DNA of 64,000 nt, from the NCBI GenBank assembly GCA_935421135.1, contig OW285194.1, positions 2,068,501 through 2,132,500 of the forward strand, written 5' to 3'. The notes beneath the pieces were generated by a model, which saw only the letters and a program-made list of their open reading frames with translations, was not told where the DNA came from and made no database searches. The position numbers were made by a program, and so were the translations under genes. Origin of the DNA: Bugulina stolonifera (lineage: Eukaryota; Bryozoa; Gymnolaemata; Cheilostomatida; Bugulidae). Shown piece by piece: positions 1-64,000 of the stretch (position 1 is its first letter; each line of letters opens with the position of its first letter).

Positions 1-59
1 AGCCGGCCTCGTCACTGGCTAACTCTGCCTCTTTATCCAGATACTCTCCTAGCAGCTTT
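1..59 (-). pseudogene. partial claspin exon, second copy (runs off window)
   Basis: This is the start of a claspin exon, matching the exon at 10946-11119. After an acceptor ending ATACAG the minus strand reads KLLGEYLDKEAELASDEAG, against KLLGEYLDKEAELSGDEAG in the intact gene. The frame is open and the acceptor is kept. The rest of the exon lies beyond the left edge. Together with 1328-2039 it shows a second, partial, same-strand copy of claspin about 11 kb from the intact one. It is called a pseudogene because the next exon upstream is split by a transposon. Confidence 0.8.
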
Positions 60-398
60 CTGTATGAATACAGGATAAGTGAATAAATGCTGGGTATCTA
101 TAAAGGTGTGTGGCTAGGTAGGTCTGGGAGTGAGATATAATATGATACCACAGCACAGGTATAGCTCAGTTATACAATGTACATGTATGTATATGCTGTA
201 CATCAAGGGTATAAAATAGCATATTAAAGGAGACAGCAGCCTCAACTGAACCCTGCTCTCTAATCTGATACTCAACAGTACTATCATGTATGACCTGATG
301 TACAGTGAACAGGGTACTTCTCTCTTTCAACTAACTAACTCTAGAGCATAGCAGGCAGAGAAACTGGCCAATTGATCTCACACAGTGTATAGTAATAC

Positions 399-1298
399 TG
401 TGGTGAATCAGCCTCCGTGGTGATAGTCTCCCTTGGCTAACCACACTATTGACATTGTTCTCATATTTACTCATTCATGCACTGACATTATCCTATACAG
501 AGCCAGAGCCAATGGCTGTGATCCTATCCATATACTCTTATACATGCATGAACATTACTATTATTATAATCAACTACTTATGTATAGTGTGCTTTTATTA
601 TTGTTATTATTAACCAATCAGGTTATCGCAATTACGCGTGGTTTAACATTACTATGTATGCAATTATCCTCTCTTGCCTGATTATATATTCTAAGTTTTC
701 TTACTGTACACTTTTTGGACCGATGTCTTGAAACATGCCCATCTTTATATACTATCCATTTCGGACTATTGTAAGCACTTTTTGCGCAAGGCCGACCCTT
801 TTGGTGGCCAGCACATTTTCTGTATCTAATCAGTTGTTGATTGCGCTCTAATAAAGCAACATCTCCTAACTCAAACCTAGAGGCTTACTCTTGCAGGTGG
901 GTAGCTCCACCCACAGGTCTTCTTGACCTAATCGGCTCGAGTTCACTCCATACTCATATAAGCATCTCTTTTTACACTCCCTGTGAGTTTACATCTACGG
1001 GCTTTAGCCGATCCCGGATGCTATATGAATCTAGCGTCGGGCCTAAGTTCCTAGATTATCAGAACTTATTTCTACACTCCTTTGGAGTATAAACTCTACA
1101 GATCTACGTCGACCCTGGACTCTTAGATGAGTCTCAGCATCGGCCTACGTCAAGATACATAATTACAAGAGCACTAACTAACTGTTCACTCTTTATGTAA
1201 TGTGTGGAAGGTTACTTGGTCATCCTTTACCAACCTCCAAGCCCTTCCCATACCCGTGCCATATCGGCACTCGTGTGTAACACAGCTCAAAACATTAC
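399..1298. mobile_element. probable solo LTR of an LTR retrotransposon
   Basis: A roughly 900-bp block absent from the paralogous intron at 11398-11756. It begins TGTGGTGAATC and ends ATTAC(A), and is flanked by AATAC on both sides (394-398 and 1299-1303), as expected of a 4-5 bp target duplication. It contains an AATAAA-type signal near 850 and no long reading frame. TG...CA ends, a short duplication and no internal region suggest a solo LTR. The 3' edge is uncertain by one base. Confidence 0.55.
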
Positions 1299-1327
1299 AA
1301 TACATGTTATATAATACAATACTAACT

Positions 1328-2039
1328 CTCTCTTCGTCTGTCTCACTTTATGTCAGAGATGTGTGCAAGTTTTATTTTGGAAACTCAAGTTTCTATGGCC
1401 AACTCTTAGTTGTGACTCTTCAAGTTACAAGTCAATTCTTTCAGTGACAGATCAAAACTTTCAAGTTACGAGTTAAATATTTACATGTCCCCAGAAACTC
1501 AAGTTTTTGTCAAGTTCTCCAAGTTAACTACAAGCAAGTTTCAATTCAATTCTTTGCTTGTTTAACTCGAGTCTTTTTATAGAGTTATTGGGTTATTGTT
1601 TAGCTTGTGGTGAAATTTTTTTAGGAAATGGTGTTAGAAGTTCAAATTTCAAAGCAAAATGTTAGTTTTAGTGTAAAATGTCTTATAATTGTGGTTGTGG
1701 TTGGTGGTTATAACTGTGGTTATTTCTATTCATTACAATTCACAGCTGCCCAATGAAAACTCGAGTTATTGAATATTTCAACATAATGATGTGTGAGTTG
1801 AGAGTCTTTGATCATAGCCATAATTGAATTACAATTCAAGTTGCAAGTTTTTGACAGCTGTGTATTCAAGTTACGAGTCTTTATAATAAGCCATAAAATG
1901 TTGCTTGAATTAACTCGAGTGAGAGTCTTTAACTCGAGTGTGGCATCTCTGCTTTATGTAGAACTAGTTCCCTCTTAGCAGGTTCTTCTCTCCTCAACAC
2001 AGTGAGCTCTTCATTCCCCAACTTTACCTCTTCATCAGA
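1328..2039 (-). pseudogene. claspin exon, second copy, split by a hAT element
   Basis: Homologous to the intact claspin exon 11752-11855. Reading on the minus strand from 2039, the exon opens in frame with SDEEVKLGNEELTVL, has one extra codon (RREEPAK against KEEPAK) and continues to LVLHK. There a 598-bp hAT element (1354-1951) interrupts it. Translation into the element gives a few residues (AEMPHSS) and then TAA. The remaining exon end and its GTTAGT donor lie beyond the element at about 1322-1345. This copy therefore cannot make full-length claspin unless the element is removed. Confidence 0.8.
1354..1951. mobile_element. non-autonomous hAT transposon inside a claspin exon copy
   Basis: The element starts CAGAGATG and ends CATCTCTG, an 8-bp inverted repeat, and is flanked by a perfect 8-bp duplication CTTTATGT (1346-1353 and 1952-1959). 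The intact paralogue at about 11770 has CTTTATGT once, which confirms the insertion. The interior is rich in short direct motifs such as CAAGTTACGAGT and AACTCGAGT and has no transposase. The 8-bp duplication and CAG...CTG ends are typical of the hAT superfamily. Confidence 0.88.
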
Positions 2040-2290
2040 CTGTAAGTAGACATCAATGGAGGAGTTGTTACCTTACACTTCAATCTAACACTTGATGAGA
2101 GACTGATTGTAATGATACACTACATAGCTGTTAACAATAGAGAGTTATCTGCTTTATATAATCAGTGCTATAATATAGAAAAGACAACTCCAGAGAGGAA
2201 ACAAATAAAGCTACTGTGATTCATTCAAAACTCAAATTAAAACAGGAGACAACTCCAGAACTGCTAATAATAGCCAGTGTGGAATTACTC

Positions 2291-2681
2291 AAGGTGCATT
2301 TACATTACACCAACTCCAACACCAACTCCTGCTTTTTTGCCCAACTCCCGGCAAAGTTGGTGTAGTGTGAACACAAAAATCGGAGTTGGTGTTGAAGATG
2401 CCTATTGTCGTAGTTGGAGCAACTCAACAGTGCTACTCCAACAAGCTGGCGAGTACTGTCCAATCAGAAATCAATATTTTATTCATAGCTGATTGATGAT
2501 GATTGATTGATTGATGATAAACCTATTATGATTGATGATAAAGCTTGTACAATGTACACCTGTACAGGCATGTTTTGTTGTTGTGAATGTTGGTGGTTTA
2601 TTATATTGGTGGTCAACAACTAGTTGGCATAGTGTAAGCACATAGTTGGAGGTGGAAGTTGGAGTAGTGTAAACACACTTT
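2291..2681. mobile_element. small inverted-repeat (MITE-like) element
   Basis: A block of about 390 bp absent from the paralogous intron near 12135. Ends are AAGGTGCATTTACA and, on the other strand, AAAGTGTGTTTACA, followed inward on both sides by TCCAAC motifs. It has no coding capacity. The ends resemble those of the neighbouring element at 2836-3473, so the two probably belong to one family. The target duplication is not clear. Confidence 0.65.
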
Positions 2682-2835
2682 TGGGTTCCAATATACTACA
2701 TGGTACTAAGTAGGGTGTTAGATACAATCATGTAATTAGTGGACTAAGAGCTAGGAGAGGGGTAATAGTAACCCCACTTGTATACAATACAGTTACAGTA
2801 CAGTAGCAGTTCCAGCAATCAGGCCTTTACTATCT

Positions 2836-3473
2836 AAAGGTGCGTTTACACTGCAGGTTGCATGCAACTCCGACTGCAACGAAGCTGCAACCAGTTGCAC
2901 GCAAGTTGCAGTTGGAGTTGCATTACCAACTCAGACCCTGATACGTGCGTTTACACTGCTGCAACTCAATAAAAACTATCTGGGGGGGGGGGGGGGGGAC
3001 AAATTTTACAGCCAATAAAAACACGAGTATGTCTACATGCGCAGTATTACTACGATACCATTTCCTGTCAAACGCGCCCTTCACTCCTACTCTCCTTGCA
3101 CCCTTTTTGGCAAGGGAAATATTATTATTTACGCTAACTAAACAAAAGAGATAGTTGGGACTGTTTTTTCACATCCATTTTTTCCACAAACAAAACCCGA
3201 TACCAATTCTGTTGTAGGCTACATGAACTCAAAAATTTCCGAAACGCACTCGCACATTTGTTGTTTCATTGGGTGTAGCTTTTAGCCACGTCCTCCGACC
3301 TGTCGGTTCAACCCGGCACTGCTACATCGCCGCACCTCAGACTCCGATCCCCTTGCAACTGCAGACTCCAACAACGATTCATGTTCACACTACCCAGACT
3401 CGGGCATTGCAACCTCAGACTGGTTGCATCAGCAAAAATTGCAGAAAAAATTGCAGCAGTGTAAACGCACTTT
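2836..3473. mobile_element. MITE-like element with GTGCGTTTACACTGC ends
   Basis: Starts AAAGGTGCGTTTACACTGC and ends GCAGTGTAAACGCACTTT, a near-perfect inverted repeat. A second inward copy of the end motif at 2945 suggests a nested or rearranged element. It contains a 17-base G run near 2982-2998. Homology with the intact claspin intron stops at its left edge (about 2835). No transposase is visible. Superfamily is not certain; the flanking TAA/TTA would suit PIF/Harbinger. Confidence 0.65.
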
Positions 3474-3630
3474 AACAGCCCATTATTCTGGATCACATCT
3501 GTTACCTACATTGCACTTCAGGTGTAGGGGTTTCAAACTGCTTATTCTAACACTGACAAATACTTGCAGTCTGACTTGTAGGCCTATAAGGTGATCACTG
3601 AAAAGTAGAACACTCATGATCAATGAAAGA

Positions 3631-3768
3631 AAGGGGGCGCCCCTATTGAATAACAGTGTGCAGTAAGGGGATGCCTCTATTGAATAACAGTGTGCAGTAA
3701 GAGGGTGCCTCTATTGAATAACAGTGTACAGTAAGGGGATGCCTCTATTGAATAACAGTGTGCAGTAC
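3631..3768. repeat. 34-bp tandem repeat, 4 copies
   Basis: Four copies of a unit containing CTATTGAATAACAGTGTGCA separated by G-rich linkers. The copies differ by a few bases. The surrounding 3474-4100 shows nothing else that I can assign. Confidence 0.9.
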
Positions 3769-4102
3769 AAGGATTGTGAATATTAGTTGGGTACTAGAAA
3801 TCATGAGCTGATGCTTTAAAAGTTTATTATATCTGTGTAGATGTGAATAGGTGTACCTTTCTGCAAAGGTTGGAGTAATTATTTTAAAAATTGTTGTTCA
3901 ACTGTACATATTTAGGAGAGATCAAACTATCTGTGTAGAGCATATTTGTAGTTTTAGAATAATGTGCAGTTTGTCTAGGTTGAGTATCTATACTTGGGTG
4001 TAATGCTGCTTTAAAGCAAGTGCACTTTCAAAGCACTCAAACTTGATTGACAGATGGATCTGTGACAACCCTGGCCCAAAGAAATGTCAGAGCGGCTAAG
4101 CT

Positions 4103-5112
4103 GTCATAAATGTGTGATTTGCCCACTTTTTTATAATATTACTGTTCTCAGACAACAAAGCTGTTTTGTAATTAGTTGTGGTCACTTTGCTATGTTATGA
4201 TACTGCAAGCCTACATAGCACGCTTTGTTTTGTTTACATTGTTTTACATGTTGAAGCTGCTGTTTTGCTATCATAGCTTTATCAACCATATAATCTGATG
4301 CACAGTGTTTTCTAACGAGTTTATTATAATTGTCTTACAACCTGAGCAGTACAAATAAACTTCAGGATATATGTCTCTTAAAATATTGCCATAGAACAAA
4401 TTCATGACATGACGCTGTGAGTAGGGTGGCAATAAGAAAAGAATATTTTTCGGAGAGACATTGACTAAACAATATTCTGTGACACTTGGATGACAGTCTC
4501 AACTCGATACTTTGAATATGGCTACTGCTGGAGGATCAAGTATGTCACAATTGGACTTTTCAAATGCGCAGGAAACTTGGCCTGCTTGGATTAAATGATT
4601 CGACCGTTATACAAAAGCTACCGGATTGGACGAGAAAAGCGCACAGAAGCAAGTTGACACGCTGATATGGTGCACGGGAGAGGAAGCTGAGACTGTATAC
4701 AGTTAACTTGAGATAGAAACTCCAACAAATGAACAAGTTACTGCTGATGCTCAGGTATTATATAAAATAACTGTTGCGGCATTAAAAGAATATTTCAATC
4801 CCACCAGCAACACCTTACACTATTCAATTCTACTGAGCAATCGTGATCAGAGTACAAATGAGACCAACGAAGAATTCATCAGAGGTGTGTATGAACTGAC
4901 GGCAAAATGTGGACTGGAAAATGCTCAGAAAGAAAATATGATCAAGATCAGACTGTTGGCAGACATGAAAGATAGAGCATAATCGCGACAGCTACAAATA
5001 GACAATACGGTAACACAGGAAGATATTAAAAAGCAAATGCGTGCGAAAGAGATCTCAGATTATCAGCATAAATGATAATCAGAAAAAAAGTGGGCAAATC
5101 ACACATTTATGA
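4103..5112. mobile_element. 1-kb inverted-repeat element containing a gag fragment
   Basis: Bounded by a perfect 30-bp inverted repeat (4103-4132 and 5083-5112; inner motif GTGTGATTTGCCCACTTTT). Between the repeats lies the decayed gag fragment at 4519-5075. No target duplication was identified. It could be a DNA element that carries retrotransposon sequence, or a rearranged retrotransposon. Confidence 0.55.
4519..5075 (+). pseudogene. decayed LTR-retrotransposon gag fragment
   Basis: The plus frame from ATG 4519 reads a Gag-like sequence: a QETWPAWI motif, then FDRYTKATGLDEKSAQKQVD, later LKEYFNP, and NETNEEFIRGVYELTAKC further on. This is the pattern of Ty3/Gypsy-type gag proteins. In-frame stops at about codons 26, 62 and 155 show it is dead. 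No zinc knuckle, protease or reverse transcriptase follows. Confidence 0.7.
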
Positions 5113-5995
5113 CGTAAGCCATAGCCCATAGTCAATTTACTATCTACGTGGATGATCATGCCATTTGCACAGCCATTATTCAGCAATTATCTGGAAAAAA
5201 CTGTTCCTAAACATGTTTTTTTTGACTCATTTTTATTTATCTTTTCAGATTTTGGTTGGTCACAGACATTTATGTAGAGCCTGTGTAACCAGCCTTGTTG
5301 TCTATCTCTGGCTATATTGGGTAATAATGGTCTACTATATAAGGGTACGCAATATATACTAATGCACTGTTAGAATTGAAATATTTAAAATTGGTACACT
5401 TCTAATTATGGGTGCAACCAAATTAGTTGTTGGTTTCGGGTCACTGCAAGCCTTCCATATGGAGTCCAAGACATTTCTCATGGAATATCTAGTCTAGAAG
5501 CCCTCAAAATGACTAACTTTGCTAAAGTATCAGTTTTCCCATTGATTCCTCAGGTGGTCATTGGGGATTGTACTGATCTTGCTGAAGCGTATTTTATGAA
5601 TTAACCAGAGGCAGCTAAGACATCAAAGAGTGATCATTGCTGTGTGCATATAAAGTGAGAGTCTCCTATCATACCCAGAGACTTGAGAGGTGTTACTTTC
5701 TGATTGGTCAACACCAATGTGCTTCCTGTCACTGGTATGAGATGTAGTGAACTGATGATGTAAACTCTGTATGTTTATATTATTTATAGAGGATGTCATC
5801 TGATAGTGATTAGCGTGTATAATCTACAGCTGTGCTGAGGCCGCCCCTCCTTATAACAAGGTATGTTGTTTGCATATCAGTAGGTACTTAGGAGTTGTCT
5901 CCACATGACCAGTGTGTCCTACATCAATCTACTCTTCAATATTCAATACTAGTATTCATCGCTCCAATATCACAGAATCAGATATCCAATGGAAA
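5113..5995. other. intergenic, nothing recognised
   Basis: AT-rich sequence with short chance open frames only. I see no exon with usable splice sites, no RNA gene and no tandem repeat here. Confidence 0.6.
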
Positions 5996-5997
5996 TA

Positions 5998-6440
5998 CAG
6001 TGGAACTTGCTTAATTCAAACTCCAAGGGACCACCATAATTGGTTTGAATTAGACCGAGTTTGAATTATGTGATTCCTTCACTTTATATAATGACATCCA
6101 TCACATGTACAGGGCAACAGTATAAAAACGCATTTAGCTAAGGAAACGCAAAACGATTAGTGGGTTTTCCCAGCTTAGTTTGAGCAGAAACATGTTGCTG
6201 TAGTAACCACTAATAACTACTAACTACTAGCAACGATTAATAGGTAACTAATGATGACTGTGAGAGTGTTGTCATTGATTAGGCTATAGTGTGACCCTAA
6301 GCCACATTAAGTTTGAATTACAGATGGTAAGTTTGAATTATTTGAAGCAATTTATATAGTGCTCAGCAGGGACTAAGGCTAATAGTTTGAACTAACCAAG
6401 TTTTTGAATTATCCAAGGTTGAATTAAGCCAGTTCCACCG
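5998..6440. mobile_element. Tc1/mariner-type (pogo/Tigger-like) MITE, copy 1
   Basis: Starts CAGTGGAACTTGCTTAATTC and ends with the inverted equivalent GAATTAAGCCAGTTCCACCG, flanked by TA on each side. Interior motifs such as GTTTGAATTA recur near both ends. A second copy sits in a claspin intron at 9284-9696. There is no transposase. CAGTGGAAC ends with a TA duplication fit pogo/Tigger-like families. Confidence 0.82.
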
Positions 6441-6489
6441 TACTTCATAGACATGTTTGCCTATATGTAGATCCTGGGGTCACAAGTTA

Positions 6490-7025
6490 AGTTTTACACG
6501 CATGATGTGACCTACTTACCATATATACAATGTGACCTATTTATCATATATACATGATGTGACCTACTTAATATACATGATTTGACCTACTTACTATATA
6601 CATGATGTGACCTACTTACTATATACATGATGTGACCTACTTACTATATACATGATGTGACCTACTTAATATATACATGATGTGACCTACTTACTATATA
6701 CATGATGTGACCCACTTACTATATACATGATGTGACCTACTTACTAATACTTGATGTGACCTACATACTATATACATGATGTGACCTACTAACTATATAG
6801 GCCTACATGCTGTGACCTACTTAGTATATACATGATGTGACCTACTTACTAATACTTGATGTGACCTACATACTATATACATGATGTGACCTACTAACTA
6901 TATACATGCTGTGACCTACTTAGTATATACATGATGTGACCTACATACTATATACATGATGTGACCTACTTACCATATACATGATGTGACCTACTTACTA
7001 TATAGTTACATGGTGTGACCTAGTT
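6490..7025. repeat. 25-bp minisatellite (about 20 copies)
   Basis: Unit consists of ATACATGATGTGACCTACTT plus ACTAT, with small variants (ACATACTA, ACTAATACTTG). It is intergenic, downstream of claspin. Confidence 0.92.
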
Positions 7026-7030
7026 ATCAT

Positions 7031-7563
7031 AAGCATGGTGTACTGTACTTTTAGCCTTCACAGAGATATGGTATACAACCTCTCACACAGCACTAGCACT
7101 ACACACACAGTACTGTGCACACAGAGACAGGATATGACAGAGTTATACCTGCATGACTTCTGATCTATTCATATGTTTGACATTAGTTTATATCTAGTTT
7201 TATTATAATATATTACGTAATATACAATTATATATTGTTGTATGACTATATTACATGTACTATAGCCTAGTTATGTTATATTACTAATCAATCATCCAAT
7301 CACTATAACTGTACAGCACAAAGTTCTATAAGCTAGACCTGGACATTCTAAATATAATATTTTGTATTAATTTATTGTTATTTACAATTTTTGACTGTGA
7401 TTATGTACAGATAGATTGCTAGCATTTTTAGATTCCAATACATTATTTATGCTACATTATAAGCAGAAATTATTGTATTTGTTGATAATAACTCAAACAT
7501 AGCTGACTAACTACGCTTAGAGCTGTGTTATCAGACCTCACCTTATCTTGTACTATGTACACA
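7031..7563. other. intergenic, nothing recognised
   Basis: AT-rich DNA between two minisatellites. No supported gene or element was seen. Confidence 0.5.
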
Positions 7564-8162
7564 CCGTGTTACTCTAATAGTCCTACTATAAGTAGTAACA
7601 TCACAACTACTACTACTACACTGTTGATAGTATACAGATCTAATAGTCCTACTATAAGTAGTAACACCACAACTACTACTACTACACTGTTGATAGTATA
7701 CAGATCTAATAGTCCTACTATAAGTAGTAACACCACAACTACTACTACTACACTGTTGATAGTATACAGATCTAATAGTCCTACTATAAGTAGTAACATC
7801 ACAACTACTACTACTACACTGTTGATAGTATACAGATCTAATAGTCCTACTATAAGTAGTAACACCACAACTACTACTACTACACTGTTGATAGTATACA
7901 GATCTAATAGTCCTACTATAAGTAGTAACACCACAACTACTACTACTCTGTTGATAGTATACAGATCTAATAGTCCTACTATAAGTAGTAACATCACAAC
8001 TACTACTACTACACTGTTGATAGTATACAGATCTAATAGTCCTACTATAAGTAGTAACACCACAACTACTACTACTACACTGTTGATAGTATACAGATCT
8101 AATAGTCCTACTATAAGTAGTAACATCACAACTACTACTACTACACTGTTGATAGTATACAG
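7564..8162. repeat. 66-bp minisatellite, 9 copies, downstream of claspin
   Basis: Nine near-identical 66-bp units (one of 63 bp) containing TCTAATAGTCCTACTATAAG and CACTGTTGATAGTATACAGA. Because 66 is a multiple of three the array is open in two opposite frames. That is a property of the repeat and not evidence of a gene. The array ends about 190 bp past the claspin stop codon. Confidence 0.95.
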
Positions 8163-8352
8163 AGTTTTATATAATCTGTTGAATTTATTGGAATATGATG
8201 TAAAACTATATACATGTACTATAATTATAATAGAGTAGTATAATTGTTACCCATAAAATAAATATTCAATAAAAATATGATATTATATGTATATACATAA
8301 TTAGAAAAAGGTCTGAAGTGGTGTGATGAAGTGAGTTCTTTGGATGAAAGGG

Positions 8353-11300
8353 TCAGGTTGTCTTCTTCCACATCTAAAATATGAAACATGTACAGCATAT
8401 TAATTAGGAGAGGAGAAGTAGACCACTGTGAGTTAGCCTGTGGTTCTATTGGGGTACAGCAAGCCGGACAGTACTGATACATTATCTGACATGGAGATCA
8501 TAGGGTACAGATAGACTGTAGTAGACTATATAATACTTGCACTAAGTACTGGTCGAGCAGAGCTTACAACAGAATGAGTCATTACTGGGTCAATAATTCC
8601 AACGATTGGGCAATTTTACAATTTAAAAACACAAGTAGTAGAGTATACAACCATTGTGACAAACTAACCATTTCCTGTTGACTCTCTGCATCCTCTTTGC
8701 TGATTGGACGAAACAGAAGATTCCGACTGCTAATTGGTCCACTCTGCTCAGATTTAATATTCTTGTGTAATTCTTTGAATCTTTGCAAATACTTTTGACT
8801 CTTTCCCAAAATATAGCCTGGTTTCTGTGACAAAGGTAACGCAGGTAAATATAATAGTACATAGTAAGTACGCACAGGTAAATTTAATACATAGTAAGTA
8901 GACATACTGTAGGTAGACACGATATGCATAGTTAAGTCTATAGACAAACCTTCCTCTTGGAGCTCAGGTTTAAGTTGAATGTATTCTGATGAGTGGAGTT
9001 GTGAGATGGAGCAGAAGTGGATCCAGCAATAGTACCAGCAGTGGTGGATCCAGAAGGAGTGGTATCTACGAACACACACACGTATAATGATATAACAGCA
9101 ACCTTTTTATAAGTACATTGTATGTCTAGAACACTGCTTCCATATGCATTCATAAGAAGAGATTTAACATGACAGGTAAAGAGACTCAAGTACTTGATAC
9201 TTACTTGAGAGTTGAGACTGTGATTCATCAAGTTCTTTCTCGACTCTCTTGTCCTGGAGGTAGAAATAGAAGGTAGAGGAATACAGTGGAACTTGCTTAA
9301 TTCAAACTCCAAGGGACCACCATAATTGGTTTGAATTATGCCGAGTTTGAATTATGTGAGCCTTTCATTTTATATAATGACATGCATCACATGTACAGGA
9401 CAACAGTATAAAAACGCATTTAGCTAAGGAACAGTAAAGCAATTAGTGGGTTTTCCCAGCTTAGCTTGAGCAGAAACATATTGCAGTAGTAACTACTAAT
9501 AACTACTAACTACTAGCAATGATTATTAGGTGACTAATGCTGGCTGTGATAGTATTATCATTGACTATAGTGTGAGTATAAGATGCATGAAGTTTGAATT
9601 ACAGATGGTAAGTTTGAATTATTTTAAGTCAAGGCCAATAGTTTGAACTAATCAAGTTTTTGAATTATCCAAGGTTGAATTAAGCAAGTTCCACTGTACA
9701 TCATAATAATATTACCAATAGCCAATACAACAGGCCACAACTAAAGGTGGAACAATGTTTACATACAGTGAGTGAGAGCATTACAGTTTATTAGTAACTT
9801 ATACTGAGTGTTTCAATGTGTAGGTAAATGTTAGATTATTAGATACAACTGCATCATATGGTAGAGTATGGAGGGCAGGGAGTGTAAATACTAATAAAAT
9901 ACAAACCCTCTGCTCTTTGAGCCAAGCCTCTCTTTCAAGTCTCTCCTTTTCAAGACGTTCGTGAAGATGTTTGACTTCAGGGTCTGTGGTTAGTTCACTG
10001 TCTGACAGTCCATCGTCCGAGTAGGCAGTCTCGTTGGCTACTGAGCTGTACTCTGGAAGTACGTATTTCAGTTTATATCAATGTAATAAATAGAGAGTGG
10101 CTACTGTACAACAAGTATAACTATACACCCAAGAATATGATTAATATTCATCACTACACAGTACACTAACTGTAATGAGCACTAACTGCATAACACACAA
10201 TAAAGAGAGTAACTGTAAACCCTATAAATACTGCATAGCCTTCTGGCTCTGAGCAGAAAGTACCCACGACTCTCCATTGGTCTGTCACCATAAACATGGT
10301 AAGTAGAAGACACACATCAGTAACCTTTTACTATAAAACATATTTACAATTGATACCCGTCAACTTGGCGAGTGAACTCAGCAAATTGATTACGGATCTA
10401 TGATACATGGATAGCAATAGTCAAAGGATATTCAACGTTCCATATAATAAGCTATAATATGTAAATAGTAAATACATGTAATTACAATGTACATGTACAT
10501 GTACATGTACATGTACAAGTTCACAACTACAAGTTCACAACTACTGTATACCTCAAATAACAAGCCACATACCGACATGTCTCCATCTGAACTTTCTCTG
10601 CCTCCTGGAGTCAGAGTGAAGGTCGCCGTCTGGTAACAGCATCTCCTTCATCAGCATCAGCTCTCTGGCATCATCGTCTAGACGCTGCTTGCTGTGAGAG
10701 TAAACAGATGGTGAGAGCCCTTACAAATGCATCTAAGTGTGCTGATACAAAAACAATCTTATATACACTAGCAAAGTGTACCATCTGCTGAATAAATGAA
10801 GATAAATCGGGGCATAAACAAGAGAATCGGAAAGGAAAATAACCAAAAACTATAACGTAATTCATTATAGCCTCTGAATGTACAAATAGTTGACTGACAA
10901 CACGGGTGCGCTAGACCATCCACCCGTATATATGTAAATACTTACGCATGGGCCTTGGCTATCTCAGAGCGCAGCTGTTCCTCCTTGCCCAGGTAGTCTA
11001 GGTCTCCCTGCTCTAGTTCCAGCACATCACCTTCCTCTCCGAGGTCAAGGTCTTCATCTGAGCCGGCCTCATCACCGGATAACTCCGCCTCTTTATCCAG
11101 ATACTCTCCCAGCAGTTTCCTGTGTAGATACAAAGTGAGTATATGCTGGGTATATACAAAGGTATGTGACAAGGTAGGGCTGGATGTGAATTATAATATG
11201 ATACCACAGCACAGGCATAGCTCAGTTATACAATGCATGTATATGCTGTACACCAAAGGTATAAAATAGCATATTAAAGGAGACAGCAGCCTCAACTGAA

Positions 11301-11855
11301 CCCTGCTCTCTAATCTGATACTCAACAGTACTATCATGTATGACCTGATGTACAGTGAACAGGGTACTTCTCTCTTTCAACTAACTAACTCTAGAGCATA
11401 GTAATACATGTTATATGATATAACACTAACTGATTGTATAGTAATACATGTTATATGATATAATACTAACTGATTGTATAGTAATACATGTTATATAATA
11501 TAATACTAACTGATTGTATAGTAATACATGATAATATGATATAATACTAACTGATTGTATAGTAATACATGTTATATGATATAATACTAACTGATTGTAT
11601 AGTAATACATGTTATATGATATAATACTAACTGATTGTATAGTAATACATGATATATGATATAATTCTAACTGATTGTATAGTAATAAATGTTATATGAT
11701 ATAATACTAACTCATTGTATAGTAATACATGTTATATGATATAATACTAACTCTCTCTTTGTCTGTCTCACTTTATGTAGAACTAGTTCCCTCTTCGCAG
11801 GTTCCTCTTTCAACACAGTGAGCTCTTCATTCTCCAACCCTACCTCTTCATCAGA
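8353..11855 (-). CDS. CLSPN: claspin C-terminal exons (conserved block)
   Basis: Exon 11752-11855 ends KVRQTKRE, 10946-11119 gives KLLGEYLDKEAELSGDEAGS, and 10573-10691 gives KQRLDDDARELMLMKEMLLP, then DGDLHSD and RKFRWRHVG. Exon 9907-10052 gives LEKERLEREAWLKEQR. This order is that of vertebrate claspin (LRKYLEDEAEVSGSDVGS, YLADGDLHSDG, RKFRWKNIDD, KERIEREQWLRDM). Exon 8669-8824 contains SSRNLLFRPIS, equivalent to vertebrate NSRNFVFHTLS. The last exon adds MWKKTT and TGA. Confidence 0.92.
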
Positions 11856-14800
11856 CTGTAAGTAGACATCAATGGAGGAGTGGTTACCTTACACTCCAAT
11901 CTAACACTTGATGGGAGACTGATTGTAATGATACATTACATAACTGTTAACAATAGAGAGTTATCTGCTCTATATAATCAGTGCTATAAGGGAGAGAAGA
12001 CAACTCTAGAGAGGAAACCAATTAATTAGTAGTTGATGTGATGATAACTGTGATTCATTCATAAATTAAATCAGAACAGGAGACAACTCCAGAACTCCAC
12101 CTAAGCCTAGAGCTAATAATAGTCAGTGTGGAATTACTGACTGCTTTGTTTACAATACGTTACATTGTACTACGTAGGGTGTTAGATACAATCATGTAAT
12201 TAGAGGGGTAATAGCAACCCTAGTTGTATACAGTACAGTTACAGTACAGTTACAGTACAGTCACAGTACAGTTACAGTACAGTCAGAGTACAGTTACAGT
12301 ACAGTTACAGTACAGTCAGAGTACAGTACATTCACAGTACAGTCAGAGTACAGTAACAGTACAGTAACAGTCCCAACAAATAGGCCTTCACTATCTAACA
12401 TGACCTTAGTTCAAATGGTGAATGTCTCTGCTGTATGGAGCACTGATTGGGTTCCACTCAACTACATGTATGTGCATAATATAATAATATACATGTATGT
12501 ATTCTAACAACAACTATGAAATGGGATTTTCCTGTGTTTGATAATAATTTTGCCACTCAATCACTCCTTTAGCACAGCAAGTCCATTCAACACTGTGGGG
12601 CAATCCTGGTTTTTAAACTTTTGTTGATAAAATTTTCAATAAAAAATGTATCAATGCACTGCCATTCAGCCAATCAGCTCTAGTTTACCTCCAACATGTC
12701 TGCACTTGACCAACTCTGATAAGTGATTATTCACGTCAGCTGGGCTTAGTCTAGTCCAACTCAACTGTGTTTGTGTTTTCTCCATTTGACAAATGGATCT
12801 GTGATTGGTCAAATACCCAGATAATAAAGTAACAAGCTCTACGATTGATTACTTACTGTATCAGCTAGCTCATCCAAATCGTCACCTTCCACCTCTCCAT
12901 TCTCTTCCAACTCATCTCCTACAACAATCAGCTCAACACTGATTGGCTAATGGAAGTGCACTTGCTTTCAGTGTACTAGCCATCACTAGTACACTAACTC
13001 ATAGAATAGGATACATTTACCTCTACAGATATCCATTGGATAACTCTATGAGCTCTAACTAGTATTATGAACACAGTTTCTACTTACAGTATGATACAGG
13101 AAACACAGTGATAGCATTAGTTTTATCCAATCAAATTATATATCAGATCAATGTATATATTATAAATACACTGTAAAATAATCTCCAAACTATGTACATG
13201 TATAAAGTATCGTAAACCATGGAGCTAAGGCTAGGACATACCGGAGCTCTCTGATTGGTCAGAATCCTTCTCCTCATCACTAAACTGGAGAGCCTGTTTC
13301 TTCACTGATTTCACTTTAGTCTTAGCCACAGGTTCTACGACTGTATTGGTGTCTTCACATGTGGGAGGGGTGGGGGCTGCAACTGTCTCTGGGGGACTCT
13401 CTAACTTGCTACTGGGGCTACAATAAACGCTATATCTAAATACAAACAACATCCACTTATCAAAAGTACTAAATTACTGTATTGGTAAACGAAATTGGTC
13501 AATTCTCTGTTTACCAGGACATCTGTACTTTTACTCCACTTCTAGGTCTCGTGTTATGATTTATTAAGACAAACACATATTGTCTACGTCTATGCATGTG
13601 TGATTCTTCTATACAACAGAACTCCAATGCACACATAGAGTATGTTGTGTAAACTAGAATAGTGCTTTCCGTTATGGTAAGATAATTTTATATGGTTTAG
13701 CATCTACTTACGTGTAAATATTCTATTCTGTATACCCTGTGATGTTACAATGACTAAACTCAGCTAAATAAATTCAGAATCAACCTTGTGGGGGGAAAAC
13801 ACTTACTCAAACTACAATATGATGATAGTTTGCGATGCAACATAACTTTGGAGTTGTCTTATCGCTGATTGGTGATGTGATATGACGAGACAACTCCCAT
13901 GTACCAGGTGAGCATACTACTACATATAATGGTGACTAGTATCTAGTAACTTACCTCTGAGACTGAGTGGAACCAAACTGTCCTGAACAAAGTCCAACAA
14001 TTTCATCTTCAGCCTGTTGGGTGTTAAACATATCCTGTGTGAACCCTAGCATTCCAGCTCCACCACTGCGTCCACCACTGTCAGTGTACCCTGGTCTCTC
14101 ACTGTCTACACCACTGTCAGCGGGCATGTTGCTACTGAAGGCAAACAGACTGTTGGGGTCCTGAGCGTTGTCATCTAATTGGTCAATTCTTCTGGTAGAA
14201 CTGAACACACAACCAAAAAGATGCAGATTATTAACACACATTAAGCCAGTATACTAGGGGATGCAGGAAAAACTGCCTTTATTGCAAGTGAGAGGATTGG
14301 GATGGTAAGAAAACCAACGGGCATGTGGATTAGTGCAAGGGATGGGGTAGTATAAAGGGTGGATTAGTGCAAGGAGTGGATTTAGTGGAAGGAGTGGGTT
14401 AGTACAAGGAGTGGGTCAATACAAGGGGTGGGTTAGTACAAAGGGTAGATTAGTGCAAGGGGTGGATTAGTGCAAGGGGTAGATCTGTTAGCAGTTCCTT
14501 CATTTCCAACAATTAGTATAACTGTCTGAAGTCAAAGTATAGGCATTCAGCACAACAAAACAGGAATTCTCTTCCCAGCACATGGATGAGTTGTAAATGT
14601 AGTCAGTCTGAAGTCAACTAATAGTCAATGAAAATGGTTTGATGGTCAGAAACACCTGCTTATTGTGTCCGATAAACTTTCCCCACAGTCACAAGTCATC
14701 ACCCAAGTTTTTATTCATGAGATTAAGGAAAATATTAGCGTGTTCAACTTTGGAAAGTTGGTCGCCAATTTACAGTCTCAAAGTGATGACATGACACTTG

Positions 14801-17800
14801 CAGTAGTGATAGGACAGACAACTCACCTTTTGTATTCAGTAGCTGATGTAGGTGCTGGCATCTGATTGGTAGAATCATCAACACCTTGGGTGGTCTCTTC
14901 AGTTATACCATCATCTAGTATTCTGTCTAGACTGCTATGTGTGTGATTGTTTGCTGCAGCCAATAATATGACACAATACATTACAATACATGTAAGGTAA
15001 TTGGAGGAGAAAACACTTATGTGAACATAAACACCATAAGTAACTCTATAGTCTAGACAACTAATTCACCATGGGAGGCAATAATATTCCCTTTATACAT
15101 GTCATAATGTAGCGAATACTTTGCGAATCTTCAAGAAATAGGAGTTGTATCCTCATAATTTTGTAAGTTGTCCGCTCTTACCCCAAACTCAACATATAGC
15201 CGTTTCTTATCACATATTTAGTAACTGTTAATACATGACCATGAAGTGTCACCAGCCAAGCAAAGGACTTGTTATAGTAAAGCATTTCAAGTATGTTAGA
15301 GAGCACACAGGTATATTATATAACTAACCTAAAAGAGAGTTGAAGTGAAGTGTAGACTCTTTAGTAGATGCCTGACTTTCCTCCTCCTCGTCTGAATCTA
15401 GAACTGCTTTTACTCTTCTCTGTCAAACAGAATTACAGCATCCATTATATAACTACTGCATATAACTACTGCATATAACTACTGCATTATATAACTACTG
15501 CATTATATAACTACTGTGTGTAGCTACCAACTAATAGTTACTGACTACTAGCTACTGCATGTAGCTACCAACTAATAGTTACTGACTACTAGCTACTGAC
15601 TACTAGCTACTGACTATTAACTACTGACTACTAGCTACCGACTATTAGCTGCTGACTACTAACTACTGACCACTGACTACTAGCTACCGCATGTAGCTAC
15701 CAACTAATAGTTACTGACTACTAGCTACTGACTACTAGCTACTGACTATTAACTACTGACTACTAGCTACTGACTATTAGCTACTTACTAATAGCTACCG
15801 ACTACTAGCTACTAACTACTAGCTACTGACTACTAGCTATTGACTATTAGCTACTGACTATTAGCTACTAACTACTAGCTACTGACTACCAGTTACTAAC
15901 TAACTACTAGCTAATGACTACTAGCTCTGGGCTATTAGTCACTTACCATTAGTTCAACATCTTGCTCCATTTGAGATTTGCAGATTGATTCTTCATCAGC
16001 GGCTAGCACTGGTCCAATATCATCATCATCATCCTCAGGTTGGGGGCTGACAGACCCCTCCTCATCTTCAGCCTCTTCATCTGAGAACTCATAGTCTTCA
16101 TCTAGTATTTCATCCTCTGCAATGATCTCATTGACTTGACTTGACCATGATAGATTTAGACTGAGGTAACTAGACTTATGACAGAATTGGAAAATGGAAT
16201 CTCTTGAGGCAAAACAGATGAACACAATGCCAGCTACACATGGAGTAAAAATGAAACAATAATTTCATTGGTAAAGGGATATATATATGTGTATAGTCTA
16301 TATGTGTATAGTCTATATGGAGTAATGCACTTGTTTATACACTGCTGAATCTCAGACAAAGTGCTCAATGTTTACAACAGAGCTACCAAATATGTATATA
16401 GTCTATATGTATATAGTCTATATGTGTATATAGTCTATATGTATATAGTCTATTTGTATATAGTCTATATGTATATAGTCTATATGTATATAGTCTATAT
16501 GTATATAGTCTATATGTATATAGTCTATATGTATATAGTCTATATGTATATAGTCTATATGTATATAGTCCATATGTATATAGTCTATATGTATATAGTC
16601 TATATGTATATAGTCTATATGTATATAGACTATACACATATAGACTATATACATATAGACTATATACACATATAGACTATACACATATAGACGATATACA
16701 TATAGACTATATACACATATAGACTATATACATATAGACTATATACACATATTATGTGTATATAGTCTATATGTGTATAGTCTATATGTATATAGTCTAT
16801 ATGCATATAGTCTATATGTGTATAGTCTATATGTGTATATAGTCTATATGTATATAGTCTATATGTATATAGTATATATGTATATAGTCTATATGTATAT
16901 AGTCTATATGTATATAGACTATACACATATAGACTATATACACATATAGACTATACACATATAGACTATATACATATAGACTATATACACATATAGACTA
17001 TATACTATATACATATAGACTATACACATATAGTCTATATGTACTCAATCTGCATACATATAGACTATATACATATAGACTATATACATATAGACTATAT
17101 ACATATAGTCTATATGTATATAGTCTATATGTATATAGTCTATATGTGTATATAGTCTATATGTGTATAGTCTATATGTGTATAGTCTATATGTGTATAT
17201 AGTCTATGTGTATATAGTCTATATGTATATAGTCTATATGTATATAGTCTATATGTATATAGTCTATATGTGTATATAGTCTATATGTGTATAGTCTATA
17301 TGTATATAGTCTATATGTGTATAGTCTATATGTGTATATAGTCTATATGTATATAGTCTATATGTATATAGTCTATATGTATATAGACTATACACATATA
17401 GACTATATACATATAGACTATATGTGTATAGTCTATATGTATATAGTCTATATGTATATAGTATATAGTCTATATGTGTATATAGTCTATATGTATATAG
17501 TCTATATGTATATAGTCTATATGTATATAGTCTATATGTATATAGTCTATATGTATATAGTCTATATGTGTATAGTCTACATGTATATAGTATATATGTA
17601 TATCGTCTATATGTATATAGGGTAATTCCATGGGGACTGATCAAATTTGCGTGCTGGCCCGACTCAGATTCTTTTGAAAATTTGCAGGTAGAAAGAGCAC
17701 CCTTGAATTAGTGGGAGACCACCAATTTTTTTTCTATTTGACCCCTGTGGTTCCGGCAGCAGCTTGTTGAAAAGTGGGAAAATGTGGTGGGGACAACTCC

Positions 17801-20800
17801 AAATTAAATTTTTTGAAATTTTTAAACATTTAAATTATTACTGTGGCCACTGTATGATACTTAGAGCTGTAATTTTTGTTGCATAGATACTTTTATATAT
17901 GTGCTTCAGTTTCATTACTCATTCAAGCCTGTATGATCAACATATTGAGGGTCAGAGGTCACCGAAAACACCTCTCGGAGCTAGTTTGACCCAAATTCAC
18001 TTAAAATCGACCAAATAGACACTGCTGGATCTGATGAAAAAAAGGTTGATATACAATAACTAAGTATTGAAGATGCTCAAAACAAGGATAAATGAATTTT
18101 TGAGAATAAAAAACACTTTCCAGACTAAACAATATGGCAACAGCGGCTCAAATTCAACATGGCTGTCGTCCGAGTTGGCGTTTTGGGGCGTTATTCAAGG
18201 CTAAATCTACTAAACTTAGTAGTGAAAATTAATGGTGAAAATGTTGCTATATATACAATTCACACCTGTAGATTCCATTTCTGCAATAAAAACTTTGTCT
18301 TTTGGGTCTAAAAGGCTGAATTCTCAGACTCAAATTTTACATACATTCGCTATAATATAGTGACTATATCGCCAATGCAGTTAATTGGCTATGGCCATAG
18401 AAGTCAGTCAATACTTAATTTGAGGTACAATTTGCGATTTTGCCTGGTTATAAAACCTTATTGGTGAAGAAAAATCGGTGAAATCCTTTTTAATAGCGCA
18501 AACATGTAGTTTTGGTAACTTTACCATGACTCGTCCTTTCACACGTTTGTTAAATGAGGTAAAATAGCTAATCTAAGCAGTATTTCAAGGTGTGACTTAT
18601 ACCAAGTATTGTTTAGTGAAAAAGAAGGTGAAGAAAGTGATGCTCCATGGAACTAAGGCACCTTTAATCAGTGGGTAAGGCTGAGGAGTTAAAGGTTATT
18701 TAAACTAGCTCAAGACAAATTTTGGGGTCACCATTAGTTATCAAATTCTAATCAAATGCATACATGTACATGTACATGCATAACTATAGCCGCAGGCCTC
18801 GAACGATAACTTTTAACAATTTTTGTATATATTTACATGTAGCTGACAATTAAACCGGTGTTTGCTAATTAGCTCCAAAAATATCTTTTTGGTCCTATAT
18901 AAATGACCACAACTAAGGTAAGTGGTGCGACATGCATTAACCCTTTCGCAGGGACGTTCTTTTGTTGCAAACAGGCCTCCACAGGGAGGTTTATTTAGGG
19001 AAATTATCGATATTCAATATGCCTTTGTTTGAACAACAATAATTTTCACATTTTTCAATAGAATTGCTTGATACTTTCACAGAATATGGAAGGAAGTATA
19101 TAGAATTCAGAAATGGTATTAGTTTTCACCTAGAATAAACTCAACTATTACTAAATGTATCCTGTATAGTCCCTGCTGTATACCAAACTTCAGCTGGCCG
19201 TGAAGCAAGATGAGTGACCGATGACTAATCCCTTAGATAAATAGAAGGACCTCTAAATCCACCATTTGCATGATCACTATTGTTACCTAAATAAATAATG
19301 TTATCTGTAAACTTTTAGAAAACCCAAATAAATGTAAATGTAAATGTATGATTATTATCATTTGATTACGATGATCATTGACATTATCTATGACTGCTAC
19401 TATGACTATCACTATGATTTCAATTTTTGCTATCAGATTCATCACTGCTTTCAAAATTTTCTAGTTCTATATCACATCCTTCACTAACTAACCAAGCATC
19501 ACCACCCATGATACAATCCACAATCCCAAAATCCCTTCTAACTCTTGTTGATCGCCGTGGTAATTCATTTTGACTGGAAGTCGCCATTTCTCAAATGAAA
19601 AAGTCTTCCCGAAGAAGTACTAGAAGAAATAAAGATGAATCCTCCGAATTTATAAGAGTCTAAGTCAGACTATATTATTCAAAATGTTTTCTAGTCATTT
19701 CTCATCATTTATTTGTCAAACCCCTCGAATTCAACCAATAAAACTTGATAATACAAAACGATATCGGAAGCGACATTTATGTCGCTTCCTCTAACTCACA
19801 TTGTGTCGCTCGGCGACATAAATGTCGCTTTCCACGCAAAAGGGTTAACTTTTAATCAACAGAGTAATCAAAAATATGAATATGGTTTTGCATGTGAGAC
19901 TTAGTTTAGTTGTACCTAGCAAGTTAAAATTATATTACAAGTGTTCGCTTGTTTCCAAAGGTAATAATGTTTAATGTACCTGCTAGCATCACCTCGCCAA
20001 ATTTACCATTCCTTATACCGACAACTTGATTTTCAATCGAGATAGTTTTGACCCTTCGAAAGACAAAACCACTATCTGAAAAAAACTATGCTCAATGAAT
20101 AAAAGAAGAGCAGATCTTACCTTTCTAAGTGCAGACAACCATATTGACCTGGCCATAATAATTGTTATACTATGGACTGCTGAAATTCAATCTCTTCTAA
20201 TAAATACTGTACAACACTTATACACCGGAAAAGGAACTATTCACATATCATGAACAAAAAATATTTTTGAACCTAATTAGTAAAGACTGGTTTAATTGTA
20301 AGCTAAATACATGTATATAATTATTATGTAAGTTTGTCACAACTATTGTTTGTGGGCTGTTGCTATAATTTTGCGTGTATATTTTTGATTAGAATCCGAT
20401 AACTAATGGTGACCATAAAAAAATCCCGAGCTAAAACACCACCTCACCCACTGATTAAAGAAGCCTTAGTTCTATGGAGCTTCATCTTCTTCCCCTTCTT
20501 TTTCATTAAACAATACTTGGTTAAGTCTGACCTGGAAATACTGCTTAGATTAGCTATTCTGCCTCATTTAACAAACGTGTGAAAGGAAGAGTAATGGCAA
20601 AGTTAACAAAACTGCATGTTTAGGCTAGTAAAACAGATTTCACCCATTTTTCTTCACAAAGTAGGTTGCATAACCAGGCCAAGTCTCAAATTGCACCTTA
20701 AATTAAGTCTTAACTGACCTTTATGGCCATAGCCAATTAACTGCATTGGCGATATAGTCACTATATTATAGCGAATGTATGTAAAATTTGAATCTGAGAA

Positions 20801-23800
20801 TTCAGCCTTTTAGACCCAAAAAGACAAAGTTTTTATTGCAGAAATGGAATCTACAGGTGTGAATTGTATATATAGCAACATTTTCACCATTAATTTTCAC
20901 TACTAAGTTTAGTAGATTTAGCCTTGAATAACGCCCCAAAACGCCAACTCGGACGATGGCCATGTTGAATTTGAGCCGCTGTCGCCATACAGTTCATTTT
21001 GGAGAGTTTTTTTTGTTCTCAAAAATCCATTTATCCTTGTGTTGAGCACCTCTAATCCTTAGTTATTCTATATCAACCTTCTTTTCATCAAATCCAGCAG
21101 TGTTTATTTGGTCGATTTTCAGTGAATTTGAGTCAAACTAGCTCCGAGAGGTGTTTTCAGTGACCTCTGACCTTCAATATGTTGACCATGCAGGCTTGAA
21201 TGAGTAGTGAAACTGAAGCACGTATATGAAAGTATCTATGTAACAAAAATTACAGCTCTAAGTATCATACAGTGGCCACAGTAATAATTTGAATGTTCAG
21301 GAATTTCAAAAAAGTCTGTTTGGAGTTGTTCCCACCACATTTTCCCACTTTTCAACGAGCTGCTGCGGGAACCAAAGGGGTCAAATAGAAAAAAAATTGG
21401 TGGTTTCCCACTAATTCAAGGGTGCTCTTTCAACCTGCAAATTTTCAAAAGAACCTGAGTCGGGCCAGCACGCAAATTTGATCAGTCCCCATGGAATGGC
21501 CCTATAGTCTATATCTGTAAAATTGATAAGATTATTTGTTGATGGGGATTATAGTTGATTGATAGTCTACTAATAGTAATGTGAGGTCCATCATACAATC
21601 ATAGTAAGTCATGAAACAATACTGCTGTATATGTCTTGCATAGCCTACATGTATACATATACTATACAGTGTAGATATACCTACCTACTAGTTGTATATG
21701 TCTTGCATAGCCTACACGTATACATATACTATACATTGCAGATATACCTACCTACTAGTTGTATATGTCTTCATAGCCTACATGTATACATATACTATAC
21801 AGTGTAGATATACCTACCTACTAGTTGTATATGTCTTGCATAGCCTACATGTATACATATACTATACACTGTAGATATACCTACCTACTAGTTGTATATG
21901 TCTTGCATAGCCTACATGTATACATATACTATACAGTGTAGATATACCTACCTACTAGTTGTATATGTCTTGTATAGCCTACATGTATACATATACTATA
22001 CAGTGTAGATATACCGACCTACTAGTTGTATATGTCTTGCATAGCCTACATGTATACATATACTATAGATTGTAGATATACCTACCTACTAGTTGTATAT
22101 GCCTTGCATAGCCTACATGTATACATATACTATACACTGTAGATATACCTACCTACTAGTTGTATATGTCTTGCATAGCCTACATATATACATATACTAT
22201 ACAGTGTAGATATACCTACCTACTAGTTGTATATGTCTTGCATAGCCTACATGTATACATATACTATACATAGTAGATATACCGACCTACTAGTAGTATA
22301 TGTCTTGCATAGCCTACATGTATACATATACTATACATTGTAGATATACCGACCTACTAGTTGTATATGTCTTGCATAGCCTACATGTATACATATACTA
22401 TACAGTGTAGATATACCTACCTACTAGTTGTATATGTCTTGCATAGCCTACATGTATACATATACTATACATAGTAGATATACCTACCTACTAGTTGTAT
22501 ATGTCTTCATAGCCTACATGTATACATATACTATACATTGTAGATATACCTACCTACTAGTTGTATGTCTTGCATAGCCTACATGTATACATATACTATA
22601 CACTGTAGATATACCTACCTACTAGTTGTATATGTCTTGCATAGCCTACATGTATACAACATATACTATACAGTGTAGATATACCGACCTACTAGTTGTA
22701 TATGTCTTGTATAGCCTACATGTATGCATATACTATACATAGTAGATATACCTACATGTACCTACTAGTTGTATATGTCTTGCATAGCCTACATGTATAC
22801 ATATACTATACATAGTAGATATACCTACCTACTAGTTGTATATGTCTTGCATAGCCTACATGTATACAACATATACTATACAGTGTAGATATACCTACCT
22901 ACTAGTTGTATATGTCTTGCATAGCCTACATGTATACAACATATACTATACAGTGTAGATATACCTACCTACTAGTTGTATATGTCTTGCATAGCCTACA
23001 TGTATATGTATATACACTATACATTGTAGATATACCGACCTGGAAGTTCTTCCTCTAACGCCTCCATTTTCATCATTTCTGTTTTCTTCTTCAACTCTTC
23101 TCCTCTTTTCTCAGCCAGCTTAGCTTTCAGGATTTGCTTGAGTACAGCAAGTTTATGGACTATAAGCAGATTATCAATAGATATACATACATAAGGTACG
23201 TGAAACCCTGCACAGTACACTGTTACCATAGAGTAATATACTATCACAGTATGTAGTGTATGTCAGTAATTACCTCCACCTGTCTCCTCAGCTGCATACA
23301 TAAGGTACGTGAAACCCTACAGAGTACACTGTTACCATAGAGTAATATACTATCACATACATGTAGGTATCACAGTATGTAGTGTATGTCAGCAATTACC
23401 TCCACCTGTCTCCTCAGCTGCATACATAAGGTACGTGAAACCCTGCAGAGTATACTGTTACCATAGAGTAATGTACTATCACATAGGTATCACAGTATGT
23501 AGTGTATGTCAGTAATTACCTCCACCTGTCTCCTCAGCTGTTTTATTACTGTAAGCATCCATACTCAGCTCATGCTGTGAGCCATCAGCAAGCTGTGTTA
23601 CTACTCTACAGAGATATACACAGATTAGTATGCAAGGTGGGAAAACTCCGCATGGCTTGCCATACTATTATATATCCTATCATATATCTGATGCTAAAAC
23701 AGAAAGCATTCCCATGCCTGTGTCTTAGACTGGTAGGAATCCATGTACACATTCAATGCATGCTCTGTTATTCAGCTTGGCTGTAATTAGTCGTGGAGTT

Positions 23801-26800
23801 GTGTCCTCCTAAACACACAGCATCATACTGTAGAAAACATGTACAGTGCTTGGCTTGGCCCAAACAGTCCTTGAGCTTAGACTCCTTAAAGCATTAAGGA
23901 AACTACTTCACATGTGTATATTCACAATTTAGAGGTATTGAGATTCAATTTGAGCTATTGGTTGTCTTCATGGGCCTAGTATATTCAGAGATATAGCCCC
24001 CAGAAATCTACTCTGTAGAAAAACGCTCGTACAAACTTAGCTAGATGAGAAACCATTGTGGTGACCTTTGACCTGTGATGTGGGTGCCAGGCCGCCGCAC
24101 GACTGTAGTAGTAATTATATAGTAACCTTTACTAATAAATATATTTTAATCTATGGTAAAATATCCAATAATATTTCAGCAATTTATAGCCTGGGGTACT
24201 TTCTAGTCACTGCCAAATTATTTATGGGAAGCTACCCACAGGTTCCAAGCAAATAGTAAAAATGATTGTGACACAGTCAATGCTGTTGAACAGTGTGCAG
24301 CGATGTTTTCATTGGCGTGCATTGCATGGGAAACATCCAAGCATGTGTTTCTAATTACAAAACCAGTTGTGGTTCTTAGATATGTTGATTGCTGACACTT
24401 TTATTGTAACTGATTTATTCACTTTTGGATCAAATGCTATTATTAGTGATCAATCACTTTATCATAAATGTAATGTAAGCAAATAGCTATAGCGATTCAG
24501 TAAATGTTTGGCTTTATTTCCGCATGGCACCTACGTCATAGCCTACAACTGCAAGCGTTTTTTGGAGATAGTCCAGTTTAACAACTCATATTTCTTGAAC
24601 CCCTGGGTCTAGGAAGTCAAACAAATACTCGAATGGAAGCTCAATACCTGTAGATTTTGAATATCAACATCAAAACGTGATTTCCTTAATGCTTTAAGAA
24701 GGGATTATTTTACATAATATTTTATCATGTAAAATAATCCCTTCAAGCTGGTGCCCAGGTGGTATCTGACAGACCCAATTCCTGAATATGACCATCAATA
24801 TATATTATTTATTGTAACAATTATGTTTATGGTAACGTCACCCATACTGTTTAACAAAGGAGCCGTTCCACAAATTTTGTACAGTAGCGGTAGTTTGTGT
24901 ATGAAGTGTATGTATAGTTGTGGTAGTTAGTGTATGAAGTGTATGTATAGTTGTGGCAGTTAGTGTATAAAGTGTATGTATAGTTGTGGTAGTTAGTGTA
25001 TGAAGTGTATGTATAGTTGTAGTAGTTAGTGTATGAAGTGTATGTATATCTGTGGTAGTTAGTGTATGAAGTGTATGTATAGTTGTGGCAGTTAGTGTAT
25101 AAAGTGTATGTATAGTTGTGGTAGTTAGTGTATGAAGTGTATGTATGGTTGTGGTAGTTAGTGTATGACGTGTATGTATAGATGTAGTAGTTAGTGTATG
25201 TAGTGCATGTATAGTTGTGGTAGTTAGTGTATGTAGTGTATGTATAGTTGTGGTAGTTAGTGTATGAAGTGTATGTATAGTTGTGGTAGTTAGTGTATGA
25301 AGTGTATGTATAGTTGTGGTAGTTAGTGTATGTAGTGTATGTATAGTTGTGGTAGTTAGTGTATGAAGTGTATGTATAGTTGTGGTAGTTAGTGTATGTA
25401 GTGTATGTATATTTGTGGAGGTTAGTGTATGAAGTGTATGTATAGTTGCGGAGGTTAGTGTATGTAGTGTATGTACAGTTGTGGTAGTTAGTGTATGAAG
25501 TGTATGTATAGTTGTGGTAGTTAGTGTATGAAGTGTATGCATAGTTGTAGAGGTTAGTGTATGAAGTGTATGTATAGTTGTGGTAGCTAGTGTATGAAGT
25601 GTATGTATGGTTGTGGTAGTTAGTGTATGTAGTGTATGTATAGTTGTGGTAGTTAGTGTATGTAGTGCATGTATAGTTGTGGTAGTTAGTGTATGTAGTG
25701 TATGTATAGTTTTGGTAGTTAGTGTATGAAGTGTATGTATAGTTGTGGAAGTTGGTGTATGAAGTGTATGTATAGTTGTGGTAGTTAGTGTATGTAGTGT
25801 ATGTATAGTTGTGGTAGTTAGTGTATGTAGTGTATGTATAGTTGTGGTAGTTAGTGTGTGAAGTGTATGTATAGTTGTGGTAGTTAGTGTATGAAGTGTA
25901 TGTATAGTTGTGGTAGTTAGTGTATGAAGTGTATGTACAGTTGTGGTAGTTAGTGTATGAAGTGTATGTATAGTTGTGGTAGTTAGTGTATGAAGTGTAT
26001 GCATAGTTGTGGTAGTTAGTGTATGAAGTGTATGTATAGTTGTGGTAGTTAGTTTATGTAGTGTATGTATAGTTGTGGTAGTTAGTTTATGCTGACTTAC
26101 CGGAGAGCTTTAACCTGTTCCCTCTTCTTTTTCTCTTCTTCCAACTGTTTAGCTTTTGCGGTTTTTCTCTGGAATGACTCCTTAAACTGATCAAACTGAG
26201 ACTGTTCTTCTGCAAAGTTACACCATATACAAATGTACTTGTCTAACAGTTTATACAACATATCCGCCAAATACTGACTACCGACTCTTATACAGTGTGG
26301 GTGCAATTGCAAGGCATGGGTACTTTTATTTGTGTAGTTGAATTTTCACTTTGGAAAACATACATTTTTAGTCTACTGTACTACAACTGTACTACCACTC
26401 AGCGAGATATTAACTGTACTACTACTGTGAGATAGTAACTGTACTACTACTCAGTGAGTAAGTACCTGTACTACTACTGTGAGATAGTAACTGTATTACT
26501 ACTCAGTGAGATAGTAACTGTATTACTACTCAGTGAGATAGTAACTGTATTACTACTCAGTGAGATAGTAACAGAATTCATAGTATAATCTAACCAGTGG
26601 ATTGATCATCAAACACGACTAATCCGTCTGCGTTACAGGACAGCTGTGGTACTATGTCAAGGTCAACACTGTCTCCTAGCAACCGACGTAAACGATTCTT
26701 CTTAGCTTCTGCACGAGCCTTTCTTGGACTCTTCCTGGTAGAAATGTGACACATGTTACTAGACTGTATGTATGAGGACATGATTATAAGAGCAGCAATG

Positions 26801-29800
26801 GTGTCAAAGTAACACAATATAAAAACAAGCAATGAGACCCAATGGGATGTTAAAAAACGTAGCTTATACCACAACTCCGAGATTCTTCGCACATAACCAT
26901 AGCACAGCCAATGGCTTAATCGGTCAAGAATTCACTATATAATGCAAGATTCAATCAGAGAGTGTTGCAGATCTTGTGTAGCTATGAGAAAAATAATCAG
27001 ATTTAACACTATTTTTAAAACAAGTACCACAGAATTGTAATAGACAAACGACTCCTCACTTGTTGGTTACAGTGACAGAGCTAGCAGTTAGAGGGTTGAC
27101 TGTACTGGGAGGGCACGGCATAGACTGTGTATCATCAGCCTGGGACAGCGAACTGTAGCCTAAAGTTCCAGCTGACTGTGAACTCAGCTGTCTCAATGGA
27201 GCACTGTTGAGTAGTTTAGCCTCTTCACTCAAGATCCCTTCACTTTGAGTATCGGGGAGGATAGGGTGACCACCCATGATTGTCTGCAATAAGCAAAATA
27301 CAATTGCCTATAACTAATGTCACAATGTCCTGCTGAATGAAAGGGGTAAAACAGAGCTTACGTTGTTCAAGCAATAAAATTTGAAAGGAATATGCCGTGT
27401 GTTAAATAGCAGCTAAAACAGACCTGGGAATCACTTGCTACATCATTATCTTCTTCTTTAAATGTCTCTTTTGCGGCATCAGATTTCCTTCCTGTGAGAT
27501 CATCAACTTTACTTCCTGTAACATCATCAGCTTCATTTCCTGTGACATCATCAGCTTTACTTCCTGTGACATTGTTGTCTTTACTTCCTGTGACATCATC
27601 TACTTTACGTCCTGTGATCTCACTAATTAGGTCAGGCAGATCTTCATCCTCACTTGCAGACTTGTCCCCTCCAATACATTTATCCCTCACACTAGATGCT
27701 GTAGGGTTCGAGTCTTCAGACAGTTTGGATGACTAGAATTATAAAAACCGTTTGATAACAGTTACTCATACACCTTAATATGCTGAATAATAAATAATTT
27801 ACTAAAGCAACAACCTGATAAGTTCTCAGTGTACATTATTGTAATATTATCTCGGGTGAACATAGCCAGCAATAACTGGTACATTGTTTGGGGCGCCGTT
27901 GGAACCGAGGGCTAAGTACATCATGGGGTATGAAATATGATGTATTTATATGTACATGCATTTAATGGTTGTATGAAAGCCGGTTGCAAAACTTCCTATT
28001 TGAAATATGACTGTACTTCCTATAATTGGTAAGTTCCAGGAGCATGGAGATAACCTCAGTGCTATAATATAGAAAGGAGTGTAGCAATGTAGCCCACTAA
28101 CCAGGGGTTTCACTTTGACAGGAGTGTAGAGCAGAGGATTATCAGGCATCTCTTCAATGTACTTGGGAGGTCTGCTAGGTCTAGAGGTTAGCTTCAGCTT
28201 TGACCTCTTAGTTGATGAGTTGTTTGAGGTGGTCCTTAGGGCCGCCAGTAGCTGGGGAGCTTGTTCTGAAAGGAACTCACGCAATGACTTCTTAGGAGGC
28301 TGGTACACTGGTACAGTTACCTCTTGTTCTATAGTAGTAGTAGAGGCAATAGTTAGCGAACTATATCTGTATTATAGGGTGACATTACACACAAAGTCAC
28401 CTACACGTGAGATGAGGGAGGAGGGAGAAGGCTAGGACTAGCAGCTAAGGCTACACAATCCATTGGATAGAGTACATGTGTTAGCACTGTTCATATTTAC
28501 ATGCAGTAGATGCTATAAGAATACCTAAAAAATAAGCCAATAGTATACAATGCTTACATATTGTACATACAGTAGGTATTCAATATTAGCGGTCATGTAT
28601 TATTTACAATTACATCAGCAAAGAGAGTGAGAAACCCCTCATTGTATATGCCCTCGTGCCATCAACACCCATTTTGGAATTGCCTCCCCTTGACAGCCAT
28701 CACGGACATAAATTATAGGGACATTCAATTAACACAAACACTGACCTCTTAACACAAACACTGACCTCTTAACATTCTCTGCTTCTCACTGTAGATCTTC
28801 AGCTTCTCGTCTACCTTTGCTGCTCGTTTTGCCGACTTTGACTCCTTTTTACTGGCAGGCTGAATGCATATCAACAGTGTTACTGCTATCTACCAGCACT
28901 GGCAGGATTTAAATAATCGACTCAATGGAGTTGTGTATCCTTGTTTATCAATGATATCCAAACTAGGGTAGTAAGCTATACCTTCTGTGTTGTCTGCACA
29001 TAATGTAACAGCATTTCATTCACAAGATAACTATAGGAAATATACTGCATGTAGCGTATTTATGTATACAACGATAAAACTTTTTAAATGTCTACCACCT
29101 TTTGTTAACTATTAGTGTATTAGCGACCTCTTGGACAGATTTGGGTCGCAAATAAAAATCCCAATATGACTTTAACTAGATACTAGTGCCCCAACTGCAC
29201 TATTTATTCAGCCATCTCTAAACAGTAGAATAATGAAGATAGAAACACATGAGAGATGGCGGGTGAATTTGATGCTCACGTAGCGCATGTTAACGGAAGC
29301 AGTGATGCAATTTGCTCACCAGCAATCAGCTGGTAAACAAAATTCGTAAACACCATAGTGTGAGTTGTCATGCAGTGAATAACAGCTGTAATATCATTTG
29401 CTAATCAGCACACCACATTCCTTCACACCCAGTATATTTAACAGATTATACTGCTTGACGTTTGACAACAAAAATACTCTAGTGTGTTCCCACCTTACCA
29501 TCCAGTGACAATATCTACTAATAGCACGTAGCCCACACAATGTGATCAAATCCTAAATACTTACTCCAGAAAACTTGGAGCTTAGTTTGTGAGTTGTCTC
29601 CTCTTCTTCCTCACTACCATTAGAATCCTTGGAATCCTCATCATTTTCACTGCTCTCCTCAGCATCATATAGATCTGTGTCAAGCTTTGAAGAGTTGAGT
29701 TGAGTCTGTACGAATAAGAGAGATCATTGTACTACATGAATATAAACTACAGCTCAGTGGTGTATGTGGGGTGCAGACTATTGCCATTACTATGGCTCAA

Positions 29801-31695
29801 AGAGCTTGGCCATCAACTAAGTTGCCCAACTGAAAATTGACTATTTAGTATTCCTATCAAATATTATATTCACTCTTCTCCTTAAATCTATGGAGTAGAC
29901 AACTCCCAAGCCCAACATTAATCTAAATATTTCCTCCTATTGCCACGCTTGTTTCAGCAGCACTTGATTGAATGAATGTATTAATTATCTACTACTCACA
30001 TAAAGGTGGAAAAAGAGTAGGAAATACTTTCGCCACGTTTTCATCACGTTTTGCCAGCGTGATCAGGGTTTTTGCACCGGACAACGCTCATTAGCCATAT
30101 GTCCTTCACAAACGCAATTTCTATTCAAGTGTGTGTTCCAAGGCAGGCAATTATTATTATATATGCATCCTACGTGCGCATCATATTATAACGGCGACTC
30201 CATTTGTAGCCTTTATTGACAGACAAATGTGCGGAATGGTGTAACTAAAACTTAGCTGGCCAATCATAAGCCAGCGTTATCAAGAGCGAAAAGCAAAATA
30301 TTAAACATGTTAGATACTGGACGAACAGGGTATCGTTCCACCATCACTTCGCGGCGACTAAAGTCTGTTTCCACCTTTACACTGCTAACACGATTCCCCT
30401 ATTGATAGTTCCAGTTATGACAATTAAGAATAATAACTACAAGACCAAAGAGTCACTGAACTGCTGCAGCTAGTAGTCAGTTACTAACCGACTACTACTA
30501 TCTACTTACCTTGCGTGTTGATGTGCTGCTGCCATGACGCTGACTTGGCACTTTGCCAGAGGAGAGTGTCACCTCATCATCCGAACTATCAGAGTCACTG
30601 ACTGCTTTGGTTCGTTTCCTTTTCTTTTTCCTCCTACTACTATTGGAGCTATTAGCAGATCCATCACTCTGATCAGATAGATGCACGCCTTCACGCTTTT
30701 GATTGGATAACACTTTACTCGAATTGTCACTGTCTGATTTACCACTATCTGAGTCGTTGTCAGGAGCTTTCTTATTGGCTATCTTAGAACTATTCGAGTC
30801 ACTCTCAGAGTCAGACAGCACCTGTTTCGTTCTACGCTTTCTGTTTGTAGGAGCATTATCACTGTCACTATGACAACCAGAGAGCTTGACAGCAGGCACA
30901 GGTGTCTGTTCACTAGATTCACTGTCACTAGGAGATATAACATGCAAGATTAGAAAGTCAGAGGTAATAGTTAAATATGCAGTATTATTTGAAACCACGA
31001 ATAACATGACTGTGCATCGCTTGCAATAAAAAAGTCAATCCCTTATCCATAGAACAGTATAGGAGTGACATTTATACTCAGCATGCCCCGCCCCTTTCTC
31101 GTTGAAACCACACCCTATCTAGCATGATCATCACAGACCACACCCACCTGTCATCATATCACATGCCACACCCACCTCTCATCATATCACAGACCACACC
31201 CACCTCTCATCCTATCACAGACCACACCCACCTCTCATCATATCACAGGCCACACCCACCTGTCATCCTATCACAGGGCACACCCACCTGTCATCATTTA
31301 GAATGCCACTATTGATAAGTATTTCTTCGGCAGTATCAAGTTTACTGCGTTTAGCTGAAGCAGTAGATATGTTAGAGGTCTGTGCAGGTGTTTCATCCTC
31401 TTCTGAACCCTCGCTAGACGATTCTATAGTCTTTCTTTTCATCTGCTTAACAGGAAAAACAAACACAGCCATCATAGTAATCATATTTTTTCACTGCTCC
31501 ATGTAACCTGATTTAATACAGTATTAAGCGAGATAAGTAGATATAAAATTGTGTCAAATCACTTAGGCCTACCTGTTTCTTGGAGCCAGGAGGGACGTTC
31601 TCCTTCAGACTGTCTTGGTCAGAGTCGACCTCCATAACGGAACGAGGGAGAGTCAGCGTATCCACAGGCATCGTGTACTCCTCAGTCAGTCCGTT
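8353..31695 (-). CDS. CLSPN: claspin, ATR-Chk1 checkpoint mediator (spliced, about 28 exons)
   Basis: Exons, 5' to 3': 31695-31573, 31442-31288, 30927-30510, 29705-29565, 28859-28766, 28328-28102, 27732-27424, 27283-27060, 26734-26595, 26209-26101, 23548-23520, optional microexons 23417-23400 and 23291-23274, 23159-23040, 16134-15947, 15419-15329, 14953-14827, 14200-13955, 13417-13242, 12918-12857, 11855-11752, 11119-10946, 10691-10573, 10052-9907, 9253-9205, 9065-8950, 8824-8669, 8373-8353 (TGA). All junctions are GT-AG and phases agree throughout, giving about 1,291 codons from the first Met in exon 1 (vertebrate claspin is about 1,340). Claspin is a nuclear fork-associated protein that bridges ATR and Chk1. 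Identification rests on an acidic Ser-rich N-terminus, a replication-fork region around the KKSLREFLSEQ segment, a Chk1-binding motif EDEIVGLCSGQF, and the block LLPDGDLHSD followed by RKFRWRHVG. The true start may lie in an unseen upstream exon, since exon 1 is open in frame 5' of MPVDT. Confidence 0.9.
9284..9696. mobile_element. Tc1/mariner-type (pogo/Tigger-like) MITE, copy 2
   Basis: Same family as 5998-6440, with identical CAGTGGAACTTGCTTAATTC start, inverted end and flanking TA pair. It lies in the claspin intron between exons 9907-10052 and 9205-9253 and disrupts no exon. Confidence 0.85.
11398..11751. repeat. 40-bp minisatellite anchored at a claspin splice donor
   Basis: About nine units of 40 bp. 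On the gene strand each begins GTTAGTATTATATC, the same bases as the authentic donor of exon 11752-11855, where the array begins. The paralogous copy at 1300-1327 has only about one unit, so the array grew (or shrank) after the duplication. Confidence 0.92.
12224..12372. repeat. CAGTTACAGTA-type short tandem repeat
   Basis: Degenerate repeats of ACAGTTACAGTACAGTCAGA in a claspin intron, not next to a splice site. The surrounding 12380-12850 shows nothing else. Confidence 0.85.
13955..14200 (-). CDS. CLSPN: claspin exon with Chk1-binding (CKB) motif
   Basis: The exon ends with EDEIVGLCSGQFGSTQSQR. EDEIVGLCSGQF matches the claspin CKB pattern ExxxLC(S/T)GxF, whose Ser/Thr is phosphorylated so that Chk1 can bind. 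Vertebrate claspin has three such motifs; I see one here. Acceptor TTCAG and donor GTAAGT are clear, and phases agree on both sides. The next exon upstream (14827-14953) carries no recognisable motif. Confidence 0.9.
15329..16134 (-). CDS. CLSPN: claspin exons, acidic DE-rich region
   Basis: With the preceding exon 23040-23159 (AVLKQILKAKLAEKRGEELK, aligning with vertebrate LQVLKAKLQEAMKLR), exons 15947-16134 and 15329-15419 encode an acidic tract (EDEILDEDYEFSDEEAEDEE, a run of five Asp, DSDEEEE). This matches the Glu-rich middle of claspin. The acceptor of exon 16134 was chosen by phase among several nearby CAAG sites, so its 5' edge is less sure. Confidence 0.8.
15440..15946. repeat. 14-bp minisatellite filling a claspin intron
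   Basis: The gene strand starts at the donor of exon 15947-16134 with GTAAGTGACTAATAG and continues into degenerate TAGTCAGTAGCTAG units, then short GTAGTTATATG repeats up to the next exon. Almost the whole intron is repeat. The same unit forms the donor-anchored array at 39201-39640 in the other gene. Confidence 0.88.
16285..17619. repeat. 15-bp AT-rich minisatellite with orientation switches
   Basis: Units of GTCTATATGTATATA and their complement TATATACATATAGAC. Orientation flips several times (near 16628, 16757, 16915, 17033, 17104, 17391 and 17421), so adjacent blocks are inverted repeats able to form hairpins. Open frames on both strands (YIVYM/LYTYR repeats) arise only from the period of three. 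Lies in a claspin intron. Confidence 0.93.
17620..21502. mobile_element. 3.9-kb fold-back DNA transposon with about 1.3-kb inverted repeats
   Basis: The outer ends read GGGTAATTCCATGGGGACTG on the left and GGGCCATTCCATGGGGACTG (complement) on the right. Homology between the arms continues with small differences to about 18915 on the left and back to about 20235 on the right. The element sits in the TATAGTC minisatellite, a few units of which resume at 21503. Between the arms is a piggyBac-like insertion. No transposase was recognised. It lies in a claspin intron. Superfamily unknown. Confidence 0.85.
18937..19848. mobile_element. non-autonomous piggyBac-like element, nested
   Basis: Flanked by TTAA on both sides, with ends CCCTTTCGC and its complement GCAAAAGGG, as in piggyBac elements. 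The right part contains palindromes GCGACATTTATGTCGC, giving strong hairpins. On the minus strand a 55-codon frame beginning MATSSQNELPRRSTRVRRDF, near 19424-19590, resembles a short N-terminal transposase remnant; the catalytic part is missing. It lies between the arms of the fold-back element. Confidence 0.78.
21620..23039. repeat. 67-bp minisatellite anchored at a claspin splice donor
   Basis: About 21 units of 67 bp containing TGTATATGTCTTGCATAGCC and ACATGTATACATATACTAT. It ends at the donor of exon 23040-23159. On the gene strand the real donor is GTCGGTATATC, and every unit has AGTAG followed by GTAGGTATATC or GTCGGTATATC, so the donor is copied in each unit. Confidence 0.93.
23274..23417 (-). 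CDS. CLSPN: two duplicated 18-nt claspin microexons
   Basis: Positions 23400-23417 and 23274-23291 are exact copies of the last 18 nt of the 29-nt exon. Each is preceded by a TATGCAG acceptor and followed by a GTAATT donor. Both are phase 1-1, so inclusion of each would add AEETGG in frame. Whether they are spliced in is unknown; the acceptors have weak pyrimidine tracts. Confidence 0.5.
23520..23548 (-). CDS. CLSPN: claspin 29-nt exon (NKTAEETGG)
   Basis: A 29-nt exon with acceptor GCTTACAG and donor GTAATT. It joins the phase-2 end of the exon at 26101 to the phase-1 start of the exon at 23159 and reads R-NKTAEETGG-V. Without it the two flanking exons are out of phase, which is the main evidence that it is used. 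Confidence 0.75.
23886..24697. mobile_element. MITE with 18-bp inverted ends and TTAA flanks
   Basis: CTTAAAGCATTAAGGAAA at the left and its exact complement TTTCCTTAATGCTTTAAG at the right. If TTAA is the target duplication the element is 23890-24693. No transposase. The TTAA target would fit Kolobok or piggyBac groups. Just to the right, 24699-24746 is a 16-bp-arm hairpin (AAGGGATTATTTTACA). Confidence 0.68.
24870..26093. repeat. 33-bp minisatellite next to a claspin splice donor
   Basis: About 36 units with GTTGTGGTAGTTAGTGTATG plus AAGTGTATGTATA. It begins about 8 bp past the donor GTAAGT of exon 26101-26209. The 388-codon minus-strand frame (HTLHTLTTTTI repeats) results from the 33-bp period and is not a gene. 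Confidence 0.93.
26101..29705 (-). CDS. CLSPN: claspin exons 4-10, fork-binding and central region
   Basis: Exons 29565-29705, 28766-28859, 28102-28328, 27424-27732, 27060-27283, 26595-26734, 26101-26209. Exons 5-6 encode SKKESKSAKRAAKVDEKL, then RMLREQEVTVPVYQPPKKSL and REFLSEQ. This aligns with the vertebrate stretch of KERKAARLSKEAL, LIRESALNLPY and the HDFF segment. Exon 7 holds an internal peptide repeat built on VTGSKxDD (five copies). Exon 9 encodes KNRLRRLLGDSVDLDIVPQL, which fits vertebrate claspin around LKQLGVDVSIKPRL. Confidence 0.85.
26395..26577. repeat. short minisatellite near a claspin splice donor
   Basis: Units of about 27-30 bp, CAGTGAGATAGTAACTGTAT plus TACTACT, starting about 17 bp past the donor of exon 26595-26734. 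Confidence 0.85.
28741..28780. repeat. 20-bp dimer spanning a claspin splice donor
   Basis: On the gene strand TTAAGAG followed by GTCAGTGTTTGTG occurs twice in direct succession. The first copy is the real exon end (28766) and donor; the second is an identical decoy 20 nt downstream. Confidence 0.85.
30002..30379. mobile_element. MITE with AAAGGTGGAAA ends
   Basis: Starts TAAAGGTGGAAAAAGAG and ends with the inverted form GTCTGTTTCCACCTTTA, probably with a TA duplication. Interior motifs (CGTTTTGCCAGCGT, GGCAGGCAATTATT) recur in the related copies at 43413-43839 and 58732-59136. Lies in a claspin intron. Confidence 0.7.
30510..31695 (-). CDS. CLSPN: claspin exons 1-3, acidic Ser-rich N-terminus
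   Basis: Exon 1 (31573-31695) includes MPVDTLTLPRSVMEVDSDQD and ends SKKQ. Exon 2 (31288-31442) is MKRKTIESSSEGSEEDE onward to ILNDD. Exon 3 (30510-30927) is a 139-residue tract of Ser/Asp clusters (DSESS, SDSESDSNSS, SDSDSSDDE) mixed with basic runs (NRKRRTK, RRKKKRKRTK). Such SD/SE clusters are typical casein-kinase targets and match the loosely conserved N-terminus of claspin. Basic runs could be nuclear localisation signals. Confidence 0.8.
31124..31297. repeat. 28-bp minisatellite carrying exon tail and donor
   Basis: On the gene strand each unit has GATGACAG (or GATGAGAG) followed by GTGGGTGTG, which is the last 8 nt of exon 31288-31442 plus its donor. About six successive donor copies sit 28 nt apart. 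Confidence 0.9.
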
Positions 31696-31699
31696 CTGC

Positions 31700-32570
31700 A
31701 AACAGGCGTTCAATTGAAGGATATTAGCTGAAGATAGGCAAAGTACATGGCCTCCAGAATCTAACACATGTATGACTACATTAGTATAGGCCTTATTCTG
31801 TAAAGTAGTAGGCCTACTAGATGCATTTCGGGCAATTTCCCTTTCTGCTGACTAGGTTCATTAAATCCCATAGCTTGGTTTTTGCTCATTTTCAATAAGA
31901 CACGCGATTTTTGCGGATTTTCAATTGCATCAAAAAGACATGTGAATATGAATATCCTTCCTTGTACCGGGATCGGAATGATGCACCAGATGACAACTCA
32001 GTATGTGAAACATACAGTTAGACAGTCATCCTAACTCATTATCAATTCGGTGACCTAAAGTAAACCATAACGCCATTACTGGATAATATAATATTGTAGC
32101 CTATACTGCATTAAATGTAGACGATGTTAGATGATGTAAACCTAAGAGGAACTGTGTAGGCCTACATGGAATGCTACTCTAAAATATCACGTGTCGGATT
32201 GGCTACTTGTTTCAGTTGACTAACAAACTACAAGTATATATCAGTCAGAAGTAAATTTTCTCCATGTATTCTAAGACGTGTGCCAGGTCCACACAATTGA
32301 GCCAGGTAGCAGGGTATTTTATTCTTAACTTTTCAGGGGAAAGAAACGAGTTAAACTGAAGTAGGTAGAAAACAAGCAATACAAAGATCGAGCCGGATGA
32401 TCTAGTCTAACAACTATTTTAGGTTCAGACAGATGATCAACCAGTAGCTTGGTAATATTTTAGCACCTCGCCAACCATAGTCAAATATATACATACACAT
32501 GTACATGTATATTATATAGGCCTATATCAATAATACAAACAAAAATTGTTAAAGTTGGACTGCAATGAAG
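31700..32570. other. claspin upstream region, nothing firm
   Basis: No exon with matching phase and start codon was found here to extend claspin, although the first claspin exon seems to have an acceptor (TTTGCAG) and an open frame upstream. A 5' exon may be hidden further right. Confidence 0.4.
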
Positions 32571-32579
32571 AACAATGTG

Positions 32580-32720
32580 TTCTAGCATTTTACATGGTAT
32601 GTTGGTGAGGGAGTAGGTCGGTAGTTTGATGGTTCCTCTTTAGGACCTTCTTCGTGGATTGGTTTGACATTGGCAGTTTTCCACTGATGTGGTAGTGCCC
32701 CACTGTTAATTGAGACTTGG
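32580..32720 (-). pseudogene. LINE reverse-transcriptase scrap
   Basis: The minus strand reads GALPHQWKTANVKPIHEEG followed by EEPSNYRPT, a non-LTR reverse transcriptase pattern (LPxxWKxAxVxPIxKxG, then PxNYRPISL). Only about 45 codons remain and the frame breaks afterwards. Confidence 0.7.
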
Positions 32721-33018
32721 AAAATATATGCAAGACATTTGGCTGTGTGGTAACAGGATCCACAGGGAGTTCACACCTTCACTTTGTATTATTGGATAGG
32801 CATAGGCCCTACATATGTTCATATTTTATCTATATAGTATATATTAGGGTCTCCATGTTTTTTTGCATGCAAGTACGGTCCCAGTGGGAATGTTTATTTC
32901 AAATACAAATTAATATCAATTAATCATACTTAATTTATTGTTAAATTATTATTTATAATAATAATTAATATAAGTATAATTAAATTCAATTATTGAAATA
33001 TTATGGTAAGTTATTATT

Positions 33019-33070
33019 ATATGAATTATGATAATTATTATTATTATAATAATAGTTATCATAATTCATA
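33019..33070. repeat. AT-rich perfect-arm palindrome
   Basis: ATATGAATTATGATAA on the left faces TTATCATAATTCATAT on the right around a core of TTATTATTATAATAATAG. It flanks the mariner element. Confidence 0.85.
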
Positions 33071-33080
33071 TATACATGTA

Positions 33081-34725
33081 TGAGGGGCGATCAATAAGTA
33101 GGGAGACTTTTTTGGTAGAGATACAGAATGCATTTACATACTTAAATTTTTCTGTCACCTCCAAACTACTCTTTTTGGTGGTCTATACACTGATTCCAGC
33201 ATTCTTGTCATGTTTCCAAGTACCTCAAACACTCTGTCTTTAAAACCTCATTTGGCGATTTTGTTGCATTTTACTTTATCTTATTTGCATCATCAAAATT
33301 TTGACCTCTCAAAGTCATTTTGACTCGAGGCAGCATTTAGAAGTCACACGGTGCTAGGAATAAAGAATAAAGTGGATGTAGCAATACAGTGGCACTGTGC
33401 TTGGCCAGGAATGACCTAACTGCCAACGCATTATAAGCAGGCTCGTTGACGTGGTGGATATATCAATTGTTTGTTGCTTACTTTTCTGGCCTTTTGTGCT
33501 TATAGTGCATCATGTAAGCTCTCCATGACTTTCAAATAGAATTCTATATTACAGTTTGCCCTTTAGGTGAAAATTCCCACCTATATATTGTATTGGTTTC
33601 TGGTATTTCGTGCGGTCGTCCTTGGACGACTACCGACCCAAAACTGAAGTACCTATGAGTGGTGCTAGGCCTTCTCATTACATGAAAGATCGAACGGTCT
33701 CAGTAGCCCAATAACTACCAGAGACGACCCATCTGGTCCCAAGTCTGACTTTCAGACTATAAGTTGAAAGAGAGTGATCCGACCTAGTAGGCGGTTCGCT
33801 AAGCAAATGGCCGGACAAAAGGAAGTGAAAGTCTCTGTATCAAGTATAGATGTGTCTTTATTGAAAGCCAAGTGAAGACTGAGACAACGAATGATAAAAC
33901 ATGGCCCTTTATATAGTATAAGGACTTCCGCCCGACGTAGTGTCGGGAAAAGACGACATAAGGTCATCCGGAAGTTGCGCAACAACATGGCCGCCGGAAG
34001 CCCGACGGCCGACCCAAAAATAGGTCGGGCTATACAAAAGTTGCTTATAATCATCCAATTCATGTACAAAATGAATATCAAGGGATTCTGAGAGGTCGGG
34101 CCTCTTTACATGGGTATAAAAGGTACCAAAAGACTTAGTAATTATTATACAAGTATATACAATGACATAGTAGCTAAGCAATGTAGAATGCAAGCAGGTA
34201 TATACATATAAGCACACATAATAATGAGTGTCAAGTGATAAGAGACGACTGTGCGTACCATCACAATATTTTCTTTGGGTTGATTGATTGTTGAACAAGT
34301 TTGACATTATTGTCCGTTTTACAAGTCACAGGGTGACCTGACCTTGCCTAATGTCTTTCTATAAGTCACAGACCTTAAAATGTGTCATACCACTTGAACG
34401 TAGCAGACCTTGATAGAGCAATATCTCTACAAACAGTTTGCATCATTTCATAGTCTTCCGTTGGTTTTTTCCAAGTTTATACCAAAATTCTATCTGCTGC
34501 TCAATTTCCTCGTGATTTGCCATCTCACAAAATGAGACGGTCGCACTAGATAGCCCTTCACATAATTCTAATTTCCTGATGTTAGGATCGGATGATGCAA
34601 TTGCAGTGAACTCATGCATATGGCATTACAAGATGCTGCCAAACAACATATTCCAATAACAAATGCACATGGCCATGCTAGATGTCTGTACTAAAAAAGT
34701 CTCCCTACTTATTGATCGCCCCTCG
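33081..34725 (-). mobile_element. mariner element with degraded transposase, split by an LTR
   Basis: Ends TGAGGGGCGATCAATAAGTA and, inverted, TACTTATTGATCGCCCCTCG, flanked by TA. The minus strand keeps a mariner N-terminal helix region near 34430-34530 (EEIEQQIEFWYKLGKNQRKT, then broken) and a C-terminal scrap near 33150-33230 (ESVYRPPKRVVWR). The DDD catalytic part is missing, replaced by the insertion 33589-34265. The element is dead. Confidence 0.85.
33589..34265. mobile_element. probable solo LTR inside the mariner element
   Basis: Begins TGTATTGGTTTCTGG and ends CCATCACA, with ATAT on both sides as a possible 4-bp duplication. More GC-rich than its host. No internal retrotransposon genes. 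Confidence 0.5.
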
Positions 34726-35185
34726 TATATGATTTAAATAGAAAAGAAATGATTATCATAATCATTTCCATTTGAATCAATCAATCATATCATTAGATTA
34801 TTCATATTATTTATATTTGATATTTTTATCATGATCTGTAAATTATAATCTTATGATCATTGGTCATTCCCATTAAGCAATCAAATGACCTTTCTTATTA
34901 TAATTAATTATATTTTATTATTATAATTTATAAAATAATAATTATAATAATCATTAAATTATTACATAAAAATACATAGATAAATAATTACAAAACTAAT
35001 AACTATAATAATTTAAATAAGGCATAGGCCATTGGACTTGGTTGCTATTCGCATCGCTACAATTGGCTCCTAGAACGGTAAACATGGGATATTATTTAAA
35101 ACGAGGGGCGGGGGAGGTAGGTAAGAGTTTGCCTAAAATATTAATTTTCGAAGTTAATAAATATAGCGGTAGCCCGTATTTTTAA

Positions 35186-35194
35186 TTTGGCGGG
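35186..35194 (+). promoter_or_regulatory. candidate E2F site in the divergent intergenic region
   Basis: TTTGGCGGG fits the E2F core. It lies in a locally CpG-richer patch (35100-35230) between claspin and the LEDGF-type gene. Claspin is E2F-controlled in mammals; use here is inference. Confidence 0.3.
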
Positions 35195-36640
35195 TTAGCG
35201 GAATAAACGTCATCCGAGACTCGCCTAATCGCATTACTATTTTTTTGTGAAATTAAGATATTTCTCATAGACTTGTTGTGTAAATTGTATTATTTTGCTT
35301 TTTATTTATAGATCAAGATTAGACAACATTTGATGCAATAAAAAACATATATACAACCATATGTAATTAATTATTAAGGTTAAGCTGCATTTCAGCTGTG
35401 GCCACTTAAAGGAAGCATGCATTGCGAATAGCATCCTAGCCTTAGCACCTCCGCCTATTGTAAGAATGGGCTTTATTTTAGTGGCCTCGTTATCTAGCAA
35501 ATCTGTACAGCTGATCTTGGGTTATTTTACTCTTCAACAAAAGGTAAAATTTTCCATTAATTTCAATCTGGCTGTTGCTAGTAAAATGTCCATGGTATGT
35601 TTCGCTGATGCTGTACTTGCACGCAAGTGCATGTATATGACAGTAGAATTTAAGTTAGCCTGATTATAACTTTACGTACCACGAACGTATTTAATCTGGT
35701 GACTGCATTGTTCCCTGTTGATTAAATTTTATTTATTTCAATTTGATTTTCTGATGAGATAGATTTAGATAAGATTAGATCTAGATCGGTCTCGGAGTCT
35801 GATCATCAAAGACAGATGAATCATTGACTGAGGTTCAGATGAGGTTGAGATCTTATTTTTTTGCTTGATTAATTCAATTATATTATTTGATGGTGACAAT
35901 TGTCTTCTTATTCCATTGTTATTGTAACTGGTGAGTGTATGTTTATTGTAGGTTTAGGCTAGTCAGTGGAGTGAGTAGTAATTCAATATTGATTAAATCT
36001 TACTTAGCTTTTTTATTTTATGTAATTTCTGTAGTAGTGTAGGCCTACTCTTGAATTTGAATCAGGGGAACACCTCAGTGGTACAGCGTGTTTATACACT
36101 GTTCTAGATTGTTATTGTACAGTCGTGTAGGCCTACTGCTGTTTTTTTTTATTAGTATTGGTTTGGATCAACAACGTCATAGGCCTACTTATTAGTTTCT
36201 TCCAATCTTTCAATGTGGTAATCAATTTTGTTCTTTATGCACATGCCTAGGAAATAATATGGTTAATAACTGCTACATTTTAATCGTAGACAATGATAAA
36301 AGCCTATAGCCTAAATATGATAGTTCACAATATTTTCATTAATTTCAAGTTTGCAGTCGGCCGAAATTAATTTTTACTAGCCCGATGAATAATTATGTAG
36401 CCTAAATCTTTCATTTTTAATTTCCGAGAGTATGAGTAGGCCTACAATTGATTAATATGCCCAATACCAAAGACTAATGATATTATGAGTAGGATAGATT
36501 AAGTCATACTGCTCCCAAGTGACTTTACTCAACAACAAGCTCCTCCCATGTAGCTGTTTATAGCTCAATATGTGTTTACACTGTATCACTCCACTTAGAA
36601 GACAGATATTTTCCAGTGCAAGAAGTGATTTTGCAAGATC

Positions 36641-36648
36641 TATAAATA
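36641..36648 (+). promoter_or_regulatory. candidate TATA box of the LEDGF-type gene
   Basis: TATAAATA lies 185 bp before the start codon. A possible 5'-UTR intron has donor GAG/GTGAGTAAA at about 36671 and acceptor TGTTACAG at about 36788. Confidence 0.35.
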
Positions 36649-36832
36649 GGCTACATATAGTGTGTTATAGAGGTGAGTAAACCCGACTTATTTCATAATT
36701 ATAGGGATGAAGACGATTGGAATGAAGCACTGAATACAGTTAGCCTAGACCCGGTCCTTGATGTTATCAACCTACTAACCTGTTACAGAGAGAAGACCGT
36801 GCTAACTCTAACACTACTAAACCGATGCTACA

Positions 36833-38021
36833 ATGAGTAACAAGAAGGCATTCAATGAGGATGACATTGTGTTTGCCAAGGTTAAAGGGTATCCACCATG
36901 GCCTGCTAAGGTATCATTGTATGTTACTCTGTTATAGACTCTATTCATATAGTAGATTCCTTGTAATTGGGTTGACATAGCCTCTGTCCCAGTTTCCCTA
37001 TTCTCCATTGAATTGGTTCCGCATAATATCCATAGTGTATATATATATTCTCCAACAGAATAAAAACAGAAAATCATATCAGTGTGTATGATGTCTAGAA
37101 TAAATCATGATGTGGCCTGAAGCTAAACTCAGACTTGGTGTTCATGGATCTATTCTCCATCCAAGTTCTACTTAAACCATGAAGTTATAATATTTGGATT
37201 GTTGCTAGGACCATGGTCATGTTGCATTAACTGTCTGTATGTTAGTAGTTACCTACTTTTGTATTATAAACCATGTAGGCTGTATTTTCCTTTGTAGGTT
37301 ATAGCCTCAGGAAAAGGAAAGTATCCAGTATTGTTCTATGGCACTAATGAGAGGTAAGACCACAGTCTATTGCAGTATATAACCTTATACTCGTGATATC
37401 AGTTGATGACTCATGCTGTGTGTTAATATTTAGTGTGTATTGGTCCTTCATCTATTGCATTGTATATGTGGAGAGGGCCCTGTGTTAGAGATACTCAACT
37501 ACCATAAGAATACCAGCCTTCTTGGCTTGTTTGTTCTATTACTAATTTACTACCTAAAACTACTGTCTATTAACTACATGTACATCTCGAGCTGTTTGGC
37601 CTGTTTGACCTATTTTATTCACTGTCCTATAGGATGAAACTAAGGAAACGGTGTGTATAAACAATAAACTATCAATACATCTTTTACTGTTTCCTTTTAT
37701 TATCAATGGTTTGGTTTATGTCAGTTTAAGGATTGCAGCAAGTTTAGATCTCGACTCTCTGTCTGCTTTATATATAAGTCATAGTTCTGTGTTCGTCCTT
37801 TACATCTGGCCACATACCCATAGCAAATGACATATCCTCCGCTGTTTGTTACTCGTTTTAGTGCAAACTGTAAGCCTCAGGACCTATTCGCCTTCACTGA
37901 GTATGAACCTAAGTACGGGAAGGTATCCAAGCCAGCCTTCCTGAAGGCAATGGCAGAGGCTAGGGCTGCATTGGCAGGGGGAGGTAATAGTTCTGGATCC
38001 GGCACTGGAAAGAGAAGCAGA
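36833..38021 (+). CDS. PWWP domain exons 1-3
   Basis: Exon 1 starts ATG with MSNKKAFNEDDIVFAKVKGY and PPWPAK; exon 2 VIASGKGKYPVLFYGTNE; exon 3 ANCKPQDLFAFTEYEPKYGK. The aromatic cage region (PPWP, FYGT) and the DLFAF segment match LEDGF (GYPHWPARV, FFGTHETA, KDLFPY). The phase pattern is 0, 2, 0. The tail of exon 3 is Ala/Gly-rich and basic. Confidence 0.92.
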
Positions 38022-41000
38022 GTAAGGGTTCACATGTATATTCCATCCGCTGCCTCTGTGCACTCATTGTCTCAGTAGTATAGTGACATCACCACTTGCC
38101 TATACCATGAGTATGGACCATATCCATGTGCTCTGTATATGCCAGTTCATCTACTTATATAAATGTTTAATATTCATGTTTGAATAATCCTCCATGAACT
38201 TATGTTCTATTCTACAGAGCTGTTATGTTCTACTCTCTCAGCTATAATTATTATAGTCAGTCAGTGCAATGTTTACAATATGAGAGTTGTCGTATCATGT
38301 ATGTAGTAGCCTATATAGGAGCCGACAACTCCAGGTTTTGTGTAGTATCTAACAGGATGCGTGTTTATTTTATTACATACACCTGCACTTTGTAGCTGAA
38401 ACTATGGTATAGCTGCAATGCACAATTTCATTGTGTTTAATTGCATAGCCACAGGTTAGTTTGGGAAGGGATATAGTCTACCATCCTCTGTAGCTACATA
38501 CCTGTAGGAACTTGTACTAAGGCTTGTATTAACCTCTATTAATACCAGATTGTATGTTGTATAATACAATGTATGTTGACTCTGTACTCTGTGTAGAGAT
38601 CAGACGCTAAACCTGTAGCTGTTGAGATGGAGGCCCCTGAGTCTGAGGATGAGGAAGGAGAGGAGGAGGAGCCTCCTAAGAAGAAGGTAACTACATGTAA
38701 CTCTAAGGCTAGATGTAGTCCCATACATGTAGTAAGATTTTAGATGTACATGTAGCCCGGCTTTAAACTATTTCCCCCACAGTAAATTACAGGCTGATGA
38801 AATTTATTTTGTTTCAAGTATACATGCATATGTGTCCAAGTAGGTTTTTATACCCACACCTACCTTACACCTACCTATGCCTACACCTACCTACACCTAC
38901 CTACACCTACCTATACCTACACATTTACATGTATCAGTTGATATGTTGAGACACAGAGAGTTATTTAAATGTCTCATTCCATACCAGTTCTACTGATACA
39001 CTGCATAGCCTTATGAACTGGTACAAGCAGTTGTATTACCCTGTTCAGCTGTGTTATATATATTCTGTATTCACCATCATGTATCAGTGTGTGTTGTTTG
39101 TTGGCACTCAGGCTAAGCCTGCTCCTAAGTCTAAGAAAACTCCTGCTAAGAAGAAGGCAACTCCTGCTCCCCGCAAGTCCAATCGGCAGACAGCTAAAAG
39201 GTTAGTCGTTAGTAGTCAATGTCTAGTAGTTGGTAGTCGGTAGCCAATAACTAGTAGTTGGTAGTCAGTAGTTAGTGGTCAGTAGTTAGTGGTCAATAGC
39301 TAGTAGTCAGTAGCTAGTAGTCAGTAGCTAGTAGTCAGTAGCTAGTAGTCAGTAGCTAGTAGTCAATAGCTAGTAGTCAGTAGCTAGTAGTCAGTAGCTA
39401 GTAGTCAGTAGCTAGTAGCTAGTAGTCAGTAGCTAGTAGTCAGTAGCTAGTAGTCAGTAGCTAGTAGTCAGTAGCTAGTAGTCAGTAGCTAGTAGTCAGT
39501 AGCTAGTAGTCAGTAGCTAGTAGTCAGTAGCTAGTAGTCTGTAGCTAGTAGTCAGTAGCTAGTAGTCAGTAGCTAGTAGTCAGTAGCTAGTAGTCAGTAG
39601 CTAGTAGTCAGTAGCTAGTGGTTAGTAGTTAGATAGTGCGTTAACACATAACAGTAGCTGTATTGCTACATCACGTACTTGTCGTATGGTAAGATGGTAT
39701 GCAATAGGGGGAAATTTGTAGCACATTTATCCTTGGTCTGTGCTGGAGATATTGTTTTTATGTATGAATAATTACCATCATTGTTTTATTTTGATATTTG
39801 CATGTTACTTTTTCATTATTATGGATGTTTGGCTTGTTATTTTGGAGTTATTCTCCCCTTTCAGCTTATAGGCAAGATGGGGCAACTCCTACTTAATTAC
39901 TTTTGTAGCACTTATATTTTACTGAAATCAAAATTCTCTCACGTATTTGTAAACAGCAAAGCAATGGCTGGTTGTCAACAGGTAATACCATTACATTAAC
40001 TGTCTCAGCAATCATCAGATCTTCTGAGAACGACAGATTCAGTAGATACGATATAATTGATACCAGCCTTACTTTAGGCAGTATATTTACTAGTTTACTA
40101 TCAATATCAGTTGTATCACAGTAGGTGTTCTAGTTGGACCCTCATTTACAGACCAGTGAGTGACCATTAGCAATGTAACCATTTGGTTACTGATGTCTTT
40201 ATACTGTTCCATGTTATATGATTGGTATTACATTATGTAAGGAAGGTATAGGTATATATTTAGTGTATATCATTGCATAGTGTATAGTGTAGCTTAACTA
40301 TTAATCATGTATGCCTTCAGTGAAAGCATATCATACTGTAGCATAGCATAGTTATATTATAGTATAGCATAGTTGTATTATAGCATGGTATAGTATAACA
40401 TTATTATACATGTACACGTATACCTCCAGTGAAAGCATGTCAGAAGATGAAGACAAAGACGTACCTCCAGCTAAACCTGCTGATGACAAGGGTGGATCCA
40501 GCAAGGGGTCTAGACGCCGAGGTACACTAATACACTGCATGCATACTATACTGTGTCTGCCTCTGTATTGTGGTACCTTGCTTAGTATATCATATGGTTA
40601 TATCCATCCCATACTTATTGGTGTTGCTCTCCTTGTAAATAGCAGTCACCACATTACACCAACATATCCTATAGTCAACTGTTATATCCCATACTACATC
40701 AACATATCCTATAGTAAACTGTTATGTCCCATACTACACCAACGTATCCCATAATACACCGATAGATCCCATACTACACCAACATACATGTATTATTTTA
40801 TAGTAAACTATTATATCCCATGCTACACCAACATAGCCCACAATACACCAGCATAGCCCACAATACACCAGCATATCCCATAATACACGAGTATATCCTA
40901 CAATACACAAACATATACACCGACCAAACCTATGCTGATGCTTTACTATATACATATATACATCTACACTGTTTAGGAGCCAAGACCATCTCGTACAAGG

Positions 41001-44000
41001 ATGATGGTAGCGAAGGAAGTGACGCTGAGTCAGAAGATAAACCATCCAATAAGAAGAAAGATGACTCTGAAAGTGAGGCTGACGATGCTGATAGTATAGA
41101 CGAAAGTAAATCTGCCGCTTCGAGTGAGAGCAAATCAGCAGAAGGTGACTCGGAGGCCAAGGCTAAAGTGAAACCTGCAGCAAAGAAAGGGAGAGCTGCA
41201 GCGCGCAAGCAGCCAGCCACTAAACCTAAGAAGAAACCACCTGTGAAGAGAGGTCGTTCAGCTAAAGCTAAAGTGGTTTCCTCCGAAGATGAAAAGGAGG
41301 CTGGGAAATCAGATGAGGAAGGAAATAAATCAGGTATAGCGGAACATACGCTGGACAATATCTACAGTTACTAGTCAGGCTATACAAGCATGTACTATTC
41401 AGTATATCTGTGTACTGTGTACTTGTTAGGGAACCATGAATTGGCTACTCTAACTCAATGGTGCAGGTTCACCCGCTAGTGCAACCAATCACAGCTTCAG
41501 GCAGTTCACATTGTATCTGTGTATTGAGAATACATCCAATAGACCACCATCATTGTTGTCTGGTTTCTGGTTGATATAAAATTGACCACCTTTCACCTTA
41601 TGAACAGCTGCAGTTACCCATGTTGTGTAAACCACCTGACATCTATCTAACCATTGGGATGACCATCTCGAGGAGACGTCGATGGCAATGTTACCTCCAT
41701 TTACTTGCCTCACTGAATCAGTATCATCCCTGTAATGCCCTGTAGTCTTTGTTCCTAGCCATTATAGTACCATAGCCTCAGTTCTCCGTTCTATACTTGT
41801 AGACAATGAATCTATTAAATCATCTGTCAGCTCCAACTCTAGCTCTTCATCTAGTTCCTCATCATCATCCTCTAGCAGTAAGTCGGGCAGTGACAAGGCT
41901 TCCCACCATTCTAAGATGGAGGATGAGAAGGATGGAGCTGAGGCTAAGAGTACTACAGACACCGCTAAAGTGGATGACCAATCACATGTCAAGGAAGATA
42001 GTAAAGGTACGATTCCCTTTCCTCTGTCAGCTCGTTGTTCCAGTGTAGCAGTGTACTGATGGATTTCTATAATGATAGGATTATGCTTGTACTGCACAGT
42101 GTTTCGGTATCATTCAGTTTTTCAGTTTGCTTTTCTTTTGGTTGAAAAACCGCAAAAACTTGAAATGCAAACCAGTACCGAATGCGGCGGTGAGGTTCAA
42201 TTCAGTTTTAAAATTCAAACCGCGCCTGTCCTCTTGGCTCACTCACCTTCGATCATCGCTGGCATTGAGAACACATGGATTCATGTTATGCTTATTTCAA
42301 TCCTTATAATTCAATGTCATCCTTTGGATCTAGACTTAGTTGCAGCCATAATTTCCACCCAGTGGTTGTTTATTGTAGTTTCACTCAATTCTAGCAGTTA
42401 TGGTTGCATATTATTATAACTAATTAATATTTAATAATCGTTAATTATTAATGAAATGAAAATGACCGCCATTTCTTATGCTTCTTTTAATCCTTATAAT
42501 CCAATGTCATCCTTGGAATACAGACTTAGCTGCAGCCATCATTGTCACCCAGTGAGGGTTTACTGGAGTTTTCACTCAATTCTAGTGGCCAAACTTGCGT
42601 TTTGTTTTAAATAATTAGCACCTGTAATAATTGCGATTTGCTAAAGGAAATTAAGAATGGTCGCCAATACAGTTTAAAAGCAGAGTGTGACAACTTCAAA
42701 CATTGAGTATTCAGTTTCCGGTTCGATTCGGTGTTTTTTCATGAATTTAATAAACTGAATTGAACCGAGGGGTAGAAGACAATTTCGGTATCATTCAGTT
42801 TTGGTGAAAAATCAGTGAAAAGCTGAGTGCACATGCAAATCCAAACCGCCCAGCACTAGAATATGCCCCTGGTACAGTAATGCAGTGTAGTATAGTGTGG
42901 CGTGGTGTTAGTGTGGTGTTAGTGTTGTGTAGTGTTAGTGTTGTGTTAGTGTTAGTGTTGTGTATTGTTAGTACAAGTGTTTGTGTAGTGTAAGTGCAGT
43001 GTACTCTTTCAGAATTCGAGGGGGTACAACCAAAATTATTAACTTAGCAAATTTTTGACAGTCATTTTCAATTACAGACTATCAAGCTATCGACATTCAG
43101 TTTCCAATGCATAAACATGTTGGAGTTAAGCTAATCCAGTGAGAAGTCAATAAAAAATTACAATCTATGAAAGTTATACTGTATATCAGGGATGCCCAAA
43201 CTTTTTGGTGGAAAGGGACAAATTCTAAAATCGCATCAGAGCAAGGGACACTTAGTTTTTTCTGCTGCATTTATTGCGATTATTAAATGGGCAATTTAAT
43301 TATGATACAAAATGAGTTATTTTATAGCTGTAACTCGCGTATTTATTGATTTAGTTTCAACCAAAGTATGACAGCAACAGCCATCGACTTTTGAAGAACA
43401 CGAAAACAGAAGAAAGGTAGAAACAAACTAGCAAATTTTGCGCCGTTATTAGCCTCAAAATGACGGTGAAGCAACAGGGCGTCACAAAATTGAGAGCAAA
43501 ACGCCCTGCTCGCCAAATATCAAGTGTGTTTAATATTTTACGTTTAGCTCTCGATATCACTGACTTCTGATTGGGCAAAATTTTTCCCGGCTCCATTCTA
43601 CACTTTCGTCTGTAAACAAAAATTCTAAGTTGAGTCGTTGTTATAATGTGATGTGCACGTAGGAGACATGACATATACATGTATAGCATTAATTGCCTCC
43701 CTTGGCACACACGCGAAGACTAGAAATCCCTTTCATGGAGAAAACATCGCTAGTGTGTTGTCCAGCGGAAAAAAGTTGTTACGCTGACTAAACGTGGTGA
43801 AATGCGGCAAACATATCCGCTAGTCTGTTTCGGCCTCAAGTAAATTATATGAAAGTTGCAATGAATATTCTATACATGCTACATGATTCACTTGTGAATA
43901 CAATTATTAGTGGGTGACATGGAATTGCCTCTTCTCTTGGATCATCCTCAAAGTCTATGTCTCCTTTAGTAGCTGCCTGGTATGTTTGTCTGCCAGTCTT

Positions 44001-47000
44001 GTCTGATTTTTGTTTTTGATATGCATGTAGTTCAGGTGACTGAACAAACTCACGTAGGCCTACAAGTATGTGCTACTAAAGAGTGTCATCAGTTTGACAG
44101 CGATCTTAGATAAGTTACGGGTGGCTGCACTTTTCACTTTACTCTGTCTTCAGGTCAATCTCAATCAGGCCATCAATTTTTTGTAGGCTTTAAATCATTG
44201 ACAGAAATTTACATCTGTATCATTTAAAAATATTTTGAGATTTTCAAATGTGGGGATTTTTTAACATTGTGATGTATTTTCGGGTGTAACTTGAGCAGTG
44301 CAATTGCTTTCACTGCTCAGCCACAAAAAGACATGTTTGCATGTGAAATTTGAAAAGTGATGAAGGGACACCAAAATCCATGCAAAGGGACACTGTGTCC
44401 CTTAGGGACACATTTGGGCATCCCTGCTGTATATATTACTCGCTTATAATTTAATAAATAAGCATTCTATACCACACTGCATTTACCTGTATTTAGCGGT
44501 TTAAACAACATGTGCACACACAATATTAATCAAATAAAAACAACTTGGCCATAATCAATATCCTTGATTACTAAGTGGTACATTGTTTGTTTGCCACATG
44601 ACACATCACACCACACGCATAGTAAACCATAGCAAATAAACCCAACACTGTCATAATCGCTATCCTTGATTAAACTCAGTTTTACTAAGGGGTACATTGT
44701 TTGCCACTTGACTGCCAAAAGGTACTTAAGCAAAAAAAGGTTGGGAACTCCTGGTATAAGTGGTAGTGTAGTGTATTACTAGTCTACTAATGCAGTGTAG
44801 TATAGTATTAGTAATTATGTGTTAGTACTGTAATGCAGTTTGATATAATGTACTAACATTGTGTACTAGTGTAATAAGTCACTGCAGTGCATGTTTAGCT
44901 GGATGAATGCTGAGTTGAAGAAGGTTTAGATTGCCATCGTTCTTCTACAAAGCTGAAGCAGGATAGTGTGTCTTCTGTATGTATTGTTAGCCAATTCACC
45001 CATCTTATTACCACTACATGGATGTACATGGAAAGCTATTAGTTCACTAGCTACTACTCCATAATATCTACTACTACATGTAGCACTGAGCACACGACTC
45101 CCAATGGTTCAATTTACATGTACGCACTCCTTCCTTATTTAGATAGTAGTATACTGTCAATTTATACTACTACTGCACCTAACAGTATCACACTCTGAAC
45201 TGTGACATAAACTATAAGTGTCAAGTTATGTAAAATTGGTGGACTTGTGTCAAGTGGGAAAATTTATTATAGCATATCATTGCCCAAAAGTTGAAATAAA
45301 TAAGGTTAGCCTGCTCAATTTATTTTGAGAACTCCTTAACTCAAAATACAAATAAACCTAAGGTTATCAAACCTCCCAACAGTGCACCCTCCAACCTAAG
45401 GCTACCAGCTGTACCAACAGGTCACCCTCTGCCCTAAGGCTACCAACCCTACCAACAGTTCACCCTCTGACCTAAGGCTATTAAACATACCAACAGTTTA
45501 CGCTCCCACTACTGACTTCATTGTCTGTTCCTGTCAGCTGTTTCCCTTATGCAGATGCACTACATGTACTACTCTTGCTTTGATGGTTACAGTGACTGAC
45601 CCTGGAGAGGAGAAGGAAGGACAAGTGGAGGAAGCAGATGGTAGTAAAGAGAAAGATGTGGAGCAAACAGATGGTAAATCAGTCGCAGACTCTAAGGAAC
45701 AGGTCACCTCTATACCAGGTTAGTAGACTGGACAATGGCTAACAATTCAATCACTAGATAATGACTGCTCATTCAATCACTAGACACTGGCTCTAACTTA
45801 CATTTACCTCTATGCTCACGCTTAGTTGGTGAATTCATTCCTATCAAAATTTTGAGCTATGAGAGCCACCATTTAGGAATCAGTGAATCAGCACTAGTAG
45901 GCACTAGAGGGAGCCACTAGCAGGCACTAGGGGGAGCCACTAGTAGGAGCTAGGCGGAGCCACTAGTACGGTACTAGGGGGGGGGGGCAGTAGTAGATGC
46001 TAGGGGACCTGGGTACCCTTCATATATTGTGGTTACCAAAGTTGTGTATAAATCAGTGAAGCTGATACAGGGCCTGCTACATGTACAACTGCATAGTAAA
46101 TCTCTCCTATTGACAAGTGACTATAATAGTAGAAAGGCATGTACCTGTTATTTGAACTGTGACAACAAGATAACACACAGTATAATTGTATAATAATAAT
46201 GGTTCAATATTTGTGCTTCAGTACTTGTCCTTTGTCAGCCTAATAGCCATATACAAAAACAACACTAGCACTAGGAGAGCCTATTATTCCTTGTACTGCA
46301 ATACAATGTACTATTTTAGTGTATTATACCAGTACACTGTACTATATATTATACCAATTATTTACTATACATTATACCAGTACACTGGTATTACATTATA
46401 CCAATATACTGTACTACATTATACCAGGACTGATGGCAGGGGCAGATTTTCAACTTTCAGAAAGGGAGGTCTCCTGCCCACCAAGGAAATTTATTGAGGG
46501 TGCGCAGTACCCGAGCTGAGGGCGTGAAGCGCCCGATACCAACAGCTGGGGGGTTTGGGGGGCGCTGTAAGCCCCCCAACGGGGTCCGGGGCGGAGCCCC
46601 GGCCGCTGAAGCTTTTTAGGCTTCATAGAGACCATGTAAACTTGAAACTAAGGACTAAAACATGAAGAGGATCCTTTGTGCTGGGGGATTTCAAGCCTTG
46701 GGGAAACTCTCACTCTTGGACGCTGGAGGCAGAAAGTTATGCCATGAAAAACTAAAAACTGCGCTTGATAGCAATTTATAGATATGATATTAAATAATTT
46801 TTTATACAAAAATTCATACAATTAATAGTAATAACATCAACAATATTGTTTAGGCTGCATTACAAAACAATAAAATGACAACCTAAATGATTATAGTTTT
46901 CAAATAATAAATTAATAAAATGTAAATAATTGTTATTTATATTTTATTAATTTAATATTTTAAAATTATAATAATTTATAGATTATATTTTAAAAAGAGA

Positions 47001-50000
47001 ATCATTGTAAGCAACATTAGGATTAGCATTCATAAGATAATCATAATGTTCATGCTGTTCTGTTGTTAAATAAAAACTAAATTGGAAATTCATATATTCA
47101 TAACTCTGGCTGATAGTTCCTCTTTTCCCCCAATCTGAATCTCGAATCTGGGATCTAAGAAAATTCAAATAATCATAATATAATGAAATATTGAATATTC
47201 GTAACTCTGAGTGATAGTTCCTATTTTCCCCTAATCTAGGAAATTACCCAAGACAAAACAGGAAAAGAGAATTAACTTTGCTAAAATGCAAAGTGGTACA
47301 ATAAACTCTTTCTGGAAAATGTAAAGGTGATATTATTAGAATTATTTTGATTAATTTTTTAAGCAATCACCGATTCATTCAGTGAATTAGCCAAGCAAAC
47401 TTTGTCTGTACAGTAAACAAGAATGTCTACAAGAAGTTTATTGATAGCACAATCAATTGACTTTGCTGATCTACCTGAGAGTTACTTGCAGGAATATGAA
47501 ACTTAAGCTATATTTACTGCGATCCTAATAAGTAACTATGGAAATCATGGCGACCTCCGTAGAAAAACTTTCTAAATGGGAAAATCTTTGAATATGGCCA
47601 AAAATCAATCAATTTCAATTTTTTTTTAGCAAATAAAAGGGGGGTCGCGAGACCCTGGCGACCTACAGTAAATCCGCCCATGACTGATGGTATCCTAGTC
47701 ATGACAGTGTTGCTTACCAGGTTTTACCTCGCTAAGTGAGAACATAACTCTTAGCCCATTCCCTAAGAATGCAGCTGCAGAAAAAGGCATTTATGATTTA
47801 TGCGTCTGCCCGTGCCCCACGGAGGTTTCGGCGACCTGTTTCTGTTGGGCCACAGTCACCAAGAACCATGAGACTGTATTCTGTGCCATCGCATGACCAT
47901 TATATTATGGGTATTTGATAGCATGCTGAAGATGAAATTTGCAATATTTCCTATCAATATTTATTAGAAGTTTTATTTAAATGATAGATTTACAGGTTTG
48001 AGATAAAGTTAGTAGGACCTATTATACCATTTCAATAAAAATGGAATTTGACGCTTGGAATATTATTGACTGAACGGCCTCAGATGTATACGCAATGGAT
48101 CATTAAAGTTTTAAAAATCTTCTGGTGAGATTAGTTTAGACCTGATACAGCTAACCAATAAATGACCTCCGAGATCTCGGTGGAACACTGAGATGATCGG
48201 ATAAATGCACCTCACAATGTTCAGCACAGCGTTCTGCACTTGTGTTGACAGTGTAATTTGTGCAATGTATGATGTTTGAATTGAGGTCATACACGTTTAA
48301 TCTCTCCTTTAGAAGGTGATAAGGTAGAGGAAGCAGAGAAGAAGGAATCAGTGAGTGAGGTGTCGGCATCTGCTACCAACTCATCAGCAGAAGATGATGA
48401 TGTCATCCACTCGTCCAGAGCCCACAAGTCTCACAGTAAGCACACAGTACTCAGTGAGTCAGAGGAGAGTGAGGATGAGGCTAAACCTAAGGTACACAGT
48501 CTATATCGCACTATGTAGGCACTTAGACTATATTATATGTGAGGTATGGAGAGGGGCTTGGTGTTCTTGGTCCGACTTCACTCATGGGTACCGCAATGCA
48601 AGGATGGTCAGACTCCATCCCCCACTAACAAAGTGGATGCTGGTTTTAGAATCTGTCCAAACATGTTCCTTGTAGCAAACGATGCCTTTTACTACTAGCT
48701 AACTCTTCTGCACAGTTCAATTCTGTCTAGATCTTCCCTGCCTGTTTCTGATGCTAATCTCATGAACCCATGTGTTTGTGACATCTGTGTTGGCAGTGGC
48801 TCGATAAATTCTTGCATAAATTGCACTGACACTGAAGGTCGTGAAGATGTCTTTTGGTGTGGTGGACCAAATGTGTGGATTACTTTCTACAGCAGTGACA
48901 CACGACGTTACCTTGTGTCCTATCCATGTTACCCTACAATACTACTGTATGCACTGTCTATGCACCCTGTACTCTATCTCTCTGGTCTGGCAGGAGGAGG
49001 AGAAAGATCTGGAACAGATGCTGGCTGAGCGTAAACAAGAGCACCAGGAACTGAAGCTGAAGAGAAGGCAGGAGAAGATGGAGGAGAGAAGACAGAGACA
49101 ACTTCAGAGGGAAAAGGAACAGGAAGAGGAGAGGAAGGCAAAGGAGGAGAAGAAGAGGCAGCATCAGCAGAGTAAGTAACATATACTGTATTGACAGAGT
49201 AAATAACATTTACTGTTTTTACAGAGTAAGTAATATCTACTGTATTAACAGAGTAAGTAATATCTACTGTATTGACAGAGTAAGTAACATATACTGTATT
49301 GACAGAGTAAGTAACATCTACTGTATTTACAGAGTAAGTAACATCTACTGTATTTACAGAGTAAGTAACATCTACTGTATTTACAGAGTAAGTAACATCT
49401 ACTGTATTTACAGAGTAAGTAATATCTACTGTATTTACAGAGTAAGTAACATCTACTGTATTTACAGAGTAAGTAACATCTACTGTATTTACAGAGTAAG
49501 TAACATCTACTGTATTTACAGAGTAAGTAACATCTACTGTATTTACAGTGTAAGTAATATCTACTGTATTTACAGAGTAAGTAACATCTACTGTATTTAC
49601 AGAGTAAGTAACATCTACTGTATTTACAGAGTAAGTAACATCTACTGTATTTACAGAGTAAGTAACATCTACTGTATTTACAGAGTAAGTAATATCTACC
49701 GTATTTACAGAGTAAGTAACATCTACTGTATTTATAGAGTAAGTATCATCTACTATATTTACAGAGTAAGTATCATCTACTGTATTTACAGAGTAAGTAA
49801 CATCTACTGTATTTACAGAGTAAGTAACATCTACTGTATTTACAGAGTAAGTAACATCTACTGTATTTACAGAGTAAGTAACATCTACTGTATTTACAGA
49901 GTGAGTAACATCTACTGTATTTACAGAGTAAGTAACATCTACTGTATTTACAGAGTAAGTAACATCTACTGTATTTAAAGAGTAAGTAATATCTACTGTG

Positions 50001-53000
50001 TTTACAGAGTAAGTAACATCTACTGTATTTACAGAGTAAGTAACATCTACTGTATTTACAGTGTAAGTAACATCTACTGTATTTACAGAGTAAGTAACAT
50101 CTACTGTATTTACAGAGTGAGTAACATCTACTGTATTTACAGAGTAAGTAACATCTACTGTATTTACAGAGTAAGTAACATCTACTGTATTTAAAGAGTA
50201 AGTAATATCTACTGTGTTTACAGAGTAAGTAACATCTACTGTATTTACAGAGTAAGTAACATCTACTGTATTTACAGTGTAAGTAACATCTACTGTATTT
50301 ACAGAGTAAGTAATATCTACTGTATTTACAGAGTAAGTAACATCTACTGTATTTACAGAGTAAGTAACATCTACTGTATTTGCAGAGTAAGTAACATCTA
50401 CTGTATTTGCAGAGTAAGTAACATCTACTGTATTTACAGTGTAAGTAACATCTACTGTATTTACAGAGTAAGTAACATCTACTGTATTTACAGAGTAAGT
50501 AATATCTACTGTATTTACAGAGTAAGTAATATCTACTGTGTTTACAGAGTAAGTAACATCTACTGTATTTACAGAGTAAGTAATATCTACTGTATTTACA
50601 GAGTAAGTAACATCTACTGTATTTACAGAGTAAGTAACATCTACTGTATTTACAGAGTAAGTAACATCTACTGTATTTACAGAGTAAGTAACATCTACTG
50701 TATTTGCAGAGTAAGTAACATCTACTGTATTTGCAGAGTAAGTAATATCTACTGTGTTTACAGAGTAAGTAACATCTACTGTATTTACAGAGTAAGTAAC
50801 ATCTACTGTATTTACAGTGTAAGTAACATTTACTGTATTTACAGAGTAAGTAACATCTACTGTATTTACAGAGTAAGTAACATCTACTGTATTTAAAGAG
50901 TAAGTAATATCTACTGTATTTACAGAGTAAGTAACATCTACTGTATTTACAGAGTAAGTAACATCTACTGTGTTTACAGAGTAAGTAACATCTACTGTAT
51001 TTACAGAGTAAGTAACATCTACTGTATTTACAGTGTAAGTAACATCTACTGTATTTACAGAGTAAGTAACATCTACTGTATTTACAGAGTAAGTAACATC
51101 TACTGTATTTACAGAGTAAGTAATATCTACCGTATTTACAGAGTAAGTAACATCTACTGTATTTACAGAGTAAGTAACATCTACTGTATTTGCAGAGTAA
51201 GTAACATCTACTGTATTTGCAGAGTAAGTAACATCTACTGTATTTGCAGAGTAAGTAATATCTACTGTGTTTACAGAGTAAGTAACATCTACTGTATTTA
51301 CAGAGTAAGTAACATCTACTGTATTTACAGAGTAAGTAATATCTACTGTATTTACAGAGTAAGTAACATCTATTGTATTTACAGAGTAAGTAACATCTAT
51401 TGTATTTACAGAGTAAGTAACATCTACTGTATTTACAGAGTAAGTAACATCTACTGTATTTACAGAGTAAGTAACATCTACTGTATTTACAGAGTAAGTA
51501 ACATCTACTGTATTTGCAGAGTAAGTAACATCTACTGTATTTGCAGAGTAAGTAATATCTACTGTGTTTACAGAGTAAGTAACATCTACTGTATTTACAG
51601 AGTAAGTAACATATACTGTATTTACAGAGTAAGTAACATTTACTGTTTTACAGAGTAAGTAACATCTACTGTATTTACAGTGTAAGTAACATTTACTGTA
51701 TTTACAGAGTAAGTAACATCTACTGTATTTACAGAGTAAGTAACATCTACTGTATTTAAAGAGTAAGTAATATCTACTGTGTTTACAGAGTAAGTAACAT
51801 CTACTGTATTTACAGAGTAAGTAACATCTACTGTATTTACAGTGTAAGTAACATCTACTGTATTTACAGAGTAAGTAACATCTACTGTATTTACAGAGTA
51901 AGTAACATCTACTGTATTTACAGAGTAAGTAACATCTACTGTATTTACAGAGTAAGTAACATCTACTGTATTTACAGAGTAAGTAACATCTACTGTATTT
52001 ACAGAGTAAGTAACATCTACTGTATTTACAGAGTAAGTAACATCTACTGTATTTACAGAGTAAGTAATATCTACTGTATTTACAGAGTAAGTAACATCTA
52101 CTGTATTGACAGAGTAAGTAATATCTACTGTATTTACAGAGTAAGTAATATCTACTGTATTTACAGAGTAAGTAACATCTACTGTATTTACAGAGTAAGT
52201 AACATCTACTGTATTTACAGAGTAAGTAACATCTACTGTATTTGCAGAGTAAGTAACATCTACTGTATTTGCAGAGTAAGTAATATCTACTGTGTTTACA
52301 GAGTAAGTAACATCTACTGTATTTACAGAGTAAGTAACATCTACTGTATTTACAGAGTAAGTAACATCTACTGTATTTACAGAGTAAGTAACATCTACTG
52401 TATTTACAGAGTAAGTAACATCTACTGTATTTACAGAGTAAGTAACATCTACTGTATTTACAGAGTAAGTAACATCTACTGTATTTACAGAGTAAGTAAC
52501 ATCTACTGTATTTACAGAGTAAGTAACATCTACTGTATTTACAGAGTAAGTAATATCTACTGTATTTACAGAGTAAGTAACATCTACTGTATTGACAGAG
52601 TAAGTAATATCTACTGTATTTACAGAGTAAGTAATATCTACTGTATTTACAGAGTAAGTAACATCTACTGTATTTACAGAGTAAGTAACATCTACTGTAT
52701 TTAAAGAGTAAGTAATATCTACTGTGTTTACAGAGTAAGTAACATCTACTGTATTTACAGAGTAAGTAACATCTACTGTATTTACAGTGTAAGTAACATC
52801 TACTGTATTGACAGAGTAAGTAATATCTACTGTATTTACAGAGTAAGTAATATCTACTGTATTTACTGTGTAAGTACCATCTACTGTATTTACTGTGTTA
52901 GTGTCAGCGTGTAGCATTCCCTGTGTTTACATAAGTACAATGAGAACCAACCACTGGATATGAACACTGTATTCTGTGTCTTCATCAGTATAGGGTGTGA

Positions 53001-56000
53001 CATCTGATGTGTTTCCATCAGTATAGGGTGTGGCATCTGATGTGTTTCCATTCATATCTGTTTACATTGTTGTAGGAGTGAAAACAGAGAAGAAGATTAG
53101 GGAACTAGACGATGTGATTAAAAGGTCTTTAGTTGTCAGTACAAAGGTATGCTAGGTCACATGACTTACTATGGTATGCTAGGTCACATGACTTTCTATG
53201 GTATGCTAGGTCACATGACTTAGTAATAATACTGGCCACTAATCTGCTCTCAAATCCCTCACTCTACGTGAAATAGTATCATTCTTCAGTGATTACATTT
53301 TCTACAGCATAGCGATGAAACCTGGTGTGGATTCCAAGCTACTTGTAGCAGTGAAACCTCAGTATTGACTATGTATTACACTGAGATTGTACACTGTACT
53401 TACTGATATACATGTACATGTTTGGTATTGTACACTGTACTTACTTATACACAAGTACATGTTTGGTATTGTACACTGTACTTACTTATATACAAGTACA
53501 TGTTTGGTATTGTACACTGTACTTACTGATATACATGTACATGTTTGGTATTGTACACTGTACTTACTTATATACAAGTACATGTTTGGTATTGTACACT
53601 GTACTTACTTATACACAAGTACATGTTTGGTATTGTACACTGTACTTACTTATACACAAGTACATGTTTGGTATTGTAGGACGTACAGAAGTGTTTGGAT
53701 GCCATGAAAGAACTGGATGGTCTGGAAATAGTTGCTTCAATGTTAGTCAAGTACCCAGCCATCATTGATACGCTGAAAAAGGTAGTAATCTCCACATGCC
53801 TGTCTGTACTCTGTCTGTATGTAAGAGAGTTCACCTCTAATTACCTGTGCTGAGGTTTCAATACTCTAGTCTTGCTTCTGAAACCTTCAACAAGCCTTAC
53901 TCCAATTTTTGTGTCTGATTAACTCAGATATTTTAACTACTCTTTTAACCTGATCTGTACTTATTACCTGTACTTAGTACCTGTGCCTGTACTAGTCATA
54001 CCTGTACTTAGTACCTGTACTTACTACCTGTACTTACTACCTGTACTTACTACCTGTACTTAGTACCTGTACCTGTACTAGTCATATCTGTACTTGGTAC
54101 CTGTACTTAGTACCTGTACTTAGTACCTGTACTTAGTACCTGTACCTGTACTATTCCTACCTGTACTTAGTACCTGTACTTGGTACATGTGCCTGTACTA
54201 GTCATTTGTTACGTGGAGCATGCTGAAATGTGTTTACTGTCTCTCAAGGACTGCCATCACCAGTAATGTATCACTAGTAACTTGTCTCCAGAATCTACAG
54301 TATTCGGACTATGTTACTTTACACCAGCACCCATAATACTGACAAATGGTTATTGTTATTGTTTGGTTTCAGTGTAGGAAATACAAGGCAGACAGTAAAG
54401 TGATGACCCAAGCAGACTGTCTCTGTAATAAACTTAGAACTATAGCTAGCAGTGACAAGTCTGCTCTCTCAGCCCTCACTAAACACAAGTCTGATAAGCA
54501 GAAGGACAGAAAGTCAGTAGCTCCCCCTGGTGGGGAGAAAGTAGAGGTCAAAGAAGCGGAACCCTCAGTACCTTCTATTAGTAAAGGTTAGTCCAACATC
54601 TCACTCACACAGTTGACTTCTGTTGAATGACAGACTTCAACACCCTGGAGGCAATTCACAAAGCCGTAGTCTGTTCCCCCATTACTACCTAGGCCATACT
54701 ATGCTGTTCCTGTCATGTGGGTACTGCTAATGTCTCCTGAGTGTCATGTCACCCCATGTCCAGGCGTGATGTCATTCATAAATGCTGTCTATGCGATGGG
54801 CCTATTATTAGGGCATAGTATTTGAACCTAATATCCTGTTACGACATTGGTTAGATAGTAGAGTTATATTGTACGTCATTGGTTAGATATTTTGGTTATA
54901 TTGGAACTAATACCATGCCACCTCACCATACCAAATTAACAATATCTACTGCCTGGGTTAGATCGTCATGTATCTCTTCAACTCTGCCACCCATGTCCAC
55001 TAGGCATTGAAAATCACCTTTCAAATGACATTGCTGAGTTGTCTCCACTCAGTACTATTATTGGGCACATGGATGGTCTTGGGACAATACTGACAGAGCT
55101 TCGAGTCTTATCTTTGTCTCATGTTCCATGCCTATGTAGCTCATTACAATAGGGTTTGAGCAGGTGATATCCACAAGGCCTGTGCGAGGTCACCGAATGC
55201 CCATAATTCAGAGATTTCTGTTCAATTGACTATAATATGAGTTGGCCTGTCCCATTAATTTGTATTATATTATTTACAGAGCTGTCAACTGAGACCTCAA
55301 CCAATGAAAGTGGAGCTAACAAATCCGCAGCAGACACTGTAGACTCAGCAGATAAACAGACGAGTCGAGGAGAGGGTGATTCCTCCCAACCAATCAAATC
55401 ATCAGAGCATGCTGATAAACCTGTGACACTAGAGGCTAGTGATGATATGGACATTGATAATGATGGCATGTCAGACCAGGTGGCTGCACCTCCAGCCACT
55501 GCAGGTGATGATGTCACACAGACCTCCCTAGTAGATAATAAAGAGAATACATCAGAACCCCTTATAGCAGACTCTACTCTCTCACCCTCTGCGGCCGCCA
55601 CTGTTATATCAGAAACTCCTAGCCAATCTGTTGACACCATTACCCAATCAAATGATAGCACAGAACATGTCAGCCAATCATCTGATGATAAAAATATCGA
55701 TAGCCAGGCACAGGAAGACGTGTCTGGTAAAGATGACTCTAAACCCGTAGTGATTGGTTCCGTTAGTGACTTGAAAGTAATGGCTAAGGACGAGTTACCA
55801 TCAGAAGACGTGTTAACGGCCGGCATCCAGGCTCTCATCGCCAAGACACAGGAATCCAGCGCCTTCTTGGATCGAGTAATCAAACAGAAAAAGGTGAGTG
55901 ACCATTTCTGCACTGAATATTTTTAAAATGAGTGTATTGGATTTCATAGTACAAAGTGAGCGAATGAATATCATTTAGTTTCCATAGACTGTCAATATTG

Positions 56001-56761
56001 ATAAGTCTATTGAGCTGATGTGTAGCTTTCTTTTATCTACACTCACTTACTTCTATAATGTACAGTGTATGTACATATTTTAGCTTTGTTATTATCACAG
56101 CTGTTCTTTGAAGCTGATCATACATAATTTTTTCATCTAGTCAGTTAAGTGGTCCCTTAGGTATTTCATCATTCAGTTTCCTCTGCTGTTGATGCTAGGA
56201 CTAATGTCAGAATACGAGGAATGAGATTGAAATTGGGTCTAGTACCACTGTATATTGTAAAACTCTTAGCCCACAGCTGCTTCTTCAGTAGTCTTTCTAC
56301 AATATTACTCCAAGACTTGTGACGCAGAAGAATATGATTGTTTGTTGGCTACACTAGACACTCAGTAATACCGACATGCATGAATAGCTAAATACCAACA
56401 TAGGACTGTTATTTCCTATGGACACTAACCCATCCATCAGTATCACTGGTAGCTGCTTACTACCCACAATCCTAGTGGGTCTCATTGAGTGCCACGCCCA
56501 CCTGACTATTATATTTTCTCTTCACAGGACAAGAGATCTTCCTCCAGCTCGGCCCGGAAGCGACGTAAGATAGATTCAGGTCTACACCAGTACGAGTCGT
56601 CCCGCACCTCCTCGACCAGCCATAAATCTTTACCTAGTTCCAAGTCTACAGTAGTAACTACTAGTACTAGTTCCATATCTAAACTAACAGACAGACCTTC
56701 CTCCAGTAAGAAACCGGTAGAGCTAGATGACCTTGACATACATGACCTCCTCGGTATCTGA
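36833..56761 (+). CDS. LEDGF/HDGFL2-family PWWP + IBD chromatin protein (16 exons)
   Basis: Exons: 36833-36910, 37298-37353, 37862-38021, 38597-38686, 39112-39200, 40430-40521, 40977-41333, 41803-42006, 45593-45718, 48313-48491, 48994-49171, 53076-53146, 53680-53781, 54373-54586, 55280-55893, 56528-56761 (TGA). Total 2,844 nt, 947 residues, with GT-AG junctions and consistent phases. Residues 1-98 form a PWWP domain (VFAKVKGYPPWPAKVIASGK, KYPVLFYGTNE), which binds H3K36-methylated nucleosomes. A long Lys/Ser/Glu linker follows, then a charged coiled coil, then an integrase-binding domain. The C-terminal 280 residues are Ser/Thr/Asp-rich and end in ELDDLDIHDLLGI. The protein tethers partner proteins to active chromatin in the nucleus. 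It is longer than human LEDGF (530) or HDGFL2 (about 670) and may represent the single invertebrate ancestor of both. Confidence 0.93.
38597..48491 (+). CDS. charged linker exons 4-10
   Basis: Lys/Ala/Pro-rich (exon 5, PKSKKTPAKKKATPAPRKS) and acidic-Ser segments alternate. Exon 7 has AAARKQPATKPKKKPPVKRG, an AT-hook/NLS-like stretch. Exon 8 contains a run of about 13 serines. Exons 9 and 10 are Glu/Asp-rich. The linker of LEDGF has the same alternation and carries its nuclear signal and AT-hooks. Confidence 0.88.
39201..39640. repeat. 14-bp minisatellite anchored at the exon-5 donor
   Basis: Begins at the donor GTTAGTCGTTAGTAGTC and runs into about 25 regular TAGTCAGTAGCTAG units. It is the same unit, in the same orientation relative to transcription, as the array at 15440-15946 in claspin. 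Confidence 0.93.
40310..40336. repeat. duplicated copy of the exon-6 acceptor
   Basis: TATGCCTTCAGTGAAAGCAT is about 110 nt upstream of the real acceptor sequence TATACCTCCAGTGAAAGCAT. Splicing to it would give a stop within about 11 codons. Confidence 0.6.
42090..42860. mobile_element. possible hAT-like remnant in an intron
   Basis: The left part has CAGTGTTTCGGTATCATTCAG and the right part CCGCCCAGCACTA, with CGGTATCATTCAGTTTT found near both ends. No matching target duplication was found, so edges and class are uncertain. Confidence 0.4.
43187..44426 (-). mobile_element. hAT transposon with transposase remnant and nested MITE
   Basis: Ends CAGGGATGCCCAAA and TTTGGGCATCCCTG, flanked by a perfect 8-bp duplication CTGTATAT (43179-43186 and 44427-44434). 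On the minus strand near 43960-44120 is the hAT C-terminal dimerisation pattern (LFSSTYLC, then SHLNY, IKNKNQTRLADKHT), with frame breaks. Positions 43413-43839 are an inserted MITE with GGTAGAAACAAACTAGC ends. Lies in the intron between exons 8 and 9. Confidence 0.88.
45355..45512. repeat. 37-bp tandem repeat, 4 copies
   Basis: Units with CCTAAGGCTACCAAC, CTACCAACAGTTCACCCTCT and similar, in the intron before exon 9. A separate short repeat GGCACTAGGGGGAGCCACTA lies at 45880-45990, in the next intron. Confidence 0.85.
46437..47682. mobile_element. hAT-type element with 8-bp target duplication
   Basis: Starts CAGGGGCAGATTTTC and ends GTAAATCCGCCCATG (inverted CATGGGCGGATTTAC), flanked by exact ACTGATGG (46429-46436 and 47683-47690). 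It contains a GC-rich patch (GGGGTCCGGGGCGGAGCCCC) at about 46580 with strong hairpins, and an AT-rich interior. No transposase frame remains. Lies in the intron between exons 9 and 10. Confidence 0.85.
48994..54586 (+). CDS. coiled coil and integrase-binding domain, exons 11-14
   Basis: Exon 11 is a 59-residue Glu/Lys/Arg/Gln coiled coil. Exons 12-14 encode the IBD: KIRELDDVIKRSLVVSTK, DVQKCLDAMKELDGLEIVAS, IIDTLKKCRKYKADSKVM, CLCNKLRTI. This aligns without gaps to human LEDGF from [20 protein letters not shown] onward. At positions equivalent to human I365, D366, F406 and V408 it has V, S, Y and A, so the ligand-contacting Asp is absent. Confidence 0.9.
49172..52900. repeat. 3.7-kb, 27-bp minisatellite made of splice-site units
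   Basis: About 138 units, starting exactly at the donor of exon 11. A unit begins GTAAGTAACATCTACTG and ends TATTTACAG plus A. Each unit is a 26-nt GT...AG segment separated from the next by one A. Variants (T/C in AACATC, TTTGCAG, TTTAAAG, TTGACAG) recur in blocks, which indicates multi-unit duplication. The 425-codon opposite-strand frame (VNTVDVTYS repeats) is an artefact of the 27-bp period. Confidence 0.97.
53146..53225. repeat. 27-bp, 3-copy repeat at the exon-12 donor
   Basis: GGTATGCTAGGTCACATGAC plus TTACTAT occurs three times, the first starting with the last exon base and the real donor GTATGC. Each unit repeats the donor. Confidence 0.9.
53387..53679. repeat. 41-bp minisatellite ending at the exon-13 acceptor
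   Basis: Seven units with ACTGTACTTACTTATATACA, then AGTACATGTTTGGTATTGTAC. The last unit ends GGTATTGTAG, which is the acceptor of exon 13. The other units have GTATTGTAC at the same place. Confidence 0.92.
53945..54195. repeat. 13-bp ACCTGTACTTAGT tandem repeat
   Basis: Degenerate ACCTGTACTTAGT/ACTACCTGTACTT units in the intron between exons 13 and 14, not at a splice site. Confidence 0.85.
54587..55279. other. intron 14, nothing recognised
   Basis: Unique-looking sequence, without repeats or transposon ends that I can assign. Confidence 0.5.
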
Positions 56762-57990
56762 TTGGTTGCATTTATTCGCATTAGTAACCAGGGATCAAAT
56801 CAGAGGCTGGGGATATCGGGTGGTAGTTCACCACCGTTAGAACTTGTCAGCCAATCAGCTCACTGACATTGTGTTATAGTACTGAATGAGATGCTCTGTA
56901 TATCAATGACCCAAACTATAGTAGAGTTGTGCCAATGTCAGCCATGTTGTTTTATTTTTCAACACAAATGCCCGTTGACTGGGATCCTCTCTCTGATTCT
57001 GTTAATTATGTACATATATGACCTATATAGTATCAAATGAAACTAATATCCTGTTAATGAGTCCATACTCTGTATAATATAAATAGACTGTTTTGGTTTT
57101 TATTTTCTCCGTTTTGAAAGTTACATATGACTAGAATACAATGTATAACCACCATCAGGCATATTGATGAATTGTACTAATGGGTTACAAGCTACAGTAC
57201 ATGGGCTACAAGTGGTCTGTAAAAATATATGAAGTTCCTAGTAGAAATATAGACTCATATCCAGACAGTGTCCTGTGGGCAGTTGTGTATGAAAGATGTA
57301 CACTGTACTAGGCTATAATTTTCACATGAAATATAGTGTAATATCTTGGACTTGAGCTACTGTATATTACCTCTTGTATATCTACATGTAGTCATGCTGG
57401 GTCCTCCTTGGTAGCAGAGGCACAGCCAAACAATACAACATATGGACCAGAGCACTGGACTGGTGCCCTTTTGGGGCCAACCAGAGCAACAAAGCAGATG
57501 TCGTGGAAGGTGGACAACCTCTATGTTCCATCCAGTTTGCTGGAAAGGTATGCCTGCAAAGGGGAGGGATATTGTAGAAGCTGTCACCAAACCTGTGTCC
57601 CCAAGTCCAACTTCAAGTCAAGGTCATTTCTCAAATTTTGGAGGCAAATCAAGTCAGTGATGCCCCCAAGTCAAGTCAGTGCTGCCCCAAGTCAAGTCTG
57701 TGCTGCCCCAAGTCAAGTCAGAGTGCAATGCAGGTAGAGATGAAAGTCAAGTGGGAGACAATACCAAGAAATTTCTCAACTTTTTTCCTAGCAGACAGTC
57801 CAATTCTTGCCAAACGATGCCAATGAAATTATTAATGAAAAGCAGCATGAACTGTTCTACAAGGCTCGTTTGAAACGCAGAGATCTACATTATCGCTACA
57901 TATTCTACATCTTAGCTGCTATTGGGCAATGTTTCAAAACAATAGTGCTTGGAATAAAGCCATGAGATAAGTTTCAGTTACATACTAGCG
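56762..57990. other. 3' flank of the LEDGF-type gene
   Basis: Holds the presumed 3' UTR (no clear AATAAA seen). Around 57360-57870 there are short overlapping open frames with a small CAAGTCAAGTCAGTGCTGCC repeat. None has splice sites or a recognised domain; this may be a transposon remnant. Confidence 0.4.
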
Positions 57991-57994
57991 CATC

Positions 57995-58072
57995 CCGCTG
58001 ATATGCCGGGTTGGTCCTTTAGGCATAGTAAGTGCTCCCACATATATGCGGGATTGGTCCTCAAAGGGTTAA
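57995..58072. mobile_element. one end of a piggyBac-like element
   Basis: Two related motifs with CCGGGTTGGTCC and GCGGGATTGGTCC, then CAAAGGGTTAA. This looks like the right end of a TTAA-targeting element (inverted TTAACCCTTTG). The other end was not found. Confidence 0.4.
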
Positions 58073-58074
58073 TG

Positions 58075-59356
58075 CAGGGGTGGAATTTTTCAATTGTAAA
58101 ATGATTCAACTCCAACAATAAATATGTTGGCAATTTATGATTTTAAGTTCCCATTCAAGCTGGAAGATAGACTGACTCTGGTGTGTTTGAATCATTATCT
58201 TTCTGCTTTGTTGATTGTTTCGTTTAATAAGGGAACTCAATAAAGAGCCCCCTACAAAAAAGCACTGTGCTTGAGTTACCCTTGAAAATACACCACACTG
58301 TTGAAAAATCCCCACATATGAAAATCTCAAAATATTTATAGCTGATACAGATGTAAATTTCTGTCAACGATTTAAAACCTACAATAAATTGATGGCCTGA
58401 TTGACCTAATCACAGTGCCAAGAGATGAAGACAGAGTAAAGTGGAAAGCGCAGCTACCCCAACTTATCTAGAATTGCTGTCAAACTGATGGCACTTTTTG
58501 GTAGCACATTTTTGTGTGAGAGTTTGTTCAGTCACCTGAACTATATTAAAAGCAAAAATCAGACAAGACTGGGTGACAAACATACAATGTACCAGGCAGC
58601 TACTTAAAGAGACAGACTTTGAGGATGATACAGGAGAAAGGACAATCCCACGTCACCTACTAACAATTGTATTCACAAGTGAATCATGTAGCTTGCATAG
58701 AATATTCATTACAGTTTTCATATAATTTGCTTAAGGCCGAATCAGACTAGCGAATATCTTCGCTGCGTTCCACCATGTTTTGCCAGCGTCACAACTTTTT
58801 TCCGATAAACAACACACTAGCAATGTTTCCACCATGAAGTCTAATTATGTGTGCCAAGGGAGGCAATTATTGCTATACTTGTCTATGTTATGTCTACTAC
58901 CTGCACATCATATTGCAACAGGGATTCAATTTGGAGTTTTTGTTTACAGACGAAACTGTAGAATAGAACCAGAAATATTTTTCTGCACAATCAGAAGTCG
59001 GTGTTATCAAGAGCTAAACGTAAAATGTTAAACACGCTTAATGTTTGGCGAACAGGGTGTTTTGCGCTCAATTTTATGACGCCCGTCATTTTGCGGCTAA
59101 TAACGGCGCGAAATTTGCTAGTCTGTTCCTACCTTTATTCTGTTTTTGAGCACTTCAAAAGTAAATGAATATTGCGGTTATACTTTGGTTAAAACAAAGT
59201 CAATAAATACGCGTGTTATCAAATAACTCATTTCGTTAATAATAAAATTGCCCATTAATAATCGCAATATATGTGCAGTAACAAAAGCTAAGTGTCCCTT
59301 GCTCTGATGCGCTTTTAGAATTTGTCCTTTTCCACCAAAAAGTTTGGGCATCCCTG
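58075..59356 (+). mobile_element. hAT transposon, second inverted copy with nested MITE
   Basis: The right end TTTGGGCATCCCTG and interior match 43187-44426 in the opposite orientation. The plus strand at 58510-58610 encodes ALFGSTFLCE, LFSHLNYIKSKNQTRLGDKH, the hAT dimerisation region, with stops nearby. The MITE 58732-59136 sits at the equivalent place. The left end (CAGGGGTGG) differs from the first copy and no target duplication matches, so the left edge is uncertain. Confidence 0.75.
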
Positions 59357-59359
59357 GTA

Positions 59360-60590
59360 TAGACTGTCAGTACCCATACATGTTCATGTTTCACACCTAT
59401 CTTGTATTAACTAACTCAGACATCAGCTTGTACATCTAACGTTTATATGATATAATTTGCTTTGGAGCTATCTTGTATTTTAATGCTATGAAAGCTTATA
59501 GTCTTATTAGTCTCTCCAACTATATAAATGAAGAACTTTTGTTTGTTTGGTAATAGATAGTAAATGGATAGAATATACATGTAGTATCTCATGGTCATAC
59601 ACAGTATCAGATAGTAAATAATGTCCCTTCATGGTCTTTAATAAATCCCTCAAAACACAACAGTGACCAGGTTGGTTACAAACAGTCAGCATATGTAATG
59701 TGAGTTATGTGACAGCCTCTAAACTAATTGCAGCAATTTAAATTAATATTCTATTGTTTTATCTTATATTATTATCTTCACACTTCTATGAGACATCATG
59801 GTTGCCTTAGTCTGAGACCTAGCCTGTCTTCACTAGTTTTGTGCGGGCAAACAACTCCGTGTACTAGTATTTGTAGCAACCTAGTACACGTACTTGTACT
59901 TGAAGTAAGACATTTTTCACCTGCTTAGTTTGTAACTACATGTAACTGAGAGCTGTGCCCACAGCAGACAGCCCATAAAGTGTGGTGCTCATTGTTAAAA
60001 GACATTTTAGCAAGGTTGGTGAGGGTTGTCTTACGCGGGTAGAAATCTCCCTCTTTGATGTCAGCCCAACTTGTCATGTATGAATATACCCCATCATAAA
60101 GCTATGCATAGGCACTGTTTTTTGTGTATTTCCATTTTGTAGATGTACGTACATGTATGTACAGTACATGGGCATGTAAGTTTATATTATACTAAATGGC
60201 TTCAAAGTCTGGAGCAACAGTTAATTGGAAAGCTGCAATCCCCGGGTTATCCGTCAAGTGATTCAGACACAAAGATGCATTTGAGTGGAGTAACAGAGTT
60301 TAAACTACAATTAATTTTTATTGGCGTATACGAAATTATAAATTTTTTCAAATAATCATGTGTATTGTAACTGATAGACAAAGGTTAATGAGTGCTACTG
60401 TAAAATATCCAAATGGGAAGAGAAGCAACAATGACAATATTAAAATAATGCAGCGGATTATGTTATATAGATATAAATAAGCAGCGTAATACTAAATTAT
60501 AATAACAACAAATAAAGACACTGAATCAAACTAATCTATGTTAAGTGTTAAGTTTCAAGCCCTTTTCACCTGCATTCTAAACTACTAAGT
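59360..60590. other. intergenic, nothing recognised
   Basis: AT-rich DNA between the hAT copy and the 3' end of the next gene. It should hold that gene's 3' UTR on the minus strand. Confidence 0.5.
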
Positions 60591-63000
60591 TTACCGTGGC
60601 AAAACATCTAAGAATACTGGCTTGCTGTTCTTGTTTTGCGTGTAGCAAATATTCATGTACTGTGTCGCACGCGATTTCTCTCTAACTATTCCAGCTATGT
60701 CAGTAAATAGTGCAACCAGTTCTACTCTTGCTGCTGGCTTACATTTGGTTTTATCGGTTTTTTCATATTTTGAATCACTTGTGATACTATCCACATCACT
60801 ATCTTTTGACCAAATCCCACTCTCACTACCCGCAACGCTATTAGCGGATGATGTCATACTTACATAACCGCTGCTAAGAACTGACAGACCAAGAGAGGCA
60901 CAGTCATCAACATCAGAAGACAATTCACTTGTTATACTGCCAGTATAGCTACAACTCGTATCGTGCTCCGATGAAGTATCACTGCTACCATCACTCGAGC
61001 TATTTACAATGACTGATGTAGCACAGCTACCGATACCACTCTCAGCAAGGTCGGGTACGGGTGTTGTTGCACATTCCTGTTTAGCGTCAGCAGTCGCTTC
61101 TCTGGATATATCAGCCAAATGATTGGCTAATGCTTCAAACATCAAGTTTTTTGACCTGAAAACAAAGGAGTCAGTGATATAAAATGCATATACATACAAC
61201 TGTAATTTAGCAACATTATACATTAAGAGATGTATGCATTATTACTTGTATTCCAATACAAATTTTCAAAAAAATTGAATTCAGGAAGACTACACAGCCT
61301 TCGGGTTTTCCTCCACTTTTAAGTATATGGAATTATATAATATGGTGTTACTTAATATTTTACAGTACCTATTGTGCAGTTTATATAAAGCACCATTGCT
61401 AGGTGAAATAGAAAATTAATTGCATTTCAATGTTTGCAGCTAAAATAATTAGGGTTAAAATAGCCGACGAAATGTACCATTGGGTCAAATGAGTGCCAAC
61501 TCCAATGCTTTTAACTACACTTTGCAACTGTAATTTATAACCAATTACTGTGCAGAGTACTTATTTACTCGCTAAATAAAATTATCACACACAGCATTGA
61601 TCAGGGACACTTGCATTGTTGCAGCAACATGCATGTATAACAGCAATGGAGTGCCATGTAGAGAGCGATTTGGAAATACCTCTAGTGTTGCTCTTGGAAA
61701 AATGTCGTACAGTTTATACATGTATTTACATGTATGGGCTGACTATAATCATGTTGCACTACTCTACAAATGTACAGCTTTTTTGTTCCAAGCTATGCTG
61801 AAACTGACAGTTCAAGGCTCTCAGATGCTTCTCCATGCTGTGGTGGGTGGAGTCATGGGCCCCATTGCGTAGGAGTTTGACTTAGGTACCTGGCACCTTT
61901 GACTGTATCTGCCTCAAAAATTTCTTTTCTAAGACAGTGACTAAGAGGATAAAAAGCACCCAAGCAAATGGAATGAGCAATATAATTTTTCAGCAATAAA
62001 TAAATGTAAGTAGTATAGTCAGTGCAGATCTGCACTGACTATTATTACCAATGTATTTTATCAGCAATGAGGAATTGGGCACTATTTAAATGCAGAACAT
62101 GCAGTTGAATGCTTGTAGGTGGAATTTCGGGATGTACATGTACATGTATAATTACACTCACTTGCTGTCAGGTAGAGTTGAGAAACATATGTAGCAGTCC
62201 ACTGGAAGATTTAGGCTATGAAAGTCCATTTTTTTCCATTTCATATCTCTGATCCTAACAGGTAGAAGTTGCCTGACTGGTTGAAGTGTCATACCAATCT
62301 CATTTTCTGGCCACGGAAACTGTCGGCTACATTCAAAACTGTGCGGTGCTCTGTTGTATTTTGCTGGTATGCCTCCACGGCAAAAGCTCATAAACAGTAA
62401 CTGTAAACATAAATGAAGAATATGATCTGACAGATTGCACCAATTCAATCAGACTCATACCTCAAGTATTATTATCCCAATCTAGTGATAACCCGAGTTG
62501 ATGCACATATTAATTGAATGATAATATTGAATAATATAGATTTCCTAAGTATAGAAAACAGCTGTCGGGTTTGTAACAATAACAGTCAGCACGAAATTAA
62601 TGGCAGTATCATCTCTTTCTCGGCCTGCAGCAAAATTACATCTAACAGCTTCACCCATTTACATAGGAGTTTCGTTCCATTTCTGGTTCATAACATGTTC
62701 CCTCCCATGCAAAACCCAACCTACACATAAACGTGACATTTACTATAATAATTAGAGTGATGTCTCAGAGAAGCTAGAACGATAGACATTTGTTCTCAGT
62801 TAAGAGATTGTGTTCAGACTCTTAATTTGCACCCAGTAAAGGCCCATACATGTCAGTTGAGTGTTAGTATGAAGGAAGGAGGATAGGCCCTATATAGCCA
62901 ATAGAGATAACCTAGGAATTATAGCTGAGGGCTATTTTCCGACGCACATCTGCCACAGAATTGCAAACACACCGACCTGGGCCGATAGCAAAGTCCTCAT
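60591..63000 (-). CDS. unrecognised three-exon gene, Ser-rich product (about 275 residues)
   Basis: Exons: 63000-62977 (MRTLLSAQ, donor GTCGGT), 62400-62162 (LLFMSFCRGGIPAKYNRAPH ... CYICFSTLPDSK, donor GTGAGT), 61155-60591 (SKNLMFEALANHLADISREA ... FLDVLPR, TAA). Phases agree at both junctions. The joined N-terminus is hydrophobic and might be a signal peptide, but the first exon is only 8 codons and is the least certain part. The middle exon has basic, Trp-containing segments (RQFPWPENEIG, RIRDMKWKKMD). The last exon is very Ser-rich (SSSDGSSDTSSEHDTS, SGYVSMTSSANSV) with a conserved-looking end (ARVELVALFTDIAGIVREKS). I do not recognise the family. Confidence 0.6.
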
Positions 63001-64000
63001 TTTCGTGCAAAAAACCCACTTGTGCTGATGAGCTAGGGATGGTTTCTCCGACCAATCAAAATCTCAGGCCAGTAGCAGTATGGGCCTAGGCCGGACGGCC
63101 ATCTTTGGATTTCTCTTTGCAAGCCAGGTCGATCCAAGGGGTCGCAAAGACACTAAATAGCTTTGTATGCTTGATATTGAGAGTGTTGTATAATGCATAA
63201 TGAGTATTTTAGGAACCTAGGACAGCAGGTTATAATAAATACATAACTGTCAAAGAGTCTAGGGATAAGCTGAACAGGGAATGAGGGATATGGACTGAAG
63301 TGAATTAAGGACAACCCTTTTCTTCACGATTATTATTGGTGAGTATTGATTATACTACATGGTACAGTTGACATGAGCTCTTGTAAGTATAATCGATCTC
63401 GGGTATTTGGATTTGGATAAAATAGGTGTCTAGAGGTTGGTACAGCGAGAATTTATTGCTAGAGATAGCTGGTGACAGTATTGAGTATTGGAAATTTGCC
63501 TACTGAACTTTGGGTGTTACAAATCGGAGTCAGGGTGGGCTACATCTATTTTCATTTCTGGGAAAAATTGAATTTGGAACACGAATAAAAATTCCAACTA
63601 ATAGACTAGACCTAAGACCTAAGGCACTAATGATACCGGTACATCGCAGAAAGGTTTGAGGTTTCAATAGAATTTAATAAACAGACAATTGACACGGGTA
63701 CTGAAGTGGGGGAGGGGGGAGGGTGAACAAGTCAATAGATTCTGGGAAAGGACAAAGCTTTTAGCCCTCCTTAGTGCACTAGGCATAAAAAGAATGTCGA
63801 CTTTAAGATCATTAGGTTTTGATATTAAAAAAAATAATGATCAGAAGTCATATGGATAAGCACTTAAGAAACTTAAGAACCGCTATGGGAAAGAAGACAG
63901 TTTGTTTTGCTAAACACTAAAGTTTGTGGTAGTTTCACAGGCATGTGGGGAATCTGAACTAGATTACTTACTAAGGGTAGAACAGTTAAGCGGGGCAACC
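63001..64000. other. right edge, nothing recognised
   Basis: No exon, repeat or transposon end that I can support. It may include the promoter of the three-exon gene. Confidence 0.4.

Follow-up and report, generated by a model that had tools for sequence, protein, structure and literature searches.

Minisatellite-like tandem duplications of exon/intron boundaries were named 'mirages' in the amphioxus globin paper, according to which Adh3 has units of 10-72 bp and the globin genes BflGb6 and BflGb9, where both boundaries are duplicated, have units of about 150-160 bp (PMC3087553). A further report added PGBD5 to the amphioxus mirages and named Adh and TnC (PMC3902484). In these accounts, AG/GT is present in many, not all, of the copies (PMC3087553, PMC3902484); splicing is described as undisturbed and array length as unstable, and intron gain from mirages has been proposed (PMC3087553).

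The arrays described here, from the cheilostome bryozoan Bugulina stolonifera, resemble amphioxus mirages in that a repeat unit spans the exon/intron boundary and splice signals recur in many copies. The exon joins are uninterrupted in the orthologous bryozoan proteins. The bryozoan arrays differ in belonging to another phylum, in one array of 138 copies and in their clear copies, which in our window are at 5′ boundaries only, whereas the amphioxus cases, as far as they are set out in those reports, include both ends. The best reading is that the bryozoan arrays are of the amphioxus mirage kind, with Bryozoa as a new phylum for it, which would extend mirage minisatellites from lancelets to bryozoans. 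The first-pass annotation of this locus knew of no genome with such systematic donor-anchored arrays; the amphioxus mirages are a precedent.

A minisatellite in a human interferon-induced transcript (from a 1995 article in NAR; the gene being presumably 6-16/G1P3/IFI6) reportedly gives rise to multiple splice donors. It shares repeated splice donors with the bryozoan arrays and differs, in so far as the article describes it, in being a single-gene case. In the tandem-duplication model of intron gain, associated with potato RdRp, the duplication is said to supply both ends of the new intron. Intron gain by tandem genomic duplication has been described for the potato gene (PMC4974935), and the bryozoan arrays likewise combine tandem duplication with splice-site sequence; in contrast, a comparison of seven bryozoan introns showed no relation between their two ends. 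We found no report of bryozoan boundary minisatellites in a literature search that hardly combined bryozoans with minisatellites, and the terms 'tandem repeat', 'satellite' and 'intron' are absent from the main text of the Flustra genome paper.

Arrays at the 5′ splice sites of a divergent gene pair

The window, a 64,000-nt stretch of chromosome 8 (C8:2068501-2132500) of the B. stolonifera assembly (27 contigs, 234,951,659 bases), carries two divergent genes, claspin on the minus strand (8669..31695) and a LEDGF/HDGFRP2-type gene, encoding a PWWP plus LEDGF-domain protein, on the plus strand (36833..57547). Both were modelled with a gene finder trained on the B. stolonifera genome alone, from which the array positions were withheld at prediction; for claspin, the extent given covers the better-supported exons of a longer model. 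Relatives of both proteins are encoded on one 66,617,907-base contig of the bryozoan Watersipora subatra, the LEDGF-type protein being 51% identical and claspin 53% identical over the part searched. The part that aligns with the orthologue runs from 29666 to 8666 for claspin and from 36833 to 55893 for the LEDGF-type gene. A separate claspin search gave only bird and lizard claspins among the matches listed. Downstream of claspin, 2-61 and 1929-2039 hold additional, incomplete copies of coding pieces that resemble claspin.

The first-pass annotation had placed tandem arrays at the donors of eight exons of these genes. Seven of its exon ends (31288, 28766, 15947, 11752, 39200, 49171 and 53146) coincide with those of the gene finder, which predicted 23023 in place of 23040. 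Alignment to the Watersipora proteins backs six of the eight, through the claspin joins 28766 to 28328, 23040 to 16116, 15947 to 15419 and 11752 to 11119 and the LEDGF-type joins 49171 to 53076 and 53146 to 53680. It also backs the claspin joins 26101 to 23605 and 23520 to 23159, whose donors carry arrays beyond the eight named earlier. At these eight supported joins, with split codons read by eye, no residues are inserted relative to the Watersipora orthologues; exon ends 31288 and 39200 fall where the proteins do not align.

All eight arrays exist, and their copy numbers, given before as 2 to about 138, were measured as 2.3 to 138. Six begin at the donor itself, with 0-10 exon nucleotides matching the next unit, whereas those after 15947 and 39200 start, according to TRF, 20 and 10 nt into the intron. 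On the claspin (minus) strand, the 28-bp array at 31288 (31107..31297, 6.8 copies) has a unit that holds GATGACAG/GTGGGTG and matches 10 exon bases, while the 20-bp array at 28766 (28729..28774, 2.3 copies) has a unit that holds GTTAAGAG/GTCAGTG and matches nine. The 67-bp array at 23040 (21626..23041, 20.9 copies) matches no exon base, and the 40-bp array at 11752 (11398..11752, 8.9 copies) matches two. On the LEDGF-type (plus) strand, a 27-bp array of 138 copies at 49171 (49168..52902) makes up 96% of a 3904-nt intron, its units ending in ACAG/A/GTAAGT and matching four exon bases, and the 27-bp array at 53146 (53146..53222, 2.9 copies) matches three. The 27-bp units of 49168-52902 thus place an acceptor-like ACAG one base ahead of the donor GTAAGT, and ACAGAGTAAGT occurs 107 times.

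The donor hexamer, proposed to lie in most units, is exact in most of the followed copies of five arrays (5/6 at 31288, 1/1 at 28766, 7/8 at 11752, 134/139 at 49171 and 2/2 at 53146), whereas at 23040 the GT is kept in all four followed copies and the exact hexamer in none. The intron after 15947 is filled by 14- and 16-bp arrays (15443..15926, minus strand) that start at +20, and the 14/28-bp array after 39200 (39211..39637, plus strand) starts 10 nt into the intron as a 28-bp row or 52 nt as a 14-bp row; neither copies the donor hexamer, as 0 copies could be followed in either. These two introns have in common a 14-bp unit, GTAGTCAGTAGCTA, at 15521-15926 in claspin and 39253-39637 in the LEDGF-type gene, on the sense strand of each gene as judged by eye. 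The earlier argument that differing units mark independent events does not hold for this identical pair.

The two further donor arrays also lie in claspin, on the minus strand. A 33-bp array of 36.8 copies (24878..26091) starts at +9 of donor 26101 and does not copy it. A 126-bp array of 2.4 copies (23242..23540) lies across donor 23520, and 21 nt of exon end together with the donor are repeated twice more in it; these copies are plain by eye and were missed by the automatic count, whose period search was too narrow. From the copies of exon tail and donor at 23242-23540, the gene finder predicts 18-nt in-frame micro-exons (AEETGG), and the copies could be used in this way; the motif is single in the Watersipora protein. 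Across the ten window introns, the array share ranges from 8 to 96%.

Array starts at donors and acceptors beyond the window

For comparison with the window, we used 27 of 180 planned random 10-kb stretches, 20 of them on C1 (all that were planned there) and seven on other chromosomes, C8 not included, each of the seven being the one nearest its chromosome start. One stretch (L029; 5,000 N, GC-rich and rDNA-like in look) was removed, leaving 26. Exons were counted at a coding score of at least 6 and an array cover of at most 35%, a limit that may hide edges far upstream, and expectations were taken from the intron-interior rate. The window donor 23023 was reset to 23040 as the orthologue indicates, and the donor at 2978 of L011 was removed by hand; its exon looks ClpP-like, and to judge from the ClpP sequence the true donor presumably lies upstream of the array. 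As these two sites illustrate, donor-like sequence inside arrays can mislead the gene finder.

In the sampled stretches, seven array starts fall at -15..+9 of 113 donors, against 1.58 expected (P=0.0012), and two at 119 acceptors, against 1.99 expected. These P values are optimistic, because the seven cases are clustered in four of 31 gene models and are not independent. In the window, there are seven starts at 42 donors (0.78 expected) and one at 42 acceptors (0.91 expected), while eight PWWP loci gave none at 26 donors (0.35 expected) or 27 acceptors (0.34 expected). Window and sample together thus have 14 starts at 155 donors and three at 161 acceptors, the latter at expectation and at borders as predicted by the gene finder. 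Compared directly, donors and acceptors differ with P=0.07 in the sampled stretches and P=0.03 in the window (Fisher). With the score raised to at least 8, five starts remain at 101 sampled donors against 1.43 expected (P=0.015), and the donor-acceptor difference has P=0.20. The donor excess of array starts is moderate, and the window is a selected extreme.

An acetyl-CoA synthetase gene (L020) accounts for three of the seven sampled cases and a RAD17 gene (L035) for two. The donor is copied in four (that of L010 and the three of L020) and not copied in three (that of L028 and both of L035). Alignments to solved proteins continue across both RAD17 joins and across the L020 join at 4865; at the L020 join at 4326, two other entries match across by their table coordinates, with a length difference of two residues, and the join at 3461 lies in a weak stretch (11.7 bits). 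The L010 and L028 donors are gene-finder calls. The non-copying arrays start at +5 (L028), +6 (L035, 3191), +9 (claspin 26101) and 0 (L035, 683). Among the 17 donor cases examined, six have no followed copy that keeps the GT, one of which, 23520, copies its donor by eye. A repeat unit spanning the boundary, with 9-21 exon nucleotides copied together with the donor, is found at 31288, 28766, 23520 and 9622 of L010; the other donor-edge arrays share 0-6 exon nucleotides.

We also asked how often sequence at donors recurs, here with L011, L029 and the 23023 donor included, as in the coverage and other-array counts below. Of 169 donor-spanning 16-mers, 10 (5.9%) are found again in the next 200 bp downstream, compared with 97 of 1249 random intronic 16-mers (7.8%), 9 of 506 exonic ones, 4 of 174 at acceptors (searched upstream) and 266 of 687 intronic donor-like decoys. 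Sequence at donors is repeated no more often than sequence anywhere else in introns. The 79 intronic arrays away from donors have no sense-strand bias of donor motifs (seven sense and 14 antisense at a score of at least 4) and no 5′ position bias (25/48 outside the window, 16/31 inside). Beyond 100 bp, the intronic array coverage is 0.13 overall and 0.09 outside the window. This coverage levels off within some 60 bp at donors and only by about 200 bp at acceptors; the acceptor side, with its slow climb over that distance, behaves as a passive wall.

Origin of the donor-edge arrays

We consider the donor arrays to be, probably, mirage-type minisatellites, i.e., tolerated tandem duplications that need no special trigger. 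Tandem duplications of tens of bp would arise throughout a repeat-rich genome, and if such a duplication crosses or adjoins a 5′ splice site, an intact donor would remain at the exon in the first copy while the extra copies fall in the intron. Since these extra copies are intronic, the mRNA would be unchanged and the array free to expand, its growth being neutral if the first donor is the one used. Duplications over a 3′ splice site would be purged, because they would displace or double the branch point, pyrimidine tract and first AG. Drift and homogenisation would change the intronic copies, whereas coding would hold the exon copy constant, and the visible edge would thus recede and settle at the border. 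Tolerance at donors combined with purging at acceptors would constitute an asymmetry pointing to one route of intron lengthening.

Tolerated duplication is favoured by the exon tails of 9-21 nt copied at 31288, 28766, 23520 and L010 9622, by the orthologous proteins without inserted residues at the supported joins, by array starts that are donor-rich relative to acceptors with coverage that rises faster at donors, by the other intronic arrays, which lack donor motif and position bias, and by the like anatomy reported with regular splicing in amphioxus. Over the wider interval -60..+9, the sampled stretches have seven starts against 4.42 expected under tolerated spanning (P=0.16), so that donor-touching arrays are near what full tolerance of spanning would allow, 4.42 being an expectation for units of at least 60 bp; the median period is 19, and the true expectation is therefore lower. 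Nevertheless, this reading is weakened by the sampled edges, all seven of which sit at -15..+9, sharper than uniform spanning predicts, by the several arrays that share only 0-4 exon bases, in which a spanning origin is invisible, and by the three of seven sampled cases (L028 and both of L035) that copy no donor.

The edges are sharp enough to allow for a special trigger, and donor-seeded duplication, in which the tandem duplication starts from the 5′ splice site or from R-loops or nicks at it, is possible, if unlikely. The first-pass annotation had suggested such seeding, and the clustering of starts at -15..+9 of donors (7 against 1.58 in the sample and 7 against 0.78 in the window) speaks for it, as does the -10..-1 bin, where the rate before hand corrections is 7.7 times that of the intron interior for all data and 4.7 times for the data outside the window, with acceptors at expectation. 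Nevertheless, our results do not support it: the donor junction recurs downstream no oftener than random intronic sequence, the 79 other intronic arrays lack a sense-strand donor motif or 5′ position bias, the independent events are few (4/31 gene models), and the donor-acceptor P values are 0.07 and 0.20 at scores of at least 6 and 8. The more specific version, in which transcription or splicing at 5′ splice sites actively provokes tandem duplication, through an R-loop, nick or stalled fork there, with introns growing at the 5′ end and donors marked by array starts genome-wide, is quite unlikely. RNA-seq data (ERR10123683) and an alternate haplotype (GCA_935421085.1) appear among the deposited data listed for B. 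stolonifera, which makes donor seeding directly testable, to the extent that the listing describes them. It is likewise unlikely that the arrays were born within introns and simply halted at exons, the donor being the 5′ wall. Introns are indeed array-rich, at the coverage given above, and the arrays of L028, L035 3191, 26101 and L035 683 start at or just past the donor without copying it; however, several arrays copy donors and exon tails, the acceptor wall has no pile-up, and coverage rises faster near donors than near acceptors.

That extra donors, or paired acceptor-donor sites, are kept for a function, aiding U1 recruitment or the stepwise (recursive) removal of long introns, seems very unlikely. 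The 27-bp unit does pair ACAG with GTAAGT (107 occurrences of ACAGAGTAAGT) and keeps the donor hexamer in 134 of 139 copies, but recent homogenisation explains this retention equally, every step at ACAG/A/GT would add one base, and six of the 17 donor cases lack a followed GT-keeping copy (23520, among them, copying the donor by eye). That the introns were born when a coding segment with AGGT was tandemly duplicated, with the arrays as remnants, is highly improbable; exon tails and AG/GT are repeated in some introns, which speaks for it, but we rejected it on comparing donor and acceptor 30-mers, which are identical at only 6-12 of 30 positions in seven introns, so that in those seven the 3′ end does not derive from copying of the 5′ end.

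Two further features of the repeats were observed. In the window and sampled loci, the trinucleotides GTA/TAC occur in array units at 2.06 times their frequency in unmasked sequence. Additionally, a satellite of ~390 bp occupies 1-10000 of L032 and 1-7349 of L034, and is 97% alike across these two chromosomes.
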